64,000 nucleotides of DNA, taken from assembly GCA_016342415.1 (NCBI GenBank), contig JAEIOD010000002.1, positions 124,001 to 188,000 of the forward strand, written 5' to 3'. Positions within the stretch are counted from its first letter, which is position 1. Each line of letters starts with the position of its first letter. A program made the translations under genes and the position numbers. This DNA is from Clostridiales bacterium. Lineage in GTDB: Bacteria; Bacillota; Clostridia; Peptostreptococcales; Acidaminobacteraceae. Of this stretch, positions 1 to 64,000 are shown in pieces. Below the pieces are notes generated by a model. The model was given only the letters and a program-made list of their open reading frames with translations. It was not told the DNA's origin and did not search any database.

Positions 1-662
1 TTATTACCAATTTCAGTCACTGCTTTACTTGTGTAGAGATCAACATCATAAGACATTAATTCCTCCTGAATAACCCCTGCTATTTCAGGTTCCATAATTC
101 CCATGACATGAGGCATCATCTCTACGACTGATACTTTCATACCTCTTTTAGCTAGTGCTTCAGTCATTTCAAGACCTATAAAGCCTCCGCCCACTACTAC
201 AGCTGTTTTGGGTTCCTTGCCATCTATGAATCCGGTTATTTTATCCATATCGTCTAATGTCCAAAGTTGGAAAACATGATCTTGATTTGCACCTGTAATA
301 GGTGGGGCTATTGGTCTACCACCTTGCGCTAAAATAAGTTTTGTATATTCAAACTGCTTTTGTTCACCGGTTTGAGAATCCTTAGTAACTACAACTTGAT
401 TTTCTCGATCAATAGTCGTTGCTCTTGTGTGAATATGAACCGCTGTTTGATATGCTTCATTGAAGCTTTCTGGACTTTGTAGAATTAACTTAGAACGACT
501 TTTAATATCTCCACCGATAAAATACGGCAATCCACAGTTTGCAAATGAAATATCCGCTCCTGCTTCAAGAATTGTAATCTGAGCATCCGAAGAAAGTCTT
601 CTCGCCTTTGCTGCAGCAGTTGCACCGGCCGCTACCCCACCAATAATAACTATTTTTTCCAT
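1..662 (-). CDS. CoA-disulfide reductase / NADH-oxidase-type flavoprotein, partial (runs off the left edge)
   Basis: The first 220 codons are present; the 3' end lies outside the window. The N-terminus MEKIVIIGGVAAGATAAAKA is the FAD-binding dinucleotide fold, and SFANCGLPYF near residue 43 carries the single redox cysteine typical of CoA-disulfide reductases and NADH oxidases of the pyridine nucleotide-disulfide family. A second dinucleotide fold (VVVGGGFIGLEMTEALAKRG) for NAD(P)H begins near residue 155. Start ATG at 662 has GGAG six bases upstream. Such proteins reduce CoA disulfide, persulfides or oxygen in the cytoplasm; the missing C-terminus would show whether a rhodanese domain is fused. 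A CsoR-like inverted repeat lies just upstream. The family is secure, the exact substrate is not. Confidence 0.88.
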   Translation of the reverse strand, partial: MEKIVIIGGVAAGATAAAKARRLSSDAQITILEAGADISFANCGLPYFIGGDIKSRSKLILQSPESFNEAYQTAVHIHTRATTIDRENQVVVTKDSQTGEQKQFEYTKLILAQGGRPIAPPITGANQDHVFQLWTLDDMDKITGFIDGKEPKTAVVVGGGFIGLEMTEALAKRGMKVSVVEMMPHVMGIMEPEIAGVIQEELMSYDVDLYTSKAVTEIGN

Positions 663-705
663 ATGAATCTCCTTATTATTTATTTTATTGATAATTACTT
701 TCCAT

Positions 706-735
706 TTTTATACCCCCTCTGTATGGGGATGTTTA
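706..735 (-). promoter_or_regulatory. Candidate CsoR/CstR-type operator upstream of the flavoprotein
   Basis: ATACCCCC and TGGGGAT form an interrupted C-run/G-run inverted repeat at 710-730, about 50 bases before the flavoprotein start, in otherwise AT-rich sequence. C-run/G-run palindromes of this kind are bound by CsoR-family repressors, and persulfide-sensing members often control CoA-disulfide reductase/rhodanese genes. No such repressor gene is in the window, so the assignment is inference. Confidence 0.3.
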
Positions 736-850
736 TATCTTATAGCTTTATTCCTATTTTGTCAAGTTGCGTCCCTGTTTTTTTTATGTTAATTTTATGA
801 TTCACCTTACATCGTATATATAAACCTCATTTGAAGATATTCTGAAACTA

Positions 851-952
851 AAAAGAACCCCTAAGAAAACTTAGGAGTTCTAATATTTCTACACGTCATG
901 GAGGAGTCGCGTCCCCAAACGAACAGAATCAAAATATTCATCTGTAACTTCT
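851..952 (-). repeat. Decayed tRNA-Arg recombination module a (oldest copy)
   Basis: Read on the minus strand, this holds the shared ACGAACAGAATCA block (919-931 on plus), a badly mutated tRNA-Arg T-arm and acceptor copy (about 887-918), and the tRNA-type terminator hairpin (gaaccCCTAAG / CTTAGGagttc, 854-880). The TTCTATAAC arm is only weakly recognisable on its right (ATCTGTAACTTCT near 940-952). It matches copies at 9231, 11151 and 15473. Being farthest from the intact tRNA and among the most mutated fits the oldest insertion scar. Confidence 0.75.
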
Positions 953-1028
953 TTAATATGATACAGCAACTATTACTTTATAACATCCTTTAATACACAT
1001 CACTTGCTATTATAAAAGGCATATCAAT

Positions 1029-2369
1029 TTAATAATTCAACATCATAGCGTCAAATGCTGCTTTTATTTCTGCATAAGCTTCCTCAACAGACTTAGGTTT
1101 TACAGCACTCCAAGATAAAGCTGAGTTTTCCCATGTTCCCCAAACAGAACCCCACTCACTAAATAACGGTCTATTGGGTGCTGCTTCATATGATTCAAGT
1201 ACTGCCGCTACAATCTTTTTATCCGTTTCCGATAAATCCGAGTCAGCATACGTCTCTGCTGATACATGCTCAAGGATTTTTCCTGTTTTCTTAAATAAAT
1301 CTACAGCATATTCAGGGTTCACAATTTCTTCAATCATTGCAGAGGCCAAAGTCATTTGATCAGGATTTTCTTCAATTCTTGCATTCAAAGCAAGTCCCCA
1401 ACCGCTTTTCCAGTGTGTTAGTGGATTACCATTAATTGTTACTTGTGTAATAGGAAGAATCTCTAAATCCTCACCATTTCCAGCTTTCTCAGAAAGAGCG
1501 GCTGTACCCCATGGTCCATCAAGTCTAAGAGCATTTGTACCACCAGTAGCAAAAGCGCTATCCATGTATCCCCAAGTTGCATTTAGATCCCACACATCCG
1601 ATCCTAACTCATCATGAGCTTTCCAATAACTATATAAAGCCATTAAAGCAACTTGTTTCTCAGTACGAAGATCAGCCCATTCAGCGGTTAAATCAGAATA
1701 AAAACCCTCTTCATTTTTACCTAATAGTTCAATTTGCGCAGAATTAGTCAAAGCAATACCAAACCAAGCATTAAATGCCGGAATTAACATATCTTCAGGT
1801 CCCAATTCAGTAAACTCAATTGGCTGTGATAAATCCAATCCGATTGCATCAGCATTGGCTGTATTGGCAAATATAATTAACGTTTCAATATTCATTGGAA
1901 ATGCTAAATAATCACCATCAACTCTCAAATTACCACCCAACCCAGCATCATAGTTTCCGAAACCACCAACTGATTCAGCAATTTTCTTCGCATCAATTGA
2001 AGCAAGGACATTATTTTGAGCAAAGCCTGTTAATCTGTCAGCTGGAATAGCAAATAAATCTGCAACATCTGGATTTGTTACATCAGTTGTATCAATTACT
2101 TCCATATGTTCAAATGCTCCAGTTTCAATTAGATTGATTGTTGCATCCGGGTATTTTTCTAGTACTCTAGCTTTTGCAGATTCATAATATTCCATCCAGC
2201 CACTTTCAGTTTGAACCGAAATCGTTGCCTCAAGATTCGACATAACGTCCTCATTAGTAACACTGTCGCTTGAACTACTAATATTTTTAGCATTATTTGC
2301 AACATTACCACAAGCAGCCAATGACAACACCAAACCAAATACTAAAAGCATACTTAATAATCTTTTCAT
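1029..2369 (-). CDS. Family-1 solute-binding lipoprotein, MalE-like
   Basis: A 446-residue secreted lipoprotein: MKRLLSML, a hydrophobic core, then lipobox LSLAAC with the lipidated cysteine. The body has the maltodextrin-binding-protein pattern, including LRLDGPWGTAAL, HWKSGWGLALN and a C-terminal PNRPLFSEWGSVWGTWENS segment rich in aromatic residues for sugar stacking. A longer frame opens 33 bases upstream, but AGGAGGG sits just before the ATG at 2369, which decides the start. It should deliver maltodextrin-like sugars to an ABC permease; none is encoded nearby, but the GH13 amylase upstream on the same strand fits starch or maltodextrin use. The ligand is inferred, not shown. Confidence 0.82.
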   Translation of the reverse strand: MKRLLSMLLVFGLVLSLAACGNVANNAKNISSSSDSVTNEDVMSNLEATISVQTESGWMEYYESAKARVLEKYPDATINLIETGAFEHMEVIDTTDVTNPDVADLFAIPADRLTGFAQNNVLASIDAKKIAESVGGFGNYDAGLGGNLRVDGDYLAFPMNIETLIIFANTANADAIGLDLSQPIEFTELGPEDMLIPAFNAWFGIALTNSAQIELLGKNEEGFYSDLTAEWADLRTEKQVALMALYSYWKAHDELGSDVWDLNATWGYMDSAFATGGTNALRLDGPWGTAALSEKAGNGEDLEILPITQVTINGNPLTHWKSGWGLALNARIEENPDQMTLASAMIEEIVNPEYAVDLFKKTGKILEHVSAETYADSDLSETDKKIVAAVLESYEAAPNRPLFSEWGSVWGTWENSALSWSAVKPKSVEEAYAEIKAAFDAMMLNY

Positions 2370-2525
2370 CCTAATCCCTCCTACTGTAAATAAGTTATAC
2401 ACCTATTGTTTTTGCATGCAACTAACTAAAAACTTCTAAATTTATATATGCCTGTAGCTTTTGCATGATTTAATCAATAAACAACCTAAATCTGTTGTGA
2501 AGTCATTTATTGTGCAATCTATAAT

Positions 2526-2580
2526 AAATGTCAACTGCCTTTGCTGGAAACCCTTAGCCATAAAAGCAGTGGCATTTGTT
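2526..2580 (-). terminator. Imperfect hairpin after the amylase gene
   Basis: AAATG/CATTT and CTGC-TTT/AAA-GCAG form an interrupted stem beyond the amylase stop. The following T-run is weak, so this is a possible rather than firm terminator. Confidence 0.35.
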
Positions 2581-2609
2581 ATTAGTGTCATCAATACTAT
2601 CCAACTTTA

Positions 2610-4427
2610 TTAATAGTAATTTTTTAAGATGGTATTTCCGTTTAGCAAAACTAGAAAACTAAATGACTCTATTTCTACCAACTCATCTCTATCATTAAGG
2701 GAATATAAATGTTTCTCATGACTATTATTAATCAAAATGAGTAGTTCGTCATTGCCTTCAGTCTTTTTAATCAACAGACTATTTTTATCTTGATCAATCC
2801 ATTCTATACTATAATCCATACTTCTAAATACAACATGTTTATTTCTAAATGTAATCAACTCTTTTAAAAATTTATACAAGACATTTTCTCCTGTTAGTTC
2901 ATCGAAGACCATGCATCCTCTTGCAGATTCAAAATTACCTTCTAAACCGACTTCACTACCATATAGCAAACTCGGTGAACCCGGCATGATAAATTGAAGC
3001 AAATAAACAAGTAAGGCCTTTCTTTTATCTTTACCACATACTGTTAACACCCTTGCCGTATCATGCGAATCAACCATATTGAACATATAAGGTATGATAT
3101 TCTTAGGATAATTCACCATATACTTACCTAGTTGATAGGAAAATTTTTCTACACCGTATTTCTCACGTATATCTTGAACACCAATGAAATTTAAGATTAC
3201 ATTTAATAGCTCATAGTTCATCACACCATCAAACTGATCTCCAGCAACCCATGGATATGAGTTATCCCAATTTTCACCAATGATATAAGCATCAGGTTTT
3301 GATTTCTTAACAGCTTTTCTGAATTCTCTCCAAAAATCATGTGACACCTCATTGGATACATCTAATCTCCAACCATCAATGTCATATTTGTCAATCCAGT
3401 ATGTTCCAACACTAATAAGATGCTCTCTTGCAATTTGATTCGCTGTATTCCACTTTGGCATATAAGGGGCTGTTCCAAATATTCTATAATTTAATCCATT
3501 GATAACATCAATGCACGGCTCACTAAAAACTTCCTCTTCATCTTTTATATTAACTTCATCACCATTTATATAAAAGCAATCATAATATTCTGAGTCAATA
3601 CCCTTTTCAAGTACATCTTGCCAGAACGGATGATAATAACCACAATGATTGAATACACCATCTAGCATGACCTTTATGCCTCGTTGATGCGCTTCTTCTA
3701 CTAACATACCTAAAGTCTCATTATCTCCGAATGAAGGATCTATTTTGAAATAGTCTGTTGTGTCATACTTATGTGTTGAAGGCGATTCAAATATGGGGGT
3801 GAAATAGATACCTGTAACACCTAATTTTTGAATGTAATCTAATTTTTCTATAATACCATGGAGATTACCTCCAAACACCATACTATTATCTACTACTTTC
3901 TCTGTATCCCATTTCATTAAATTATTTAATTTTGGTCCATCTTCACTGCGATTAAACCTTTCAGGATAAATCTGATACCAAATAGATGATTCAACCCACT
4001 CTGGCGCACGATAAACATCTTCTATATTGATATAAGGAAAGTTAAAATAGTGACTTCCAATTTCTGAAATCTCATGATACTCATCTATGTTACATGTAAG
4101 ATAGGGTCCATAGAATAATTGTGTCTCCTTATTTTTTAATGTAAATGCATATCTAATTCTTAAAGTATTTATTTGATCTATTTCACAAAACCAGTAATCA
4201 TATAATTCATCGCTATGTTCTTTTGCCATTTCAATAAAATATCTTTTACTGGAATCAAAAGTCCACTCCCCTTTATCATTAGGCACATAACTATATGGAT
4301 CAAAAGCAATTACTTCCACTTGAGATAAATCATTCTTTGCACTTTTAAACCTGATATGAAGTGTCTTTTCATTATATGAGTATGCATATTTACTTTTAGG
4401 TTCATGATAAAACGCTTGTATATTCAC
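2610..4427 (-). CDS. GH13 neopullulanase/cyclomaltodextrinase-type glycosidase
   Basis: A 605-residue cytoplasmic enzyme without a signal peptide. Residues 1-130 form the N-domain of neopullulanases and cyclomaltodextrinases, followed by the TIM barrel from about 148 (SIWYQIYPERF). The four GH13 motifs are visible: MLDGVFNH (254-261), DGWRLDVSNE with nucleophile Asp356, IIGENW with acid/base Glu385, and VDSHDT with Asp456. It hydrolyses alpha-1,4 links in imported maltodextrins, cyclodextrins or pullulan; the subtype cannot be settled by reading. The start is GTG, with GGAG eight bases upstream. A TPR regulator lies upstream and a MalE-like lipoprotein downstream, suggesting a small maltodextrin locus. 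Confidence 0.88.
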   Translation of the reverse strand: MNIQAFYHEPKSKYAYSYNEKTLHIRFKSAKNDLSQVEVIAFDPYSYVPNDKGEWTFDSSKRYFIEMAKEHSDELYDYWFCEIDQINTLRIRYAFTLKNKETQLFYGPYLTCNIDEYHEISEIGSHYFNFPYINIEDVYRAPEWVESSIWYQIYPERFNRSEDGPKLNNLMKWDTEKVVDNSMVFGGNLHGIIEKLDYIQKLGVTGIYFTPIFESPSTHKYDTTDYFKIDPSFGDNETLGMLVEEAHQRGIKVMLDGVFNHCGYYHPFWQDVLEKGIDSEYYDCFYINGDEVNIKDEEEVFSEPCIDVINGLNYRIFGTAPYMPKWNTANQIAREHLISVGTYWIDKYDIDGWRLDVSNEVSHDFWREFRKAVKKSKPDAYIIGENWDNSYPWVAGDQFDGVMNYELLNVILNFIGVQDIREKYGVEKFSYQLGKYMVNYPKNIIPYMFNMVDSHDTARVLTVCGKDKRKALLVYLLQFIMPGSPSLLYGSEVGLEGNFESARGCMVFDELTGENVLYKFLKELITFRNKHVVFRSMDYSIEWIDQDKNSLLIKKTEGNDELLILINNSHEKHLYSLNDRDELVEIESFSFLVLLNGNTILKNYY

Positions 4428-4567
4428 TATTTATTCTCCGAAATCGTTTTCCTATTATATATAAAAAATAAACTCAGTAATTTGTTGAGTTTGAATTAAT
4501 ATCTCCTGATTAAATTATACGCTTGTTTCATCATGAAAATCTAGAGACTAGTTTTGTGAAACAAACT

Positions 4568-4594
4568 AAAAAAACAAGCCTTTAAGCTCGTTTT
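4568..4594 (-). terminator. Intrinsic terminator after the HTH-TPR regulator
   Basis: AAAACGAGC / GCTTGTTTT stem with an AT-rich loop, followed on the minus strand by a T-run, about 50 bases past the regulator stop. Confidence 0.7.
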
Positions 4595-4644
4595 CCTGCT
4601 AATTATGTGAAACTTATTTAAAAAAGCGTCTTTTAAGTTTAAAA

Positions 4645-5790
4645 CTACTCTACCTGTAATTTTTCAACCCGATAATCATCAATTTTCTTATACTTTCTCA
4701 TAGATCTATAAAGTTGGTTTCTTCTAAGTTCTAGATATTTTTCTTCTAACTTATGATACCTACCCGTTTGTTGTTGTGCTTCTAATCTATTTTCAATTAC
4801 CTCAAGATTATCATACCAAAAGGGATTCTCACCTTTTGATAAAGGATCAATAAGATCTTTTGAAATCTGCTTTAACAAAATAGATTCTTTTGAACATTTT
4901 GCTAAAACTTTTTGACCTCGATCAAGCTGACCATCTAGGATATAAGCCCATGCCAGATGGTTATATATATATGTTTCATAAGTCGGTTCTTTAATACGTC
5001 TGAACAATTTAGCACACTTTGTTAAATACTTAATTCCTGTGGCATATTGATTCTCATAAACAAAGATTTGACCTTTTATCATATTAACTGCAATCAGACC
5101 CATGATATTACCTTCTTCACTATATAGATTTTGAGCTTTATTGATATAATCCAATGCTAAAATCATATTTCCCCACTCAAAATACAATTTAGCAAGTTCA
5201 TGATGTACCTTGCCAGTAATCTTTTCAGTTTCTGCTTTTTTAAAGCATGTTTCAGCTGTCTTAAACTCTCTATCAACATCTCTTAAATCTATACCTTTAT
5301 AGAGCATATAAATGTGAAGTTGATCTGTATCCATGTAATCCAGAATTGAAACGAGTAGCCTATCAACTGCTGCAATTTCATCTCTCTGTTCACTATCTAC
5401 CAATCTAAGATACTTAACTAGTAGAAACTCAATAATAATCGGTGAGCACATCAGCTTTTTTTCATCTCTATTAATGGTTTCATATAACTCAGATGCAAGA
5501 CCAAGTTCCCCTTCTAGGAGTGCGTGGATATAATCATCAAAAAGTTGCTTGTTCTCTAATATAAATTCTGGGTCATCAAAGTATTCTAGGTTAAGTGCTT
5601 TAAAGATTTCATTAACAACTTCAATGCTTGGTATGATTTCTGCATTTTCTATTCTACTTAAATAAGATGGTACACATATACCTTCTACCAATGAAGTCTG
5701 ACTCATATTTTGAAGTAATCGATTAACTTTGATAATAGAACCAAGTAGTTTGGAATCATAAAATTTTCTATTCTCAAATTTCTTATCCAT
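4645..5790 (-). CDS. Helix-turn-helix regulator with TPR repeats (RRNPP/Rgg-PlcR type)
   Basis: Residues about 12-70 form an XRE-type helix-turn-helix (LLGSIIKVNRLLQNMSQTSL, then PSYLSRIENAEIIPS), and the rest, about 100-350, is helical repeats with TPR features (LAKLYFEWGNMILALDYINK, YNHLAWAYILDGQLDRGQKV). This architecture is that of regulators whose TPR domain senses a peptide or another small ligand. I start at the internal ATG at 5790, which has AAAGG upstream; the outer ATG at 5805 has none. It precedes the amylase gene on the same strand but a terminator separates them, so control of the amylase is a guess. No cognate peptide gene is visible next to it. Confidence 0.75.
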   Translation of the reverse strand: MDKKFENRKFYDSKLLGSIIKVNRLLQNMSQTSLVEGICVPSYLSRIENAEIIPSIEVVNEIFKALNLEYFDDPEFILENKQLFDDYIHALLEGELGLASELYETINRDEKKLMCSPIIIEFLLVKYLRLVDSEQRDEIAAVDRLLVSILDYMDTDQLHIYMLYKGIDLRDVDREFKTAETCFKKAETEKITGKVHHELAKLYFEWGNMILALDYINKAQNLYSEEGNIMGLIAVNMIKGQIFVYENQYATGIKYLTKCAKLFRRIKEPTYETYIYNHLAWAYILDGQLDRGQKVLAKCSKESILLKQISKDLIDPLSKGENPFWYDNLEVIENRLEAQQQTGRYHKLEEKYLELRRNQLYRSMRKYKKIDDYRVEKLQVE

Positions 5791-5931
5791 TATACAACCT
5801 TTCATTTTTTTTGCATATCAATATTTTATAGTGATTACAATACTCATTTGATTTATCATGATTTCATGAATAAAAACATATGCCTTCTTTATGAAAATAT
5901 CTATTTAATTTATATAACCAACATCTCAAAA

Positions 5932-6106
5932 ATAAGATCTTCCAAGTAAAGTTAGAGGTTCATGCTTTGATACACAGTGATGCACTCGCCCCTATGAACT
6001 GAATCTGTATTTCTATTATATAACTTTAAAACTACTAGACTATTGACCTATAAGTTCAATATAATTTGATATCCATCCATAACTTTGTCGGAAAAATGTT
6101 GTGAGA
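5932..6106 (-). repeat. Decayed tRNA-Arg recombination module b
   Basis: All parts of the module survive in mutated form and in order: terminator remnant (agatcttcc / ggttc, 5935-5962), tRNA 3' copy with TACACAGTGATGCACTCG and GAACTGAATCTG (5965-6007), TTCTATTATATAACTTT arm motifs, and a final CATAACTTTGTCGGAAAAATG (6079-6099) corresponding to CTATAACTTTGTTGGGAAAA in the good copies. It is clearly more decayed than modules c, d and e. Confidence 0.72.
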
Positions 6107-6318
6107 CTATTAAAGATAATTTCAATGACCAAATAAATAATGTAATCAATGAAATTATCAATATATAATGGCAATGAAACAGCTTCACTCACTCCTTATG
6201 ACTAGAATGTTTATCAGTGATAGATAAGTGACTATTTTCATTTTTTCATAACTCCACTTGTTCATAACCGGCACCATAAAATTTACGGCCCTTAAATTGA
6301 CACTTACAGATTTAATCC

Positions 6319-6343
6319 AAAAAGATCTGTTTCAACAGATTTT
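6319..6343 (-). terminator. Terminator downstream of the tRNA-Cys fragment and U32 gene
   Basis: AAAATCTGT / ACAGATcTTTTT hairpin, closely following the tRNA-Cys 3' fragment on the minus strand. It is either the old tRNA-Cys terminator carried along with the fragment or the terminator now used by the U32 gene. Confidence 0.65.
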
Positions 6344-6356
6344 CGGATACATGCTT

Positions 6357-6394
6357 TGGAGGTGACACCCAAATTCAAACTGGGATTTTCCTAC
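6357..6394 (-). pseudogene. Decayed 3' end of a tRNA-Cys gene
   Basis: On the minus strand the sequence reads CCCAGTTTGAATTTGGG, then TGTCACCTCCA. This is very close to the T-arm, acceptor 3' strand and CCA of bacterial tRNA-Cys (CCCAGTTCAAATCTGGG then TGTCGCCTCCA). The 5' half is absent. It abuts the U32 gene stop codon and is followed by a hairpin. It is best explained as a displaced tRNA 3' end left by a second integration event at a different tRNA gene. Confidence 0.65.
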
Positions 6395-8634
6395 AAAATC
6401 TCCTTATTAAAATGCCCTCTTGTATCTGTTTCCTGATTAAAGACAGCTTTACTCATTGAGCCATTTAACTTACCAAAGGCCTTATTAATAGTTTTTACAA
6501 CCTGCTCTTTTGATTCGACTGTGAAGTTTAATCTGAATGCCTCAATTCCTTTTATGTTTTCTAGCTCATCTAATAGATTAAGTGTCTTCCCATTAAGGAT
6601 AGTCGTTGTACAATCATCATGAGAAATAATCGGAAATGATCCATGCTCATCTTTTAACTCATAGCTCTTCGTCTTGCAAATGCCACATTGATTCATTTTT
6701 TCCAACGGACAGTATTTAGTAAACAGCATAAGAGCCCTTCCATATACAATCATTTCAAGTGAAGGATAGCCATCATTTTCCTCATAATAGGCATTGATCA
6801 AATCTTCAATTTGTCTATTATTCAATTCATAAGATAAAGTTACTCGTTTTGCACCTAATTTATATAATTCATAACAACTAGCAGAATTAACAACATTCAG
6901 AGAATAGTCCGTTACAAAAGGATTAGTTTTTCTGTAACGATAAATGCCACCATACCCTCCGATTAGTAACTGCCCTTCTTTGTCCTTATAATCATTCTGA
7001 TTTCTTCTAACAACATTTTCAAAATAGACTTCCTTAATACCGCAACTTACGCAAGCGTCATACTGTTCCTTAGTCGTTACAGAAGCAGTAAGGTATGGTT
7101 TTTCAGGGTCAAAACTTATTTTTTCTTTTGCTTTTAATGTCTTGATCCTTTTCTTTTGACTGTTAAGCTTTAAGTCATATAAACCTTCTACAATATCTCT
7201 TCTTGCTGCATTTAACAGTTTAGCTGGAATAAATGCATTGTATTCTTCAAAATCTACATGATTAAGTTCAAGTATCGTATTTTTTAACCTTGAAAACTGC
7301 TTTACTACCTGCTCTTTTGTTGTTGGATTATTAATTGCTTCACCAAGTATTTCTTCGCTTTCATAGAAATAATTATAGCCCAAACCCTCAGCATCTATGA
7401 TAAGTTTTGAATTTGGAAATGCATACACTCTAATATCTAAGTTAAAATGCTTAAATTCTTTTTCCAGTGATGAATTTAATTCTTTGTAATAGAAATAATC
7501 CTTCGTTATATATACCAAATCACCCTTAGAGATCTTTTCTTTGATTTTGATATAGCAGACATCATCTGCTTTGTTGATTAAATTGCCATCTTTATCATAC
7601 AGTTTTACAACAGTTAAATTAACATCCTCATTATTATGACTTATTCTGATGATATCGTTTTGATTTAATGTACGATTAAGTGTTATTTCATACATGTCAT
7701 TAACACTCTTGCTAATTCTACCAATTTCATAACCAAAGTTATTAGGTCTTAATATGTTTGTAATATTTTTCTTCTCTTCGTGAAACAAATAGCCTTTTGT
7801 AAATGTTCTATTGAATGTTTTGCTCAGATTTTCTTTATCTTCTTCTGTTATTTTATTATCTAAGGCCATGCGATATTTTGATACAGCATTAGCAACATAC
7901 ATAGGTTCTTTCATTCGACCTTCAATTTTTAAAGAATCAATTTCTTTTAAATCATCGATATAATCGATTGTATTTAAATCCTTAGTAGATAGAATATACT
8001 TTTTTTCATAAGATGTATCCGTTGTCTTATCAATAAGTTCAAACTCCTTACGACATGAACCAACACATCTTCCACGATTTCCGCTTCGATAGCCGATTAA
8101 TCCAGACATCAGACAATTCCCAGAATAAGATATACATAAAGCACCGTGAACAAATATTTCTAAAGGTATTTTAGCTATTCTTCTTATCTCTTTTACTTTT
8201 TCAATCTCAAGCTCACGTGAAAGAACAACTCTTTTAGCACCAAGATCTTTAAATAATAAAGTGCCTTCTAAATCGTCTATTCCCATTTGAGTTGAACAAT
8301 GTGCTTCCATATCAAGAAAGTTTTTAATTATATAATCAAAAGCAGCTAGATCCTGGACTATAATGCCATCAACACCAATTTCATTTAATTCATGCATTTG
8401 ATTTTTCATCTCTTCGATTTCGCTTTCGAAAATGATGGTATTCATTGTAACATAGATTTTAACATTTCTCAGATGCGCATACATAACAGCCTCTTTTAAC
8501 GATTCTAAATCAAAATTAGATGAGTATGCACGTGCACCAAACTTTTGCATTCCTAAGTATATTGCATCACAACCATTAGAAATTGCAGCTTTTAAAGCTT
8601 CCATACTTCCTGCTGGAGCTAATAATTCAGTCAT
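6391..8634 (-). CDS. U32 peptidase-family protein (RlhA-like, two-lobed)
   Basis: A 747-residue protein starting MTELLAPAGSMEALKAAI with GCDAIYLG, the U32 N-terminal signature. The family motif EIFVHGALCISYSGNCLMS lies near residue 170 and is followed by GRCVGSCRKEF, giving the cysteines that in related proteins bind iron-sulfur clusters. A middle DUF3656-like part (about 370-490) and a second cysteine-rich stretch (CPLEKMNQCGICK, about 660) complete the RlhA/YrrO-like plan; relatives act in 23S rRNA hydroxylation, and protease activity is doubtful. Start at 8634 is chosen for AGAGGG just upstream; an ATG 21 bases earlier has none. The protein ends RGHFNKEIL, a normal family ending, right at the tRNA-Cys fragment. 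Confidence 0.82.
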   Translation of the reverse strand: MTELLAPAGSMEALKAAISNGCDAIYLGMQKFGARAYSSNFDLESLKEAVMYAHLRNVKIYVTMNTIIFESEIEEMKNQMHELNEIGVDGIIVQDLAAFDYIIKNFLDMEAHCSTQMGIDDLEGTLLFKDLGAKRVVLSRELEIEKVKEIRRIAKIPLEIFVHGALCISYSGNCLMSGLIGYRSGNRGRCVGSCRKEFELIDKTTDTSYEKKYILSTKDLNTIDYIDDLKEIDSLKIEGRMKEPMYVANAVSKYRMALDNKITEEDKENLSKTFNRTFTKGYLFHEEKKNITNILRPNNFGYEIGRISKSVNDMYEITLNRTLNQNDIIRISHNNEDVNLTVVKLYDKDGNLINKADDVCYIKIKEKISKGDLVYITKDYFYYKELNSSLEKEFKHFNLDIRVYAFPNSKLIIDAEGLGYNYFYESEEILGEAINNPTTKEQVVKQFSRLKNTILELNHVDFEEYNAFIPAKLLNAARRDIVEGLYDLKLNSQKKRIKTLKAKEKISFDPEKPYLTASVTTKEQYDACVSCGIKEVYFENVVRRNQNDYKDKEGQLLIGGYGGIYRYRKTNPFVTDYSLNVVNSASCYELYKLGAKRVTLSYELNNRQIEDLINAYYEENDGYPSLEMIVYGRALMLFTKYCPLEKMNQCGICKTKSYELKDEHGSFPIISHDDCTTTILNGKTLNLLDELENIKGIEAFRLNFTVESKEQVVKTINKAFGKLNGSMSKAVFNQETDTRGHFNKEIL

Positions 8635-8670
8635 TTTCCCTCTTTCCATAAGCATGTATTACTATCAACG

Positions 8671-8745
8671 TTAATTTTTTTCAGCTGGTTTTCCTAGTCT
8701 AGTTAAATCTTTCAGATTACTTTCAAGAAAATTAAAATTACTCAT
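8671..8745 (-). pseudogene. Truncated 24-codon gene start, HsdR-like N-terminus
   Basis: ATG at 8745 overlaps the stop of the preceding small ORF (TATGAGTAA), the arrangement of translationally coupled genes. The short product begins MSNFNFLESNLKDLTRLGKP, which resembles the N-terminus of many type I restriction HsdR subunits with a DUF4145-like start, then stops after 24 residues. I read it as the stump of a deleted restriction gene; the match is short and from memory. Confidence 0.3.
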
Positions 8746-8872
8746 AATACTGCCTATCCTTTCTTCTTTTTTTTATTGCACCTTCTGCAAGTCCTTTCGA
8801 ACATAATACCTGTACTCGTCTTTTAGAAATATCCCCGTTTTCTAGAGGATCTTTTGCATACATGAATTCCAT
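8738..8872 (-). CDS. Small 44-residue ORF with its own promoter, unidentified
   Basis: The frame reads MEFMYAKDPLENGDISKRRV and ends in a very basic tail (AIKKRRKDRQYYE). GGAG lies six bases before the ATG, and a near-consensus sigma-A promoter (8902-8930) sits just upstream, so expression is plausible. It overlaps the start of the next, truncated frame. I do not recognise the family; it could be a small regulator or the shortened remains of the first gene of a lost restriction operon. Confidence 0.4.
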   Translation of the reverse strand: MEFMYAKDPLENGDISKRRVQVLCSKGLAEGAIKKRRKDRQYYE

Positions 8873-8901
8873 ACGAGACTCCACTCAATAAGAATACCAC
8901 A

Positions 8902-8930
8902 ATTATATTCCTATGTGCGAATAATATCAA
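8902..8930 (-). promoter_or_regulatory. Sigma-A-type promoter for the 44-residue ORF
   Basis: TTGATA (8925-8930 on plus as TATCAA), a 17-base spacer, then TATAAT (8902-8907). The predicted leader is about 20 bases and leads to GGAG and ATG. The remaining sequence from 8931 to 9230 shows no gene that I can support. Confidence 0.65.
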
Positions 8931-9230
8931 CGAGTGTTTTTGAGATAGTACTGTAATTTCAATTTGTTCGGCAGCTATCATTATTTCTTTGTCTACAAAT
9001 AAAAAGTAATTGAAATTGATCTTGCTTGCTCATATGAACTTCTGAACTCTACTTATTTATCTCTTTACTCATTGTAGTAAGTTCTGATAAACTTTTATAT
9101 TTTCGATTCACAAAGAATTTTACTTCACTAATCAAAGTAATACAATTATCTAACGATAAAAACATCTCAAAATCAGATTCTATATCTTTCTATAAAATCG
9201 TTAAAAAACATCTGGAAGTTTCGAGGTATT

Positions 9231-9426
9231 AAAAGAACCCTTAGATATAATCTAGAAGTTCCAATATTTTTGACTCACTGTGAGGGATTCTAACCCCCGA
9301 CGAACAGAATCAGTAATTTTATTCTATAACGTTCTATAATTTCTATAAGGTTAAAAAAAACACGATTTTAAGTCTATAATTTCTATTTCCTCCGATATCA
9401 ATCTATAACTTTGTTGGGAAGTTTAT
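9231..9426 (-). repeat. tRNA-Arg recombination module c
   Basis: From right to left on plus (5' to 3' on minus): ATCTATAACTTTGTTGGGAA (9401-9420), a TTAAAA/TTTTAA hairpin (9351-9371), phased TTCTATAAC motifs (9322-9350), the invariant ACGAACAGAATCA block (9300-9312), the tRNA-Arg T-arm copy (TAACCCCCGA, GTGAGGGATTC), and the terminator hairpin (9235-9262). One of the two TGTTGGGAA repeats seen in d and e is missing. The AbiEii stop codon lies at the module's right edge. Confidence 0.85.
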
Positions 9427-10323
9427 TTACCGCTTGTATCTCTTATCAAGATGATTCCATCTCATATCAAAATATTTATCTTTCTCAATAGATTGAATCG
9501 GCTCCCTAACAAAAGCTACAATACCTTCCACGACTTCATTGAATGGCAATTCGATACCCAAGGTTTTCTTTGTGAAAACATTCCATCTTCTTATCATCTC
9601 ATAATTTTCATGTATTCTAGTTATTCTTTCTAAGTTCTCTATTGTACACTCTGTTTGTCTATTTCCGAAAGTTTCATAGATTGCTTCACTCAGAGTTTCG
9701 CCTTCAAAATCATATTGTGTCAAAAGGTAGTAAATATCATAATAATCCTTCATTCTGCTAGTCGCTTCCATACGACTAAACATTGCTTCTAGTTTTTCAG
9801 CAATGGTTGATTCAAGAGTATATGATTTGACACAAGGAGAATCAAAATTCTCTAATAGTGTTGGAATATTTATCGAGTCTATTTGAGGAATTACGACATC
9901 ACCAATTCCAATATCGATGTCAAATGGCGTCCTTGTATTTAAAATATTTGCTACAACCTTCACCCTTACACCAGGGTACTCTTTTTGCTCAGTAATTTTC
10001 TCAACTGATTTAATTTTAATGTCAATAAAACTGTTGTCTGTTTTTGTATTTATGATATCATCAATCATTACTCTCATTTCATTTATATCATTAGATATAT
10101 TATTTCCTAAAAAGTCAATATCCATTGTTGGTCTACCATCTAAATTATTAAATGCAAATAGAAATAAACCGCCTTTTAAGATCAAACTGCTTTTGCACTT
10201 TGAATATGACAATCTACGTAGGAATTCCTCCTGACAAAATAATTGTAACACAAATTGGTAAGACAACTTTTTCTTTCTTGATTCATTCTTTAACCTTTGT
10301 AAAATCGACTTCTCATCCATCAT
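9427..10323 (-). CDS. abiEii: AbiEii/AbiGii-family nucleotidyltransferase toxin
   Basis: A protein of about 298 residues with the nucleotidyltransferase core of the AbiEii toxin family: LILKGGLFLFAF then RPTMDIDFLG (the TxDxD metal site), and YTLESTIAEKLEAMFSRM followed by MKDYYDIYYL, the KD[FY]YD motif shared with AbiEii/MenT toxins. Family members block growth by modifying tRNA or other targets, giving abortive infection when the antitoxin fails. I place the start at the ATG whose first base is the last base of the AbiEi stop (TAATG), giving translational coupling; an outer GTG would add three residues. The stop codon touches module c, so the gene fills its cassette to the edge. Confidence 0.88.
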   Translation of the reverse strand: MMDEKSILQRLKNESRKKKLSYQFVLQLFCQEEFLRRLSYSKCKSSLILKGGLFLFAFNNLDGRPTMDIDFLGNNISNDINEMRVMIDDIINTKTDNSFIDIKIKSVEKITEQKEYPGVRVKVVANILNTRTPFDIDIGIGDVVIPQIDSINIPTLLENFDSPCVKSYTLESTIAEKLEAMFSRMEATSRMKDYYDIYYLLTQYDFEGETLSEAIYETFGNRQTECTIENLERITRIHENYEMIRRWNVFTKKTLGIELPFNEVVEGIVAFVREPIQSIEKDKYFDMRWNHLDKRYKR

Positions 10324-10919
10324 TACATCCACATCCCTATTATTCGATCTACTTTCTTTGCTATGTTCATAGTCTTAGCATAATCTAACAACTTACCTAT
10401 TCTCTTCTTAGGATCTCTCACATAAGCTAAAATAGCCTTATTAAAGATTTCCTTGTCCATTTTATTTTCATAACGGATTACATCACATATTGTTCTATCT
10501 CTGTCAAATATCGATATTAAATGTCCTTCATATTCAGCTGTGCTTCTGCCAAGTTCTATGTATGCATCTATCAAGAAGTAAAATTTTACGAATGGATAAT
10601 CAATCTTATACTTGGACTTAGAATTGTTCTTACTAACTGCAATATGCCATGTATTTGGAACTCTATCAGAATACCCATAGATGTATAAAGCTGATTCCAA
10701 GCAAACAACTCCTTCTGAATACAGTTTGTTTATTATAGCAGCTTCAGATACAGGTAAATCATCAATCCATTCATAGTATCCAGATTTAATCTTTCCAACA
10801 TAACCTAACTCCATCAATTTATTTAAAGTCGTATTATGATATCCTTGAGAAGTAAAATCAGACAGTTTGATGACTCCTCCATGTTTATCAAAAATTTTTT
10901 TATACTTATCTATATCCAT
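10323..10919 (-). CDS. abiEi: AbiEi-type antitoxin/transcriptional repressor
   Basis: A 198-residue protein directly upstream of abiEii with a 1-base overlap. Residues 1-60 form the winged-helix domain (MDIDKYKKIFDKHGGVIKLS, YHNTTLNKLMELGYVGKIKS), followed by the AbiEi core (CLESALYIYGYSDRVPNTWH) and a C-terminal half containing DRDRTICDVIRYENKMDKE, typical of the AbiEi_4 group. In studied pairs this protein both neutralises the toxin and represses the operon through inverted repeats. GAGGAG lies before the start. The pair is a complete type IV toxin-antitoxin phage-defence unit and the sole cargo of its cassette. Confidence 0.88.
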   Translation of the reverse strand: MDIDKYKKIFDKHGGVIKLSDFTSQGYHNTTLNKLMELGYVGKIKSGYYEWIDDLPVSEAAIINKLYSEGVVCLESALYIYGYSDRVPNTWHIAVSKNNSKSKYKIDYPFVKFYFLIDAYIELGRSTAEYEGHLISIFDRDRTICDVIRYENKMDKEIFNKAILAYVRDPKKRIGKLLDYAKTMNIAKKVDRIIGMWM

Positions 10920-10993
10920 GTGAATATCTCCTCTTTCAAATTCTTAAGCGAACCTAATTACATGATACACTATATATACCAATCTGCATAGTG

Positions 10994-11029
10994 AAAAGTC
11001 CTCTTTGGGATTCTAAGGAGGACTTTTTA
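10994..11029. terminator. Strong hairpin upstream of the AbiE pair
   Basis: AAAAGTCCTC and GAGGACTTTT form a perfect 10-bp stem around a 14-base loop, with a T-run on the plus side. No plus-strand gene precedes it. It may be the terminator of a lost gene between here and module d, or a regulatory palindrome of the abiE operon. I see no other feature in 11030-11150. Confidence 0.5.
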
Positions 11030-11150
11030 ACGCAGTCGTATTATTAATGATCTTATGAATACAACACATATAGCCAAAATCTTTTTCAAAAGGATTTCTC
11101 TACAATAGTTGGGGATGTCAGTATAAAATAGGCGCATTAGATAAAAAAAC

Positions 11151-11356
11151 AAGAACCCCTAGATATCATCTAGGAGTTCCAATACTTCTGGTACGCCGTG
11201 AGGGACCAGGGGCCCCGACGAACAGAATCAGTAATTCTATTCTATAACCTTCTATAATTTCTGTATGGTCTGAAAAAACACGATTTTCAGCCTATAACTT
11301 CTGTATCATCCAATAACAATCTATAACTTTGTTGGGAAAATGTTGGGAAGTTTTTA
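11151..11356 (-). repeat. tRNA-Arg recombination module d
   Basis: It has the same order as module c: ATCTATAACTTTGTTGGGAA (11319-11338) followed by a second TGTTGGGAA, a CTGAAAA/TTTTCAG hairpin (11270-11290), phased TTCTATAAC motifs on both sides, ACGAACAGAATCA (11218-11230), a tRNA T-arm copy partly scrambled to GGGACCAGGGGCCCC, and the CCTAGAT/ATCTAGG terminator hairpin. The TOTE gene stops five bases from its right edge. Confidence 0.87.
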
Positions 11357-11361
11357 CGATC

Positions 11362-14169
11362 TTATTCAATATAAAGTCGTTCCTTTCCTCCAACTATTTC
11401 TTCTGCTGAATCAGATAGCACACGTATTATATGATCATTTTCCTTCGAATATCCTAGTGGATCAATCCCTCCGTACCATAATATCTTATTATCAATAGAA
11501 ACAAATTTATGACAAACATCTGAATAGATAACAACAACACCTGCAGCATGGAGTTCGTCTAATAATATACTCTTCTTATTCCTTTTAGTTACTAGAATAA
11601 TCTTTATACCATTATTAAATTTATCTGCAATAAGCGATTTGATTGATTCTAACTTTTTGTTATCAAATTGGTAGCTTCCAATAATGATACGTTCTGATGA
11701 TTGGTTAATATCATTCAATACCAGTTCAAAGTAATCTTCTATACTGTAAATACCTTCTTGATCAATCGATTCATCACTGGAAAGTAGTGAATATCCAATC
11801 GACTTATAAGCACTTAATCGTTTATGATACATTCTTTCTAATCTCAGAACATGTATATCAATATAGTCATATATTCTAACATCATGCTTTCCATCAAATT
11901 CTCTATGAAGTCGACCAGCATATTGAGCGACAATTCCTTTCCAAGAAATTGGCATAGTAAGAAATAAAGTATCTAGTTTAGCTTCATCAAAGCCTTCACC
12001 AATTAGTTTCCCTGTTGCCAGTAACACAAATGGTTCTTCTTCAATATTCCTCAATGTTTCAAGAGCTTTCTTTCTATCACTGTTCTTCATAGTGCCCACC
12101 AAAACGATTACTGTTAGATGACATTCTTCCAAGAGTTCTTTCAGCAACATCAAGTGTGAAGTTCTTTCACTAAGTACAATCGGTTTCCGTCCTTCTCCAA
12201 CTGCATCTTTAATGTCCTTCACAATTAACTTGTTCCGTGATTTATTTTCACATACATTCTTATATAACTCACTTATATGTAGGTCCTTTTCATTCACATC
12301 TAGTGGTAATCTTAGATTAGTGAATCTTGGAATAAGATAGTGTTCAAAAGTCCTTTGTTGAGCCATTTCTTTTGCATCAACTCTATAACGAATCGGACCA
12401 CACTGCATGAAAATAATTGGATGATGACCATCCTTTCGAATTGGGGTAGCAGTTAAGCCATAAACATACTTTGCCTTAGACTCAAATAACACATTGGAAA
12501 AACTTATTGATGGTACATGATGACATTCATCAACTAGGACCATACCATAATCATTAATTAGCTCTCTGATATTCTTATCTTTATCCATCATCGATTGCAT
12601 TAAAGCTATATCGACACGACCTGTTAATCGATTTTTACCTGCACCTAATTGCCCAATCATAATAGGTTTTCTTTTTCTACCTGTTTTCGTCTTTTGATTT
12701 TCAATCATTTCCATTTCTAAGAAAGTCTCTAACCTTTCTATCCACTGCAGGGCCAGTTCTTTAGTGTGAACAATGATTAAAGTTGGAACTTTCTTCTCAG
12801 CAATTAAACTTGCACCAACGACAGTCTTTCCGAAACCAGTTGTAGCTGACAATACGCCATTATCATTCTGTGATAATAGGTCTAATGCAATCTGTTGTTG
12901 TAATCGCAATTCACCTTTAAATTCAACATTAAACTCATTTCCGGTTATTCTTTCATCAATTAATTTATATTGTATTTTATACTCTTTAAGTAATGCTTTC
13001 AGGTCTTCAATCAAACCTCTAGGTATTGTTATTGTTTCCTTTGTTTCTTGATAGTTTTCTACAACACGACTTATGTTATAAGTTGACATACGCATCGCCT
13101 GCATCGAAAAAAATTCAGGATTATTATAAGATGCAAGCTTCCTTATCTTATATAATGCTTTAGAGGTCATTTGATCTTTAAATAAGGTAACACCTCTATC
13201 AAAAATTATCTTTAATGGTTGCGTAAAATCAGAATCACCGATATTCCAATGATGTACTTTTTCTTCTCTGTAATCACTATTACAACTCTCAAATTCTTTG
13301 AATTGTAGATTCATCTCTCTCACGACTTCAATATTTATTCTTTTAATACTCGAAAGATATTCCCATTGATCATCATAGGGAATTAATTCCTTATTAACGA
13401 AAATACTTTTGCCTTCTGATCTAGGCTGTTTCTGAAGAGGCAATGCAATCAGATTTCCGAAACCTTCTTTTTCAACAAAATCTTGACTGGGAAATAAACG
13501 GTCGTATGAATTGAAAGTTATAAAATCACTCTTTTGCATGGTATAATCTAAAATAGCAAATCCAAACTTCCTAGCTTCTGATGCTCTGATGATTTTATCA
13601 AAGAAGAACCAAAGGTGAGCTCCATTACCAGAACGTGAAATCTCAATTGAGTAATCAATTTCTAGCTCCTCACACGACTCTACAACCTGAACAACTTCTT
13701 CTTTCCAGTTCTTCTTATCAAAATCCATTACCAAAAGCTTGCACAAGTCTTGTTCCATCAATGGATACAAGCCTAATGTAACGTTTCCCTTAAGGTGACT
13801 CTCAATAACTTTATAGTTTAAACCAACGAAATTCTTTGTTTTGCACACTTTACATTTTACTCTAGGTTTTTCGCATACACCTGATTGCCACTCATTCATA
13901 CAATATGGAGAATAGCCAGTTTTACCATTGTTACTTTCCCATCTCTTAGCTACGACATTTGTACGCCCTACAAATAAAGATTTGAATAACTCCACTTTCT
14001 TCTGAGATGTGCTTTTAATATTAATAACCGATTCCGAAGACGACTGCTCTTTTACAGACGAACTTATTGCCTCTTCATAGACAATTCCATTTTTCTTGAG
14101 TAATTTCTTTAGCCGAATATTTTCATCTAACAATTGCTCATATTTTTTATTGAGTTCTTCATATTTCAT
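11362..14169 (-). CDS. TOTE-type conflict protein: AEP primase, SF2 helicase, PLD-like nuclease
   Basis: A 935-residue multidomain defence protein. Residues 1-25 are a coiled coil. The archaeo-eukaryotic primase domain (about 60-300) has a Zn-type CEKPRVKCKVC cluster (99-109), MDFD with metal-binding Asp149 and Asp151, and GAHLWFF with His185. The superfamily 2 helicase (about 420-790) has TTGFGKT (443-449), DECH (547-550), TATP (573-576) and QYAGRLHR. The C-terminus (about 840-930) is a PLD-fold domain with CHKFVSID and WYGGIDPLGYS. This order matches the Pfam AEP-TOTE family of mobile-element-linked conflict systems. GGGGAGG precedes the start. It has its own promoter and shares a cassette with an AbiF-like gene. 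The molecular target is unknown. Confidence 0.85.
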   Translation of the reverse strand: MKYEELNKKYEQLLDENIRLKKLLKKNGIVYEEAISSSVKEQSSSESVINIKSTSQKKVELFKSLFVGRTNVVAKRWESNNGKTGYSPYCMNEWQSGVCEKPRVKCKVCKTKNFVGLNYKVIESHLKGNVTLGLYPLMEQDLCKLLVMDFDKKNWKEEVVQVVESCEELEIDYSIEISRSGNGAHLWFFFDKIIRASEARKFGFAILDYTMQKSDFITFNSYDRLFPSQDFVEKEGFGNLIALPLQKQPRSEGKSIFVNKELIPYDDQWEYLSSIKRINIEVVREMNLQFKEFESCNSDYREEKVHHWNIGDSDFTQPLKIIFDRGVTLFKDQMTSKALYKIRKLASYNNPEFFSMQAMRMSTYNISRVVENYQETKETITIPRGLIEDLKALLKEYKIQYKLIDERITGNEFNVEFKGELRLQQQIALDLLSQNDNGVLSATTGFGKTVVGASLIAEKKVPTLIIVHTKELALQWIERLETFLEMEMIENQKTKTGRKRKPIMIGQLGAGKNRLTGRVDIALMQSMMDKDKNIRELINDYGMVLVDECHHVPSISFSNVLFESKAKYVYGLTATPIRKDGHHPIIFMQCGPIRYRVDAKEMAQQRTFEHYLIPRFTNLRLPLDVNEKDLHISELYKNVCENKSRNKLIVKDIKDAVGEGRKPIVLSERTSHLMLLKELLEECHLTVIVLVGTMKNSDRKKALETLRNIEEEPFVLLATGKLIGEGFDEAKLDTLFLTMPISWKGIVAQYAGRLHREFDGKHDVRIYDYIDIHVLRLERMYHKRLSAYKSIGYSLLSSDESIDQEGIYSIEDYFELVLNDINQSSERIIIGSYQFDNKKLESIKSLIADKFNNGIKIILVTKRNKKSILLDELHAAGVVVIYSDVCHKFVSIDNKILWYGGIDPLGYSKENDHIIRVLSDSAEEIVGGKERLYIE

Positions 14170-14190
14170 TTATAGCCACCTCCCCATTCA

Positions 14191-14219
14191 ATTATATAAT
14201 AAGGAATCTGAGTATTCAA
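14191..14219 (-). promoter_or_regulatory. Sigma-A-type promoter for the TOTE gene
   Basis: TTGAAT (plus 14214-14219), a 17-base spacer, TATAAT (plus 14191-14196), then a short leader to GGGGAGG and ATG at 14169. Confidence 0.75.
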
Positions 14220-14224
14220 AAACA

Positions 14225-14256
14225 AAAAAAATCTAAGTGACAGACTTAGATTTTTA
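14225..14256 (-). terminator. Intrinsic terminator between the AbiF-like and TOTE genes
   Basis: AAATCTAAGT / ACTTAGATTT stem with loop CTGTC and a T-run on the minus strand, ending transcription from the AbiF-like gene before the TOTE promoter. Confidence 0.8.
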
Positions 14257-14299
14257 TAAGCTATTCAATTATTTTCATACAATATACAATCGATATAAA

Positions 14300-15157
14300 T
14301 CAAGACTCGAGTATTTCTTTCCAATTCTGAGGAAAACCCATTCTCGATAACTCAATAATAGTTTCATTCTCCTCAACTAAACTAGACAAATCATTACAAA
14401 TTCTATCCCATTGGTTTGGATTTAAAAGTAATGATTTTAATGCAATCAGAACAGCAAATAACGATTTGTTATTAATATTATTGCTTCTCATTATATGATC
14501 CTTCTTCATCTTAAAAATGAAATATGTATTATAAATCCTTGAATGATGTGCGCATCGATTTCTAACGTTCGAAATTGATCTTAACCAACTTTCTAAGATT
14601 TCATAACTTAAACCAAAATAATCTCTAGCAATCTTCTTCTTATCAACCGTCTTCATATTCTCATATAGATGAGAAACTGTTCCAAAGCTAAGAAATTCTA
14701 TGCCTGCCCATATCGGTATTTTCCCATACTTTTCTTTATTATGCTTAATGTACAGAACCTTTTTTTCCATACGTTTCTGCTCTTTTAAAAATTTATCCAG
14801 AAAAAAAACATGTCGCTCAGCATCATCAAATGCATCAAAACTCCAATGACCAATTGGAGATATTTCTCTAGCTATATAATATGCAATTTTGGTTTTTATT
14901 GATACTTCAACAGTTTCAATCAAGTCCATCAACATGCTACTTATTCTCTTATCAAAAATATACAAAGCATAAATATCTTCAAATGAAATTCCATCTTGAA
15001 AAATATCTTTCTCACGAAAATGTAGCGAATATCCTGACATCTTATAATAGTTGACACGACTAAGAATATCCAATGCATTTTCACGATCACCGCATTTTAG
15101 TCCGCGTTCAATTAATAAGTTTAATTGCTCTTCAAAAGATAGTGCAGGTTTCATCAT
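14300..15157 (-). CDS. AbiD/AbiF-family (Abi_2) HEPN RNase-type abortive infection protein
   Basis: A 285-residue protein of the Abi_2 family. SRVNYYKMSGYSLHF near residue 35 is the family's N-terminal mark, and NVRNRCAHHSRIYN near residue 205 supplies the HEPN RNase motif (R, four residues, then H). HEPN proteins of this group cleave RNA and cause growth arrest on phage attack; from memory, AbiF relatives have been reported as partners of small RNA antitoxins and as relatives of Cas13. GGAGG five bases before the ATG at 15157 decides the start; a longer frame has no site. It carries its own promoter and a structured leader and shares the cassette with the TOTE gene. Confidence 0.83.
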   Translation of the reverse strand: MMKPALSFEEQLNLLIERGLKCGDRENALDILSRVNYYKMSGYSLHFREKDIFQDGISFEDIYALYIFDKRISSMLMDLIETVEVSIKTKIAYYIAREISPIGHWSFDAFDDAERHVFFLDKFLKEQKRMEKKVLYIKHNKEKYGKIPIWAGIEFLSFGTVSHLYENMKTVDKKKIARDYFGLSYEILESWLRSISNVRNRCAHHSRIYNTYFIFKMKKDHIMRSNNINNKSLFAVLIALKSLLLNPNQWDRICNDLSSLVEENETIIELSRMGFPQNWKEILES

Positions 15158-15222
15158 TATATCCTCCAAAAAAAAATGACTCCCCATGGTCCGCATAGTT
15201 TAGAGGCGTGGCGAGTGCTGTT
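15158..15222 (-). ncRNA. Structured leader of the AbiF-like gene, candidate small RNA
   Basis: From the predicted start near 15222 the RNA can fold ACTCGCC with GGGGAGT around an inner CGC/GCG stem, and this is followed by nine consecutive T residues just before the GGAGG site. This looks like an intrinsic terminator, so much of the transcription may end as a ~60-base RNA. Whether it is an antitoxin RNA, an attenuator or chance is open. Confidence 0.3.
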
Positions 15223-15228
15223 AACTAA

Positions 15229-15257
15229 ATAATACAGTATATCTGCAGAATAGTCAA
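15229..15257 (-). promoter_or_regulatory. Sigma-A-type promoter for the AbiF-like gene
   Basis: TTGACT (plus 15252-15257), a 17-base spacer and TATTAT (plus 15229-15234). The stretch from 15258 to 15472 contains no gene I can support. Confidence 0.75.
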
Positions 15258-15472
15258 CCTATTTACATTTTTTCCCTCTCACTGTCACTCAAGTTTCTAT
15301 TAGTCCTTTCTAAGCAAAGCGAATGCGGTAGTCGGGGGTACATTAATGCAAAAGCTGACTCCAGCACTTGAAAACAAAGCCTTCTTCATTCATTTATAAT
15401 ATCATATTTTGATTTTACCAGCATCTTCCCAACTCAGAAATGAATGAAAACACATGAAATCACTCAAAATCA

Positions 15473-15677
15473 AAAGAACCCCTAGATACAATCTAGGAGT
15501 TCCAATACTTCTGGCACACCGTGAGGGACTCGAACCCCCGACGAACAGAATCAGCTATTCTTTTCTATAACGTTCTATATTTTCTATAACAGTTGAAAAA
15601 ACAAGGTTTTCATTCTATAACTTCTGTATAAACAGATATCAATCTATAACTTTGTTGGGAAAATGTTGGGAAGTTTT
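15473..15677 (-). repeat. tRNA-Arg recombination module e (best preserved)
   Basis: The tRNA part GGCACACCGTGAGGGACTCG with AACCCCCGAC is almost identical to the intact gene; the terminator CCTAGAT/ATCTAGG is intact; ACGAACAGAATCA is at 15541-15553; phased TTCTATAAC motifs, a TGAAAA/TTTTCA hairpin (15594-15612), ATCTATAACTTTGTTGGGAA (15642-15661) and both TGTTGGGAA repeats are present. It is the scar nearest the intact tRNA, as expected for the newest complete insertion. Confidence 0.88.
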
Positions 15678-15858
15678 CTTTTAAACTAAATAAGACACCC
15701 AAAGAAAGTTCATTTGTGAGAGGAGCATAATTTGTCATATGTGATACTGTATTATACATCACCAACTGTGTTTTTTTGTTTAAATATTTTGCATCACTTA
15801 ATTGGAATGTAGAATCAACTTTTTTTACTCACTTTATGAACAAACATAAATGGACCTC

Positions 15859-17109
15859 TTAATATTTTATTTCATTCAGACTATCATTGATATCTAGTGT
15901 CCAAATATACGGATGGCCTTTTTTAAATAATATTTTAAATACTTGTCTTACATCATTATTGGGATATTCAATCTTATCTACATAATATTCAATCGATTTA
16001 TAACCAGTATAAATGGGTGTGAAAATATTACTATGAATACTTATTTCAATTCCAGAATCATCTGTTACTTCAATTATTCCATCTTTAATTGATAAAGTCG
16101 CTTTGTCGTTTTCTGTAACAATATTATAACAGCCATTTAGATCACGATATATCGATTGTTTAAGTCGTTCATTTAATAAGTCTAAGATCCCAACCAATGC
16201 CTTCTTTAAATCCAAGATCTTATACATTTCTCCCCAGGTACCCTCAAATAGCTCACTATTGCAACTGAATGTTGCACCCTTCTTATATACATATTGTGCG
16301 AAAGTATTATTTAGTGGTGATCTTATACCAATTTCGGTCATATCACTGCCCATTATTTCATTATAAAGTACTGAACAGAAACTCTCTGATGCTGTATTGT
16401 TTAATACTGCAACTTCTTTTATTACTATCATATTTTTCTCAGTTTTCAGCCAAGCATAACCACAAAGATCATCTTCATCATATATACCATACCAATTGGA
16501 TCCTTTTTCGATAGTTTTTTCTTCTATCATATATCTAAGATACTCAACACTTCTTAACTCCGATCCAAAGTTTTCACTACTTGCATGCGTAAATATATTA
16601 ATCATTTTTGATAAGATGTCGTCGCTAAATACATCAATTATTTTAGTTGAGTATTCACTCTTACAATTTTTAAGTTTTTCCTTATTAAGGTTTACATAAT
16701 TATAGAAATAAGCTGGTACAGAATACTCAAATCCAAATTGTTGATAGAAATTTGGAATCCCAATCAGTCGGCATAAAAATATATTGTCTTTCTTCATTGC
16801 TTCAAATGAATATTCCATGAGTTCTCTGCAATATCCTTTACCCCTAAACTCAGGATGAGTACCTACAATATCGTATTCTCCAACTTGAAACAGTGTCTTT
16901 CCTACCTTATGATTTTTCTTTGTGAGTACTAACGAACTTACAATTTGCTCATTTTCTTCTATATAAAAACAATCCTCTTCAACTTTAGAAAATGGATTAC
17001 GAAACATTAATTTATCAAGTTCATCTTCGAGATGTTCATTATCAAAAACAAGCTTATTGAGTGATAAATATCGTCCTTTGTCCTCATGTCTTAAATGCTT
17101 TACTCTCAT
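15859..17109 (-). CDS. Eis-like GNAT N-acetyltransferase
   Basis: A 416-residue cytoplasmic protein with the Eis plan of tandem GNAT folds and an SCP2-like tail. The first GNAT domain shows the acetyl-CoA loop VGTHPEFRGKGYCRELM (about residues 83-99) and IGIPNFYQQFGFEYS; a second, weaker GNAT fold runs to about 290; the last 120 residues (LLNERLKQSIYRDLNG onward) resemble the sterol-carrier-like domain that closes the Eis family. Such enzymes acetylate amines, including aminoglycosides, but the substrate here is unknown. It is the only cargo of the segment next to the intact tRNA-Arg. AGAGG precedes the ATG at moderate distance. Confidence 0.78.
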   Translation of the reverse strand: MRVKHLRHEDKGRYLSLNKLVFDNEHLEDELDKLMFRNPFSKVEEDCFYIEENEQIVSSLVLTKKNHKVGKTLFQVGEYDIVGTHPEFRGKGYCRELMEYSFEAMKKDNIFLCRLIGIPNFYQQFGFEYSVPAYFYNYVNLNKEKLKNCKSEYSTKIIDVFSDDILSKMINIFTHASSENFGSELRSVEYLRYMIEEKTIEKGSNWYGIYDEDDLCGYAWLKTEKNMIVIKEVAVLNNTASESFCSVLYNEIMGSDMTEIGIRSPLNNTFAQYVYKKGATFSCNSELFEGTWGEMYKILDLKKALVGILDLLNERLKQSIYRDLNGCYNIVTENDKATLSIKDGIIEVTDDSGIEISIHSNIFTPIYTGYKSIEYYVDKIEYPNNDVRQVFKILFKKGHPYIWTLDINDSLNEIKY

Positions 17110-17270
17110 AATACTACGCCTCTTCTATTTGATTGGGATAACTAAATTCTTCAACTTTTGTTTTTGTCTCTAATTCATCATAGTTGCGAAGATTTCATCT
17201 AGTGAAACATACCTTCATCAAAATATTACTACATAATTTATTTATCTTAATATTAAATAATAATTACATA

Positions 17271-17350
17271 TCCCCATTAATCAGAATTTCTATAACGCCT
17301 TATAATTTCTATATCGTCTGATATAATTGTTGGGAAAGATCGGGGAATTA
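17271..17350 (-). repeat. Arm-only remnant of the recombination module (f)
   Basis: TCAGAATTTCTATAACG, TTATAATTTCTATA and ATTGTTGGGAAAGAT follow in module order, and TCCCCATTAATCAG stands where the tRNA block should be. The tRNA 3' copy and terminator are missing. It lies directly beyond the terminator of the intact tRNA, so it may be the end of the newest element or an internally deleted copy. Confidence 0.6.
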
Positions 17351-17361
17351 CAATATCTATT

Positions 17362-17402
17362 GATAAAAAAATAAGAACCCCTAAGTAAAACTTAGGAGTT
17401 CC
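17362..17402 (-). terminator. Terminator of the tRNA-Arg gene
   Basis: GAACTCCTAAG / CTTAGGGGTTC stem followed by TTATTTTTTT on the minus strand. The same hairpin, with compensating stem changes, closes every copy of the recombination module. Confidence 0.85.
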
Positions 17403-17410
17403 AATGCTTC

Positions 17411-17487
17411 TGGCACACCGTAAGGGATTCGAACCCCCGACCATCAGATTCGAAGTCTGCCACTCTATCCAGCTGAGCTAACGGTGC
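17411..17487 (-). tRNA. tRNA-Arg (anticodon TCG)
   Basis: A 77-base cloverleaf with encoded CCA: acceptor GCACCGT/ACGGTGT, D-arm GCTC/GAGT, anticodon loop CTTCGAA (TCG, reads CGA/CGG), T-arm GGGGG-TTCGAAT-CCCTT, discriminator G. The outermost anticodon-stem pair is G-A rather than Watson-Crick. The region from the anticodon stem to the 3' end is the sequence copied in the array modules, so this gene is the integration target. It is still intact because each insertion restores the 3' end. Confidence 0.95.
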
Positions 17488-17526
17488 ATATAATAGCATT
17501 ATAACAAATACTATTTTAAAATGAAA

Positions 17527-17997
17527 CTACTTAACATAAATAATTCTGCCTTTAATACTATCCTTTTCCAATTCCAAAATACCGTAACTGGGATGAGTTA
17601 CAATTCTAGGTCTAGAGATACTCCCCGGATTCATTATCACAGGTGTATTTTTGTCATAGTATGGTGTATGAGTATGACCATATAAAATGATATCTGCATC
17701 CATGTTTTTACCTTCTGCTATCAAGTGATTTAAGTTTTGATTGACTCGATAACGATGACCGTGACATAGGAAGACATTATATCCACCAATAACCATATTC
17801 ACCTGTTCTGGTCCTTCAGTAACATAATCTATGTTGCCAACAACACCAACAACAGGGATATCATAACAGGACTTTAGCTCTAACATGTCATCAAAACTAT
17901 CTCCCATATGTAGAATCATATCACAGTTTTCCTTTTGAATAATTTCATGTGCAAGGGCCAGTTTACCATGAGAATCACTAAATACTAATACTCTCAT
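17527..17997 (-). CDS. YfcE/MJ0936-family metallophosphoesterase
   Basis: A 156-residue single-domain phosphodiesterase. All five metallophosphatase blocks are visible: VFSDSHG (residues 5-11), HMGD, VVGNID, CHGH and YGHTH near the end. This family hydrolyses small phosphodiesters with manganese or a similar dimetal centre; the cellular substrate is unknown. The start overlaps the rdgB stop by four bases, placing it last in the rph-rdgB-phosphodiesterase operon, an arrangement frequent in Clostridia. The tRNA-Arg gene lies 39 bases downstream. Confidence 0.88.
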   Translation of the reverse strand: MRVLVFSDSHGKLALAHEIIQKENCDMILHMGDSFDDMLELKSCYDIPVVGVVGNIDYVTEGPEQVNMVIGGYNVFLCHGHRYRVNQNLNHLIAEGKNMDADIILYGHTHTPYYDKNTPVIMNPGSISRPRIVTHPSYGILELEKDSIKGRIIYVK

Positions 17998-18593
17998 TTG
18001 TTGGCTCTTTTCTCAAGAGCCTCTTTTAAAATAATCAAGGCCTTTGCTCTATGGCTACGCTCATTTTTTTCTTTTGAAGATAATTCTGCGAACGTTACTC
18101 CTGATACATCATCTATAAACAAAGGATCATAGCCAAAACCATTATCCCCTTTATACTCGTATCCGATTTTTCCATGAGCTTCTCCTCTGGCAACAATCGT
18201 TTCACCATCTTCAAACAACATCGTGATAACACTTACAAACTTAGCAGTCCTTTTATCATCACTAACGTCTTTTAGGGCATCTAGTAACTTTTCATTATTT
18301 TTATTACTATCACTTGGTTCTCCTGCATATCGAGCAGAATATATTCCTGGTGCACCATCAAGAGCATCAACCATCAATCCCGAATCATCTGCTATCGCTA
18401 TACATCCGAGTGCATCAACCACTGCTTTAGCTTTAATTAAAGAATTGGATTCAAACGTTAAACCGTTTTCTTCAATATCCATCTCTAGACCTGCATCTCG
18501 CATTGATATTAATTCATAATTGAAATCTTTTAAAATATCATATATTTCTTCTAACTTATGAGCATTATTAGAAGCCAAAATAGCTTTAGTCAT
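17994..18593 (-). CDS. rdgB: XTP/dITP diphosphatase (HAM1/RdgB)
   Basis: A 199-residue cytoplasmic enzyme that removes deaminated purine nucleotides (dITP, XTP) from the pool by pyrophosphohydrolysis. [11 protein letters not shown] at the N-terminus is the SxNxxK substrate motif; [17 protein letters not shown] near residue 65 holds the catalytic acidic residues; NGFGYDPLF and SHRAKAL are the remaining family blocks. It is full length. It overlaps rph by eight bases and the phosphodiesterase by four, so the three genes are translated as one unit. Confidence 0.95.
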
Positions 18594-19317
18594 TAAACAA
18601 TTCTCCTATATACTCCTTCTGAACGGCAACCAGTTCCAAAATACCTTTTTCAGCATAATCCAACATTTTGTTCAGTTGTTCACGTGTAAAAGGAGCTTCT
18701 TCACCTGTACCTTGCACCTCAACAATCCTTTTATCTTGGGTCATAATAACATTCATATCAACAATCGCTGAAGAATCTTCCTCATAACATAAATCAAGAG
18801 CAATATGTTCTTCTAACAAACCAACGCTGATTGCAGCAAGATAAGTTTTAACCGGAATTTCTTGAATTAATCCTTTTTCCTTTAACTTTTGCATTGCAGA
18901 TACCATAGCAATGAACGCACCCGTTATCGATGCTGTTCTAGTACCACCATCTGCCTGTATCACATCACAATCTAGCCAAATCGTTCTATCACCCAATTTT
19001 TCAAGATCAACTACAGAACGAAGCGATCTTCCTATCAATCTCTGAATTTCAGATGTTCTGCCATCTAATTTTCCTTTGGCTATATCTCTTATTTTCCTTG
19101 TATGTGTCGATCTCGGCAACATACTATACTCTGCAGTTACCCAACCTTTGTTTTGTCCTTTTAAAAAAGAAGGTACTTTTTCTTCTACTGAGGCTGTACA
19201 AATAACCTTTGTATTACCCATTTCTATTAAAACCGATCCTTCGGGATGAAGTAAATAATCTGTCGTAACTTTTACTTGTCTTTTTTCATCAAAAGCTCTG
19301 TTATCTATTCTAGTCAT
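18586..19317 (-). CDS. rph: Ribonuclease PH
   Basis: A 243-residue phosphorolytic 3'-5' exoribonuclease that trims tRNA 3' ends. [20 protein letters not shown] is the standard N-terminus; [11 protein letters not shown] and [20 protein letters not shown] carry the phosphate- and RNA-binding arginines; [18 protein letters not shown] is the active-site core. The length is normal. It is first in a three-gene operon; no gene reads into it, as a terminator (19386-19411) closes the upstream unit. Confidence 0.96.
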
Positions 19318-19385
19318 AATATTCCTCTCAATATAAATATGTGTCTCACTAATAGAATTTTATCATACTTCCTATATTTTCACAA

Positions 19386-19411
19386 AAAAAACTAAGACTT
19401 TCGTCTCAGTT
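19386..19411 (-). terminator. Terminator after the receiver-phosphatase gene
   Basis: AACTGAGAC-GAAA-GTCTTAGTT followed by a run of T on the minus strand; the stem starts at the gene's stop codon. Confidence 0.9.
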
Positions 19412-20576
19412 ACTCTCTTAAGCTAAGATATATTAATGCAACATCATCTGTAAAGTCACTTCCTGCTGTTTTGTGCAGAAAATTAAATTTCCAAAAAATA
19501 TTCTCTAAAAATTTCTTCGGATCGTTCTTCATAATTGATTTCAACTCACCACAGGATTCCTTTACTAACGTCCAGTGGGTATAATCACTGCTTTTACCCG
19601 TTGAAAAAAGTCCATCTGTATAAACAAAAATACCATCTCCAGGTTCTAGAGGAATCGTATACTCATCATACGCCATATTTTCAATCATACCAACAAGCAT
19701 ACCACCATTTTCAATAGCAAAAACTTCATCGGTTGATTTCTTATAAATAATTGGATACGGTTGAGCTGCATTTGAATAAGTTAACTGACACTTATCGATG
19801 CATCCTACAAAACTTGTAAATACAATGAAGTTACTGTTATCATTATCACCAAAAATATTGAATATTCTATTATTAATAGAAGCTAATAGTTCACTCGGTG
19901 ACATATCAGGTGATTCCAATGTCATTCTAAATAAAATTTTAATCATAGAAGATGCCATGCCGGCAGCAATTCCATGACCGGTAATATCTGCGACCATAAA
20001 CCAAACTTTGTCATCTATCTCTACACAATCAATGAAGTCACCTCCAATACCAAGTGAAGGGTGATAATGTAATTCAAAGTCAACTTTTCTAAATGATGAT
20101 TTAACCGGTAACATAAATCTTGCAAATTCATTGGCATTTTTTAATTCTTGATTCAATTCAATATTAAGTCTCTCAATTTCTTTGTTTTGATCATGTAATC
20201 TCAAAGCATTTTTTACTTTCAGAGGTAATATTATTTCTATATCGTCTGGCGAGAAGGGTTTTGTGAAATACTCAATCGCACCCATTTCCAAAGTTTTTTC
20301 AATACTGGTAATCTCACTTAAAGCCGAATTTACAATTACAGGAATATGATGATACAAAGAATGATTTTTCAAATACTGAAGTGTCTCAAAACCATCTTTT
20401 ACAGGCATGATCAAATCTAAAATAATTAAATCAATGGAGTGCGTTTTAACCGTCTCAATAACAACATCACCATCTTCTGCTTCAAAATAAGTGATGTTGT
20501 CTAATTTGCTTTTAAGAATACTTCTAATGAGCATTCTATTCATTGCCACATCATCGGCTATCAAAATATTATACAT
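19410..20576 (-). CDS. Response regulator with PP2C-type serine phosphatase output (RsbU-like)
   Basis: The N-terminal receiver domain (1-120) has DD at 8-9, phospho-acceptor Asp54 in ILDLIMP, and the TKPF lysine. A short coiled linker (130-150) leads to a PPM/SpoIIE phosphatase domain with LGIGGDFIDCVEI and VADITGHGIAAGMASSM, the two metal-binding blocks, and FVYTDGL near the end. By family analogy, phosphorylation of the receiver switches on dephosphorylation of a STAS anti-anti-sigma factor, which then releases a sigma factor or other target. The STAS and kinase partners are the two genes directly upstream. The paired sensor kinase is not adjacent. Confidence 0.93.
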   Translation of the reverse strand: MYNILIADDVAMNRMLIRSILKSKLDNITYFEAEDGDVVIETVKTHSIDLIILDLIMPVKDGFETLQYLKNHSLYHHIPVIVNSALSEITSIEKTLEMGAIEYFTKPFSPDDIEIILPLKVKNALRLHDQNKEIERLNIELNQELKNANEFARFMLPVKSSFRKVDFELHYHPSLGIGGDFIDCVEIDDKVWFMVADITGHGIAAGMASSMIKILFRMTLESPDMSPSELLASINNRIFNIFGDNDNSNFIVFTSFVGCIDKCQLTYSNAAQPYPIIYKKSTDEVFAIENGGMLVGMIENMAYDEYTIPLEPGDGIFVYTDGLFSTGKSSDYTHWTLVKESCGELKSIMKNDPKKFLENIFWKFNFLHKTAGSDFTDDVALIYLSLRE

Positions 20577-20586
20577 ATAATCATCT

Positions 20587-20883
20587 CTATTCTAATAAAT
20601 CTTCTAATTTCATCAACTTAAACAATTGTCTAACATTTTCAGAAGCATCAGAGATTGCAAACCCCAAGCCATCTTTTGTAACGGATTTATATAAACCGAT
20701 GACAAATGTTACACCAATAGAGTCTATATTTTCTACTGAACCTAAATTTAGGACAACTTCATCTAGGATATCTAAGTCTAATAAATAATCAGAAACAGAG
20801 GTATTAAATCCTTTAACATTAGGTGCAATTAAATCATCTTCTAAATAAATTGTCATTCTATCTTCAATAATTTCTTTATACAT
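20587..20883 (-). CDS. STAS-domain anti-sigma factor antagonist (RsbV/SpoIIAA-like)
   Basis: A 98-residue single STAS domain. NIDSIGVTFVIGLYK carries the likely phosphorylated Ser55 at the usual DS[SI]G position. In the partner-switching scheme it binds the RsbW-like kinase when dephosphorylated by the PP2C protein encoded ten bases downstream. It lies 13 bases after the kinase gene. The sigma factor or effector controlled by the module is not encoded in the window. Confidence 0.9.
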   Translation of the reverse strand: MYKEIIEDRMTIYLEDDLIAPNVKGFNTSVSDYLLDLDILDEVVLNLGSVENIDSIGVTFVIGLYKSVTKDGLGFAISDASENVRQLFKLMKLEDLLE

Positions 20884-20896
20884 ATTGGAATCCTTT

Positions 20897-21295
20897 CTAT
20901 GATATATCTAAGTTCAAACGGATTGTACTTTTTTCCATCTCAATAACAAAGTTTAATTCTTCTATAAGTTTTAGGCCACGCCTTCGTTCTCGTTTTTCAT
21001 TATCCAAGGCCCGATAATACCCATTATCTCTAATAAAGCCTTTTCCTTCATCAGATATCTCAATCATCAATTTTGGTGCATTATACTCGATGTTACAACA
21101 GATGCTTTTGTTGATATCAAATTTATTTCCATGTTCAACTGAATTATTCATAAGTTCTCTTAGTACAAAGCTAACTTTAAATAAAAGCGATTCATCTGAA
21201 AGGCTCTCGTGCTTCTCCATTAACTGAAGCACTTCCCTGACACATAAATCAACTGATTTAAAGCTTGATTGGATTTCATTTTTATAAATCATCAA
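20897..21295 (-). CDS. RsbW/SpoIIAB-like serine kinase, anti-sigma factor
   Basis: A 132-residue GHKL ATPase: the N-box FVLRELMNNSVEHGN (residues 45-59), the G1 box ISDEGKGF and the G2-like RRRGLKLI. It lacks any sensor or histidine, as in RsbW. It should phosphorylate the STAS protein on serine and sequester a partner. First gene of the three-gene partner-switching operon; AT-rich upstream sequence separates it from the amidase terminator. Confidence 0.9.
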   Translation of the reverse strand: MMIYKNEIQSSFKSVDLCVREVLQLMEKHESLSDESLLFKVSFVLRELMNNSVEHGNKFDINKSICCNIEYNAPKLMIEISDEGKGFIRDNGYYRALDNEKRERRRGLKLIEELNFVIEMEKSTIRLNLDIS

Positions 21296-21345
21296 TAAAC
21301 ATCAACTCCACAAATAAGGACTCCGTCCTATACTACTTATTTTCT

Positions 21346-21386
21346 AAAAAAGCTCTACCTAAGACAAATATACCCTAGATAGAACT
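21346..21386 (-). terminator. Terminator after the amidase gene
   Basis: CTATCTAGG and CTTAGGTAG pair (with two G-T pairs) and are followed by six T on the minus strand. Confidence 0.75.
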
Positions 21387-21398
21387 CCTGAAACAAGA

Positions 21399-23462
21399 CT
21401 AATCTACAAAATCAATGATACCTTCTACAATAGACTCAGCACACTTTTCCAAGTAAGCTTCACTTAACAGTCTGATTTCTTCATCACCATTCGTTAAGAA
21501 GCCAAGTTCTACTAATACAGCACTCATTTCAGTTTCTCTAGTCACGACTAGATCCGGTCTTGATACAATCCCTCTATCTGTTGCATTGGTATTATCAATT
21601 AACTGATCCTGTATGGCTCTTGCGAGTGCCTTGTTGTTTCTTGAAGTGTCTGGTGCATACAAGGTTTCGATTCCTTTTGCAGCGGTATTCTTAGCAGCGT
21701 TTGCATGAACACTAATAAATATATCCGCTGGCAATTGATTTGCTATACCGGCTCTATCGTATAACTTAACATAGTTATCTCTTTCTCTTGTTAAATAAAC
21801 TTTAAAACCTGCATTTTCTAACTTTTGTTTCAATATCAAAGATGCTCTTAAAATAACATCTTTTTCTTTGGTTCCATTTGGTGATACAGCTCCTGGATCA
21901 TGTCCCCCATGTCCTGCATCAACTACAATAATCATATCTCTAAATTGCGAATTTTTCAAACTTGGATTTGTAAATGCTATCTCAAACAAATTACCTGAGG
22001 ACTGTTCTTGATACTGAGTTTCTTCCACTAAATATATTTGGAATCCATAAGTTGAACCATTATCGGTTACTACAATTTTATTTACAATACCATCGTCTTC
22101 TTTGACCTCACCAATTTCAAGATTCTTCTTAATTTGATCCTTTGGAACACTAAAGTTTACAGAATGACTGTTTGAATTGTAATTCACTGCATAACTTCCA
22201 GACACGGTTAAATCCAATCCAAATTGACTGGTAGCGTTTTGTTTATCTTTTGCGTAGTTATAAGTTCCATTTTGAGTATCTGCCACATAGACGATTATCT
22301 TTGAACCCACATCTTGTACAAATACATTATCTGATGTTGTATGATTATCTAAATTAACAGCGATTCTTGAAAAACGTACTCCAGGATCATACAAAGCACT
22401 GTCATCAAATTGCTCATATGTTACAGAATCGATACCAAAATTTTGAACAATAATAGCACTTTCCTTTTCACTTAATTTAGCATTAATGACATCTATGTAA
22501 ACTGCATCTCCTAAATTGGTTACATTGAATGCTGGATTCTCGTTGGTTTCAATTACAACTGCATTGTAACCATTTACAACTTCAACATCAACGTACTTAA
22601 CAGAGTTGATTAACTGTACAACCATTTCCCCAGTTGAGTCATCATAATAGACATCTCCATTTCTGAAATAACCCAATCCTACTACAGCACGAACATTCAT
22701 TGGTGTCGTACTCGTTTGTGTTATAGCCACATCATAGATTTCTTGTATTATATCATTTATAATAAATTTCCCGTATTTCGGTGGATCTTTTAAATCAAGT
22801 ATTGTGTTGTGAAAATCAAGTGTTAATGTATCTTCACCACCAACTGATTTTCCATCAACCGAGAAGGAAGTTAAACTTACTTCTCCAGAAACCTTAAATC
22901 TAAGCTCTGGGTATATGCCTGAATCATCATATCTTACTGCGGTCAATGTTTGCTGCGGTTTATTAATAGATACTGTCTTTGTTTCACCCTGCCAGAATAT
23001 TTCATAACCCAAGTGTTCTGAGATGAATTTAACAGGAACCATGGTTCTATAATTACCTTCATAGGCCATCAACTTGGCAGGTACACCATTTGGTAAATTA
23101 TAAGTTTTTCCATTCACAACAGCCTTTGAACTCTCAACTGTCAAAACAATCTTATTACCATCATGAGTAATGGTAACTTCTTGTGTATCACCATTCCATG
23201 CAATACCTGCACCTATTTTTTCAGTTATGAAACTAATTGGCACCAAAGTTCTTGTATAACCATCTAATTCATATAAAACAGCAGGTACATCTGCAAATAC
23301 ATCATCGCCATCTATTAATAGATTAACAACATTGTATTCAGCCACACTTCCATCTTTACCATCCATTAATTCTACAAATTCTATTTCCATAAACTTGTTA
23401 GCAAAAGCGACCGATGTCGTCATCAATAACATCACTAATAGTATAATCATTATTTTTTTCAA
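21399..23462 (-). CDS. Secreted N-acetylmuramoyl-L-alanine amidase with AMIN and copper-amine-oxidase-like domains
   Basis: A 687-residue exported cell-wall hydrolase. A signal peptide (MKKIMIILLVMLLMTTSVAF) is followed by a copper-amine-oxidase N1-like wall-binding domain (about 35-170, with RTLVPISF and RTMVPVKF), AMIN-type beta domains (about 185-430), and Amidase_3 (about 510-685). Zinc and catalytic residues are seen in VDAGHGGHDPGA, KEKDV, FISVHANA and LVELGFL. It cleaves the amide bond between MurNAc and L-Ala. The start is TTG with AGGAGG nine bases upstream. It is a single-gene unit bounded by terminators. Confidence 0.94.
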   Translation of the reverse strand: MKKIMIILLVMLLMTTSVAFANKFMEIEFVELMDGKDGSVAEYNVVNLLIDGDDVFADVPAVLYELDGYTRTLVPISFITEKIGAGIAWNGDTQEVTITHDGNKIVLTVESSKAVVNGKTYNLPNGVPAKLMAYEGNYRTMVPVKFISEHLGYEIFWQGETKTVSINKPQQTLTAVRYDDSGIYPELRFKVSGEVSLTSFSVDGKSVGGEDTLTLDFHNTILDLKDPPKYGKFIINDIIQEIYDVAITQTSTTPMNVRAVVGLGYFRNGDVYYDDSTGEMVVQLINSVKYVDVEVVNGYNAVVIETNENPAFNVTNLGDAVYIDVINAKLSEKESAIIVQNFGIDSVTYEQFDDSALYDPGVRFSRIAVNLDNHTTSDNVFVQDVGSKIIVYVADTQNGTYNYAKDKQNATSQFGLDLTVSGSYAVNYNSNSHSVNFSVPKDQIKKNLEIGEVKEDDGIVNKIVVTDNGSTYGFQIYLVEETQYQEQSSGNLFEIAFTNPSLKNSQFRDMIIVVDAGHGGHDPGAVSPNGTKEKDVILRASLILKQKLENAGFKVYLTRERDNYVKLYDRAGIANQLPADIFISVHANAAKNTAAKGIETLYAPDTSRNNKALARAIQDQLIDNTNATDRGIVSRPDLVVTRETEMSAVLVELGFLTNGDEEIRLLSEAYLEKCAESIVEGIIDFVD

Positions 23463-23496
23463 GACACTATTCCTCCTAGTACTTTTATCTTATGAA

Positions 23497-23520
23497 AAAA
23501 TACTTGTCTAAACAAGTATG
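23497..23520 (-). terminator. Terminator after the AIR-synthase-like gene
   Basis: ATACTTGT-TTAG-ACAAGTAT followed by TTTTT on the minus strand; it closes the opp operon region. Confidence 0.85.
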
Positions 23521-23541
23521 TCATCATTTTTTAATCATTAT

Positions 23542-24528
23542 TTAAAAAACAACTTTATACAGCTCATCACTATCAGGAGGTGTTACATATGATAATCTCC
23601 CACGCCTTTCCAAATAAACATCTTTAGCTGTTATTTCTCCAATAATGGCAGCTTCTATAGATGCCTCGTTTAAAGCATCCATCAACTCATCAATTCTACC
23701 AGGTTGAATCGTCATCAGCATTGTACCACTCGAAATGAGTCGTAACGGGTTTAGTTTATAATAATCACAGATTTTCTGAGTCACTTCAGGAATATGTATG
23801 CCTTCGTATTTAATTACAGCACCAAGTTGAGAACCTTCACAAATTTCCCAAACAGCACCTAATACACCACCTTCAGTGATATCATGCATACTCGTTACAC
23901 CAATGCCACCTGCGATAATACCTTCTTTTACAACAGATATTTTATCCAGTAGGTCTTTTGCTGTTTTTATTTCTTGCTCTGAAAGCACACTTTTTAATTC
24001 ATCATTTTTTTCATAAGCGATTATGCCAGTGCCCTCTAATCCTGCAGATTTTGTCATGATGATTAAATCACCTTGTCTAAGATTCTTATTGCTAAACAGT
24101 TTATTTAACTTCTGTTTGCCAATCGCAGTTGAAGAAACAATAATTCTGTTAACAGCATTTGTTATCTCGGTATGTCCGCCTACAATTTCAACTTCTAATT
24201 TTTTTGCTTCCTCATGAGCCTGAGTCATTATTGTTTTTAACTCTTCTTCTGTCGTGCCCTCTGGAGCTAAAATGGTTAATAATATCGCCACAGGAGCGGC
24301 ACCATTTGAAGCAATATCATTACACGATATATGTATAGCAAGTTTACCAACTTCACTTGCAGCACCTGTAATCGGATCTGTTGTTAACAAACAGACTTCA
24401 TCACCAAATGACACGCCTGCACAATCTTCACCAATACCAGATCTTAAAACGACATCCTCACGATTATAACTGATACTATCCATTATAATCGATTGAAGTT
24501 GTTCATTACTTAATTTACCTATTTTCAA
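23542..24528 (-). CDS. AIR synthase-related protein (PurM/HypE superfamily)
   Basis: A 328-residue cytoplasmic protein with the PurM-type ATP-binding fold: LRSGIGEDCAGVSF (about 28-41), LLTTDPITGA, the IASNGAAPVAILLTI block, EIVGGHTEI, and the C-terminal lobe MHDITEGGVLGAVWEI. HypE matures hydrogenases and PurM acts in purine synthesis, but this protein lacks the HypE C-terminal PRIC tail and is short of PurM signatures, so it belongs to the uncharacterised AIR-synthase-related group. The start is TTG immediately after the upstream TAA, with GAGGAAG for ribosome binding; it is thus the last gene of the opp-like operon. The function is unknown. Confidence 0.8.
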   Translation of the reverse strand: MKIGKLSNEQLQSIIMDSISYNREDVVLRSGIGEDCAGVSFGDEVCLLTTDPITGAASEVGKLAIHISCNDIASNGAAPVAILLTILAPEGTTEEELKTIMTQAHEEAKKLEVEIVGGHTEITNAVNRIIVSSTAIGKQKLNKLFSNKNLRQGDLIIMTKSAGLEGTGIIAYEKNDELKSVLSEQEIKTAKDLLDKISVVKEGIIAGGIGVTSMHDITEGGVLGAVWEICEGSQLGAVIKYEGIHIPEVTQKICDYYKLNPLRLISSGTMLMTIQPGRIDELMDALNEASIEAAIIGEITAKDVYLERRGRLSYVTPPDSDELYKVVF

Positions 24529-26142
24529 TTAATCTTCCTCGTCTTCCTCTGAAACCTTTTTATAGGCCCTGCCAAAATTAAACAGCGATTCATAACTTCT
24601 CGTCCACCCCTTAAGAGCGTCATCTACTAAGACAGGCTCTCGTGTGTTGAATAAAGGAATCATTAATGCATAATTATTGATATCCCTTATTGCAGTCTCG
24701 TAAAGTTTATGTAAAGTAGAATCATCGTAAATAAGAGTTTTCATCATGATATTATCAAATTTATAACTATCTAATACTGTCTTATTCAAAATTGTATCGC
24801 TCAAAAAATACTTTAACATATGTCTAGGGCTAAAATCCACATAATAATGATTGTTTAATATAATATCATATGATTTTGAATTTAACATAAATGCATAATC
24901 ATATCTATCTTTTGGTTCTATTTGTACTGAAATATTGAGATACTCTTCCCAACAGTCCCTTAACATCCTAGCAATTAAAATATCATTCATATTTTTTGTA
25001 GTTGTAATTTTTATATTATCCAGTCCTTCCAAAACTGAAGGATCAAGATCTTTAAGAAGTTGTTTTACTTTGTCCACATCAGCATATGGCTTGCTTGGAT
25101 TCAGTGAATACAGATCTCCCATATACTCAAAATCACTAGAACTTACTTTTCTTAGTTCTTCTAAAGTCTTATCACCGAATACCGAATAGGCTACGGAATC
25201 TTCAATGAGTCCATCGAAAGGATTTATGGCCGATCTATCTATCGCTAAATTCATCAATTGTCTGAGTTTTATATCACGCAGTTTTTCATTGTTTGAATTT
25301 ATTGTAAAGCCATAAACACCTGGTTTGTCGAGTATCCAAAACTCCGAATCATTCTGAAGCAGTTTGTCAAGTTGCGTATAATCAACATCCTGAACAACAT
25401 CAATAAGCCCTTCTTGGAACTCCTGATAAACACGTTGATCATCATTTCTAAAAATCACATTAATTTCATCAATTTTAACTTTATAGAAGTCATAATAATG
25501 AATATTCTTAACCAAAGTGATACCACCAATAAATTTGTAATTCTCAAAAGTATATGGCCCATTGGTTACATCTGATAAAAAAATTGGAATCGGTAAATCC
25601 AAGTCAATGACATCTGCACGAAGAGGCATAAATTCTACTGTAGACAACCGCTTCAACAATTCATCATTTGGATATTTCAAATGAATTTTAAACTCTTTTT
25701 CATCAATCACTTCAACATAATCTATAAAAGTATCAAAATAAAGTAAGTTAACGTCCTCTCTATAGTTTTCACTACGTTCCCATGAATATAGAAAATCACT
25801 TGTTTTTATTATTTTTCCATCAGACCATTGTGCATTCTTCAGTTTGATCTCGTATATTAAATAATCATCACTCACCGTGATTTTTTCAGCCATACCCAGT
25901 TTAACTTGATCGTCTTCAACGCGCGTTAAGCCTTCATAAAGCTGATTTACAACTTGTTTTTCAATATCGGAAAGAGTCATGCTCGGATAAAAAAACCTTG
26001 GTCTAGAATGCGTGCTCCAAACCAGAGTCTCCTTAACTTTCGTTACAGGGCTGACACCAAACTGTTCTTCGCAAGACAGCATACATATTCCTAGGAAAAC
26101 GATAATGACAATATATATAGATTTTGTGATTATATTTCTCAT
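24529..26142 (-). CDS. Family-5 extracellular solute-binding lipoprotein, divergent OppA paralogue
   Basis: A 537-residue lipoprotein: hydrophobic signal then CMLSC lipobox near residue 24. The SBP_bac_5 pattern is clear: WSTHSRPRFFYPSMTLSDIE, VNQLYEGL, NAQWSDGKIIKTSDFLYSWE, and RDIKLRQLMNLAIDRSAI. It ends with an acidic EEDEED tail. It lies 99 bases downstream of oppA across a strong terminator and directly abuts the AIR-synthase-like gene. It has diverged strongly from the OppA upstream and could serve a different peptide or no transport function at all. Confidence 0.85.
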   Translation of the reverse strand: MRNIITKSIYIVIIVFLGICMLSCEEQFGVSPVTKVKETLVWSTHSRPRFFYPSMTLSDIEKQVVNQLYEGLTRVEDDQVKLGMAEKITVSDDYLIYEIKLKNAQWSDGKIIKTSDFLYSWERSENYREDVNLLYFDTFIDYVEVIDEKEFKIHLKYPNDELLKRLSTVEFMPLRADVIDLDLPIPIFLSDVTNGPYTFENYKFIGGITLVKNIHYYDFYKVKIDEINVIFRNDDQRVYQEFQEGLIDVVQDVDYTQLDKLLQNDSEFWILDKPGVYGFTINSNNEKLRDIKLRQLMNLAIDRSAINPFDGLIEDSVAYSVFGDKTLEELRKVSSSDFEYMGDLYSLNPSKPYADVDKVKQLLKDLDPSVLEGLDNIKITTTKNMNDILIARMLRDCWEEYLNISVQIEPKDRYDYAFMLNSKSYDIILNNHYYVDFSPRHMLKYFLSDTILNKTVLDSYKFDNIMMKTLIYDDSTLHKLYETAIRDINNYALMIPLFNTREPVLVDDALKGWTRSYESLFNFGRAYKKVSEEDEED

Positions 26143-26205
26143 TGCAGCCTCCTAAGGTATTGTATTCACAACTTAATTTTAACACAAATAGAAAAGAAAG
26201 GCATT

Positions 26206-26234
26206 AAAAAAACCCGTGTTCACACACGGGTTTT
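26206..26234 (-). terminator. Terminator after oppA
   Basis: AAAACCCGTGT-GTGA-ACACGGGTTTT followed by T-rich sequence on the minus strand. Confidence 0.92.
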
Positions 26235-26241
26235 AAATATC

Positions 26242-27927
26242 TTACTTGTCTAAGTAAGCTCTACCAAAGTAGAATTTACCAAGTACTGTTCTTTCAACAT
26301 CTTTCAAGTAATCTTGTTGGTGAATTTGATCAACATAGTTGTAAATTGGAATAAACCAAGCATCTTCTACAACGATTTTTTCAGCAGCAGCAAGCATGTC
26401 ATATCTTTCTTGACCCATTGCTTGTGAAGAACCTTTGATCAAGTTATCAAATTCAGCATTTGACCACTCTGGTGAGTTAAGTGGAGAACCAGTAATATAG
26501 AAACCGATGAAAGTTAATGGGTCAACGTAGTCGCCAATCCATCCGCCTCTAGCGATTTGGAAATCATGTTCTTTTCTTAATTCTTGGAAAACTCCCCACT
26601 CCATAGAAGAAACTTCCATTTCTATTCCTAAGTGAGTTTTGAATGCATCTTGCATTTGTTGTGCTACAAGTAAGTGACCTTCAGATGAGTTAGTTACATA
26701 CTCAACAACTGGGAAACCTTCACCATTAGGGAAGCCAGCTTCAGTCATCAATTGTTTCGCTTTAGCAATGTTAGCATCCATATCATAAATATCAACACCA
26801 TACTCTAAAGCTTTATCAGCAAATTCTTCACCGTTAGCATCTTTGATTCCTGGAGGAATAAAGTTGATAGCAGGAATGTTACCTGAGTTAAGCATATCAG
26901 TAATTGCAACTCTATCGATTACAAGTGACATAGCTTGTCTAACTCTAACGTCTTGTAATTCAGGTAATTGGTGAGCGTTTAAGTTAATGTAGTAAGTACC
27001 TGGTCTAGCTTCGATTCTAAAAGTAGGATCTTCAACTAATAATCTAGGAACTTCTGCAGGTGGAATAGTTGTATTGAAATCAAATCCGCCTGATTCGTAC
27101 TCAGCTAAAGCTGCAGTACCTTCGTTAATCATTTTAGCTACGATTTTATCAATCTTAACTTCGTCAGCTTGCCAGTACATAGGGTTCTTTTCAAGAACGA
27201 TTCTATCTCCTGGAACATACTCAGTTAAGATGTAAGGTCCGTTACAGATAACTGTAGCAGGATCTGATGCCCAAGCGCCATCAGCTTTCGCTTCAACAGC
27301 ATCTTGTCTTAAAGGCATTAATGTTGCAAAACCAGTTAAACCTACAAAGTAATCAGCAGGAGCTGATAAAGTAACTTCGAAAGTAGACTCGTCAATTGCT
27401 TTACATGACTCATAGTTAAACTCGTCGAAAATCCATGCATAATCAGAAGCTGTTGCAGGATCAGTGTTTCTGTTCCATGTGTATTCGAAATCGAATGCAG
27501 TAACAGGTTTTCCATCTGACCATTTAACGCCATCTCTGATATGGAAGTTATAAACTAAACCATCTTCGCTTACAGTATGACTATCTGCCATAGCATAAAC
27601 TGGTTTACCATCAACTTCTCTCATTAAACCTTCGAAAGTGTTGTTAATTACGTGACCTGAGTTAACAGCAGCATTTAAACCTGGATCTAAAGTTTCAATT
27701 GTAGCACCAAGGTTCCAGTTAAATACCATTTCTTCCATTGTTTCTTCTTCTGTTGCTTCTTCTTCAGTTGCTTCTTCTTCTGACGATGAATTATCAGTAG
27801 TAGCAGCATTGTTTGTAGTGTTTGCAGCTGCATTATCGTTAGCGTTGTTGTTGTTTCCACCACAACCTACGAATAAAGACAGTACTAAAGCAAATACTAA
27901 CATCAAAGTAAATAATTTCTTTAACAA
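26242..27927 (-). CDS. oppA: Oligopeptide-binding lipoprotein OppA
   Basis: A 561-residue lipoprotein with lipobox FVGC, a flexible Asn/Thr/Glu-rich linker (about 22-66), and the family-5 binding fold: VINNTFEGLMREVDGKPV, FHIRDGVKWSDGKPVTAFDF, LQDVRVRQAMSLVIDRVAI. It captures oligopeptides outside the cell for the OppBCDF importer encoded upstream on the same strand. The start is TTG with AGGAGGG upstream. A long hairpin after oppF separates it from the rest, so oppA probably has its own promoter in the 230-base gap, which would allow higher expression than the permease. Confidence 0.93.
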   Translation of the reverse strand: MLKKLFTLMLVFALVLSLFVGCGGNNNNANDNAAANTTNNAATTDNSSSEEEATEEEATEEETMEEMVFNWNLGATIETLDPGLNAAVNSGHVINNTFEGLMREVDGKPVYAMADSHTVSEDGLVYNFHIRDGVKWSDGKPVTAFDFEYTWNRNTDPATASDYAWIFDEFNYESCKAIDESTFEVTLSAPADYFVGLTGFATLMPLRQDAVEAKADGAWASDPATVICNGPYILTEYVPGDRIVLEKNPMYWQADEVKIDKIVAKMINEGTAALAEYESGGFDFNTTIPPAEVPRLLVEDPTFRIEARPGTYYINLNAHQLPELQDVRVRQAMSLVIDRVAITDMLNSGNIPAINFIPPGIKDANGEEFADKALEYGVDIYDMDANIAKAKQLMTEAGFPNGEGFPVVEYVTNSSEGHLLVAQQMQDAFKTHLGIEMEVSSMEWGVFQELRKEHDFQIARGGWIGDYVDPLTFIGFYITGSPLNSPEWSNAEFDNLIKGSSQAMGQERYDMLAAAEKIVVEDAWFIPIYNYVDQIHQQDYLKDVERTVLGKFYFGRAYLDK

Positions 27928-28114
27928 TGTGTTCCCTCCTTTTTATTGTTTCCCTATTAATAATATTTATGTTAACAGCATAAACTGTAAACACCTTAGT
28001 TAAGGCTAAGTTAATAAATTTAACATTTTTGTAACATATTCAATTAATTATATAATACAATACCTCAAAAATCAAATGTATTCAAAAGATTCTTACAATT
28101 TAAATTTGCTATAA

Positions 28115-28153
28115 AAACATTCAATTGTTATAGATTATAACAATTGAATGTTT
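28115..28153 (-). terminator. Terminator after oppF
   Basis: A near-perfect 18-base stem (AAACATTCAATTGTTATA with its complement) around loop ATC, followed by T on the minus strand. The gap 27928-28114 is AT-rich and probably holds the oppA promoter, but no single motif stands out. Confidence 0.9.
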
Positions 28154-28156
28154 AAT

Positions 28157-29146
28157 TTAGAAGTTTGGATCATTCACTTTATGACAAGAAACCCAATGGT
28201 CATCATTGACTTCAACAAGTTTAGGTTCTACTTCAGCACAAAGTGGTTTTGCATATTGGCATCTTGTTCTAAATGTACAGCCGGATGGCGGATTTATGGG
28301 TGACGGTACATCACCTTCAATTATTATACGGTTAGAATTTCTCATTATTTCAGGATCTGGAATCGGAATAGCCGAAAGTAGAGCCTGTGCATATGGATGA
28401 AGTGGCTTTGCGTATAAATTGTCAGAAGACGCGATTTCAGCCATTTTTCCTAAGTACATAACACCAATACGGTCAGAAATATACTTAACCATTGAAAGGT
28501 CATGCGCTATAAATAAATAAGTCAGTCCATGCTTTTTTTGTAAATCTTCAAGCATATTAACAACTTGAGCTTGAATTGATACATCAAGTGCTGAAATTGG
28601 CTCATCACAGATAATAAAATCCGGATCAACCGCTAAGGCTCTTGCGATACCAATTCTTTGACGTTGTCCTCCTGAGAATTCATGAGGATAACGACTTGCA
28701 TGGTCTTTTGATAAACCAACGGTCTCAAGTAAATGGAAAATTCTAGCTTGTCTTTCTTTTCCAGATGCCAATCCATGAATATCTAGAGGTTCTCCAATGA
28801 TATCAGAAACTGTCATTCTTGTATTTAAAGAAGCATATGGATCTTGGAATATCATCTGAATTTTTTTTCTGTATTCCATCAGCTGAGACTCTTTCATATG
28901 GGCAATATCTACGCCATCAAAAATAATTTCACCTGCAGTAGGGTTGTATAATCTAATTAATGTTCTACCTGTAGTTGACTTACCACAACCAGACTCTCCA
29001 ACTAAACCAAATGTTTCACCACGTTTAATTGAAAAAGAAATATCATCAACAGCTTTTACATTTAATGTTGCTTTACCGAAGAATCCCTTTTTGATCGGGA
29101 AGTACTTCTTCAGGTTCTTTACTTCTAACAAAATATCATTAGCCAT
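28157..29146 (-). CDS. oppF: Oligopeptide ABC transporter ATP-binding protein OppF
   Basis: A 329-residue ABC ATPase: Walker [14 protein letters not shown]-loop [11 protein letters not shown], signature FSGGQRQR, Walker [14 protein letters not shown]-loop FIAHD. The C-terminal extension with [15 protein letters not shown] holds the cysteine cluster typical of Opp/Dpp ATPases. It pairs with OppD at the inner face of the membrane. Its ATG shares a base with the oppD stop (TAATG). Confidence 0.95.
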
Positions 29147-30168
29147 TATTTCTCCTCCCTTCTAACGCCTGTTGAAACTTCAATCTTAGGCGCATCTGGA
29201 TGGTTCAACCAACATGCAGAACGGTGACCATTTTGTTCATAAGTATACTCCGGGAATTGATCTAAACAAATCTTCATAGTATATGGACATCTTGAAAAGA
29301 AAGGACAACCAGCCGGTGGCTTCAATAAGTCTGGTGGAGATCCTGGAATCGGAACTAATTTTTCGTCTGATTCAATGTCTAATCTAGGTATAGATTTTAA
29401 TAGTCCCATTGTATAAGGATGTCTTGGCTGATAGAAGATATCATCGATTGCTCCTTCTTCCATTACCAGTCCACCATACATAACAACTACTCTAGAACAT
29501 AAATCAGCTACAACACCTAAATCATGTGTGATCAGAATAATTGACGTTTCTACTTTATCTTTTAAATCTCTTAATAACTCAAGAATTTGAGCTTGAATTG
29601 TTACATCGAGTGCAGTTGTCGGCTCATCAGCAATTAATAAATCCGGTTCACATGCAAGTGCAATCGCAATCATAGCACGCTGTCTCATTCCGCCACTGAA
29701 TTCATGAGGATAGTTATCTACACGTTCACTTGGCGCTGGAATACCAACCATATCAAGCATTTTAATGGCTTCTTGTTTTGCTTCTGTTTTATTCAAACCT
29801 CTATGAAGTTTTAAACCCTCCATGATTTGATTACCTATAGTATATACAGGATTTAACGATGTCATTGGATCTTGGAAGATCATTGCAATCTTATCTCCTC
29901 TAATGCCTAACATCTCTTTTTCCGGTTTTTTTGCTAAATCTTCTCCTTGGAAAAGAATTTCTCCAGATTTTATTTTACCTGGGAATTGTAATAATCTCAT
30001 CACTGATAAAGATGTTACACTTTTACCAGATCCAGATTCACCAACGATTCCAAGGATTTGTCCTTTTTCTACATTAAAGGAAACACCTCTAACTGCTTGT
30101 ACCTCACCTAAATGTGTATAAAATGAGGTTTTTAAATCTTTCACTTCTAAAATGTTCTTACTCATCAT
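29146..30168 (-). CDS. oppD: Oligopeptide ABC transporter ATP-binding protein OppD
   Basis: A 340-residue ABC ATPase with Walker [15 protein letters not shown]-loop [16 protein letters not shown], signature FSGGMRQR, Walker [13 protein letters not shown] and the C-terminal [15 protein letters not shown] cysteine cluster. It is the partner of OppF in driving peptide import. It lies 7 bases after oppC and overlaps oppF by one base. Confidence 0.95.
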
Positions 30169-30175
30169 ACACCTC

Positions 30176-31615
30176 TTACTTTCTTAATCTAGGGTCTAGT
30201 GCGTCTCTTAATCCATCTCCTAAGAAGTTAAACGCCAATACAGTTGCCGAAATAAATAGCGCTGGATAGAATAATTGATAAGGATACGCATTTAAGTTTT
30301 GAGTTGCTTCCTGAGCCATAGTACCCCATGAAGCTACTGGTACAGCAATACCAATACCGATGAAACTTAAGAAAGCTTCTGTAAAGATTGCTGAAGGTAT
30401 ACTCATCGCAAGTGATACAATGATCGGACCCATAGCATTAGGAATTAAGTGACGAGATAAGATTCTACCCGTACTTGCACCTATTGTTCTAGCTGCTAAA
30501 ATATATTCTTGTTCTTTAATACTTAAGATTTGACCTCTAACCAAACGAGCCATTCTTACCCAGAATACAATACCTAAGGCCAAACAAATGGTAAATAGTC
30601 CTGTTTGATCAAAGAATACTTGAATAAGGATTACATAGATTAAAAGCGGAACCGTTGAAATGATATCAACAATACGCATCATCACATTATCTACCGTACC
30701 GCCGATGTATCCTGAAATACCACCGTAAAATACACCAATAATGAAGTTAACTAGTGTTGCTACAAATGCAACTGTTAAAGAAATTCTAGCACCATACATA
30801 ACTCTTGAATAGATATCTCTACCCAATTGGTCTGTACCAAACCAGTATTTGTTATTTAACATGGTTTTAGAGGTTTTAACTTCCTCACCATTCATATATA
30901 CATGATATACTGGTGTATCTTTTAGTACTTTATCAACTCTATCTCTTTCATCGTCACGCTTGTCTCTATTAGACATATCTTCTAAATCAGCTTCAAGCTC
31001 TGCTCTTTTTTCTTTCCAGAAATAGTATGGTACATATATAATCTGATCTTCAACTTCAAAGAACTTAAATTGTTGCATTGCCTTTGGCAATGTTAAATAC
31101 TGTTCAATATGAGCCAATTCATCTGCACCAATAGATTCATTGATTTTATCTTTATCTCTTCTATAGTCCATTTCAGGTACAGGCTTATCTGCAATCTGTC
31201 CATCCTCAACCAAGATGATTTTAAACTCATATGGTACCAAGTAGAAGTAAGTATCCTCGTCTACTTTGTATAACTTCATAATAGCTGGTAAGTTTGAATT
31301 ACCATTATTAATCTTTCTTTCTGGTTGTAACACATATGTAGCATCCGCTTCTGCTTGTTTACCAGCAGCTACTAGCTCTTCGTAATTCGTTTCATATTCA
31401 GCGTTGTTCTTCCACTCTACTACAACCGTTCCGAAGTATCCCCAAATAATTAAACCAATTACACAAATCAAACCAAACATGGCTAATTTATTTTGTTTCA
31501 ATCTTCTCCAAGCATCTTGCCAGTACGTAAGACTCGGACGAGCAATTACGTCTTTATCCATTGATTCACTTGGTACGCGTTCCCACATTTCTGTAGGTAT
31601 CTTTTTCACAGACAT
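30176..31615 (-). CDS. oppC: Oligopeptide ABC transporter permease OppC with a long inserted domain
   Basis: A 479-residue permease, against about 300 for typical OppC. The N-terminus (SLTYWQDAWRRLKQNKLAMF) and first membrane helix are normal, but residues about 70-255 form a long charged extracytoplasmic insertion before FGTDQLGRDIYSRVMYGARIS and the five remaining helices. The permease core, including the EAA-type loop ARTIGASTGRILSRHLIPN, is intact. The insertion might contact the large binding lipoprotein. It lies 12 bases after oppB. Confidence 0.92.
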   Translation of the reverse strand: MSVKKIPTEMWERVPSESMDKDVIARPSLTYWQDAWRRLKQNKLAMFGLICVIGLIIWGYFGTVVVEWKNNAEYETNYEELVAAGKQAEADATYVLQPERKINNGNSNLPAIMKLYKVDEDTYFYLVPYEFKIILVEDGQIADKPVPEMDYRRDKDKINESIGADELAHIEQYLTLPKAMQQFKFFEVEDQIIYVPYYFWKEKRAELEADLEDMSNRDKRDDERDRVDKVLKDTPVYHVYMNGEEVKTSKTMLNNKYWFGTDQLGRDIYSRVMYGARISLTVAFVATLVNFIIGVFYGGISGYIGGTVDNVMMRIVDIISTVPLLIYVILIQVFFDQTGLFTICLALGIVFWVRMARLVRGQILSIKEQEYILAARTIGASTGRILSRHLIPNAMGPIIVSLAMSIPSAIFTEAFLSFIGIGIAVPVASWGTMAQEATQNLNAYPYQLFYPALFISATVLAFNFLGDGLRDALDPRLRK

Positions 31616-31627
31616 AAATCACTCCCC

Positions 31628-32548
31628 CTAATCGTTCAATTTAATTCTCGGATCAACATAAACATAAATGATGTCTACTAAGAAAATCATGATTACATAG
31701 AATAATGCATATAGTATTACTGTTCCCATGATCATTGTGTAATCCCTACTTTGTACACTTGATACAAAGAAGTCACCCATACCTGGAATACCAAATAATC
31801 TTTCAACAACGAATGAACCTGTCATTACTGCTGCGATCATTGGTCCCATATAAGTGATAACTGGTAACAATGCATTTTTAAGGGCATGTTTACCGATTAC
31901 TACAAATTCTGATAAACCTTTTGCTCTTGCTGTTCTGATGTAATCCTGTCTTAATACCTCAAGCATACTTGAACGCGTTAATCTAGAGACGAATGCTAAA
32001 GAGAAACCACTAAGTGCTATAACCGGCATAATATAAGCTGCTGGTGTATCCAATCCTGTTGCTGGTAACCAGCCTAATTTTGTTGTTAAGAAGTAACGAA
32101 GTCCGGCACCAATTACAAAGGATGGCACAGCAACTCCCAATGTGGCAATTATCGTTACGATATAATCTTCCCATCTATTCTGTTTCAATGCGGATATGAT
32201 ACCGAGTGGCATCCCCAGAATAATTACAAAGGCGGCGGATACAAGTCCTAATTTACCTGATATAGGGAATGTTAATTTTAATAACCCTATAACCGTTTCA
32301 CCTTTTCTAGTATACGATGGTCCAAAATCTAATTTTAAGATGCCTAAGAAATAATCCTTGAATTGTACAATTAACGGATCATCTAAATGATATTTCTCAA
32401 TGATAGCTTGTTCTATCTCTGGTGGCAATTGTTTCTCTCTTGTAAATGGCCCACCAGGTAGCGCTCTCATTAAAAAGAATGTTAATGCAATTACAAAGAC
32501 CATGGTAATGATCATACTACCAATTCTTTTTAAGATATAACTTCCCAA
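31628..32548 (-). CDS. oppB: Oligopeptide ABC transporter permease OppB
   Basis: A 306-residue permease with six membrane helices: SYILKRIGSMIITMVFVIA at the N-terminus, MRALPGGPF, and the conserved loop YIRTARAKGLSEFVVIGKHALKNA. A frame extends 33 codons upstream, but that part is hydrophilic and lacks a ribosome site; TTG at 32548 has AAAGGAG seven bases before it and yields the standard OppB length. It is the first gene of oppBCDF and is transcribed from the promoter at 32723-32751. Confidence 0.92.
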   Translation of the reverse strand: MGSYILKRIGSMIITMVFVIALTFFLMRALPGGPFTREKQLPPEIEQAIIEKYHLDDPLIVQFKDYFLGILKLDFGPSYTRKGETVIGLLKLTFPISGKLGLVSAAFVIILGMPLGIISALKQNRWEDYIVTIIATLGVAVPSFVIGAGLRYFLTTKLGWLPATGLDTPAAYIMPVIALSGFSLAFVSRLTRSSMLEVLRQDYIRTARAKGLSEFVVIGKHALKNALLPVITYMGPMIAAVMTGSFVVERLFGIPGMGDFFVSSVQSRDYTMIMGTVILYALFYVIMIFLVDIIYVYVDPRIKLND

Positions 32549-32722
32549 TTTTACACTCCTTTCGACAGTTCTGTCCGAACGTCCCCCCGATAATGAATGA
32601 AAATGCATCAGACTCTCCAAATATGTTTTTAAAAAACACAATTGCATTGTATGAAAATTTTATAAAGTATATTCTTATATAAAACTTTTTACTTCACTTT
32701 CATTCATCAAGTTTACATTCTA

Positions 32723-32751
32723 ATAATATACTAAATCTATAGACTTTTCAA
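32723..32751 (-). promoter_or_regulatory. Sigma-A-type promoter for oppBCDF
   Basis: TTGAAA (plus 32746-32751), a 17-base spacer, TATTAT (plus 32723-32728), giving a leader of roughly 170 bases to oppB. The leader has no riboswitch I recognise. Confidence 0.7.
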
Positions 32752-32932
32752 TGTTTTCAGAATATTTAAGACTATTACAAATATGCAATATTTGCGGAAT
32801 TGGCTCACTGACCTGATTACAGGATTTAAGATTTTTTTAAGATTTGTAAAGAATACGACGCCAGGAAAGCGTTTTCTACCATATTTTCCTATTATTATGT
32901 AATTAATTTGCTTTTTTCATGTTTTTGACAGC

Positions 32933-32970
32933 AAAAAAAGTGAAAGAACATTTTACATTTCTTTCACTTT
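32933..32970 (-). terminator. Terminator after ligA
   Basis: AAAGTGAAAGAA / TTCTTTCACTTT stem followed by a T-run on the minus strand. It lies about 80 bases past the ligA stop. Confidence 0.88.
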
Positions 32971-33047
32971 CAATCAAATTTAAGGGTTAATTAACCTCTA
33001 TATGACAAACAGATTACAAAAACTGCGTCATTTAAGATTTGCTTAAG

Positions 33048-35033
<1,986 letters not shown>

Positions 35034-37214
35034 TTAAAGTATGACCTCCAAAGGTGCAAAATCTATTTGCAATTTCTTAATACCTTTATTCTCAAAAGCA
35101 ATTGTTAATACATCACCAGATTTTGAAATAATCATTCCATTTCCAAAAACCTTATGACGTACCTTTGTACCTGCTTTTAATGCTGATTTATCCGTATTAC
35201 CAATCGCTTTTGTTTCTATTTTACTCTCAGATTTTGCTTTGTCTTTGATCATATCCATTGTCAGACCAAAACTAATTTTCTTTCTCTTTTGAGCAACTTC
35301 TACATCACCAAAACAATCTTTCGGAATTTCACCAATAAATCTCGACACTTGGTTCACTTGAGTTTTACCAAACATCGTTCTACTGGCAGCGTGTGATATA
35401 CAAAGCGTTTCTTCAGCTCTAGTAATGCCAACATAAGCCAAACGTCTTTCTTCTTCTAAAGCCATCGGATCTTCAATAGATCTAAATGATGGGAATATGC
35501 TTTCTTCTACACCTACTAAAAACACATGAGGAAACTCCAATCCTTTTGCACTGTGAAGCGTCATCATTGCTACGGTATTATAATCTTCTTCCATACCATC
35601 AATATCAGATTGTAAACTCGTCACGGCTAAAAATTCATCCAAATATCCTGTTTCAGCCGATCGTTCAAATTCTGCTGTTGCAGATACCAATTCTTTGATA
35701 TTATCAATTCTAGATTGAGATTCTATTGTATTTTCTTCTCTAAGAAGTTTTAAGTACTTTGTATAATCTAGAACACTTTCTAAAAGTTTGGTAACACCAG
35801 TATCAAACATTTTGGCTTTATGTTTTTCTATAATATCTAAAAACTCATTTAAGTTGTTATTAATTTTAGTTGAAAATTCCTGTCTTTCTATAGCAACTGA
35901 AATCGCATCATAAAGTGTATCGTCTTCATCCCTAAGTTCTTGTAATCGTTCTATCGTCTTAGCACCAATACCACGTTTTGGTACATTTATAACTCTCAGT
36001 AAACTGATTTCATCTTGTTGGTTTAAGATAACTCTTAAGTAACCTAACAAATCTTTGATTTCTTTTCTGTCGTAGAACTTCAAGCCCCCATAAATCTTAT
36101 AAGGAATCTTTAGTTTTCTAAATGCATCCTCAAACACACGCGACTGTGCATTAGTTCTATAAAGTATGGCGTTTTCATTATAATTGATACCTCGATCAAA
36201 TCCATTCGATATTTTACTCGCTACAAATCCAGCCTCATCGTATTCATTAGAGGCTTGATAATAAGAAAGCGGTTCTCCAGATGTGTTGTCTGTCCAGAGT
36301 CTTTTCTCTTTTCTCATGGTATTATTTTTGATGACAGCATTAGCTGCATTTAAAATAACTTCGGAAGAACGGTAATTACGCTCTAACTTAATAGTTTTTC
36401 CATCTGCAAAGTCATTTTCAAAATCATTGATATTTCTAATATCAGCACCACGCCAACCATAAATTGATTGATCTAAATCTCCAACCACACAAAGATTCTT
36501 ATGTAGGTCGGAAATGGTTTTAATTAATATATATTGAGCTTTGTTTGTATCTTGGTACTCATCAACAAGCACATATCTAAATCTAGTTTGATAGTATTCT
36601 ATAGCAGCGGGACTGACTTGTAAGATTTCAATGGCTTTTAATATAAGATCATCGAAATCCATTGCATTATTGGCTTTAAGTTTTGTTTGATACAAATGAT
36701 AAACTTTAATCGCAGCGTTATACGAAAAATCACCACTATTTTGTTTTTCAAATTCAGCAGGTCCAATCATGACATTTTTTGCATCACTGATTTTTGCAAT
36801 AATTGAACGATCCGTAGTTTGTTTATCATTGATGTCCAATTCTTTCATACACTGTTTAACGAGTGTTTTTTGATCTGAGGTATCGTAAATAACAAAATCT
36901 GAACTGTATCCGATTTCATCAGCATGCCTTCTTAGAATTCTGACACATATTGAGTGAAAGGTTCCAATCCACATCCCTTCAGCAACATCACCTACTAGGT
37001 TATGAACTCTATTTTTCATTTCCTTAGCAGCTTTATTCGTAAATGTGATTGCCAAAATCTTACTTGGAAACACTTGCTTCTCTTCTAATAAATAGGCAAT
37101 TCTATGAGTTAAAACTCTCGTTTTCCCACTACCTGCCCCAGCCATTACCAAAAGAGGTCCTTCAGTTGTTACGACAGCTAGACGCTGCATCTCGTTTAAT
37201 TTACTTAAATCCAT
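35034..37214 (-). CDS. pcrA: ATP-dependent DNA helicase PcrA/UvrD
   Basis: A 726-residue superfamily 1 helicase for repair and rolling-circle replication. MAGAGSGKTRVLTHRIAYLL is motif I; VLVDEYQDTNKAQY motif II; VVGDLDQSIYGWRGADI motif III; MTLHSAKGLEFPHVFLVGVE and RRLAYVGITRAEE motifs V and VI. The C-terminal tail (KHKVFGNGMIISKSGD...) is the PcrA-specific Tudor-like domain that contacts RNA polymerase. The start at 37214 (MDLSKLNEMQ) has AAGGAG upstream; a longer frame adds 17 residues without a site. It is directly joined to ligA. Confidence 0.96.
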   Translation of the reverse strand: MDLSKLNEMQRLAVVTTEGPLLVMAGAGSGKTRVLTHRIAYLLEEKQVFPSKILAITFTNKAAKEMKNRVHNLVGDVAEGMWIGTFHSICVRILRRHADEIGYSSDFVIYDTSDQKTLVKQCMKELDINDKQTTDRSIIAKISDAKNVMIGPAEFEKQNSGDFSYNAAIKVYHLYQTKLKANNAMDFDDLILKAIEILQVSPAAIEYYQTRFRYVLVDEYQDTNKAQYILIKTISDLHKNLCVVGDLDQSIYGWRGADIRNINDFENDFADGKTIKLERNYRSSEVILNAANAVIKNNTMRKEKRLWTDNTSGEPLSYYQASNEYDEAGFVASKISNGFDRGINYNENAILYRTNAQSRVFEDAFRKLKIPYKIYGGLKFYDRKEIKDLLGYLRVILNQQDEISLLRVINVPKRGIGAKTIERLQELRDEDDTLYDAISVAIERQEFSTKINNNLNEFLDIIEKHKAKMFDTGVTKLLESVLDYTKYLKLLREENTIESQSRIDNIKELVSATAEFERSAETGYLDEFLAVTSLQSDIDGMEEDYNTVAMMTLHSAKGLEFPHVFLVGVEESIFPSFRSIEDPMALEEERRLAYVGITRAEETLCISHAASRTMFGKTQVNQVSRFIGEIPKDCFGDVEVAQKRKKISFGLTMDMIKDKAKSESKIETKAIGNTDKSALKAGTKVRHKVFGNGMIISKSGDVLTIAFENKGIKKLQIDFAPLEVIL

Positions 37215-37267
37215 TCTCTTCTCCTTGCCACGAATATACGTTCCTAATATTATAGCATTAATCACAA

Positions 37268-37297
37268 AAAAAATTAAGGGGGAACATCCCCTTAAGA
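37268..37297 (-). terminator. Terminator after the yaaR-like gene
   Basis: TTAAGGGGATG-TTCCCCCTTAA hairpin followed by a long T-run on the minus strand. Confidence 0.9.
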
Positions 37298-37315
37298 TTC
37301 ATATAAACTCTTTAG

Positions 37316-37750
37316 TTAAGCATACAAATTCAGTAATAGACCTTCAATCTCACCAATTTTTCCAAGTAAACGTATACTTGATTTTTCTTGTTGTAAGAGC
37401 TCTTCTGTTAAATTGATCATTTTCTCATCAATCATAGAGACCATACGCATCACTTTTGACCTTCCTGCACGACCATGTCCTCTTCTCTCAACAACCTTTA
37501 GACCAAAGTTTACTGCCTCTTCTACAAATGATTTCACCATTTCTTTATAAGCAACTAAAATTTCAACATCTCTTTTTTCAGAAAGTTCTCTTCCTTTTTG
37601 CTTGATATCATCTAACATTTCATCTAATTGATGTCTTCGATTATCTTCTTCAGTTAATGCAAGTATTTCGTTAAATCCAACAGTTGGCTCACTCCTATTT
37701 ATTTTTTTTTGACTTGTAGCAGTTGTCTTCTTAACACCACGTACTTTCAT
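37316..37750 (-). CDS. yaaR: YaaR-family protein (DUF327)
   Basis: A 144-residue soluble protein, helical after a basic disordered start (KVRGVKKTTATSQKKINRSE). The family blocks GFNEILALTEEDNRRHQLDEML, YKEMVKSFVEEAVNFG and the RRGHGRAGRSKVMRMVSMID segment are evident. Its biochemical role is unknown; in Firmicutes it often sits among flagellar or motility genes, which fits the FliK-like gene two positions upstream. It lies one base after the small 75-residue gene. Confidence 0.8.
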   Translation of the reverse strand: MKVRGVKKTTATSQKKINRSEPTVGFNEILALTEEDNRRHQLDEMLDDIKQKGRELSEKRDVEILVAYKEMVKSFVEEAVNFGLKVVERRGHGRAGRSKVMRMVSMIDEKMINLTEELLQQEKSSIRLLGKIGEIEGLLLNLYA

Positions 37751-37751
37751 A

Positions 37752-37979
37752 CTATTCCCTTTCTGCTTTATCTATCATCTCAACAACACAACTTATTAAC
37801 TCAAATATCTGTGGTGGCACATTTTCTCGTAAGTCCATATCAATCAGTTCCTTAAGTTTATTAGGATCTTGTTCTATTGAAACATCCGAATCTTTCAATT
37901 CCTCAATAAGACCTACCGCTATATTTATTTTATCACTATGTTCATATTCTTGCTCATATAGTTCATACTTATTTTTCAT
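37752..37979 (-). CDS. Small acidic protein, unidentified
   Basis: A 75-residue acidic, probably helical protein (MKNKYELYEQEYEHSDKINI, then two short predicted helices). It overlaps the FliK-like gene stop by four bases and is followed at once by yaaR, so it is part of a three-gene operon. By position and size it could be a flagellar chaperone or a regulator, but no family motif is visible. Confidence 0.6.
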   Translation of the reverse strand: MKNKYELYEQEYEHSDKINIAVGLIEELKDSDVSIEQDPNKLKELIDMDLRENVPPQIFELISCVVEMIDKAERE

Positions 37980-39745
37980 AATCTCACTTCAAATCCTTCC
38001 TTAACAGATGTTTTAGTTTCTTTTTCTTTATGAAGTGGCTCAAACTTAATATTGGAAGTTGTAAATCCAACATCTTCTAATCGTTTTAAACTTTCATCTA
38101 CATAAGGTTTCATCTGCTGTTCTAGATTCTCATTATCATTTTTTATGGTCACATTAACCTGTCCATTGTTAACATCCACTAGAACACCGGTATCTCCTAG
38201 TTTATCTAAATGAATAACAAAATACAAGCGACTGTTTTTCCAATCAATTTTTTGATTGTCCTTTTTAGCATTTACATGTACTTTTAAATGTTTCACATCA
38301 TTATTGATATTGATCGGTACATTAAACAGCAACTGCTGTTTATGAGATTTGATTTCAAGCTTATTCATAAGCTGTTGTCCAGTCAAATTTTCCAAGGTAT
38401 CTTTTGCTTGAATTCTTTGATCAGAAGTTTCTTCTAATTTCATAAGTATTGCTTTCATATTGGCAGGGGCTTTGAGTTCTTTACCCTCTCTAGATAACAA
38501 TTCAGTAACTTCTGACTCATGGTTGATTCCCATGCCTCTGAGGGTTTCTAATACAGCTCTTGGGCTAATTTGCATATTGTTTGCAATCTTAAATGGAACA
38601 GTTTTAATGAGCTGCTCATCATATAGTTTTTCTATTAAAACATCTTTCGTTACACCATAGATTTTTTGTTTAACCGGTCTATAATTGATTTGACTCACAA
38701 GTTCTTTAACTTCTTTGATTATTTTTATTGCCTTTTCTGGTTCTTTATCTAAAAATTCTCGAGCTCTTTCTAATTCTCCACTTGAAACCAATAAATCTCT
38801 TTCAGTTTTCATATCAGTATATAAAGGAACATCTGTCTTCATAATAATATGATCTAATTTATCAATGACTTGAGACAAGACTTCCTTCATTTCTACTGGT
38901 TTTGGAGATTCTATTATTTGATTCAATTGAGAATCAATACCCTTTTGATACATATCAAAAGTTTGTTTGGTCTCAGCCATCTTAACCGTCATTTCAGTTT
39001 CAATGAGTTTTCTTACCGGTAATTTCGTTTCTAACAATTCAGGTTCTATTACTGGAGCAATCCACTCTGCTACTTCTTCTAAACTTTCACTTAACACTTC
39101 GAAAATTTCTTCTATAATCTCAAGAGGTTCATCAGTTTCCTCAAAATACAAACTTGATTCAATAGTTCTTTCAGTTTTAACCTCATTGGATTCTTTTTCT
39201 ACTTCAGGTAGTTCTATGGAGTTTTCAGATTGCGTCGGTTCTGATTTGGATTTTTCAGCAGTTTCCATGACTTCTACCATCTCTTTTTCAGGAAATAGAA
39301 GTTCTGTTAACTTCCCTTGAATCATTACTTTTGTAGCACCCTCTAATGACATACCTGCGTCCAATAAAGGTTTTATTTCGGCTTTTATTTCTTTTGAAAG
39401 GCTATTGTACACTTTTCTAGCAGGCATTTCAGGTAATACGTCTTTCATGTCAATGTCTTTATGAATGGCAGTATGTACAGCTTTAAGATTTTCTTTTGTT
39501 ATTTCGACATCTTTTTCAAGACTGGTTTCGACTGTTGCTAATTTACTTTCAAGATCTCCTTCAGTTTCACTTAAAAAAGCTTTAACTTCTTCCATTTTTT
39601 CAGCAGTTAAAGGCTCACCGTTTTTATCAAAGATTTCTTTTATTTTTTTCTCTTCATATGAATAGGCCGTAGTAGGCTCTTTTTTTTCGATAACAACTTG
39701 CTTTGTTTGTTTCATTTCTGGAAATATTTTGCTTAATATTTTCAT
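37976..39745 (-). CDS. Large acidic protein with FliK-like C-terminal domain (DUF6240-like)
   Basis: A 589-residue soluble, highly charged protein. Residues 1-320 are low-complexity and helical, rich in Glu and Lys, with no signal peptide. The middle (VLIEKLYDEQLIKTVPFKIA, NMQISPRAVLETLRGMGINH) resembles DUF6240 proteins of Clostridia. The C-terminus (about 495-580: LYFVIHLDKLGDTGVLVDVN, KPYVDESLKRLEDVGFTTSN) follows the beta-beta-alpha layout of the FliK hook-length-control domain. I infer a flagellar secretion-linked role. It is first in an operon with a small protein and yaaR. A divergently oriented pair of c-di-GMP aptamers lies just upstream. Confidence 0.6.
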   Translation of the reverse strand: MKILSKIFPEMKQTKQVVIEKKEPTTAYSYEEKKIKEIFDKNGEPLTAEKMEEVKAFLSETEGDLESKLATVETSLEKDVEITKENLKAVHTAIHKDIDMKDVLPEMPARKVYNSLSKEIKAEIKPLLDAGMSLEGATKVMIQGKLTELLFPEKEMVEVMETAEKSKSEPTQSENSIELPEVEKESNEVKTERTIESSLYFEETDEPLEIIEEIFEVLSESLEEVAEWIAPVIEPELLETKLPVRKLIETEMTVKMAETKQTFDMYQKGIDSQLNQIIESPKPVEMKEVLSQVIDKLDHIIMKTDVPLYTDMKTERDLLVSSGELERAREFLDKEPEKAIKIIKEVKELVSQINYRPVKQKIYGVTKDVLIEKLYDEQLIKTVPFKIANNMQISPRAVLETLRGMGINHESEVTELLSREGKELKAPANMKAILMKLEETSDQRIQAKDTLENLTGQQLMNKLEIKSHKQQLLFNVPININNDVKHLKVHVNAKKDNQKIDWKNSRLYFVIHLDKLGDTGVLVDVNNGQVNVTIKNDNENLEQQMKPYVDESLKRLEDVGFTTSNIKFEPLHKEKETKTSVKEGFEVRL

Positions 39746-39871
39746 ATCTAGACTCCAATCTTTTCTCTACTATCTATATCGGCTAGAAAAGTTACTTTCA
39801 TTATTTATTTTTCCTATTTTTGTGTTTAAACTTAGATATATTGGGTATCTAATATAATGGCATAGTCATAT

Positions 39872-40003
39872 GCTCAAAAAAGCAAATTATGCGAAAACAT
39901 AAGGCGCAAAGCTAAAGGGTCTAAGTTATGATTATCATTCACTAGATATTAAATGATATCCAAAATGATAACTTAATATGATCGCCAGTTACCAAAAGCT
40001 TTT
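39872..40003 (+). promoter_or_regulatory. Cyclic di-GMP-I riboswitch aptamer (first of two)
   Basis: The GEMM-I core is present in order on the plus strand: AGCAAA, the stem TTATG-CGAAAA-CATAA with GAAA-type tetraloop, GCGCAAAGC, GGGTCTAAG (tetraloop receptor 5' half), a variable hairpin, TATGATCGCCAG (receptor 3' half) and GTTACC. A TATAAT-like element lies just upstream near 39852. This strand is opposite to the neighbouring genes. Confidence 0.85.
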
Positions 40004-40005
40004 CA

Positions 40006-40150
40006 GAAAAAGCAACGTATATGAAAGTATACCGCGCAAAACTCTAGGGTCTAAACATATTTTACACACCTTATCTTATGTAATAGATGTAATATCAAGA
40101 TATATTAATAAGATAATAAGATATGCAAGACAGCCAGTTGCCTAGAAAAG
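40006..40150 (+). promoter_or_regulatory. Cyclic di-GMP-I riboswitch aptamer (second of two)
   Basis: A second GEMM-I core follows within a few bases: AGCAAC, GTATAT-GAAA-GTATAC, GCGCAAAAC, GGGTCTAAAC, a long AT-rich variable arm, then TATGCAAGACAGCCAG and GTTGCC. It differs from the usual GTTACC at one position. Tandem c-di-GMP-I aptamers are known to sharpen or combine responses. Confidence 0.82.
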
Positions 40151-40152
40151 CC

Positions 40153-40195
40153 CTTTTGCCAACAAAAGCCCTCATTTGAGGGCTTTAATTTTTTT
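40153..40195 (+). terminator. Riboswitch expression platform: terminator with competing hairpin
   Basis: AAAGCCCTC-ATTT-GAGGGCTTT followed by eight T (stem 40165-40186) is a clear intrinsic terminator. CTTTTG-CCAA-CAAAAG (40153-40168) overlaps its 5' arm and can only form when the terminator does not, so it is a plausible antiterminator partner under aptamer control. Confidence 0.75.
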
Positions 40196-40246
40196 TGCTT
40201 TTATATCAATTACTAGTTATTTTATACAAGAGTCCTCGTTGTCATA

Positions 40247-40284
40247 AAAAGCGACCTCCAAGATTGTCCTTGAAGGTCGCTTTC
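40247..40284. terminator. Bidirectional terminator between the riboswitches and the amidotransferase gene
   Basis: AAAGCGACCTCCAAG and CTTGAAGGTCGCTTT pair almost perfectly, with T-rich ends on both strands. It ends the amidotransferase transcript on minus and would also stop any RNA reading through from the riboswitch on plus. No open frame with a ribosome site lies between 40196 and 40246. Confidence 0.85.
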
Positions 40285-40354
40285 ATCACTTTTATTCTTA
40301 TTCTCAATTATCTATATGTTAAAACCATTCGGAATAAAGATTATGAGATTTTAC

Positions 40355-41095
40355 TTACAAACATGTAACAACAAACTTCTCAAAGATTTTATTTTGATCT
40401 TCGTTGTAACTCATCATTTCCGGATGCCACTGAACACCAAGAACAAATCTTTCAGATCGCTCTAGTTCAACCGCTTCAATAAGTCCATCTTCAGATTGAG
40501 CAGAAGAAATTAATCCTTCTGCCAATACATCAATCGCTTGGTGATGATAAGAATTGACTCTTATACTGTCTCTTTTGAAAATACTAAACAAGTTTGAATT
40601 ACGACTGACATCAATTGAATGGACATCATTGTTCTTTGGTGAGTTTAAAAACAAATGATCATTTAGTCCAGATTGACTTAAATCCGGATGAATTGTACCA
40701 CCCAAAGCGACATTCAAGAGTTGACAACCTCTACAAATCCCTAATATAGGTTTAGTAGTGGATTCAATTATATATTTCATTAATCGAATCTCCTGTTTAT
40801 CACGTTGAAAGCAGAGTTCGCCCAAACCTTCGGCAAATGGCTGATTGTAATGATGCGGACTGATATCATTGCCTCCTGAAAAGATTACGCCATCTACTTT
40901 ATCTACTAGCGCTTTTATATCATCAAAATCTTCTAGAAGTGGAATAATAATAGGAATCCCTCCAGCTCTTTCTATAACTTCAATATAATCAGTTGCTAAT
41001 AAGTGCCATGTTTGACCTTTCGCACCAAGCTTAGTCATAGAACCAATTGTTTCATCGACCGAAAAATTTGTTGTTACTCCAATAAATGGTTTCAT
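40355..41095 (-). CDS. Gamma-glutamyl-gamma-aminobutyrate hydrolase-like peptidase C26 (PuuD-type)
   Basis: A 246-residue class I glutamine amidotransferase-like hydrolase. VIFSGGNDISP near residue 70, nucleophile Cys121 in ILGICRGCQLLNVALGG, NSYHHQAI and GVQWHPE supply the family's catalytic triad and substrate region. Relatives cleave gamma-glutamyl bonds in polyamine degradation or other gamma-glutamyl compounds; no putrescine pathway genes are nearby, so the substrate is open. The membrane protein gene upstream is only 26 bases away, suggesting co-transcription. Confidence 0.88.
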   Translation of the reverse strand: MKPFIGVTTNFSVDETIGSMTKLGAKGQTWHLLATDYIEVIERAGGIPIIIPLLEDFDDIKALVDKVDGVIFSGGNDISPHHYNQPFAEGLGELCFQRDKQEIRLMKYIIESTTKPILGICRGCQLLNVALGGTIHPDLSQSGLNDHLFLNSPKNNDVHSIDVSRNSNLFSIFKRDSIRVNSYHHQAIDVLAEGLISSAQSEDGLIEAVELERSERFVLGVQWHPEMMSYNEDQNKIFEKFVVTCL

Positions 41096-41121
41096 TAGTA
41101 CTCCTTAAAATATATTATTAA

Positions 41122-41871
41122 TTATTCACCACTAGCTATTTTTTCTTCTGCGGAATCGCTAGGTAAAATGACTTGTATTTTTCCTTTATGGTACAGCCTT
41201 TTAGCAGTAAAATAAATGATTGGAATAGAAATCAAAATAAAAACTCCTTGAAGACCTGTTACCAATTCAGGCGCAACAAAATACGCACCTGTAACTAGAA
41301 CAGCTGGTATAATTGCTGCTTTTAATCTTCCTTTTATGATAACGCCACCACCAACATGGCTACCAATCGCTCCAATAGATAATCCTCCAAATAAGGCTGG
41401 TAAAATATTATGGGAAGCAATTTGAACTGCGGGTATAGAAAACACTGGTTTTAAAGGTGTTAATAACAATACTGCAACAGCAATGATTATCATCGTTATC
41501 AACGACGAAGCAGCAACTGCAATTGTACTCACAATATCTGCTTTTTCACTACCTTGTTCAGCGTTTGTAATTTTCATGGCATTCATTACCGTTGGTAATT
41601 TCAAATTCATTACATTACCCGTGATTAAAGATAAATATGCTGAGGTTCCCAGAACTGGTGTAAACGAAATAACTTCTGACACTGCTATTGGAACAAATAC
41701 AGCTAACAAACCAGAAGCACCTGTAAGAACTTCCAAAACTCCTGGAAAACTATCGTATGCAATCGCCATAATCGTTGGTATTCCTAACATCACTATTAAT
41801 GCTCCGACTATACCGAATCGTCCTAGTTTATGCATTGAATGTAAATAATCAAAATCAGCAAAATAATCCAC
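41122..41871 (-). CDS. Polytopic membrane protein, unidentified
   Basis: A 249-residue protein with about seven hydrophobic segments (FGIVGALIVMLGIPTIMAIA, LLAVFVPIAVSEVISF, TIAVAASSLITMIIIAVAVL, ILPALFGGLSIGAIGSHVGG, IPAVLVTGAYFVAPELV, GVFILISIPIIYFTA) and a charged C-terminal tail. It is probably a transporter-like protein. It lies upstream of the PuuD-type hydrolase, so a gamma-glutamyl compound or a breakdown product is a possible substrate, but I recognise no family. Confidence 0.65.
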   Translation of the reverse strand: MDYFADFDYLHSMHKLGRFGIVGALIVMLGIPTIMAIAYDSFPGVLEVLTGASGLLAVFVPIAVSEVISFTPVLGTSAYLSLITGNVMNLKLPTVMNAMKITNAEQGSEKADIVSTIAVAASSLITMIIIAVAVLLLTPLKPVFSIPAVQIASHNILPALFGGLSIGAIGSHVGGGVIIKGRLKAAIIPAVLVTGAYFVAPELVTGLQGVFILISIPIIYFTAKRLYHKGKIQVILPSDSAEEKIASGE

Positions 41872-41933
41872 AAAAATGTATTTGGGTATCGAAGTCGTAA
41901 CTACAAAAATTAATATTTAAAGAAGGCTAATAA

Positions 41934-41971
41934 AAAACAGCTTAAAACCTGAATCGGTCCTAAGCTGTTTT
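41934..41971 (-). terminator. Terminator after the sortase gene
   Basis: AAAAACAGCTTA / TAAGCTGTTTTT stem with an internal loop, T-rich at the 3' side on the minus strand. Confidence 0.85.
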
Positions 41972-41988
41972 TAATATCATTCAATGAA

Positions 41989-42798
41989 TTATTCTTTTGG
42001 TGACGAGTCAATTTTTTTAGCTTTTACAATCAATCTGTATTGTGGATTCTTTTCACCTATAGGATCACATGTGATTAAAGTCACTTCATCATAACCACGA
42101 TTCTCAAGTACTGATATATCCGTTTCATGTACAATACTTACGTCATAGACAACATATGAATATTCTATATTACTAAAGTCTTTAATCACTATTAAATCAT
42201 CTATCACCAGTTCATTGAGTCTATTAAAATGTCTGCCATAAGTCAGACTTCTATGTCCTGCAATGCTGTAATTTCCAGCTTCCCATGGTTTACTTGAACC
42301 TTTAACGCTACAAGGCGATACATCTAAATACTCAACTTCTGTGCCTTCAATAATCGGTATTTTTAAATCTATCTTTTCTATTTCAAGAATTCCTTCAACT
42401 GGCCATGCAGCCGTAATATATTGATTTCTCTCTTCTCTCGTATATATTCTAGGTATTACCTCTTCAGCATCTTCTGTTATTTCAGTTACTTCTCCTACAT
42501 CTTCAGTGTTTTCTGTAACCTCTTTTGTAGGTGTAATTACCTTTTCAGAATCACTATTTTGGGGTTCTATGATATTTTCATTCTCAAGTGTGACCAATAC
42601 ATCATCTTCTTTTAAAATTGTTGTTACAACTATTCTTTTAAGCGGCTGATCATTCTGATTCCCAAGCGTATCCATCGCTTCTTCAAACGATTCAATTAAT
42701 GCGTTTTGTTCTTTATCATGAGAATATTTTTTGAGTTGAGGATACAATATAACACTGAGTCCAATAAGAAATAATAATATACCTAATACTCGTTTCAT
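41989..42798 (-). CDS. Sortase (class D-like)
   Basis: A 269-residue membrane-anchored transpeptidase: N-terminal helix (VLGILLFLIGLSVILYPQL), a Glu/Thr-rich stalk (about 70-125), then the sortase barrel with SIAGHRSLTYGRHFNRL (catalytic His), VTLITCDPIG (catalytic Cys) and QYRLIVKAK (Arg). It joins LPXTG-type proteins to peptidoglycan. The start at 42798 has AAAGGAG upstream; the longer frame does not. The adhesin gene with an LPQTG sorting signal is 48 bases upstream, making this a dedicated sortase-substrate pair. Confidence 0.92.
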   Translation of the reverse strand: MKRVLGILLFLIGLSVILYPQLKKYSHDKEQNALIESFEEAMDTLGNQNDQPLKRIVVTTILKEDDVLVTLENENIIEPQNSDSEKVITPTKEVTENTEDVGEVTEITEDAEEVIPRIYTREERNQYITAAWPVEGILEIEKIDLKIPIIEGTEVEYLDVSPCSVKGSSKPWEAGNYSIAGHRSLTYGRHFNRLNELVIDDLIVIKDFSNIEYSYVVYDVSIVHETDISVLENRGYDEVTLITCDPIGEKNPQYRLIVKAKKIDSSPKE

Positions 42799-42846
42799 AA
42801 CACTCCTTTCAAAAGAATTGTATTTCATTGAAATGCATTTCTTTAA

Positions 42847-45800
42847 TTATTTCTTACTCTTAAATAATGTTACTCCTGCGAGCATTAAAATACTTCCCAT
42901 TATATAATGTATCCAAGATATATTATCTCCCGTTTGAGGTAATTTTACAAATCCTAAAGGAGTTTCCTCAACCTCAATTTCAAAGTAAATAATTTCATCA
43001 GTGCCATCAGGATTCTCAACTTTTATGGTAAAGCTATCATCACCCTCAAATCCAGGATTTGGTGTATAAGTCCATTTACCAGTGTCATCCACTTCAACGA
43101 TACCATTTACAGGCGGTTTTTCAACTTTAGGTTTAGCACCTTCAGGGATTTCTACCTCACCACCTTTTGGAGTATCTTCAGTGGTTTTTTCAACTACTTT
43201 GTCTTCTTTTGGTTCTTCTTCAGGAACAGGTTCAGGTACCGGCTTAGGTTCCGGAGTCGGTTCCGGAGTCGGTTCCGGTATTGGTTTTGGTGTTGGATCT
43301 GGATCTGGATCTGGATTTGAAGGTCGAGGAATTTTATTATTCTTAAAGATTACTTCAAAACTATTTCCACTTGTATCTATTATAGCCGTTTCTTCAACAT
43401 TAGATAAATAATAACCACTTGGAGCAGTAATTTCTTTGATTTTATATTCACCTTTATCTAGAACTTTTTCTGCGTATCCTGTATGATCAGTTGTTACTGT
43501 ATCAACTAATACATCGCCATCATCATAAATCTCAAATACCGCTCCCTGTAACACCTGAGATTCATTTGCTGCATCTACTTTTTTTATCCTCAGAGTTCTA
43601 AGTTGTTCATTTTCTAATGTAAATGATTTCGTTGCACTATTAATAGTAAATTCGTATGGCGTTGCATCTAATTTATAACCCTCAGGTGCTTTAGTTTCGG
43701 TTAATGTATGATCTAAATACAATAAACCATTTACTGTGATTTCACCATTTATATCTGTTGTTAATGTACCAAGAATCTTATTACCTCTTTTTAATTCGTA
43801 TTCGGCACCTTGAAGTTTAATTGAATTATCATCTTTATCAACTTTTGTTAATGTAAAACTACCAACTTCTCCAGTACCGGTACCAAAACCTTGTATTGAG
43901 GCAAAACTTTTTGTAACAGTCGCAGTTCTTGTTCCAAAGTCAATTTTTTCTCCAACAAAAGATATATTATTGTTAACAGATTTTCCTACGACTTCATCTT
44001 CTTCAATAGTTGTTGTATATGTCATTGTAAAAGTGTCAGTGATTTGTTGTTTTGATATTAGATCTACAACAGTTGGATCTGTAACCAGTGCTTTGTTACG
44101 GATAGAAATTGTAAAATAATCATTGAACTCTTTGCCAGCTTCAGAAATCGCAAAACTACTTTGATCCAGCACGAGTCCTTTACTCAAAGTATCTGTAATT
44201 GTAATACTTTCTATAGTTGATTGACTTTCATTTACTTTAACTGACCAATCAATAGAAGTTGTATCATTTAACTGACCTGTTTTACTGATAAATCTATCAT
44301 AAGCATTATAATCTACATCGTATGTATAAGTTTCTCCGTTAGAAACAACCACTTCATTATGATACTTTTCTTGTGAAACACCTTCAAATTCGGTCTTATA
44401 CTCAATTCTATAAGGTATAACATGATCTCCAGCAAAGTCTATAGTAAACTTATCATTTACTATATCTTCAATAATCGTAACGCCATTTGTACCTGAAAGA
44501 ACTTCTATGCCTTTAGTAAGCCCTTCTTTTGGATTTGTAATGATTAGGTTACCACTAGAAGTATGTGTTGCTGCTCCCGTATTAACTGATGCACTATATA
44601 CCTTTACTGAATCAGGGATTAAATTTTGATTACCTATAATTGTATCAGATACAGTAAAATCTTTCATATTCTTTGAAAGGTAGTTAACATCAACTAACCA
44701 TTCAATTTGTTTGCTATTGGTTGAAGATAACTCTCCCCACTTTTGGCCATTATTTTTAGCAAGATTATTAATGTAAGGTTTTGCAGTTTTTTCTAAAGGA
44801 TCTCCAACCTGTCCACTCCATGTAAAAGAGGCAGTATTACTATAATCTAAGTTGCCACCTATAGACAGTACATCAGGATCGATTGTTGTATTATAGTCAA
44901 TTCTAAATGTCGCTAAATTTATATCATCCGGAAATTCAACTTTAAAACCACGTATGATATCATCTGAAGGATCAGCATTGCCTTGATCGTCCACTTTTTT
45001 AGTTATTGTTGTCGCAAACGGTGCATTATCTTTTGTTACTGCAATAGCAGCAAACTGCGCATCCGTCATTAACTGATCTGTTGGGAAGTCATCATTAATC
45101 ACAAATGCATCTAACTCATGTTCAATTGGATTAACAACAATTTGCCAATCCAATATGTTCGTTAAATAGTCAATACCACTACCAACTCTATTTTTACTAT
45201 AGACATTCCCAATTGATGCTGTTGCCTTTCCAATATAACTGTGAGTACCCACAGTCCCCGTATTGGTAAAATTTGATTTCGAATAATCTTGAATAATCGT
45301 TCTATAGCTTATTTTATAAGCTTTAGTGATACTATCAGTAAATTCAATTTCAAAACCTGTAACACTACCACTAGCACCCGTAAGAGTAGTTGACATCGTT
45401 GGTAAAGCATTTGCATTTGCAGTGACTCTCTTTGTAATGTTAGTAGGATTCTTATCCACATCATTACCAGAGATACCACCTTTATTAACGGTTAACTCTT
45501 CTATTGTAATACCATGTGCTTCATCTAAAAATTGATCTGATCCAAAAGCATCTATAATTGTTTTATCAGTACCCAAATCAATCTCGGAAGTGTTAATGTA
45601 CAATTCCCAATTAATATACTTGGCACTATTATAATCAATACTTGAACTTCCTTTTTTGTAAACAACACGCCCCAGTTTTACTGCCATTGTTGTTGCACCA
45701 TCAATTGGAACAGATGTGCCTAAATCATGAATTAACTTCGCCTCATTTGTAAAGCTAATCACATCATTTTGTCCAGTTTTTCCAGCAGGCAATATATTCG

Positions 45801-47121
45801 TTGTATATTTAATTATATATTCCTCAGAAATATCACCTAAATTAATCGTCATAAGACCGTTTTCAGCAGGTTCGGTTGTTGTTACTACTATCGGTGAATT
45901 AGGAGCACTTGCCTTTGCCACAGTCACTGTAGTCAAATCCAACCCAGCAGGAATTGTATCTTCTATGCGAGCATTTGTTAAACTATACCCAGCATTATTT
46001 ACATGAATTGTCCAATCAATCGAACTCGCATTGAAAACTTCTGATAATTCACCTGATTTGGTAATCAAACTCCCTCTGGTAATATCAACTGGAGTAGCTG
46101 TTACAAAACTTTTTCCATTTATTCTTATTCTATTTCCATAAGAAAAATCAGTTTGGTTGATATTTATTTTTGCAGGATCAATTGTTGTTACGTACTCAAT
46201 TCGATAAGCTTTGCTGGTAGTGTTAAATTTGAAATCAACCGTACCTTGTAATCCATCAGTCACACCAATACCCGCGTCAACAGGTGCAATCACTTCCGAT
46301 AATACTGTATCTTTGACATCACTATCAATTACAGTTGTATTACCAATACTATCTACAGTTAACTCCTTTATAGTTAATGAAGCAGCATTGAAGTTTAATA
46401 AACTTGAATACTCATCATTTAGTATTGGAGCCGTTAAACTTTCTAATTTTGTATTAAAATCAATAGTCCATTTAATATCATTAGTTGTGCCTACTCTTGC
46501 ACCTGTTTTGGTCAAATCGTTTCCATTTTCAGGTGTCACATCAAATATGATATCTTTAGATGCTATTGCACTGATGGGAACCGTCCAAGTATATGGTAAT
46601 GTTTCAGTCACTTCATAAAATTTTAAGTCAACATTAAATTGTACAAGACCATTAACATTAGACTCAGTGTTTGGTTTGTTATTAAACGTAATAATCAATT
46701 TATTTTCAGACACATCCAATAGCCATCCACCATAGTCTTCAAGTCTACCAGCAGGTGCTTCTAATCTACCGCTAGCATCATTGTTGCCCCAATTGAATAT
46801 GGCTGGTAGTGTGTATGTCAACGTTGAATTTGCAGCTAAATCTTTATCATTATCAACTTGCCAATAGAACTTTAAATTCACAGTTGCATCATGTTCGATC
46901 TTAGTTGTTAAATCATTAATTGGAGTTAAATCTCCATTTCCTTCTACTTTTGACACTTCAATCTTATTGTATCTATAACCTGCACCGTTGTGCTCTGGTG
47001 CAGTCGCTATTGCAATATTGTCTGGTATGTAAACAAACATATTCACTAATAGGATAATTGATAATATCAACGACATTATCCTTTTGTGTTTAGTCCCTTT
47101 TGCCTTATAATACTCTCTCAT
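42847..47121 (-). CDS. Large LPQTG-anchored surface adhesin with repeated fibrillar domains
   Basis: A 1424-residue surface protein. A signal sequence is followed by an N-terminal adhesive domain and six related modules of about 150 residues, each opening with an [IL]xWxV/I-type strand (Trp near 218, 370, 505, 659, 808, 959), like the Cna-B/SdrG-type collagen-binding stalks of Gram-positive adhesins. Two SpaA-like prealbumin domains (about 1088-1260, GSFTLTKVDKDDNSIKLQGA and LRIKKVDAANESQVLQGAVF), a Pro-rich PTPEP repeat (about 1265-1310), a Cadherin_5-like domain and LPQTG, a hydrophobic helix and KSKK complete it. GGAGG before 47121 sets the start. Isopeptide bonds are likely in the SpaA domains. 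Confidence 0.93.
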   Translation of the reverse strand: MREYYKAKGTKHKRIMSLILSIILLVNMFVYIPDNIAIATAPEHNGAGYRYNKIEVSKVEGNGDLTPINDLTTKIEHDATVNLKFYWQVDNDKDLAANSTLTYTLPAIFNWGNNDASGRLEAPAGRLEDYGGWLLDVSENKLIITFNNKPNTESNVNGLVQFNVDLKFYEVTETLPYTWTVPISAIASKDIIFDVTPENGNDLTKTGARVGTTNDIKWTIDFNTKLESLTAPILNDEYSSLLNFNAASLTIKELTVDSIGNTTVIDSDVKDTVLSEVIAPVDAGIGVTDGLQGTVDFKFNTTSKAYRIEYVTTIDPAKININQTDFSYGNRIRINGKSFVTATPVDITRGSLITKSGELSEVFNASSIDWTIHVNNAGYSLTNARIEDTIPAGLDLTTVTVAKASAPNSPIVVTTTEPAENGLMTINLGDISEEYIIKYTTNILPAGKTGQNDVISFTNEAKLIHDLGTSVPIDGATTMAVKLGRVVYKKGSSSIDYNSAKYINWELYINTSEIDLGTDKTIIDAFGSDQFLDEAHGITIEELTVNKGGISGNDVDKNPTNITKRVTANANALPTMSTTLTGASGSVTGFEIEFTDSITKAYKISYRTIIQDYSKSNFTNTGTVGTHSYIGKATASIGNVYSKNRVGSGIDYLTNILDWQIVVNPIEHELDAFVINDDFPTDQLMTDAQFAAIAVTKDNAPFATTITKKVDDQGNADPSDDIIRGFKVEFPDDINLATFRIDYNTTIDPDVLSIGGNLDYSNTASFTWSGQVGDPLEKTAKPYINNLAKNNGQKWGELSSTNSKQIEWLVDVNYLSKNMKDFTVSDTIIGNQNLIPDSVKVYSASVNTGAATHTSSGNLIITNPKEGLTKGIEVLSGTNGVTIIEDIVNDKFTIDFAGDHVIPYRIEYKTEFEGVSQEKYHNEVVVSNGETYTYDVDYNAYDRFISKTGQLNDTTSIDWSVKVNESQSTIESITITDTLSKGLVLDQSSFAISEAGKEFNDYFTISIRNKALVTDPTVVDLISKQQITDTFTMTYTTTIEEDEVVGKSVNNNISFVGEKIDFGTRTATVTKSFASIQGFGTGTGEVGSFTLTKVDKDDNSIKLQGAEYELKRGNKILGTLTTDINGEITVNGLLYLDHTLTETKAPEGYKLDATPYEFTINSATKSFTLENEQLRTLRIKKVDAANESQVLQGAVFEIYDDGDVLVDTVTTDHTGYAEKVLDKGEYKIKEITAPSGYYLSNVEETAIIDTSGNSFEVIFKNNKIPRPSNPDPDPDPTPKPIPEPTPEPTPEPKPVPEPVPEEEPKEDKVVEKTTEDTPKGGEVEIPEGAKPKVEKPPVNGIVEVDDTGKWTYTPNPGFEGDDSFTIKVENPDGTDEIIYFEIEVEETPLGFVKLPQTGDNISWIHYIMGSILMLAGVTLFKSKK

Positions 47122-47403
47122 TTTTCCTCCATCATCTCTCAACCAATGTCACACTTTGTGTTGTGACGCACATTTTTTATTATATCATATATAATCTGAG
47201 TTTTATTATTTAATTTATCTATAGTTAATCGTCCATTATTTGACCCTAGAGGTCTTGTTTTTCATGATAATATTTAATCTCCTTAAAACTCGTAATTCCT
47301 CTTTTTATCCTATTATAGTATCTTGATGAAGCGTTCTTATTCCAACCATCTTACAATATTTTTTCGTTTTCATCACAAATCGTAGTGTATAAATTATGAA
47401 CAA

Positions 47404-47443
47404 AAAAAGATCCCACACAACTTCATGTAGAATCTTTTTGATT
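47404..47443 (-). terminator. Terminator after the ABC exporter operon
   Basis: AAAAAGATTCTACA and TGTGGGATCTTTTT pair with minor mismatches and end in seven T on the minus strand. The 47122-47403 gap holds the adhesin promoter region: a TATAAT at about 47180, AT-rich sequence, and a GTCACA/TGTGAC repeat in the leader; nothing else is evident. Confidence 0.7.
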
Positions 47444-48600
47444 TATGCTGATTTTTTTTCAAGTAGATAAGTACCCATTCCTAAGTACACAATACCCATT
47501 CCCAATAGTACCATCACACTTAACATCACTTCATTTATACCATAACCTTGTATAATCACTTTTTCAATTGCTGATATCGCCCACTTTTGAGGAGTTATAT
47601 TTGATAAAAGTAATAATGGTTTTGCCGTTACTATTTCTAACGGCCAGAAACAACCTCCTAACATTGCCGATCCCGTTATGATGACTGGTGATATCGCTGA
47701 TAGTTGTCCGATTGAACTCACAAAGTTTGATAAGAACATGCCTAACGATGTTACACAAAAGACAAATGCTGCTATTATAATAACCAAATGAATCATACTA
47801 CCAGTCCAATCCACTTTGAACAGATACTTGCTGATTAAAAACATACTACTGACTTGTATAAATCCTAATATGAATGTCATTACCAAATTACCACTTAGAA
47901 TTGAAAACTTGGAAATTGGCGAAACCAAAGTTCTATCCCATGTGTGATATTCTTTATCCATTAAAATATCTGATATACCAAAGATAATTGTAAACATGGC
48001 AAAGAACAGTGAAAATCCTACTACAGAGTGTTTTACAGAACTATAAGTGGTTTCCTCTGTTAATGTCGTAGATGATACAGTAATGGGCTTTTTATAAGTC
48101 CAATGTTCATTAATAGCATCTAAAACATAAGTCCTGACTTCGACAGCATCTTTTCTGATGACTTGATTAAGCATATTTGAAACCTGATAATCCATACTGG
48201 CTTGACTTATAGCAGTCTGTAATAGATTGTCCATTTGCATATTGGCCATATTTTCCGTTACCAACAATTTTTCTACTTGTACATTATTCATCATTACCTG
48301 AGATGAGAATCCATTTTTTAGGTAAAAAGCACCATAGACATCATTGTTCTTCACCGCTTCTTTTGCAGTTCCCAGATCATAAAGAACAATCTCATAACCC
48401 TCTTTCTTATTTAAATTATCCAATACCATTTGACTCAGATCACTTTGATCCTCATCGATAAATCCGAAAGTCGTCACTTCATCTGTATAGTTGATTGATG
48501 AAAACACAGCAATCATAATCAGTGTCATAGCAGTCATAAGACCAATTAATTTTATATCATCTCGCAGTTTCATAATTCTTAATTTGATAATGGCTATCAT
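47443..48600 (-). CDS. ABC-2-type transporter permease
   Basis: A 385-residue ABC-2 permease (YhgE/Pip-like N-terminal plan): one membrane helix (GLMTAMTLIMIAVFSSI), a large extracytoplasmic domain (about 35-195), then five helices including VVGFSLFFAMFTIIFGISDI, and MLGGCFWPLEIV. It pairs with the preceding permease, whose stop it overlaps by four bases, and with the ATPase, to form a heteromeric exporter. Confidence 0.9.
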   Translation of the reverse strand: MIAIIKLRIMKLRDDIKLIGLMTAMTLIMIAVFSSINYTDEVTTFGFIDEDQSDLSQMVLDNLNKKEGYEIVLYDLGTAKEAVKNNDVYGAFYLKNGFSSQVMMNNVQVEKLLVTENMANMQMDNLLQTAISQASMDYQVSNMLNQVIRKDAVEVRTYVLDAINEHWTYKKPITVSSTTLTEETTYSSVKHSVVGFSLFFAMFTIIFGISDILMDKEYHTWDRTLVSPISKFSILSGNLVMTFILGFIQVSSMFLISKYLFKVDWTGSMIHLVIIIAAFVFCVTSLGMFLSNFVSSIGQLSAISPVIITGSAMLGGCFWPLEIVTAKPLLLLSNITPQKWAISAIEKVIIQGYGINEVMLSVMVLLGMGIVYLGMGTYLLEKKSA

Positions 48601-49901
48601 ATGCTCACCTCGTCTCTTGAAACAGGTATCAGTGTGTTTTTAGGTTGTCTATGAATCATGATCAAACCAATCGTCAAGAACACGATACTGTTTAATAAAA
48701 GTGATGTTAGAGACGGTAACATCTCATTAAGAGGTGCATCCATCATAACCTTTTGATAGGCTTCCAAAGCTGCACCATTTAATAGTAATCTACTAATCCA
48801 TTTGAACCAATCAGGCATTAAGAACAATGGAAAATAACTGCCACCAAAGAGTGCAAGTATTTGGAATATACCACTTTCCATCATATTCAAAGCCTTGAAA
48901 TTATCAGCTTTTAATGATATCGCAGCTAAGAAAGAACCAAATCCGGTCACTGCTAAAGCTGTTATCAAAGTAACTAAAATAATCTGAATAGGTTCACCCC
49001 AGTATACTTTAAATCCAACTGTTGAGGTTAAGATCATCAATCCGATTTGCATTACAGCAATGATAAAGATCAAAGCCATCTTGCCAATAACAATCCTTGT
49101 TGGATGTATGCCGGCACTTTGTTGTCTTTGTAATGTAAAATCTCTTTTTTCTTCTAACATAAACTTTGCACCATAACTTGCTCCGAATAGTAAAAACATA
49201 GCCATCATAGCCGTTGAATAGTACTGCCCGGAATTAACCATCTTCAATTGGTCAATATTATAAACACTTGTTTTTACAGAAACCGGTTCCCTTTCAGTAT
49301 TTCTCATCATATCCAAGATTTGAGTCGTGATGTTTTTATCGATATCGTAATGATTCAAAGTTTCATAAGTCACTTTATTGGTAATCATCATTTGAGACAG
49401 GTTTTCCATCACACTGAAAATAATATTTTCCACAATATCTGAACTGTACTGTTTTTCAGTATTTCTTATGATTTGTATATCGATCGGTTTTCTAAAAGTG
49501 GGTGACATATTGAGTCCTAAATCTGAAATATAGTTCTCCGGTAGAATTACAACACTAGAAAGATTGTTATTTTCCAGTGCTTGAGTTGCTTCTTCATAAG
49601 TCATAACTGTATAAGAGACAAACTCAAGATCCTCACTGTCCAACACATCAAACAATATATTTTCCAGTGTTTCTGCATCTTCTGTTGTTAAATACTCGGA
49701 TTCAATGTTTTCCATATCATATTCTTTTACGATACCAATGGTAATGTCCCAAACTTCATCGTTTGATGTCTCAAATGAGCCAACCAGAGCAAAACTTAAA
49801 ATCGTATACAATATAATTGGCATGGCTACTAAAATAACCAATGCTTTTTTGTCGCTTAAAACAATCTTTAAATCTTTTTTTATGAGTGTGAAAATACTCA
49901 T
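48597..49901 (-). CDS. ABC-2-type transporter permease
   Basis: A 434-residue ABC-2 permease with the same plan as its neighbour: helix near 20-42, a long external domain, and five C-terminal helices (TAMMAMFLLFGASYGAKFML, FIIAVMQIGLMILTSTVG, VTLITALAVTGFGSFLAAIS). ABC-2 exporters of this paired kind move lipids, antibiotics or bacteriocins. It lies 8 bases after the ATPase gene. Confidence 0.9.
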   Translation of the reverse strand: MSIFTLIKKDLKIVLSDKKALVILVAMPIILYTILSFALVGSFETSNDEVWDITIGIVKEYDMENIESEYLTTEDAETLENILFDVLDSEDLEFVSYTVMTYEEATQALENNNLSSVVILPENYISDLGLNMSPTFRKPIDIQIIRNTEKQYSSDIVENIIFSVMENLSQMMITNKVTYETLNHYDIDKNITTQILDMMRNTEREPVSVKTSVYNIDQLKMVNSGQYYSTAMMAMFLLFGASYGAKFMLEEKRDFTLQRQQSAGIHPTRIVIGKMALIFIIAVMQIGLMILTSTVGFKVYWGEPIQIILVTLITALAVTGFGSFLAAISLKADNFKALNMMESGIFQILALFGGSYFPLFLMPDWFKWISRLLLNGAALEAYQKVMMDAPLNEMLPSLTSLLLNSIVFLTIGLIMIHRQPKNTLIPVSRDEVSI

Positions 49902-49909
49902 AAGACCTC

Positions 49910-50839
49910 CTAGTCTCTAAGGGCTTTTCCCGTCAGATGCAAAAATACAGATTCAAGATTTGGTTTCTCCACATCAATAGATATCATTTCAATATCAAAT
50001 TCTGAAGAAACATCAATGATCTTTTTCATCATATTTTCATTACTATGTGTATAAAGAGTTAAAACTTCACCCTCCACTTCTATGCGTTCTACTTGCGGCA
50101 GTTCATTTAATCTGTCTTTAATGCCATTTGGATCCTTTGCATAAGTTACAATAACTTGCTTCTCACCGTTTACTGAAGATATGAGTGATTCTTTTGTACC
50201 TTCTGCAATGACAACACCTTCATCCATAATATAGATACGATCACAAAGAAACTCAACTTCTTCCATGTAGTGACTTGTATATATTATAGACATACCTTTT
50301 TCATTTAACTGTTTGATGGTTTCAAGTATATGATTTCTAGATTGCGGATCAATACCAACGGTCGGTTCGTCCATAATCAGGAGTTCTGGATCGTGTAGTA
50401 GAGCAGCGCCGATATTGATACGTCTCTTCATACCACCAGAATATTTTTCTACTTTATCTTTAAGTCTATCTTTAATTCCAATTATTTCTGAAACGACTTC
50501 TATTTTTTCCTTTAAAGCACTACCTTTCAAGCCATAAGCACTGCCCCAAAACTTTAGATTTTCATAACCGGTCAGAGTTGGATAAAGCGCAATTTCTTGT
50601 GGTACTATTCCCAGGACCTTCTGAATTGGTTTTGGATCTTTTAAAACATCGATACCTTTAAATTCAACACTTCCGGCATCTGGTTTAATAAGTGTTGTAA
50701 TCATGGAAATCGTTGTTGACTTGCCTGCACCATTTGGTCCTAACAGTCCAACAATTTCACCTTTGTTGACTTCCAAATGAACACCTTTTACAGCCTGTAT
50801 ATCTCCATAGTTCTTCTTAAGATTATTAATTTTTAACAT
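49910..50839 (-). CDS. ABC exporter ATP-binding protein
   Basis: A 309-residue ABC ATPase: Walker A GLLGPNGAGKSTT, Q-loop GIVPQEIALYPTLTGYENL, signature YSGGMKRR, Walker B LLIMDEPTVGID, and the H-loop YTSHYMEE. The C-terminal 80 residues are the DrrA/CcmA-type extension. It energises the two ABC-2 permeases next to it. It lies 8 bases after the lipoprotein gene. Confidence 0.94.
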   Translation of the reverse strand: MLKINNLKKNYGDIQAVKGVHLEVNKGEIVGLLGPNGAGKSTTISMITTLIKPDAGSVEFKGIDVLKDPKPIQKVLGIVPQEIALYPTLTGYENLKFWGSAYGLKGSALKEKIEVVSEIIGIKDRLKDKVEKYSGGMKRRINIGAALLHDPELLIMDEPTVGIDPQSRNHILETIKQLNEKGMSIIYTSHYMEEVEFLCDRIYIMDEGVVIAEGTKESLISSVNGEKQVIVTYAKDPNGIKDRLNELPQVERIEVEGEVLTLYTHSNENMMKKIIDVSSEFDIEMISIDVEKPNLESVFLHLTGKALRD

Positions 50840-50847
50840 AATGCCTC

Positions 50848-51843
50848 CTACTCCTCTAATGGAATTTCAAATTCAAGATCTTCTAATAATTCTGTTATCG
50901 TTATTGTATTCTTTTCTGTTAACACAGGCATTTCAAACATGTTTTTTTCATGTATATCATATAGCTGATAATCACTTGTCATATTGATCGACTCAATCAC
51001 AGTTTCCAAGTCACCTTTAAATGATAAATCAATTTCATATTTATGATGAATCACATATTTATCTATATCAATATACGTAATGAACTTGAACTCATCTACA
51101 ATCAAATCATCTAATAACATACCAATAAGTTCAATACTCTCTTTCATATCCATTTCATAATCATCAACAACAGTAAACTCACCATCTTCAAAAGCATAAG
51201 TCGGATAACTTTTTAATTTTTCTTCAAATATACTGTCATTAGACATCAATTCCAATACATCATCTAAAAAACCATGTATCTGTTCATTACTAAATGTAAC
51301 AACCATTTTCTTTACTTTAACTTCACCTTCTGGTGTATCGATTACTTCATCACCTAAATTGACAACATCTTCTTCATGAACCAGTGAAAACCACTTTTCT
51401 TTAATCATCTGAAATGTTTGTCCTGAAATAGGTGGTTCATCATAGACGGACATATCAAGTCCTTCTATCATATTCTCAACATCAAATTTTAAAAACTTAC
51501 CACTAAATGGCACTTTTATAAAACTTCTATCTGCATTTTTATAATAAATAGTATCCACACCAAATGCTTTGGTACCGAAATACTGTCTTGAAATGATCTT
51601 TTCTTCTATTTTGTCAAATTTCGAATCATCGATATATGTCATCTCACTTAACAAATCAACCAGATCTGGTACTTCTGCAATCGCCTCTTCTGAAAAATCC
51701 AAACTGAAATTCAATTCCATTTTTGACTTTGCGGTCTCTATGGTATCTGTTTTCTCAATGGCTTCTTGGTAATAGTTTAACGCATCTATCTCACATCCCA
51801 TGAGCAAGATGACTGTCATCATTAATACTAATAATCTTTTCAT
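50848..51843 (-). CDS. Lipoprotein of an ABC-exporter operon
   Basis: A 331-residue exported lipoprotein with lipobox LLMGC at residue 17. The body is acidic and beta-rich, similar in style to LolA/LppX-like lipoproteins with repeated strand motifs (KMELNFSLDFSEEAIAEV, HHKYEIDLSFKGDLETVIES). It may act as an accessory or sensor for the exporter. The ATG at 51843 has GGAGG upstream; the outer TTG frame includes the ribosome site itself. It stands between the regulator and the transporter genes in the same operon. Confidence 0.7.
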   Translation of the reverse strand: MKRLLVLMMTVILLMGCEIDALNYYQEAIEKTDTIETAKSKMELNFSLDFSEEAIAEVPDLVDLLSEMTYIDDSKFDKIEEKIISRQYFGTKAFGVDTIYYKNADRSFIKVPFSGKFLKFDVENMIEGLDMSVYDEPPISGQTFQMIKEKWFSLVHEEDVVNLGDEVIDTPEGEVKVKKMVVTFSNEQIHGFLDDVLELMSNDSIFEEKLKSYPTYAFEDGEFTVVDDYEMDMKESIELIGMLLDDLIVDEFKFITYIDIDKYVIHHKYEIDLSFKGDLETVIESINMTSDYQLYDIHEKNMFEMPVLTEKNTITITELLEDLEFEIPLEE

Positions 51844-51947
51844 AATAACCTCCAAATCCTATATTAACTATAGTATAGTCGGATTTCTCTTATTTTAAAT
51901 GTACTAAAAGTCACAAACGACCCATGACTTTTGTCACTTTTTTTGAA

Positions 51948-52574
51948 TCACTTTGATTTAAGAATATGAATAGCCAACTGGGTTCGATCCCTGAGTTCTA
52001 ATTTCTGCAGGACTTTGGTGATATGATTCTTAATCGTACCTTCTCCCAAAAATAATTTTTCGGATATCTCTTTGTTGTTCAAACCTTCAGCTATCAAATA
52101 ACATATTTCTTTTTCTCTTTCAGTGAGCACATCCAAATCATAAGTTTCAGTTGGCAGTTTCATAAATTGATTTAAAATCACTTTCATTGCAGTCGAGTCC
52201 ATTAAAACGCCACCTTGATGAACTGTTTTTATAGCATCTATGATAATACTGATTTCAGTATCTTTTAAAAGATAACCCAGTGCTCCAGCTCTTATGGCAT
52301 CTGTAATATAGTGATCATTATGAAATGTGGTTAACATTATCACATCAATATCTTTATAGCTCTCTTTAATTCTTTTAACGGCCTCCACACCATTCATGAC
52401 AGGCATTTGTATGTCCATTAAAATAATATCGGGCTTATAAATTGGTATCATCTCAACAGCTTCTTTTCCCTGTTCACAAAGTCCTACAACAACGATTTCA
52501 GTATCCTGACTGATAAGCATCTTCAAACCTTCTCTAAATATCTTCTGATCATCTACAATCACGACTTTAATCAT
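51948..52574 (-). CDS. NarL/LuxR-family response regulator
   Basis: A 208-residue regulator: receiver domain with DD at 8-9 and phospho-acceptor Asp54 (IILMDIQMPVMNG), and a C-terminal LuxR helix-turn-helix (LTEREKEICYLIAEGLNNKE, GEGTIKNHITKVLQKL). It should be phosphorylated by the histidine kinase encoded just upstream, whose stop it overlaps, and probably controls the lipoprotein and ABC exporter genes that follow. AGGTGGG precedes the ATG at 52574; the longer frame is unlikely. Confidence 0.94.
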   Translation of the reverse strand: MIKVVIVDDQKIFREGLKMLISQDTEIVVVGLCEQGKEAVEMIPIYKPDIILMDIQMPVMNGVEAVKRIKESYKDIDVIMLTTFHNDHYITDAIRAGALGYLLKDTEISIIIDAIKTVHQGGVLMDSTAMKVILNQFMKLPTETYDLDVLTEREKEICYLIAEGLNNKEISEKLFLGEGTIKNHITKVLQKLELRDRTQLAIHILKSK

Positions 52575-53694
52575 TTCCCACCTCAATATAACCTTCTACT
52601 ACAAAACCAGAATCACTCTTTATCCTCAGAGACCCATTCAGCGCTTCTACACGTTCTCGCATACCTTTTAATCCATAGCCCTCTATAATGTCACTTGCAC
52701 CCTTACCATTGTCTTTAATGCTAAATACGATGGTATGAAGTCCTTCTTTTACTTCAATCTCTATTTTACTTGCTTCTCCATGTCTAATACTATTGGTTAA
52801 ACACTCTTGAATCAAACGATACAGCACTTCTAAATACTTCTTTGGTAAGGCATTAATATGTTCAAATAGCATGTACTGAACAGAAATGTTCATACGACTT
52901 TTAAAATTTACTATCATCTCTTCAATACTGTCTTCAATGATTTCAAGTTCATCGTTTCTAAGTGTTTCAACAACTTTTCTAATTGTCTTCATCCCGTTTC
53001 TTGCTGATTGTTTGGCTTTGGTTAACATCAATTTCGCTTTTTCAGAATCTTGATCCACTAAAACTTGGGCCATTTCTATTTCCATGATTAATCCCATCAT
53101 GTCATGACCAAAAGTATCATGGATATCTCTTGCTATATTATTTTTTACAGCCATTCGTGTCAATACTTCAAGTTGCTCATTTGTTTCTTGTAAAACGCTA
53201 TTCAACTTGATTTGTTTTTCTTTTTCAATACGATTGATGTTATTTAGTGCAACGCTAAAAACGATCAAACCGTTTATAACACACATAAATACAATCTCAG
53301 ATACAGTGCCCATATTATCTCTGTAAATAAACAGAGTCCAATAATGATACAGTGACACCAAAATAATCAGTCCCATCATATATCGACTCCACTTTAAGGT
53401 ATAAACCAGCCCGACTTCTAATAACAAAGACATGTACAAAATATAGATATAGTAATTGATGACATATCTAGATGATAAACTCATCCAAAAGATCAAACCT
53501 ATATCAATTATTAATGTAGCAATTTGCATCTTTTCATTATGAATTTTAAGTCTAACAATTGGCATCAAGATGTACATAACAAATAATGTTAACAACAATC
53601 CAAACCTCAAACCTACAACATTTTCAAGTGCTATAAATGCGGTTCCAATTAATATGATAATACCGCTTCTTATGATTATCCAATTTTTCATCAT
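52567..53694 (-). CDS. NarX/DesK-type sensor histidine kinase
   Basis: A 375-residue membrane kinase. Five or six helices occupy residues 5-150, with almost no loops outside the membrane, so it probably senses a membrane-related signal. The HisKA_3 dimerisation domain has His192 in ARDIHDTFGHDMMG; the HATPase has ECLTNSIRHGEAS (N-box), IKDNGKGASD and GLKGMRERVEA. It forms a two-component pair with the next gene and is first in a six-gene operon. Confidence 0.93.
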   Translation of the reverse strand: MMKNWIIIRSGIIILIGTAFIALENVVGLRFGLLLTLFVMYILMPIVRLKIHNEKMQIATLIIDIGLIFWMSLSSRYVINYYIYILYMSLLLEVGLVYTLKWSRYMMGLIILVSLYHYWTLFIYRDNMGTVSEIVFMCVINGLIVFSVALNNINRIEKEKQIKLNSVLQETNEQLEVLTRMAVKNNIARDIHDTFGHDMMGLIMEIEMAQVLVDQDSEKAKLMLTKAKQSARNGMKTIRKVVETLRNDELEIIEDSIEEMIVNFKSRMNISVQYMLFEHINALPKKYLEVLYRLIQECLTNSIRHGEASKIEIEVKEGLHTIVFSIKDNGKGASDIIEGYGLKGMRERVEALNGSLRIKSDSGFVVEGYIEVGND

Positions 53695-53732
53695 CGACCT
53701 CCGTCTCTATTATCTCAAATAAAAATGTAAAT

Positions 53733-53757
53733 AAAAAGCACCTTGTCAAAAGGCACT
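53733..53757 (-). terminator. Terminator after tag
   Basis: GTGCCTT-TTGAC-AAGGTGC (two G-T pairs) followed by TTTTT on the minus strand, starting at the stop codon of tag. Confidence 0.75.
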
Positions 53758-54310
53758 AGTCTTTATGAAGAAAACATGATGAAATATGGTCGTTAACCAT
53801 CCCAATCGCTTGCATATAAGCATAGATGATTGTCGGTCCTACAAAACTAAAACCTCTTTTTTTTAGATCCTTTGATATTTGTTTAGATAGTTCGGTCTCA
53901 GCTGGCACATCCTCCATTGAGTTAAAATGATTGAGTATCGGTTTATGATCAACGTATGCCCATAAAAACTCACTAAATGAGCCATATTCCTTTTGAATCT
54001 GAAGCACAGCATTTGCATTTTTAACAACAGACATTATCTTAAGACGATTCCTTATAATCTTCTCATTATGCATCAAAGACTCAATTTTGTCCTCATCATA
54101 AGCAGTTATCTTCTGTAAATCATAATAATCAAAAGCTTCTTTATAACTTTCTTGTCTTCTTAAAATCGTAATCCAACTGAGGCCTGCTTGAGCACCTTCA
54201 AGCGTTAAGAACTCAAATAATTTTGTATCATCATAAACAGGATTTCCCCATACATTATCATGATAACTTTCATAGAATGTATCACCTTCGCACCAATTGC
54301 ATCTAATCAT
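53756..54310 (-). CDS. tag: DNA-3-methyladenine glycosylase I
   Basis: A 184-residue base-excision repair enzyme that removes 3-methyladenine. MIRCNWCEG at the N-terminus, YHDNVWGNPVYDD, FLTLEGAQAGLSWITILRRQ (active-site Glu) and the C-terminal NDHISSCF supply the zinc-binding Cys and His residues and the substrate pocket of the Tag family. It overlaps the upstream flavoprotein gene by eight bases. Confidence 0.95.
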   Translation of the reverse strand: MIRCNWCEGDTFYESYHDNVWGNPVYDDTKLFEFLTLEGAQAGLSWITILRRQESYKEAFDYYDLQKITAYDEDKIESLMHNEKIIRNRLKIMSVVKNANAVLQIQKEYGSFSEFLWAYVDHKPILNHFNSMEDVPAETELSKQISKDLKKRGFSFVGPTIIYAYMQAIGMVNDHISSCFLHKD

Positions 54311-55511
54311 TAAAACGCTCCTTAATATGTCTTGCTGCGGCTATACCACTAGAAAATGCAAATTGGATATTGTACCCTCCAGTATCACCGTCAACATCTA
54401 CACATTCACCAACAAAATACAAACCTTTGTATTTTTTTGATTCAAAGTTTTTCTTACTGAGTTCCGTTGTTGATATCCCACCTTTTGAAACCATTGCTAT
54501 ATGGGATTTACCAACTTGATCAATAATCACTTCATAATTCGTCAACATGTTAATAATATCTTTTCTGTTTTTTTTATTGAACTCACTTGCGAGTATCTGA
54601 CCATCTATTGACAAAGATGATAACATTTTATCAACCATTCGATTCTGAACATATTTAGTTAACAACGTACGAACTGTTTTTTTTGGAGAGTTTTTTATCT
54701 GTAACAACAAATCGTTCTCTAACTCTTCTCTTTTATAAGATGTGAAATTGATATATAAGCGATCTGATTTTTCCATCCATCTAGACGCGTTAATAATAGA
54801 AGGTCCACTGTAACCGAAATGAGTAATCAACAAATCACCAACATATGTGTTTATTTTTTTACCTCTAAAATGGTCGATTGACACATTTTCAAATGAAAGT
54901 CCCATCAACTCACTAAACAAATGTTCTTTTACATAAATGGGTGATAACGCATAGCCGTATGGTTTCACGGATACATTAAGCATTTTTGCAAACTTTAGAC
55001 CATCTCCTGTTGAACCAGTCTTTGGATAACTGATACCACCGGTTGCAACAATAACGCATTTCGATTGGTAGACAGATTTTGTTGTCTCAATCCTGTAATT
55101 ATCATCATATAAAAGTTTTATAACAGGTTCTGAAGTATTAATTTTTATCGATGAGTTGATGTCTTTTATAAGAACGTCAATTACATCATCTGCCTTTAAT
55201 GACTTTGGAAACACTTTACCTTTATCTGTGACAATTACATCACAGCCTTGTTTTTTAAAATAACGAATCATATCTTCATTTGTATATGCCTTCATAGAAG
55301 GTCTAATAAATCGCCACTTGTCTCCATATTTGTCTTCGAAATCCTCTAGTTGTCCACTATGAGTCATGTTACATTGACCGGCACCTGATAATCTCAGTTT
55401 ATTTGCGACAGTATTCTCTTTTTCAAGTAGCAATACATTCAGTCCTCTTAAAACTGTCGCAGCGGCTAAACCAGCCGGTCCGCTACCTATTATTATTACA
55501 TCCCAAATCAT
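54303..55511 (-). CDS. HI0933/YhiN-family FAD-dependent oxidoreductase
   Basis: A 402-residue flavoprotein with IIIGSGPAGLAAATVL (FAD fold, residues 6-21), the family mark KLRLSGAGQCNMTHSG, VIVATGGISYPKTGSTGDG, and the C-terminal YFVGECVDVDGDTGGYNIQF. Members of the HI0933/BaiN group are NAD(P)H-dependent enzymes of uncertain substrate, one type reducing bile-acid enones. It is in an operon with tag and stands head to head with the plus-strand ATPase gene. Confidence 0.88.
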   Translation of the reverse strand: MIWDVIIIGSGPAGLAAATVLRGLNVLLLEKENTVANKLRLSGAGQCNMTHSGQLEDFEDKYGDKWRFIRPSMKAYTNEDMIRYFKKQGCDVIVTDKGKVFPKSLKADDVIDVLIKDINSSIKINTSEPVIKLLYDDNYRIETTKSVYQSKCVIVATGGISYPKTGSTGDGLKFAKMLNVSVKPYGYALSPIYVKEHLFSELMGLSFENVSIDHFRGKKINTYVGDLLITHFGYSGPSIINASRWMEKSDRLYINFTSYKREELENDLLLQIKNSPKKTVRTLLTKYVQNRMVDKMLSSLSIDGQILASEFNKKNRKDIINMLTNYEVIIDQVGKSHIAMVSKGGISTTELSKKNFESKKYKGLYFVGECVDVDGDTGGYNIQFAFSSGIAAARHIKERFND

Positions 55512-55598
55512 TATTTACTCCTTCTTAATCTTCTTATATCATATACTATTTATTGTATTTTATAAACTCTTCCTTTAAACTATAGTAAAGGAGTCCAA

Positions 55599-56843
55599 AT
55601 GATAATTAACGATAATAAAAAACTCATCAACTCATTTAAAAATGGTGTTGTCCCTGAGCATCATCTAGATTTCATTTTAACCGGAAGACACCATGAGATA
55701 GAAGAACTCCGAAGATGTTTTGAAAATACTCAAAACGATATTGGATCGGTAAAGTTCATCACAGGTCCATACGGTTCAGGAAAAACATTTTTACTTAATT
55801 ATAGCAAAAACATGGCTTTGGATTTAGGCTTTGTCGTTGCAAAAATTGAAGTAGATTCCAATTTTAAGTTTTATAACTTAGAACATTTATATTATCATGT
55901 GATGCATAATCTATATGTTCAAAATTCCACCTATAAGAAAACGTCATTCGAAAACATTTTTGACCTCTGGATTAGAAAACTCAAATCAGATGCTTATAGA
56001 AATCATGCTGGAAAAGAAATTGCTTATGTCATCTCTGAAATCGGAAAATACCATCAATCATTTTCAAGAGCTTTTCTATCTTATATTAAAGGAAAAATCA
56101 GCGGAGACAAGGATCTTTCAGATACCATCGTTTCTTGGTTAACAGGTGAAGGTAACATACCTTATCAACTTAAGGAAAAGTTCCAAATCAAAGGACAAAT
56201 CGACAAATCAAATTCTATTGATTTTTTAAAAGCCTTTACCAAGTTAATTACTTTACTGGGTTATAACGGCATGATCATCATGATAGATGAAATGGATTAC
56301 ATCATCAATGAACGTTCTGATATTCGACAAAAGTCCTATTACAACTTAAGACATTTAATCGATTTAACCATATCAAGTCAAATTCCAAATACGTGCTTCA
56401 TTTTTAGTGGTAGTCACGAACTCTTTCATAACACAGAAAAAGGCATTCCTTCTTATGAAGCTTTGAAACAAAGGCTAGGGACTGCAATTGATACAAAAAA
56501 ACACACTCTACTCGATCTAAGACAACCTGTGATGCACCTAAAACGATTAAGCTTTGATGTCTATTCAGAACTGGGCGAAAAACTTACTTACATTTATAAA
56601 AAAGTGTATGATGTCAATATTACAATCTCCTTGGAATCCTTAAAAAACTGGGTATTTCTAACTTACAAAGAACAAGGTAAAGAATATCATGAAGTTACAA
56701 TAAGAGAGTTCATTACCAAATACATCGAAATTATGGATATTATCCACCAAAATCCCAAAAATCATATTTTCAAATCTGAATTATCTGCAACACCTCAACA
56801 CAATAAAATGGTTTATCGATCAAAAAATATAAAAGAAAGGTGA
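55599..56843 (+). CDS. BrxC/BrxD-like ATP-binding protein (DUF2791 family)
   Basis: A 414-residue P-loop protein on the plus strand. RHHEIEELRRCF (N-terminal region), Walker A GPYGSGKT (56-63), Walker B MIIMIDEMD with Asp230/Glu231, SGSHELFHNTEKGIPSYEAL (sensor-type loop) and a helical C-terminal part match the DUF2791 group that includes BrxD of BREX phage defence. No other BREX gene is near, so this is a solitary member of unknown role. AAAGGAG precedes the start. It is the only confident plus-strand protein gene in the window, lying between two convergent or divergent minus-strand units. Confidence 0.75.
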   Translation: MIINDNKKLINSFKNGVVPEHHLDFILTGRHHEIEELRRCFENTQNDIGSVKFITGPYGSGKTFLLNYSKNMALDLGFVVAKIEVDSNFKFYNLEHLYYHVMHNLYVQNSTYKKTSFENIFDLWIRKLKSDAYRNHAGKEIAYVISEIGKYHQSFSRAFLSYIKGKISGDKDLSDTIVSWLTGEGNIPYQLKEKFQIKGQIDKSNSIDFLKAFTKLITLLGYNGMIIMIDEMDYIINERSDIRQKSYYNLRHLIDLTISSQIPNTCFIFSGSHELFHNTEKGIPSYEALKQRLGTAIDTKKHTLLDLRQPVMHLKRLSFDVYSELGEKLTYIYKKVYDVNITISLESLKNWVFLTYKEQGKEYHEVTIREFITKYIEIMDIIHQNPKNHIFKSELSATPQHNKMVYRSKNIKER

Positions 56844-56863
56844 TTTCGTTAGAAATCACCTTT
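56836..56863. terminator. Bidirectional terminator containing both stop codons
   Basis: AAAGGTGATTTC-GTTA-GAAATCACCTTT is a perfect 12-bp stem. The TGA of the plus-strand ATPase gene and the TAA of cvfB lie inside it, so one palindrome ends both genes and both transcripts. Confidence 0.9.
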
Positions 56864-57685
56864 TACTTGTATAAACTCTTCATAAATTTCAATTTTATTA
56901 TCTTTTAATAGTCTGCCAACAGCTCTTTTGAAAGCTTTCTTACTCATTTCAAATTCTGCTTTTATCGCTTCAGGAGTTGACTTGTCATGGAAATACAGTT
57001 TGCCACCTTCAGCTAACAGTTTTGAATATATTCTTTCAGAATCCACTACCAATTGATCCGCAACCAGACGTCTCGTTGCCAAATCTATCTTCTTATCTTC
57101 TCTGATTCTAATAACTCTCAGTTCAACAACTTGACCAACTTCAAAGTTTTCGAAGTACTCATTGTTCGGAATCATACCTTGGTACTCATTATCCACTGCA
57201 ACAAAAACACCTATTTCAGGATTTATCTTAACAACGGTTGCAGTAACTCTATCATTTGTTTTATAACTATGATCTGTTGATAAATTGTTATACACTTTTG
57301 TTGTTGCACATAAACGACTTGTTTTATCAAGATATATTCTGAACAAATAGCTATTGCCTATTTTCAAAGGCGTTTCCATCTCTTGTAATGGAATAAAAAC
57401 ATCTCTTTGTAAACCGATTTGCGCAAACCCGCCAAACTCTACCACATCAACAACTTTTAAATAAGCGATATCACCAACAGCAGCTAATGGCGTTTTCATT
57501 GTAGCAACCAATCGATCTTTGGTATCATTATAGATAAATACCATCACATGGTCATTCATTTCAATATCACCTATACATTCACCCGTTGGTAATAAAATAG
57601 GATCTTCATCGCCTGTTTTAACGGCATACCCACCTTGTATTTCTCCAACTACTTCTAACAGTTGGAATTTACCTATATTATACAT
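56849..57685 (-). CDS. cvfB: S1-domain RNA-binding regulator CvfB
   Basis: A 278-residue protein of the CvfB/YitL family: three S1-type OB folds (about 1-60, 65-135 with GDIAYLKVVDVVEFGGFAQI, and 140-205 with TATVVKINPEIGVFVAV) and a C-terminal winged helix (AEFEMSKKAFKRAVGRLLKD). Family members bind RNA and affect virulence-type gene expression. GGAGAAAG precedes the start, which overlaps the receiver gene by eight bases, so it belongs to the kinase-receiver-cvfB operon. Confidence 0.92.
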   Translation of the reverse strand: MYNIGKFQLLEVVGEIQGGYAVKTGDEDPILLPTGECIGDIEMNDHVMVFIYNDTKDRLVATMKTPLAAVGDIAYLKVVDVVEFGGFAQIGLQRDVFIPLQEMETPLKIGNSYLFRIYLDKTSRLCATTKVYNNLSTDHSYKTNDRVTATVVKINPEIGVFVAVDNEYQGMIPNNEYFENFEVGQVVELRVIRIREDKKIDLATRRLVADQLVVDSERIYSKLLAEGGKLYFHDKSTPEAIKAEFEMSKKAFKRAVGRLLKDNKIEIYEEFIQVKGDF

Positions 57686-58061
57686 ACTTTCTCCGTTCTT
57701 CTAATAAGTGATGCATTTGCTCAATCACACCTATGACCTGTTCGTTGACATAAGGTGTTGTTAAATAATGCACAGCTCCTTTTTCTAAAGCATCAAATAC
57801 CATCTTTTGTTGATTCTGTGTAGATATGACTACAATAAGTGCTTTATTATTATGTGATAAAATTCTTTCAATCGTATCCAGACTATTAAATATTGGCATC
57901 TGTAAGCTTATTATAACCAAATCTGGTTCATGAGCAACATATTTATCATATGTGTGCAATCCATTGGTTGCTTCATCAACAACATTATAGTGATTATCTT
58001 CTAATATTTTTCTTAGTTTTTTTCTTAGAATAGTATCATGATCTGCAATAATAATATTCAT
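57678..58061 (-). CDS. Stand-alone receiver-like protein lacking the phospho-acceptor
   Basis: A 127-residue CheY-like fold. The N-terminal acidic pair region (IIADHD, residues 4-9) is kept, but the phospho-acceptor position in DLVIISLQMP is Ser52 instead of Asp, and the conserved Lys before Pro is Thr (YLTTPY, near 104). It therefore cannot be phosphorylated in the usual way and may act as a pseudo-receiver, binding or scaffold protein. It lies two bases after the membrane CheA-like kinase gene and overlaps cvfB, so a functional link with both is likely. Confidence 0.85.
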   Translation of the reverse strand: MNIIIADHDTILRKKLRKILEDNHYNVVDEATNGLHTYDKYVAHEPDLVIISLQMPIFNSLDTIERILSHNNKALIVVISTQNQQKMVFDALEKGAVHYLTTPYVNEQVIGVIEQMHHLLEERRKYV

Positions 58062-58063
58062 AA

Positions 58064-60835
58064 TTACCCCATCTGTCCATCAATCACCAGTATACTCAAA
58101 TTTCCCTCAGAAACCTCTAAATGACCAATTTGTCCGTTGTGATCCTCACATAACTCCTCAAACATATGATTGCTCATAATACATGATGGTTCTATGAGTA
58201 TGTTTTGTCTGTCTCCTTTTAACTCCTGAACGGCTTTAAAAACAACATCCTCAATAAACATATTCATCACTTCATTCATAACTTTCATATTTGAACCATT
58301 GTACCTAACCTGAAGTCCATATGTATTCAATAATTGATAAATGAATTTCTCGTCAGCGGTAATAGCAACTCTTCTATCTGTTTGACCTTTTATAGTAATG
58401 TAAGATGTAACATCTTGTAGAATATCTGAATTAATTTTCAACTCATCAATATGCCACGTAGAACTTAATGTACTCTTTTTTTCAGATTTAGTCAATAGTC
58501 TTTCTGTCTGAAGGCAAATATTGTTTCGTATGTCTGCACTCTTCATAAATTCTACAGAGAATTTCATGGCTAACGGTAATATTATCTTATAGTCTACTCC
58601 GATTCCTCTAACTGAGTTCACTGATATTTCTCCACCAATTTCTTGAACGGTTTCTTTAACACTACCCATACCTACACCTCGTCCTGCGATTGCATTAGGA
58701 AGTGCATAAGACGTTACGCCGTCTTCAATAACCATATTACAAACAACTTCATCAGAAAGTTCATCAATTTCATCAATTGAAAATTTTCCCAAGATAAACA
58801 ATCTATTTTTTATCTCTTTTACATCAATACCCCTGCCATCATCGGAAATAGTCAATCTAATCATCTCTTTTATGACTTTCACATGACATGTTAAAGTAGC
58901 GGTTTCATCTTTTCCAGCATCTCTTCTTTCATCTGGATATTCAACCCCGTGAGTCACTGAGTTTTTCAGAATATGTATCAGACTTTCAAAGAAATTAATC
59001 AACTGATAACGATCAACTTTTATTCTATCGCCTGTCACTTTAAAACGAATGAGTTTCCCCTGATCTTTTGCCAATCTTAGAACATATTCCTCATATGACT
59101 CTAATACCTCGCAAATATCAACTTGCTTTAAGGCTTCCACTTCTTTTAACAACTTATGATCTTTACCCAAAGCCTGTATTAAAGATAAATATACTCTCTC
59201 GAATGAAGTAATATCTACGCTAATTTTCTTTTTAAACTCAAAAAAACGATCTCCCAGTTGATGTTTTAAAATCATTATATCCGTTCGTAAAATACTTTCT
59301 AAATCATATCCAATCAATAACTTTAGCAACTGATCATTAGATAACTCATCCGTATTATGTAACATATTAAACAATTCATTTTCAATTTCATTAATACCAC
59401 GGACAGTTGCATACATATTGTATTGATCAAATACACCTTTGAAAGTGTGTACCCGCCTTAAAACTCTGAAGATATTATCTTCTATAGCTTCCTCAGTTTT
59501 TAAATACGATGCAATTCTTTTTGAAAACTCAACGAAAGTCGATAAGTCCGAGAAAAACATTTCTGAATTTCTTACAATAGATGTTACCATGCTATTAACT
59601 TCAATATCTTGATTTCCATTGCTTATCAGCGTTTTACTCGCAGCTACTTCAGCATGCATAATTAAGACTTTCTCATCATTGTTCTTTCTCATAACATAAT
59701 AACTCATATCATAAGTTATATTGTTAATTGAAAGTTTTTGATCTAATAATGATAAAAATAAATTTTCTCTTACCTGATCAGTAGCATCAAATACCTTTTT
59801 AATAACCGATTCAAAGTATTGAGCATCTTCATTAAGAAATTCAAATAAAGCTTTTGAAATCGACAATCCCACCATATCTTCATAATTAAATACGATTCCA
59901 TACGCTAATTCTATCTTAAAGTCATCATTGATGACAATTATGTTTGTATTTAAAACATCTATAACCAATTCAAGGTTCTCAAAATAGTTTTGTTTTGTAT
60001 TGAATCTACTCGATAGTTCCTGTTTCATCATTGAAGATTGTTTCTCATTTTTCAACCGATCCGATTCTAATCTCTGATTTTCCAATTTTAAGTCATTAAT
60101 TTCAAGTTGTTTTCCCTTATAAAAATGATATTGCTGAAAAATCTTAGAACTATAAACCATCATGATACCTAATGAGACCGTAGTAAAAGACAGTTCGATC
60201 GTTCCTTTTCCAAGAATGATAAAAATCAAGTCATTTGTCAATGCTAATGATATCAAGATCATTGTAATCCACTTTGCTCTTTCACCATATTTTTCATACT
60301 TTGGTATCCAAGATATAAAAACAAGCAAAAAATAACATAAGGCAAAAAAATAATAAAGACTTGAGATAATTGGTAAAACATCCAGTGTGAATATCAGTGT
60401 AAGTAATCCTAAAAATCCAAGTATTCCAGAAAAAATCACACGTCTTCTAAAGTTAAACGATTCAACAATGTAATATTCTAGAATATATATCATACCTAGT
60501 ATAGCAAGATACCTAAACATCAATTCAGTTCTCACAATAGTAAGAGTAAATACTGTTGGAATGAATATCATGTTGATTACAATAATGGTTGGTAATAGAA
60601 ATAATATTACCAGTTGCAATAGATTTTTTCTATTTTGATTTCTACTAGATAATTCAAGATAAGTTTTCATCAATAAATAAGCAACAATAATTAACGCTGC
60701 AATTGTTTGGAATATATTGCCTTCAACTAACTTAACCAAGCCAGCTAATTTTGTCGAGCTTAAATGGCTTATAATGAATAGAAAAGAAATTGAAAACAAT
60801 AGAAACGAGTAGATTTTAGCTAAATGCTTTTTCAT
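58064..60835 (-). CDS. Membrane CheA-like histidine kinase with Hpt, HATPase and CheX-like C-terminal domain
   Basis: A 923-residue protein. Residues 1-240 hold about eight membrane helices; 245-285 is a coiled coil; 285-400 is a PAS-like domain. An Hpt-type helical domain carries His463 in RRVHTFKGVFDQYN. The CheA-like HATPase has HILKNSVTHGVEYPDER (N-box, Asn625), ISDDGRGID and GRGVGMGSVKETV. The C-terminal domain (about 760-923) resembles CheX, a CheY phosphatase, with the ExxN motif at 855-858 (NEVMNMFIED). The combination of kinase and phosphatase-like domain on a membrane sensor is unusual. GGGAG precedes the start. Its partner is the pseudo-receiver encoded two bases downstream. Confidence 0.8.
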   Translation of the reverse strand: MKKHLAKIYSFLLFSISFLFIISHLSSTKLAGLVKLVEGNIFQTIAALIIVAYLLMKTYLELSSRNQNRKNLLQLVILFLLPTIIVINMIFIPTVFTLTIVRTELMFRYLAILGMIYILEYYIVESFNFRRRVIFSGILGFLGLLTLIFTLDVLPIISSLYYFFALCYFLLVFISWIPKYEKYGERAKWITMILISLALTNDLIFIILGKGTIELSFTTVSLGIMMVYSSKIFQQYHFYKGKQLEINDLKLENQRLESDRLKNEKQSSMMKQELSSRFNTKQNYFENLELVIDVLNTNIIVINDDFKIELAYGIVFNYEDMVGLSISKALFEFLNEDAQYFESVIKKVFDATDQVRENLFLSLLDQKLSINNITYDMSYYVMRKNNDEKVLIMHAEVAASKTLISNGNQDIEVNSMVTSIVRNSEMFFSDLSTFVEFSKRIASYLKTEEAIEDNIFRVLRRVHTFKGVFDQYNMYATVRGINEIENELFNMLHNTDELSNDQLLKLLIGYDLESILRTDIMILKHQLGDRFFEFKKKISVDITSFERVYLSLIQALGKDHKLLKEVEALKQVDICEVLESYEEYVLRLAKDQGKLIRFKVTGDRIKVDRYQLINFFESLIHILKNSVTHGVEYPDERRDAGKDETATLTCHVKVIKEMIRLTISDDGRGIDVKEIKNRLFILGKFSIDEIDELSDEVVCNMVIEDGVTSYALPNAIAGRGVGMGSVKETVQEIGGEISVNSVRGIGVDYKIILPLAMKFSVEFMKSADIRNNICLQTERLLTKSEKKSTLSSTWHIDELKINSDILQDVTSYITIKGQTDRRVAITADEKFIYQLLNTYGLQVRYNGSNMKVMNEVMNMFIEDVVFKAVQELKGDRQNILIEPSCIMSNHMFEELCEDHNGQIGHLEVSEGNLSILVIDGQMG

Positions 60836-60890
60836 GAATTCTCCCTTTGATAAACTACCTTCTATTATACTATAAGCTTATAAAGTATAC

Positions 60891-60917
60891 AAAAAAAAAA
60901 AGGATATTGACTATCCT
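60891..60917 (-). terminator. Terminator after ribU
   Basis: AGGATA-GTCAA-TATCCT followed by more than ten T on the minus strand; the stem begins at the ribU stop codon. A TATAAT for the kinase operon lies close by near 60868. Confidence 0.85.
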
Positions 60918-61527
60918 AGTTTTGAATTCTCATTAAAGGCGGGATTACAAAACGATAAATAAGTGCTGTCACCGATGTAAGCAAAGCGCCTTTGAATATA
61001 TTAAATGGTGTAATACCAAAGAGAACCAAATCCCATTCCGTATTCATTAAGCCACCAAATATTTTTATTTGTTCTGCTTGATAAACAAAATCCATAACTT
61101 CCATACCCATTATATTTGCATACAGAGGTAATAATACAAAATAATTTAACATGGCTCCCATAACTGCCATAGAAACGGTACCGACAACACCACCTATAAT
61201 TGCACCTTTTACATGACTATATTTCTTATATATCAGACCAATGGGTAATACCAGTGATATACCGATAAGAACATTTGCCAGTTCGCCAACACCGCCTGTA
61301 AAACTACCATTAAGAATGAAGTTAATCAAGATCTTCATCACTTCAACAAGTACACCTGCTAAAGGACCTAATACCAATACACCAATAATTGCTGGGATAT
61401 CCGATAAGTCAATTGTTAAGAAACTCGGGAATATCGCCAATGGTGCTTTAATCAACATCAATACACCACCTAGTGCACCTAATAATGCGATTTTAATCAT
61501 ATAATTCAGTTGAGTTTTTCTTTCCAT
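60916..61527 (-). CDS. ribU: Riboflavin ECF transporter S component RibU
   Basis: A 203-residue integral membrane protein with six helices (IKIALLGALGGVLMLIKAPL, TIDLSDIPAIIGVLVLGPLA, the rest of the S-component plan). PLAIFPSFLTIDLSDIP is the riboflavin-specific loop region of RibU. It binds riboflavin and docks to the shared EcfAA'T module encoded elsewhere. The ATG at 61527 has AGGAGG upstream, which excludes the longer frame. The FMN riboswitch directly upstream confirms the substrate. Confidence 0.95.
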   Translation of the reverse strand: MERKTQLNYMIKIALLGALGGVLMLIKAPLAIFPSFLTIDLSDIPAIIGVLVLGPLAGVLVEVMKILINFILNGSFTGGVGELANVLIGISLVLPIGLIYKKYSHVKGAIIGGVVGTVSMAVMGAMLNYFVLLPLYANIMGMEVMDFVYQAEQIKIFGGLMNTEWDLVLFGITPFNIFKGALLTSVTALIYRFVIPPLMRIQN

Positions 61528-61576
61528 TACGCCTCCTAATAATATATTAATATTATAGAAGAAAAGTTGTTTCAAT

Positions 61577-61604
61577 CAAAAAAGCCTGGCAAAAAAACCA
61601 GGGC
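61577..61604 (-). terminator. Riboswitch-controlled terminator before ribU
   Basis: GCCCTGG / CCAGGC stem with a T-rich loop and CTTTTTT after it on the minus strand, between the FMN aptamer and ribU. Confidence 0.85.
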
Positions 61605-61620
61605 AAAAATACAACTCATT

Positions 61621-61730
61621 CTTCTTCCATCCAGACTTTACTGTCGGTCTTGGAATTTCACCAAGTCAACTCTTTCGAGTTCGTGGACTGTCACCACCGG
61701 TCGGGAATTTCACCCTGCCCTGAAGATATT
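61621..61730 (-). promoter_or_regulatory. FMN riboswitch (RFN element)
   Basis: On the minus strand: TTCAGGGCAGGGTGAAATTC, CCGACCGGTGGT, GACAGTCCACGA, the variable arm ACTCGAAAGAGT, TTGGTGAAATTCCAAGACCG, ACAGTAAAGTCTGGATGG. These are the conserved blocks of the RFN aptamer in order. FMN binding should favour the terminator at 61577-61604 and switch ribU off. Confidence 0.97.
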
Positions 61731-61770
61731 CAATTAACGTAATAATAACAGATTAACTCCCTATTGTCAA

Positions 61771-63417
61771 TTAATTCACTAATGGAAACTGGATAATCAG
61801 TTTGCTATCAGCATGTTCATAATTCGAATAATCAAATGAGCCACCCAAATTAAATATAATCACATCATCAATTTCTTCAAAAACATTATATATTATGTGT
61901 TTATAAGGTTGACTTCTTTTATTCACATTTCTGACAAATGAAAGATTAACATTTTCATTATCTGCACAAACTTCAATAGTAATATTATTCTCCTTTAAAA
62001 AACCTGTATTGAAAATCAAATTTGAAACAAAAAAATAAATTAAACCTTGAATAAGTGCTTTATTCTGATTCATCTTAATATCTTGTTCACAAATAATATC
62101 AGCCTTAAAAACAGAGTTTTCCAACTTCATACTTTCCATACATTCATATATCAAAGGTTTCAGGTTAAAGTTTTCATTAGAATTGAGCAGATGCGAGTCT
62201 ACTAATTGATGTTTTATCATTTTCATAAAATATGATTTGTTTTGATCTTCTTCATATATCTTTTCTTTTGTCACTATGGCATTTTCTTTTGCTCTTGTCA
62301 ATTTATTAAAAACTTGAGCAACTCTCTTAAACTCACTATACAATATATTATTCTCTTCTACTGAACTGTTACTAATAATCGATTTATTTAAAATATTGAA
62401 TTGATGGTCCAACTTCTTTTTTGTCCTTTTTGAGAGTATTGCAAAAGCTAATATAATCCCACTAATTATAAGTACAACGAGATGAATCAAAAAAATCAAT
62501 TGGGTGTTTCGTTTCACAATAGTATTGCTTATCATAAGACTCATATTATTCATAAAATAATCTTGATTGATTATGATCCAATTTAATTCAGGGAAAATTT
62601 GATAATATAAACTGCCATAGGTTGCATGATTCAATTCTGTAATACGATCGACACTTCTACTCTCCAGCAAATCATCAATTTCCGATTTAGATAATGTTAT
62701 ATTTCCCAATATGACCTGACCATTCAAATCAATAATATGAAATCTAGACAAATGTAATTCTGAGATATTTTTAAATCTAGAAATATATTCTTTTTTATAT
62801 GTCTCAACAGTATTTTTTTTGTTAGTCAACAAACCGATATAATAGTTATTATTTAATTCTTTAAAAGAAGCGTAATAGGTTTCCAAATCATTCGACGTCA
62901 TCCACGATGATGAAAAATGGAATTCTGATACATTTTGAACATTAAGCTCGGAAGAAAAAACCTTTTCACCAGAATCATCCATCATTTCGGTCAAATTTCC
63001 TGCCAAAAAACCAGTTTCATCTAATATAATATCCCCATTTTTACTTAAAATAAAATAGCCATCATATAAAGACTCCGGATACAGTTTCAGCGCATCTTCA
63101 ACTAATAAAATACTACTGATATTTCCTCTTTCAAATAAGTCATAATTATTTAATAAATACTCAATCGTCATATCCAAAGTTTGATTCACTTGTTTATAAA
63201 AATATACTTGTGCATTTTCAAAAAAACTTGAAAGCTCATCCAAAGGCAGTTCAAGTTCACTTTTATAAGACGATATACTTTGATCAAGTAATTCTTCGGA
63301 CTTCTCAATATCTCTAATGATAAATGCCATCATAATCGTACCAAATAATACAACAATACCGATTAGAGTTGTTATGGCTGAGAATGAAAATGTAGTTAAC
63401 AAACTTTTCTTTTGCAT
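61771..63417 (-). CDS. Membrane sensor with dCache-like domain and degenerate kinase-like C-terminus
   Basis: A 548-residue protein: helix at about 10-35 (AITTLIGIVVLFGTIMMAFI), a large outer domain (about 40-305, Cache-like, with GYFILSKNGDIILDETGF and FHIIDLNGQVILGN), a second helix (about 310-333), a HAMP/coiled-coil-like linker and a C-terminal region (about 400-548). The last part has the size and helix pattern of a histidine kinase dimerisation and ATPase domain, but I find no phospho-accepting H-box of the usual type and no N, G1 or G2 box. It is probably a degenerate kinase acting as a binding or signalling partner. GGAGG before 63417 sets the start. Confidence 0.65.
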   Translation of the reverse strand: MQKKSLLTTFSFSAITTLIGIVVLFGTIMMAFIIRDIEKSEELLDQSISSYKSELELPLDELSSFFENAQVYFYKQVNQTLDMTIEYLLNNYDLFERGNISSILLVEDALKLYPESLYDGYFILSKNGDIILDETGFLAGNLTEMMDDSGEKVFSSELNVQNVSEFHFSSSWMTSNDLETYYASFKELNNNYYIGLLTNKKNTVETYKKEYISRFKNISELHLSRFHIIDLNGQVILGNITLSKSEIDDLLESRSVDRITELNHATYGSLYYQIFPELNWIIINQDYFMNNMSLMISNTIVKRNTQLIFLIHLVVLIISGIILAFAILSKRTKKKLDHQFNILNKSIISNSSVEENNILYSEFKRVAQVFNKLTRAKENAIVTKEKIYEEDQNKSYFMKMIKHQLVDSHLLNSNENFNLKPLIYECMESMKLENSVFKADIICEQDIKMNQNKALIQGLIYFFVSNLIFNTGFLKENNITIEVCADNENVNLSFVRNVNKRSQPYKHIIYNVFEEIDDVIIFNLGGSFDYSNYEHADSKLIIQFPLVN

Positions 63418-63497
63418 AAATATACCTCCATATAATAGTCTACCATAAAAGCGATGAAATCGTGTACAGAAAAAAGAAGTAGACAAAGAGTCTACTT

Positions 63498-63695
63498 CTA
63501 ACCGCCACCAAACAGATGAATGACTTTTACATCATCACCATCATTGACAACTTTATTATTATATTCTTCAGGCCTAACATGATTGCCATTAATCCGTACA
63601 ATAATCATATGATCCATATATTTTTTTTTCTTCAAAATATCAGATATTGTCATATTTTCATCATAAGGAAACGGATTATTATTCACTTGAATCAT
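63498..63695 (-). CDS. ThiS/MoaD-like sulfur carrier protein
   Basis: A 65-residue ubiquitin-like protein ending FGGG; a C-terminal Gly-Gly is the site of thiocarboxylate formation in ThiS and MoaD. MTISDILKKKKYMDHMIIVR and VNDGDDVKVIHLFGGG match the beta-grasp pattern. It lies 12 bases after the aldehyde ferredoxin oxidoreductase gene, so it more likely supplies sulfur to the tungsten/molybdenum pterin cofactor than to thiamin. Confidence 0.85.
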   Translation of the reverse strand: MIQVNNNPFPYDENMTISDILKKKKYMDHMIIVRINGNHVRPEEYNNKVVNDGDDVKVIHLFGGG

Positions 63696-63707
63696 AACAT
63701 CTCTTTT

Positions 63708-64000
63708 CTACAAATGCTTTTTTATCACTTCAACGAGTTCAGGTAAGTCCATACCAATCTCTGATAATTTTTCTACAGTCGGCACACCGTTCGGCGTCCA
63801 GCCTCGACGTTTATAAACAGCGTCCGTCAATTTCTCATATTGATCTTCACGGTGTTTTCTTGTTGCTGCCATTTTATCTTCCAAAGACATTTGAGTTGGA
63901 TCTAAACCGATGATATCTTTTAACTGACCATCATATCGTTCTTCTCTTGATAAGTATTCTTCTTTAGTTACAGGTCCCATTGAACGATATGGTGTTTTAT
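63708..64000 (-). CDS. Aldehyde ferredoxin oxidoreductase, C-terminal part (runs off the right edge)
   Basis: The frame continues to the window edge (TPYRSMGPVTKEEYLSREER and onward). The segment DQYEKLTDAVYKRRGWTPNG then VPTVEKLSEIGMDLPELVEV is the closing part of tungsten-dependent aldehyde:ferredoxin oxidoreductases. These enzymes oxidise aldehydes to acids with ferredoxin in anaerobes; the cofactor-binding domains are outside the window. The MoaD/ThiS-like gene follows 12 bases downstream. Confidence 0.92.
   Translation of the reverse strand, partial: KTPYRSMGPVTKEEYLSREERYDGQLKDIIGLDPTQMSLEDKMAATRKHREDQYEKLTDAVYKRRGWTPNGVPTVEKLSEIGMDLPELVEVIKKHL

Follow-up and report, generated by a model that had tools for sequence, protein, structure and literature searches.

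A tRNA-Arg-anchored array of att-flanked cassettes without a recognised recombinase gene, likely stacked by an integrase encoded elsewhere

How might a run of short gene segments come to be stacked at the 3′ end of a tRNA gene when no segment carries a recognised recombinase gene? The question is raised by the window analysed here (the whole stretch of 64,000 nucleotides under study), in which displaced copies of a tRNA-Arg 3′ half separate genes that include predicted defence functions. A sequence-only reading had taken this region for an integron-like cassette array filled by a recombinase encoded elsewhere, an interpretation that our analysis, overall, partly supports. Islands that are flanked by att sites and lack a recombinase are already known, in the cases described by our sources mostly beside an integrative and conjugative or mobilizable element (ICE or IME). 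Minimal cassettes that stand in a row and share a long att site across genera would show how defence genes can spread singly, with no element of their own, and the shared att offers a precise sequence for tracing the missing integrase. In the open-licence PMC literature, no paper on this array was found among the matches listed.

Anatomy of the array

The tRNA-anchored repeat array in the window is real. ARAGORN and Rfam both call one intact tRNA-Arg(TCG) at its head, as the sequence-only reading had proposed, and a 212-nt direct-repeat family stands at 9225–9436, 11143–11354 and 15466–15677 (77–100% identity to the reference copy at 11143). The 87-nt family of core plus terminator adds the tRNA end (17365–17451; 84%) and a distal place (844–930; 61%), both measured against the copy at 15466. 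A whole-genome search of the window's own genome, G000 (5.4 Mb, 83 contigs; E ≤ 0.001), recovered the repeat family at these five places alone. Read along the minus strand (Table 1), the tRNA 3′ half and terminator are followed by a P′ arm, the GNAT gene and a P arm; then come m3, the AbiD and TOTE genes, a P arm and m2; then AbiEi and AbiEii, a P arm, m1, the U32 gene and a P arm; and last a decayed core, an HTH/TPR gene, an amylase gene, a lipoprotein gene and the distal core.

Table 1. Features of the array, listed in minus-strand order from the tRNA outwards. 'In the model' marks copies from which the arm model was built.
Feature	Position	Strand	Basis
Intact tRNA-Arg(TCG), array anchor	17411..17487	-	ARAGORN and Rfam
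Core and terminator of the putatively newest cassette, equal to the tRNA 3′ half	17365..17451	-	Repeat search, identity table
P′ arm, TATAGAA-repeat type	17280..17373	-	83.8 bits (copy is in the model)
Cargo 1: GNAT acetyltransferase (Acetyltransf_9), 416 aa	15859..17109	-	Pfam
P arm, cassette 1	15553..15677	-	124.5 bits (copy is in the model)
Displaced tRNA 3′ half and terminator, m3	15466..15552	-	Repeat search, identity table
Second P′ arm type, GTTGGGAA repeats, adjoining m3	15413..15465	-	Aligned with G002 and G011 sites
Cargo 2a: Abi_2 / AbiD protein, 298 aa	14300..15196	-	Pfam, PADLOC
Cargo 2b: TOTE protein (AEP primase and helicase), 935 aa	11362..14169	-	Pfam, PADLOC
P arm, cassette 2	11230..11354	-	125 bits (copy is in the model)
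Displaced core and terminator, m2; T-loop letters altered to CCCTGGT	11143..11229	-	
Cargo 3a: AbiEi, 198 aa	10323..10919	-	PADLOC; no Pfam match
Cargo 3b: AbiEii, 301 aa	9427..10332	-	Pfam, PADLOC
P arm, cassette 3	9312..9436	-	104.7 bits (copy is in the model)
Displaced core and terminator, m1	9225..9311	-	Repeat search
Decayed P′ arm beside m1	9166..9236	-	40.1 bits (copy is in the model)
Cargo 4: U32 peptidase-family protein, 754 aa	6391..8655	-	Pfam
Decayed P arm, cassette 4	5995..6104	-	R1 45.5 bits, E 4.8e-13 (not in the model)
Very decayed core, m0	5917..6002	-	Placed by adjoining arm
Segment 5: lipoprotein gene, amylase, HTH/TPR gene	931..5916	-	Pfam, ORF list
Distal decayed core and terminator	844..930	-	No arm recognised by R1

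Besides the intact copy there are thus five displaced copies, three well kept and the two furthest from the tRNA strongly decayed. At least five had been counted before, with the same arm at every copy, but the arm of about 125 bp is joined to only four of the five. The arm of cassette 4 was absent from that first list and was detected by R1, a P-arm sequence model built from seven copies that do not include it. R1 scores drop with distance from the tRNA (124.5, 125, 104.7 and 45.5 bits, the first three copies being in the model). The distal core agrees with the core query at 30 of 51 positions, where 20 shuffles gave no more than 27, and the genome search assigns it E 2.9e-7; the m0 core does not rise above chance in the same shuffle scan, and its position is assigned because the decayed arm adjoins it.

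Cargo genes

Several cassettes carry predicted anti-phage genes, and the four segments with GNAT, AbiD plus TOTE, AbiE and U32 contain no recombinase gene. In the nine minus-strand array ORFs of at least 80 aa, Pfam reveals neither an integrase nor a relaxase nor a phage gene, and PF00589 has no match within the window; tRNA anchoring and stacked segments lacking a recombinase gene, both claimed earlier, stand. So do the names given to AbiEi/AbiEii, Abi_2/AbiD, TOTE and GNAT, each by Pfam or PADLOC, but the label 'Eis-like' for the last comes from one match, to Acetyltransf_9, the NCBIfam search giving none. That all cargo shares a strand is true but uninformative, as 27 of the 28 ORFs of at least 150 aa in the 21–64 kb part of the window are on the minus strand too, and strand bias was rejected as evidence. 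The proposed layout of cargo plus downstream site is supported, with spacing that varies: across eight cassettes of three genomes AbiEii overlaps the P arm, and the stop codon lies 7 nt from it for TOTE, 11 for a kinase in G011, 43 for Fic, 95 for a radical-SAM protein, 124 for a methyltransferase, 181 for GNAT but 286 for U32.

The outermost segment (931–5916) may be ordinary native chromosome; its genes also stand together on contig C69 of the congener G002. Its lipoprotein gene (1029–2402) has no Pfam match and by eye resembles a solute-binding protein, and a 70% identical paralogue lies about 5 kb further out (L038:16457–17818). Upstream of AbiEi a hairpin-like leader (10980–11035), perhaps an attenuator, is partly kept in the AbiE cassette of G011.

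Different cassettes in related genomes

The 212-nt module has matches in 22 of 41 genomes (E ≤ 0.001), strong ones (E below 1e-20) only in G000, G001, G002 and G011. The strong match in G001 covers the tRNA end only; in the other 18 genomes no match is longer than 66 bases, and many fall in the tRNA part. The sequence-only reading had looked to copies of the module elsewhere and to turnover of cargo; beyond the five places in G000, modules were found in G002 and in another genus (G011), relatives hold different cargo, and in none of three other genomes, each of another species, does the same cargo recur in the same order with no copies elsewhere.

In G002, of the same genus as the window, the start of contig C45 is collinear over about 16 kb with the DNA left of the window (67–77% identity), after which come other genes, a core (a), a Fic gene, a second core (b) and a HigA-like/M78 gene. 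The tRNA-Arg is on contig C47 together with its opposite flank, which is 71% identical to the window; an overlap between the ends of the two contigs was sought and none found. Because C45 has one flank and C47 the tRNA and the other flank, the G002 array probably spans both, at the same locus as in the window. C47 also carries a long mobile-looking stretch (L100, L101, L034) with a tyrosine integrase, resolvases and a ParA-like ATPase, and a DNA methylase gene near the tRNA. The tRNA locus is present in the congener G001 as well (74%), with no P and no P′ match by either arm model. Since G002 holds Fic and HigA-like genes and G001 no cassettes, the cargo is unlike between congeners. A GNAT gene 89% identical to that of the window stands in G001 (C144, L095:5599–7023) away from the tRNA-Arg and armless by either model; the match stops at window position 17286, where the P′ arm has its outer edge. 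The U32 gene is 87% identical in DNA to that of G003, against 74–76% to the congeners; horizontal transfer was set aside, as the tree does not reject a single genus clade (AU p 0.389), and a weak R1 match near the G003 gene falls in coding DNA.

The modules of G011 lie on contigs C21 and C23, with a lone P′ arm on C6. The G011 tRNA-Arg(TCG) (L145:7662–7738) differs in sequence, lacks such a terminator and has no adjoining cassette. Over 76 columns the three G011 array cores are 77–95% identical to tRNA ends of the window's genus and 51–55% to G011's own tRNA-Arg(TCG), and the exact anticodon arm of the window's genus is absent from G011. Because these cores resemble tRNA ends of the window's genus and not those of their host, the att sites in G011 are likely imported. 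Their cassettes carry AbiE; a two-component system with a multicopper oxidase and an Fe-S protein; LytTR and methyltransferase genes; and a sulfatase with a radical-SAM protein.

The AbiE unit of G011 is 81% (1103 bases) and 85% (407 bases) identical to that of the window, the match reaching the outer edge of the P arm, and its upstream neighbour is unlike the window's; about 97 bases of the G011 AbiEii are missing in the alignment and the contig ends soon after. Other AbiE-like matches of at least 100 bases reach 64–77%, among the matches listed. As yardsticks, G000 and G011 are 66% identical over 622 bases beside the tRNA and 80% in U32, so that the AbiE identity is high yet within the range of the best-conserved genes. 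The terminator at the G011 AbiE copy is unlike the window's, so that core and cargo cannot simply have moved as one piece. On C6 (L096:2840–5103) the terminator of the lone P′ arm is cut, and a large serine recombinase is encoded about 700 nt away (3631–5103).

The tRNA end and the attachment site

Identities among tRNA ends and cores, taken over 76 columns, place the window's tRNA end at 95% to the core on G011 C23, 87% to m3, 84% to the tRNA end of G002 and 79% to that of G001. The tRNA 3′ half and terminator in the window are closer to a G011 cassette end than to the congeners' tRNA ends. With the displaced core m3, the intact tRNA end of G002 shares 97% identity and that of G001 89%. The tRNA 3′ end in the window looks swapped, as would be expected had the GNAT cassette integrated at the tRNA, and such an end would be a readable record of the latest insertion.

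At the junction of arm and core lie two 10-bp half-sites with a 5-bp spacer. Their dyad is matched at 8 of 10 positions in four of the six well-kept type-a sites, and at 7 and 6 in the other two; a score of 8 is reached at 0.12% of window positions. Elsewhere the dyad scores 5 and 3 in the two decayed sites, 3 at G002_b (the site of core b), 2 at G011_C21a and 1–2 in three tRNAs. Seven junction bases occupy the place of the anticodon loop and, in type-a sites, differ from the letters of the tRNA. The anticodon loop of a tRNA is a frequent place of cleavage by tyrosine integrases, and some of these enzymes, such as those of Tn916 and CTnDOT, accept overlaps that do not match. The overlap and crossover would, we infer, lie at this junction; the crossover may instead fall in the T-loop.

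Two sites join parts of unlike affinity. The arm of G002_b is 52–58% identical to six other arms and its core 75–91%; it is the weakest accepted arm (R1 24.5 bits), and because this score is close to those of chance matches, its acceptance rests on the core, which is 95% identical to m3 over 76 columns. The arm of the G011 C21 site is m3-like in 15 of 21 decided columns, and beyond the junction, T-loop included, 6 of 10 are m2-like and 4 m3-like, with differing terminators, which hints weakly at a mosaic. The T-loop CCCTGGT recurs in three cores of two genera (window 11143–11229, L036:1391–1472 and L036:6239–6325). Such cores should not give a working tRNA end, and perhaps entered at displaced sites instead of at the tRNA.

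Search for a helper recombinase

A tyrosine recombinase whose attP holds these arms, which the sequence-only reading expected, was sought at PF00589 places and with R1 in 393 genomes of the order and 391 of the class, and none was found. The R1 arm occurs in G000, G002 and G011, that is in 3 of the 393 genomes of the order, and never beside an integrase in these 393. Further R1 matches in G052 (20 bits, among 41 family genomes) and in G411, G466 and G745 (21–22 bits, among the 391 class genomes) were judged chance, since they fall in coding or intergenic DNA and the 3 kb fetched contained no tRNA gene. A weak match of the second model, R2, in G024 was also taken for chance; it falls within an ORF. 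Four genomes hold 51 PF00589 places; one arm motif gave single scattered matches in 5 of the 30 places fetched, and R1 run over the four whole genomes hit array places only. Of the three PF00589 places of G011, one has an integrase at a tmRNA and one an Xer-sized protein (283 aa), while at the third (L050) the view covered the flank; a 385-aa integrase of G002 is armless and lies about 37 kb from its tRNA.

Among viral contigs the three exact arm patterns and the core pattern gave no match, and a 20-bp pattern gave three, none with the window's module. Plasmids gave no arm match; the single match among phages spans 31 bp and concerns the tRNA part, and the arm search of genome contigs gave one record. 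An IMG/VR contig (L114:10800–10922) has a tRNA-3′-end-like sequence with a terminator, followed by the outer-P-arm TTCCCAACATTTTCCCAACA repeat; ARAGORN calls no intact tRNA there.

How the array may have formed

We consider it likely, with a probability of roughly 0.72, that a predicted tyrosine integrase, with its gene outside the array, stacked short cassettes one upon another at the tRNA-Arg(TCG) 3′ end, cassettes that share long att ends and have no recognised recombinase gene; the array would then likely consist of integrase-less, att-flanked cassettes, similar to cis-mobilizable elements (CIMEs) and inserted in trans. Each unit, in the direction of the tRNA, would comprise a tRNA 3′ half with terminator, a P′ arm, cargo and a P arm. 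On insertion at the tRNA the newcomer's copy would replace the tRNA 3′ half and terminator, and the old tRNA end, now preceded by the newcomer's P arm, would be shifted downstream. A passing ICE, prophage or plasmid would supply the integrase in trans; that it is a tyrosine integrase is suggested by the paired arms, the repeated arm motifs and the imperfect dyad that stands where the tRNA has its anticodon loop. This reading draws on the repeated anatomy, the outward weakening of the arms and a tRNA end closer to a foreign cassette than to the congeners' ends, all observed at the sequence level, and on the different cassettes of relatives and an AbiE unit with unlike neighbours in two genera. 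Supply in trans, the order of insertion and present mobility are inferred. Cassettes in relatives support mobility, and since they pair other cargo with like ends, it is likely that the stack acquires and exchanges genes by means of an integrase whose gene lies elsewhere. Weighing against this reading are the absence of any recombinase with these arms from our searches, the occurrence of the arms in three genomes only, the lower dyad scores of the remaining sites, the unlike terminator at the G011 AbiE copy, the U32 tree and the possibly native segment 931–5916.

The array could also be a tandem of larger ICEs, IMEs or prophages decayed to cargo and att ends, as in classical CIMEs, with nothing that moves single cassettes. 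Tandem CIMEs with the most decayed units furthest from the target gene have been described (in the part of PMC7563491 used here), the window shows the same order, and genes for an integrase, resolvases and a ParA-like protein do occur over a long stretch of the G002 tRNA contig. Against this, no ICE or phage remnant is found among the nine scanned ORFs of the array, the cargo of several cassettes, from three genomes, directly abuts the arm, and the AbiE unit stands alone in another genus; we regard this origin as rather unlikely. Homologous recombination between modules of about 200 bp, shuffling cassettes after site-specific integration confined to the distant past, gains something from the length and similarity of the modules (77–100% to the reference) and from the conversion-like mixture of informative columns right of the core on G011 C21. 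By itself, however, it offers no route for modules into G011 loci that lack the host's matching tRNA, and it leaves the change of arm type at the core of G002_b unexplained, which makes it quite improbable. A true integron-type array lacking its integrase, with attC sites between the genes, would share the layout of gene plus downstream site and the want of an integrase. Conserved pairing is, however, confined to the tRNA-derived core and terminator, the six arm strands fold with z of −0.3 to −2.6, and the core has tRNA identity. The attC-like fold was rejected, by that test an integron in the strict sense is not supported, and we give this explanation scarcely any credence.

Going beyond stacking by an outside integrase, a more tentative and so far doubtful extension is that the array belongs to a tRNA-derived counterpart of integrons. 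A pool of cassettes of one to few genes would then share a portable two-armed site made from a borrowed tRNA end and its terminator, and an overlap-tolerant helper integrase would insert them at the tRNA, at earlier cassettes or at far sites in other genera, so that defence genes might be exchanged one cassette at a time.

Comparison with known systems

Several systems share parts of this anatomy, and the likenesses drawn here hold for the portions of the cited papers that we used. Integron cassette arrays without an integrase (CALIN) depend on a helper (PMC11389934), and the array likewise consists of gene-plus-site units that would need an enzyme in trans, but its att is tRNA-derived and two-armed, with no conserved single-strand attC hairpin. 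Tycheposons are tRNA-anchored cargo elements with a tyrosine recombinase of their own (in the section concerned of PMC10872708); the window shares the anchor, whereas no such gene was found in its units by Pfam or PF00589. The additive flexible genomic islands of Methylophilaceae, as far as the same source describes them, have recurring 20-nt tRNA-Lys ends and content that varies between strains. The window similarly has recurring tRNA 3′ ends beside variable content, here between species of one genus; long arms or a terminator are not described for those islands in that account, whereas the att module of the window can be traced between genera.

The ssrA islands of Dehalococcoides, in the account drawn from PMC3146451, stand in tandem downstream of an RNA gene, split by displaced 3′ ends, 15 of them with no integration module. 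The array is built in the same way, but a serine recombinase (DsiB) is present on 16 of those islands, which have a 20-bp repeat, whereas the window has a core of about 87 nt and two arms, and our searches found no helper. CIMEs, on which our preferred reading is modelled, are described in the relevant passages of PMC7563491 as att-flanked cargo of 1.2–13 kb that lacks genes for recombination or transfer and forms tandems where a target gene has its 3′ end. A CIME is expected to move once an ICE or IME has accreted into one of its sites. The array is also att-flanked, tandem and most decayed furthest out: cores and arms resembling attL and attR lie on both sides of cassettes 1–4 and decay outwards, and Pfam shows no recombination or conjugation gene among the nine minus-strand ORFs. 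If the array arose from an ICE or IME by deletion, these ORFs show no remnant of it. CIMEs in that source mostly form pairs or triples with an ICE or IME, whereas the window has four or five units and no such element, and its att module, unlike those of the CIMEs described there, also occurs away from the tRNA in another genus.
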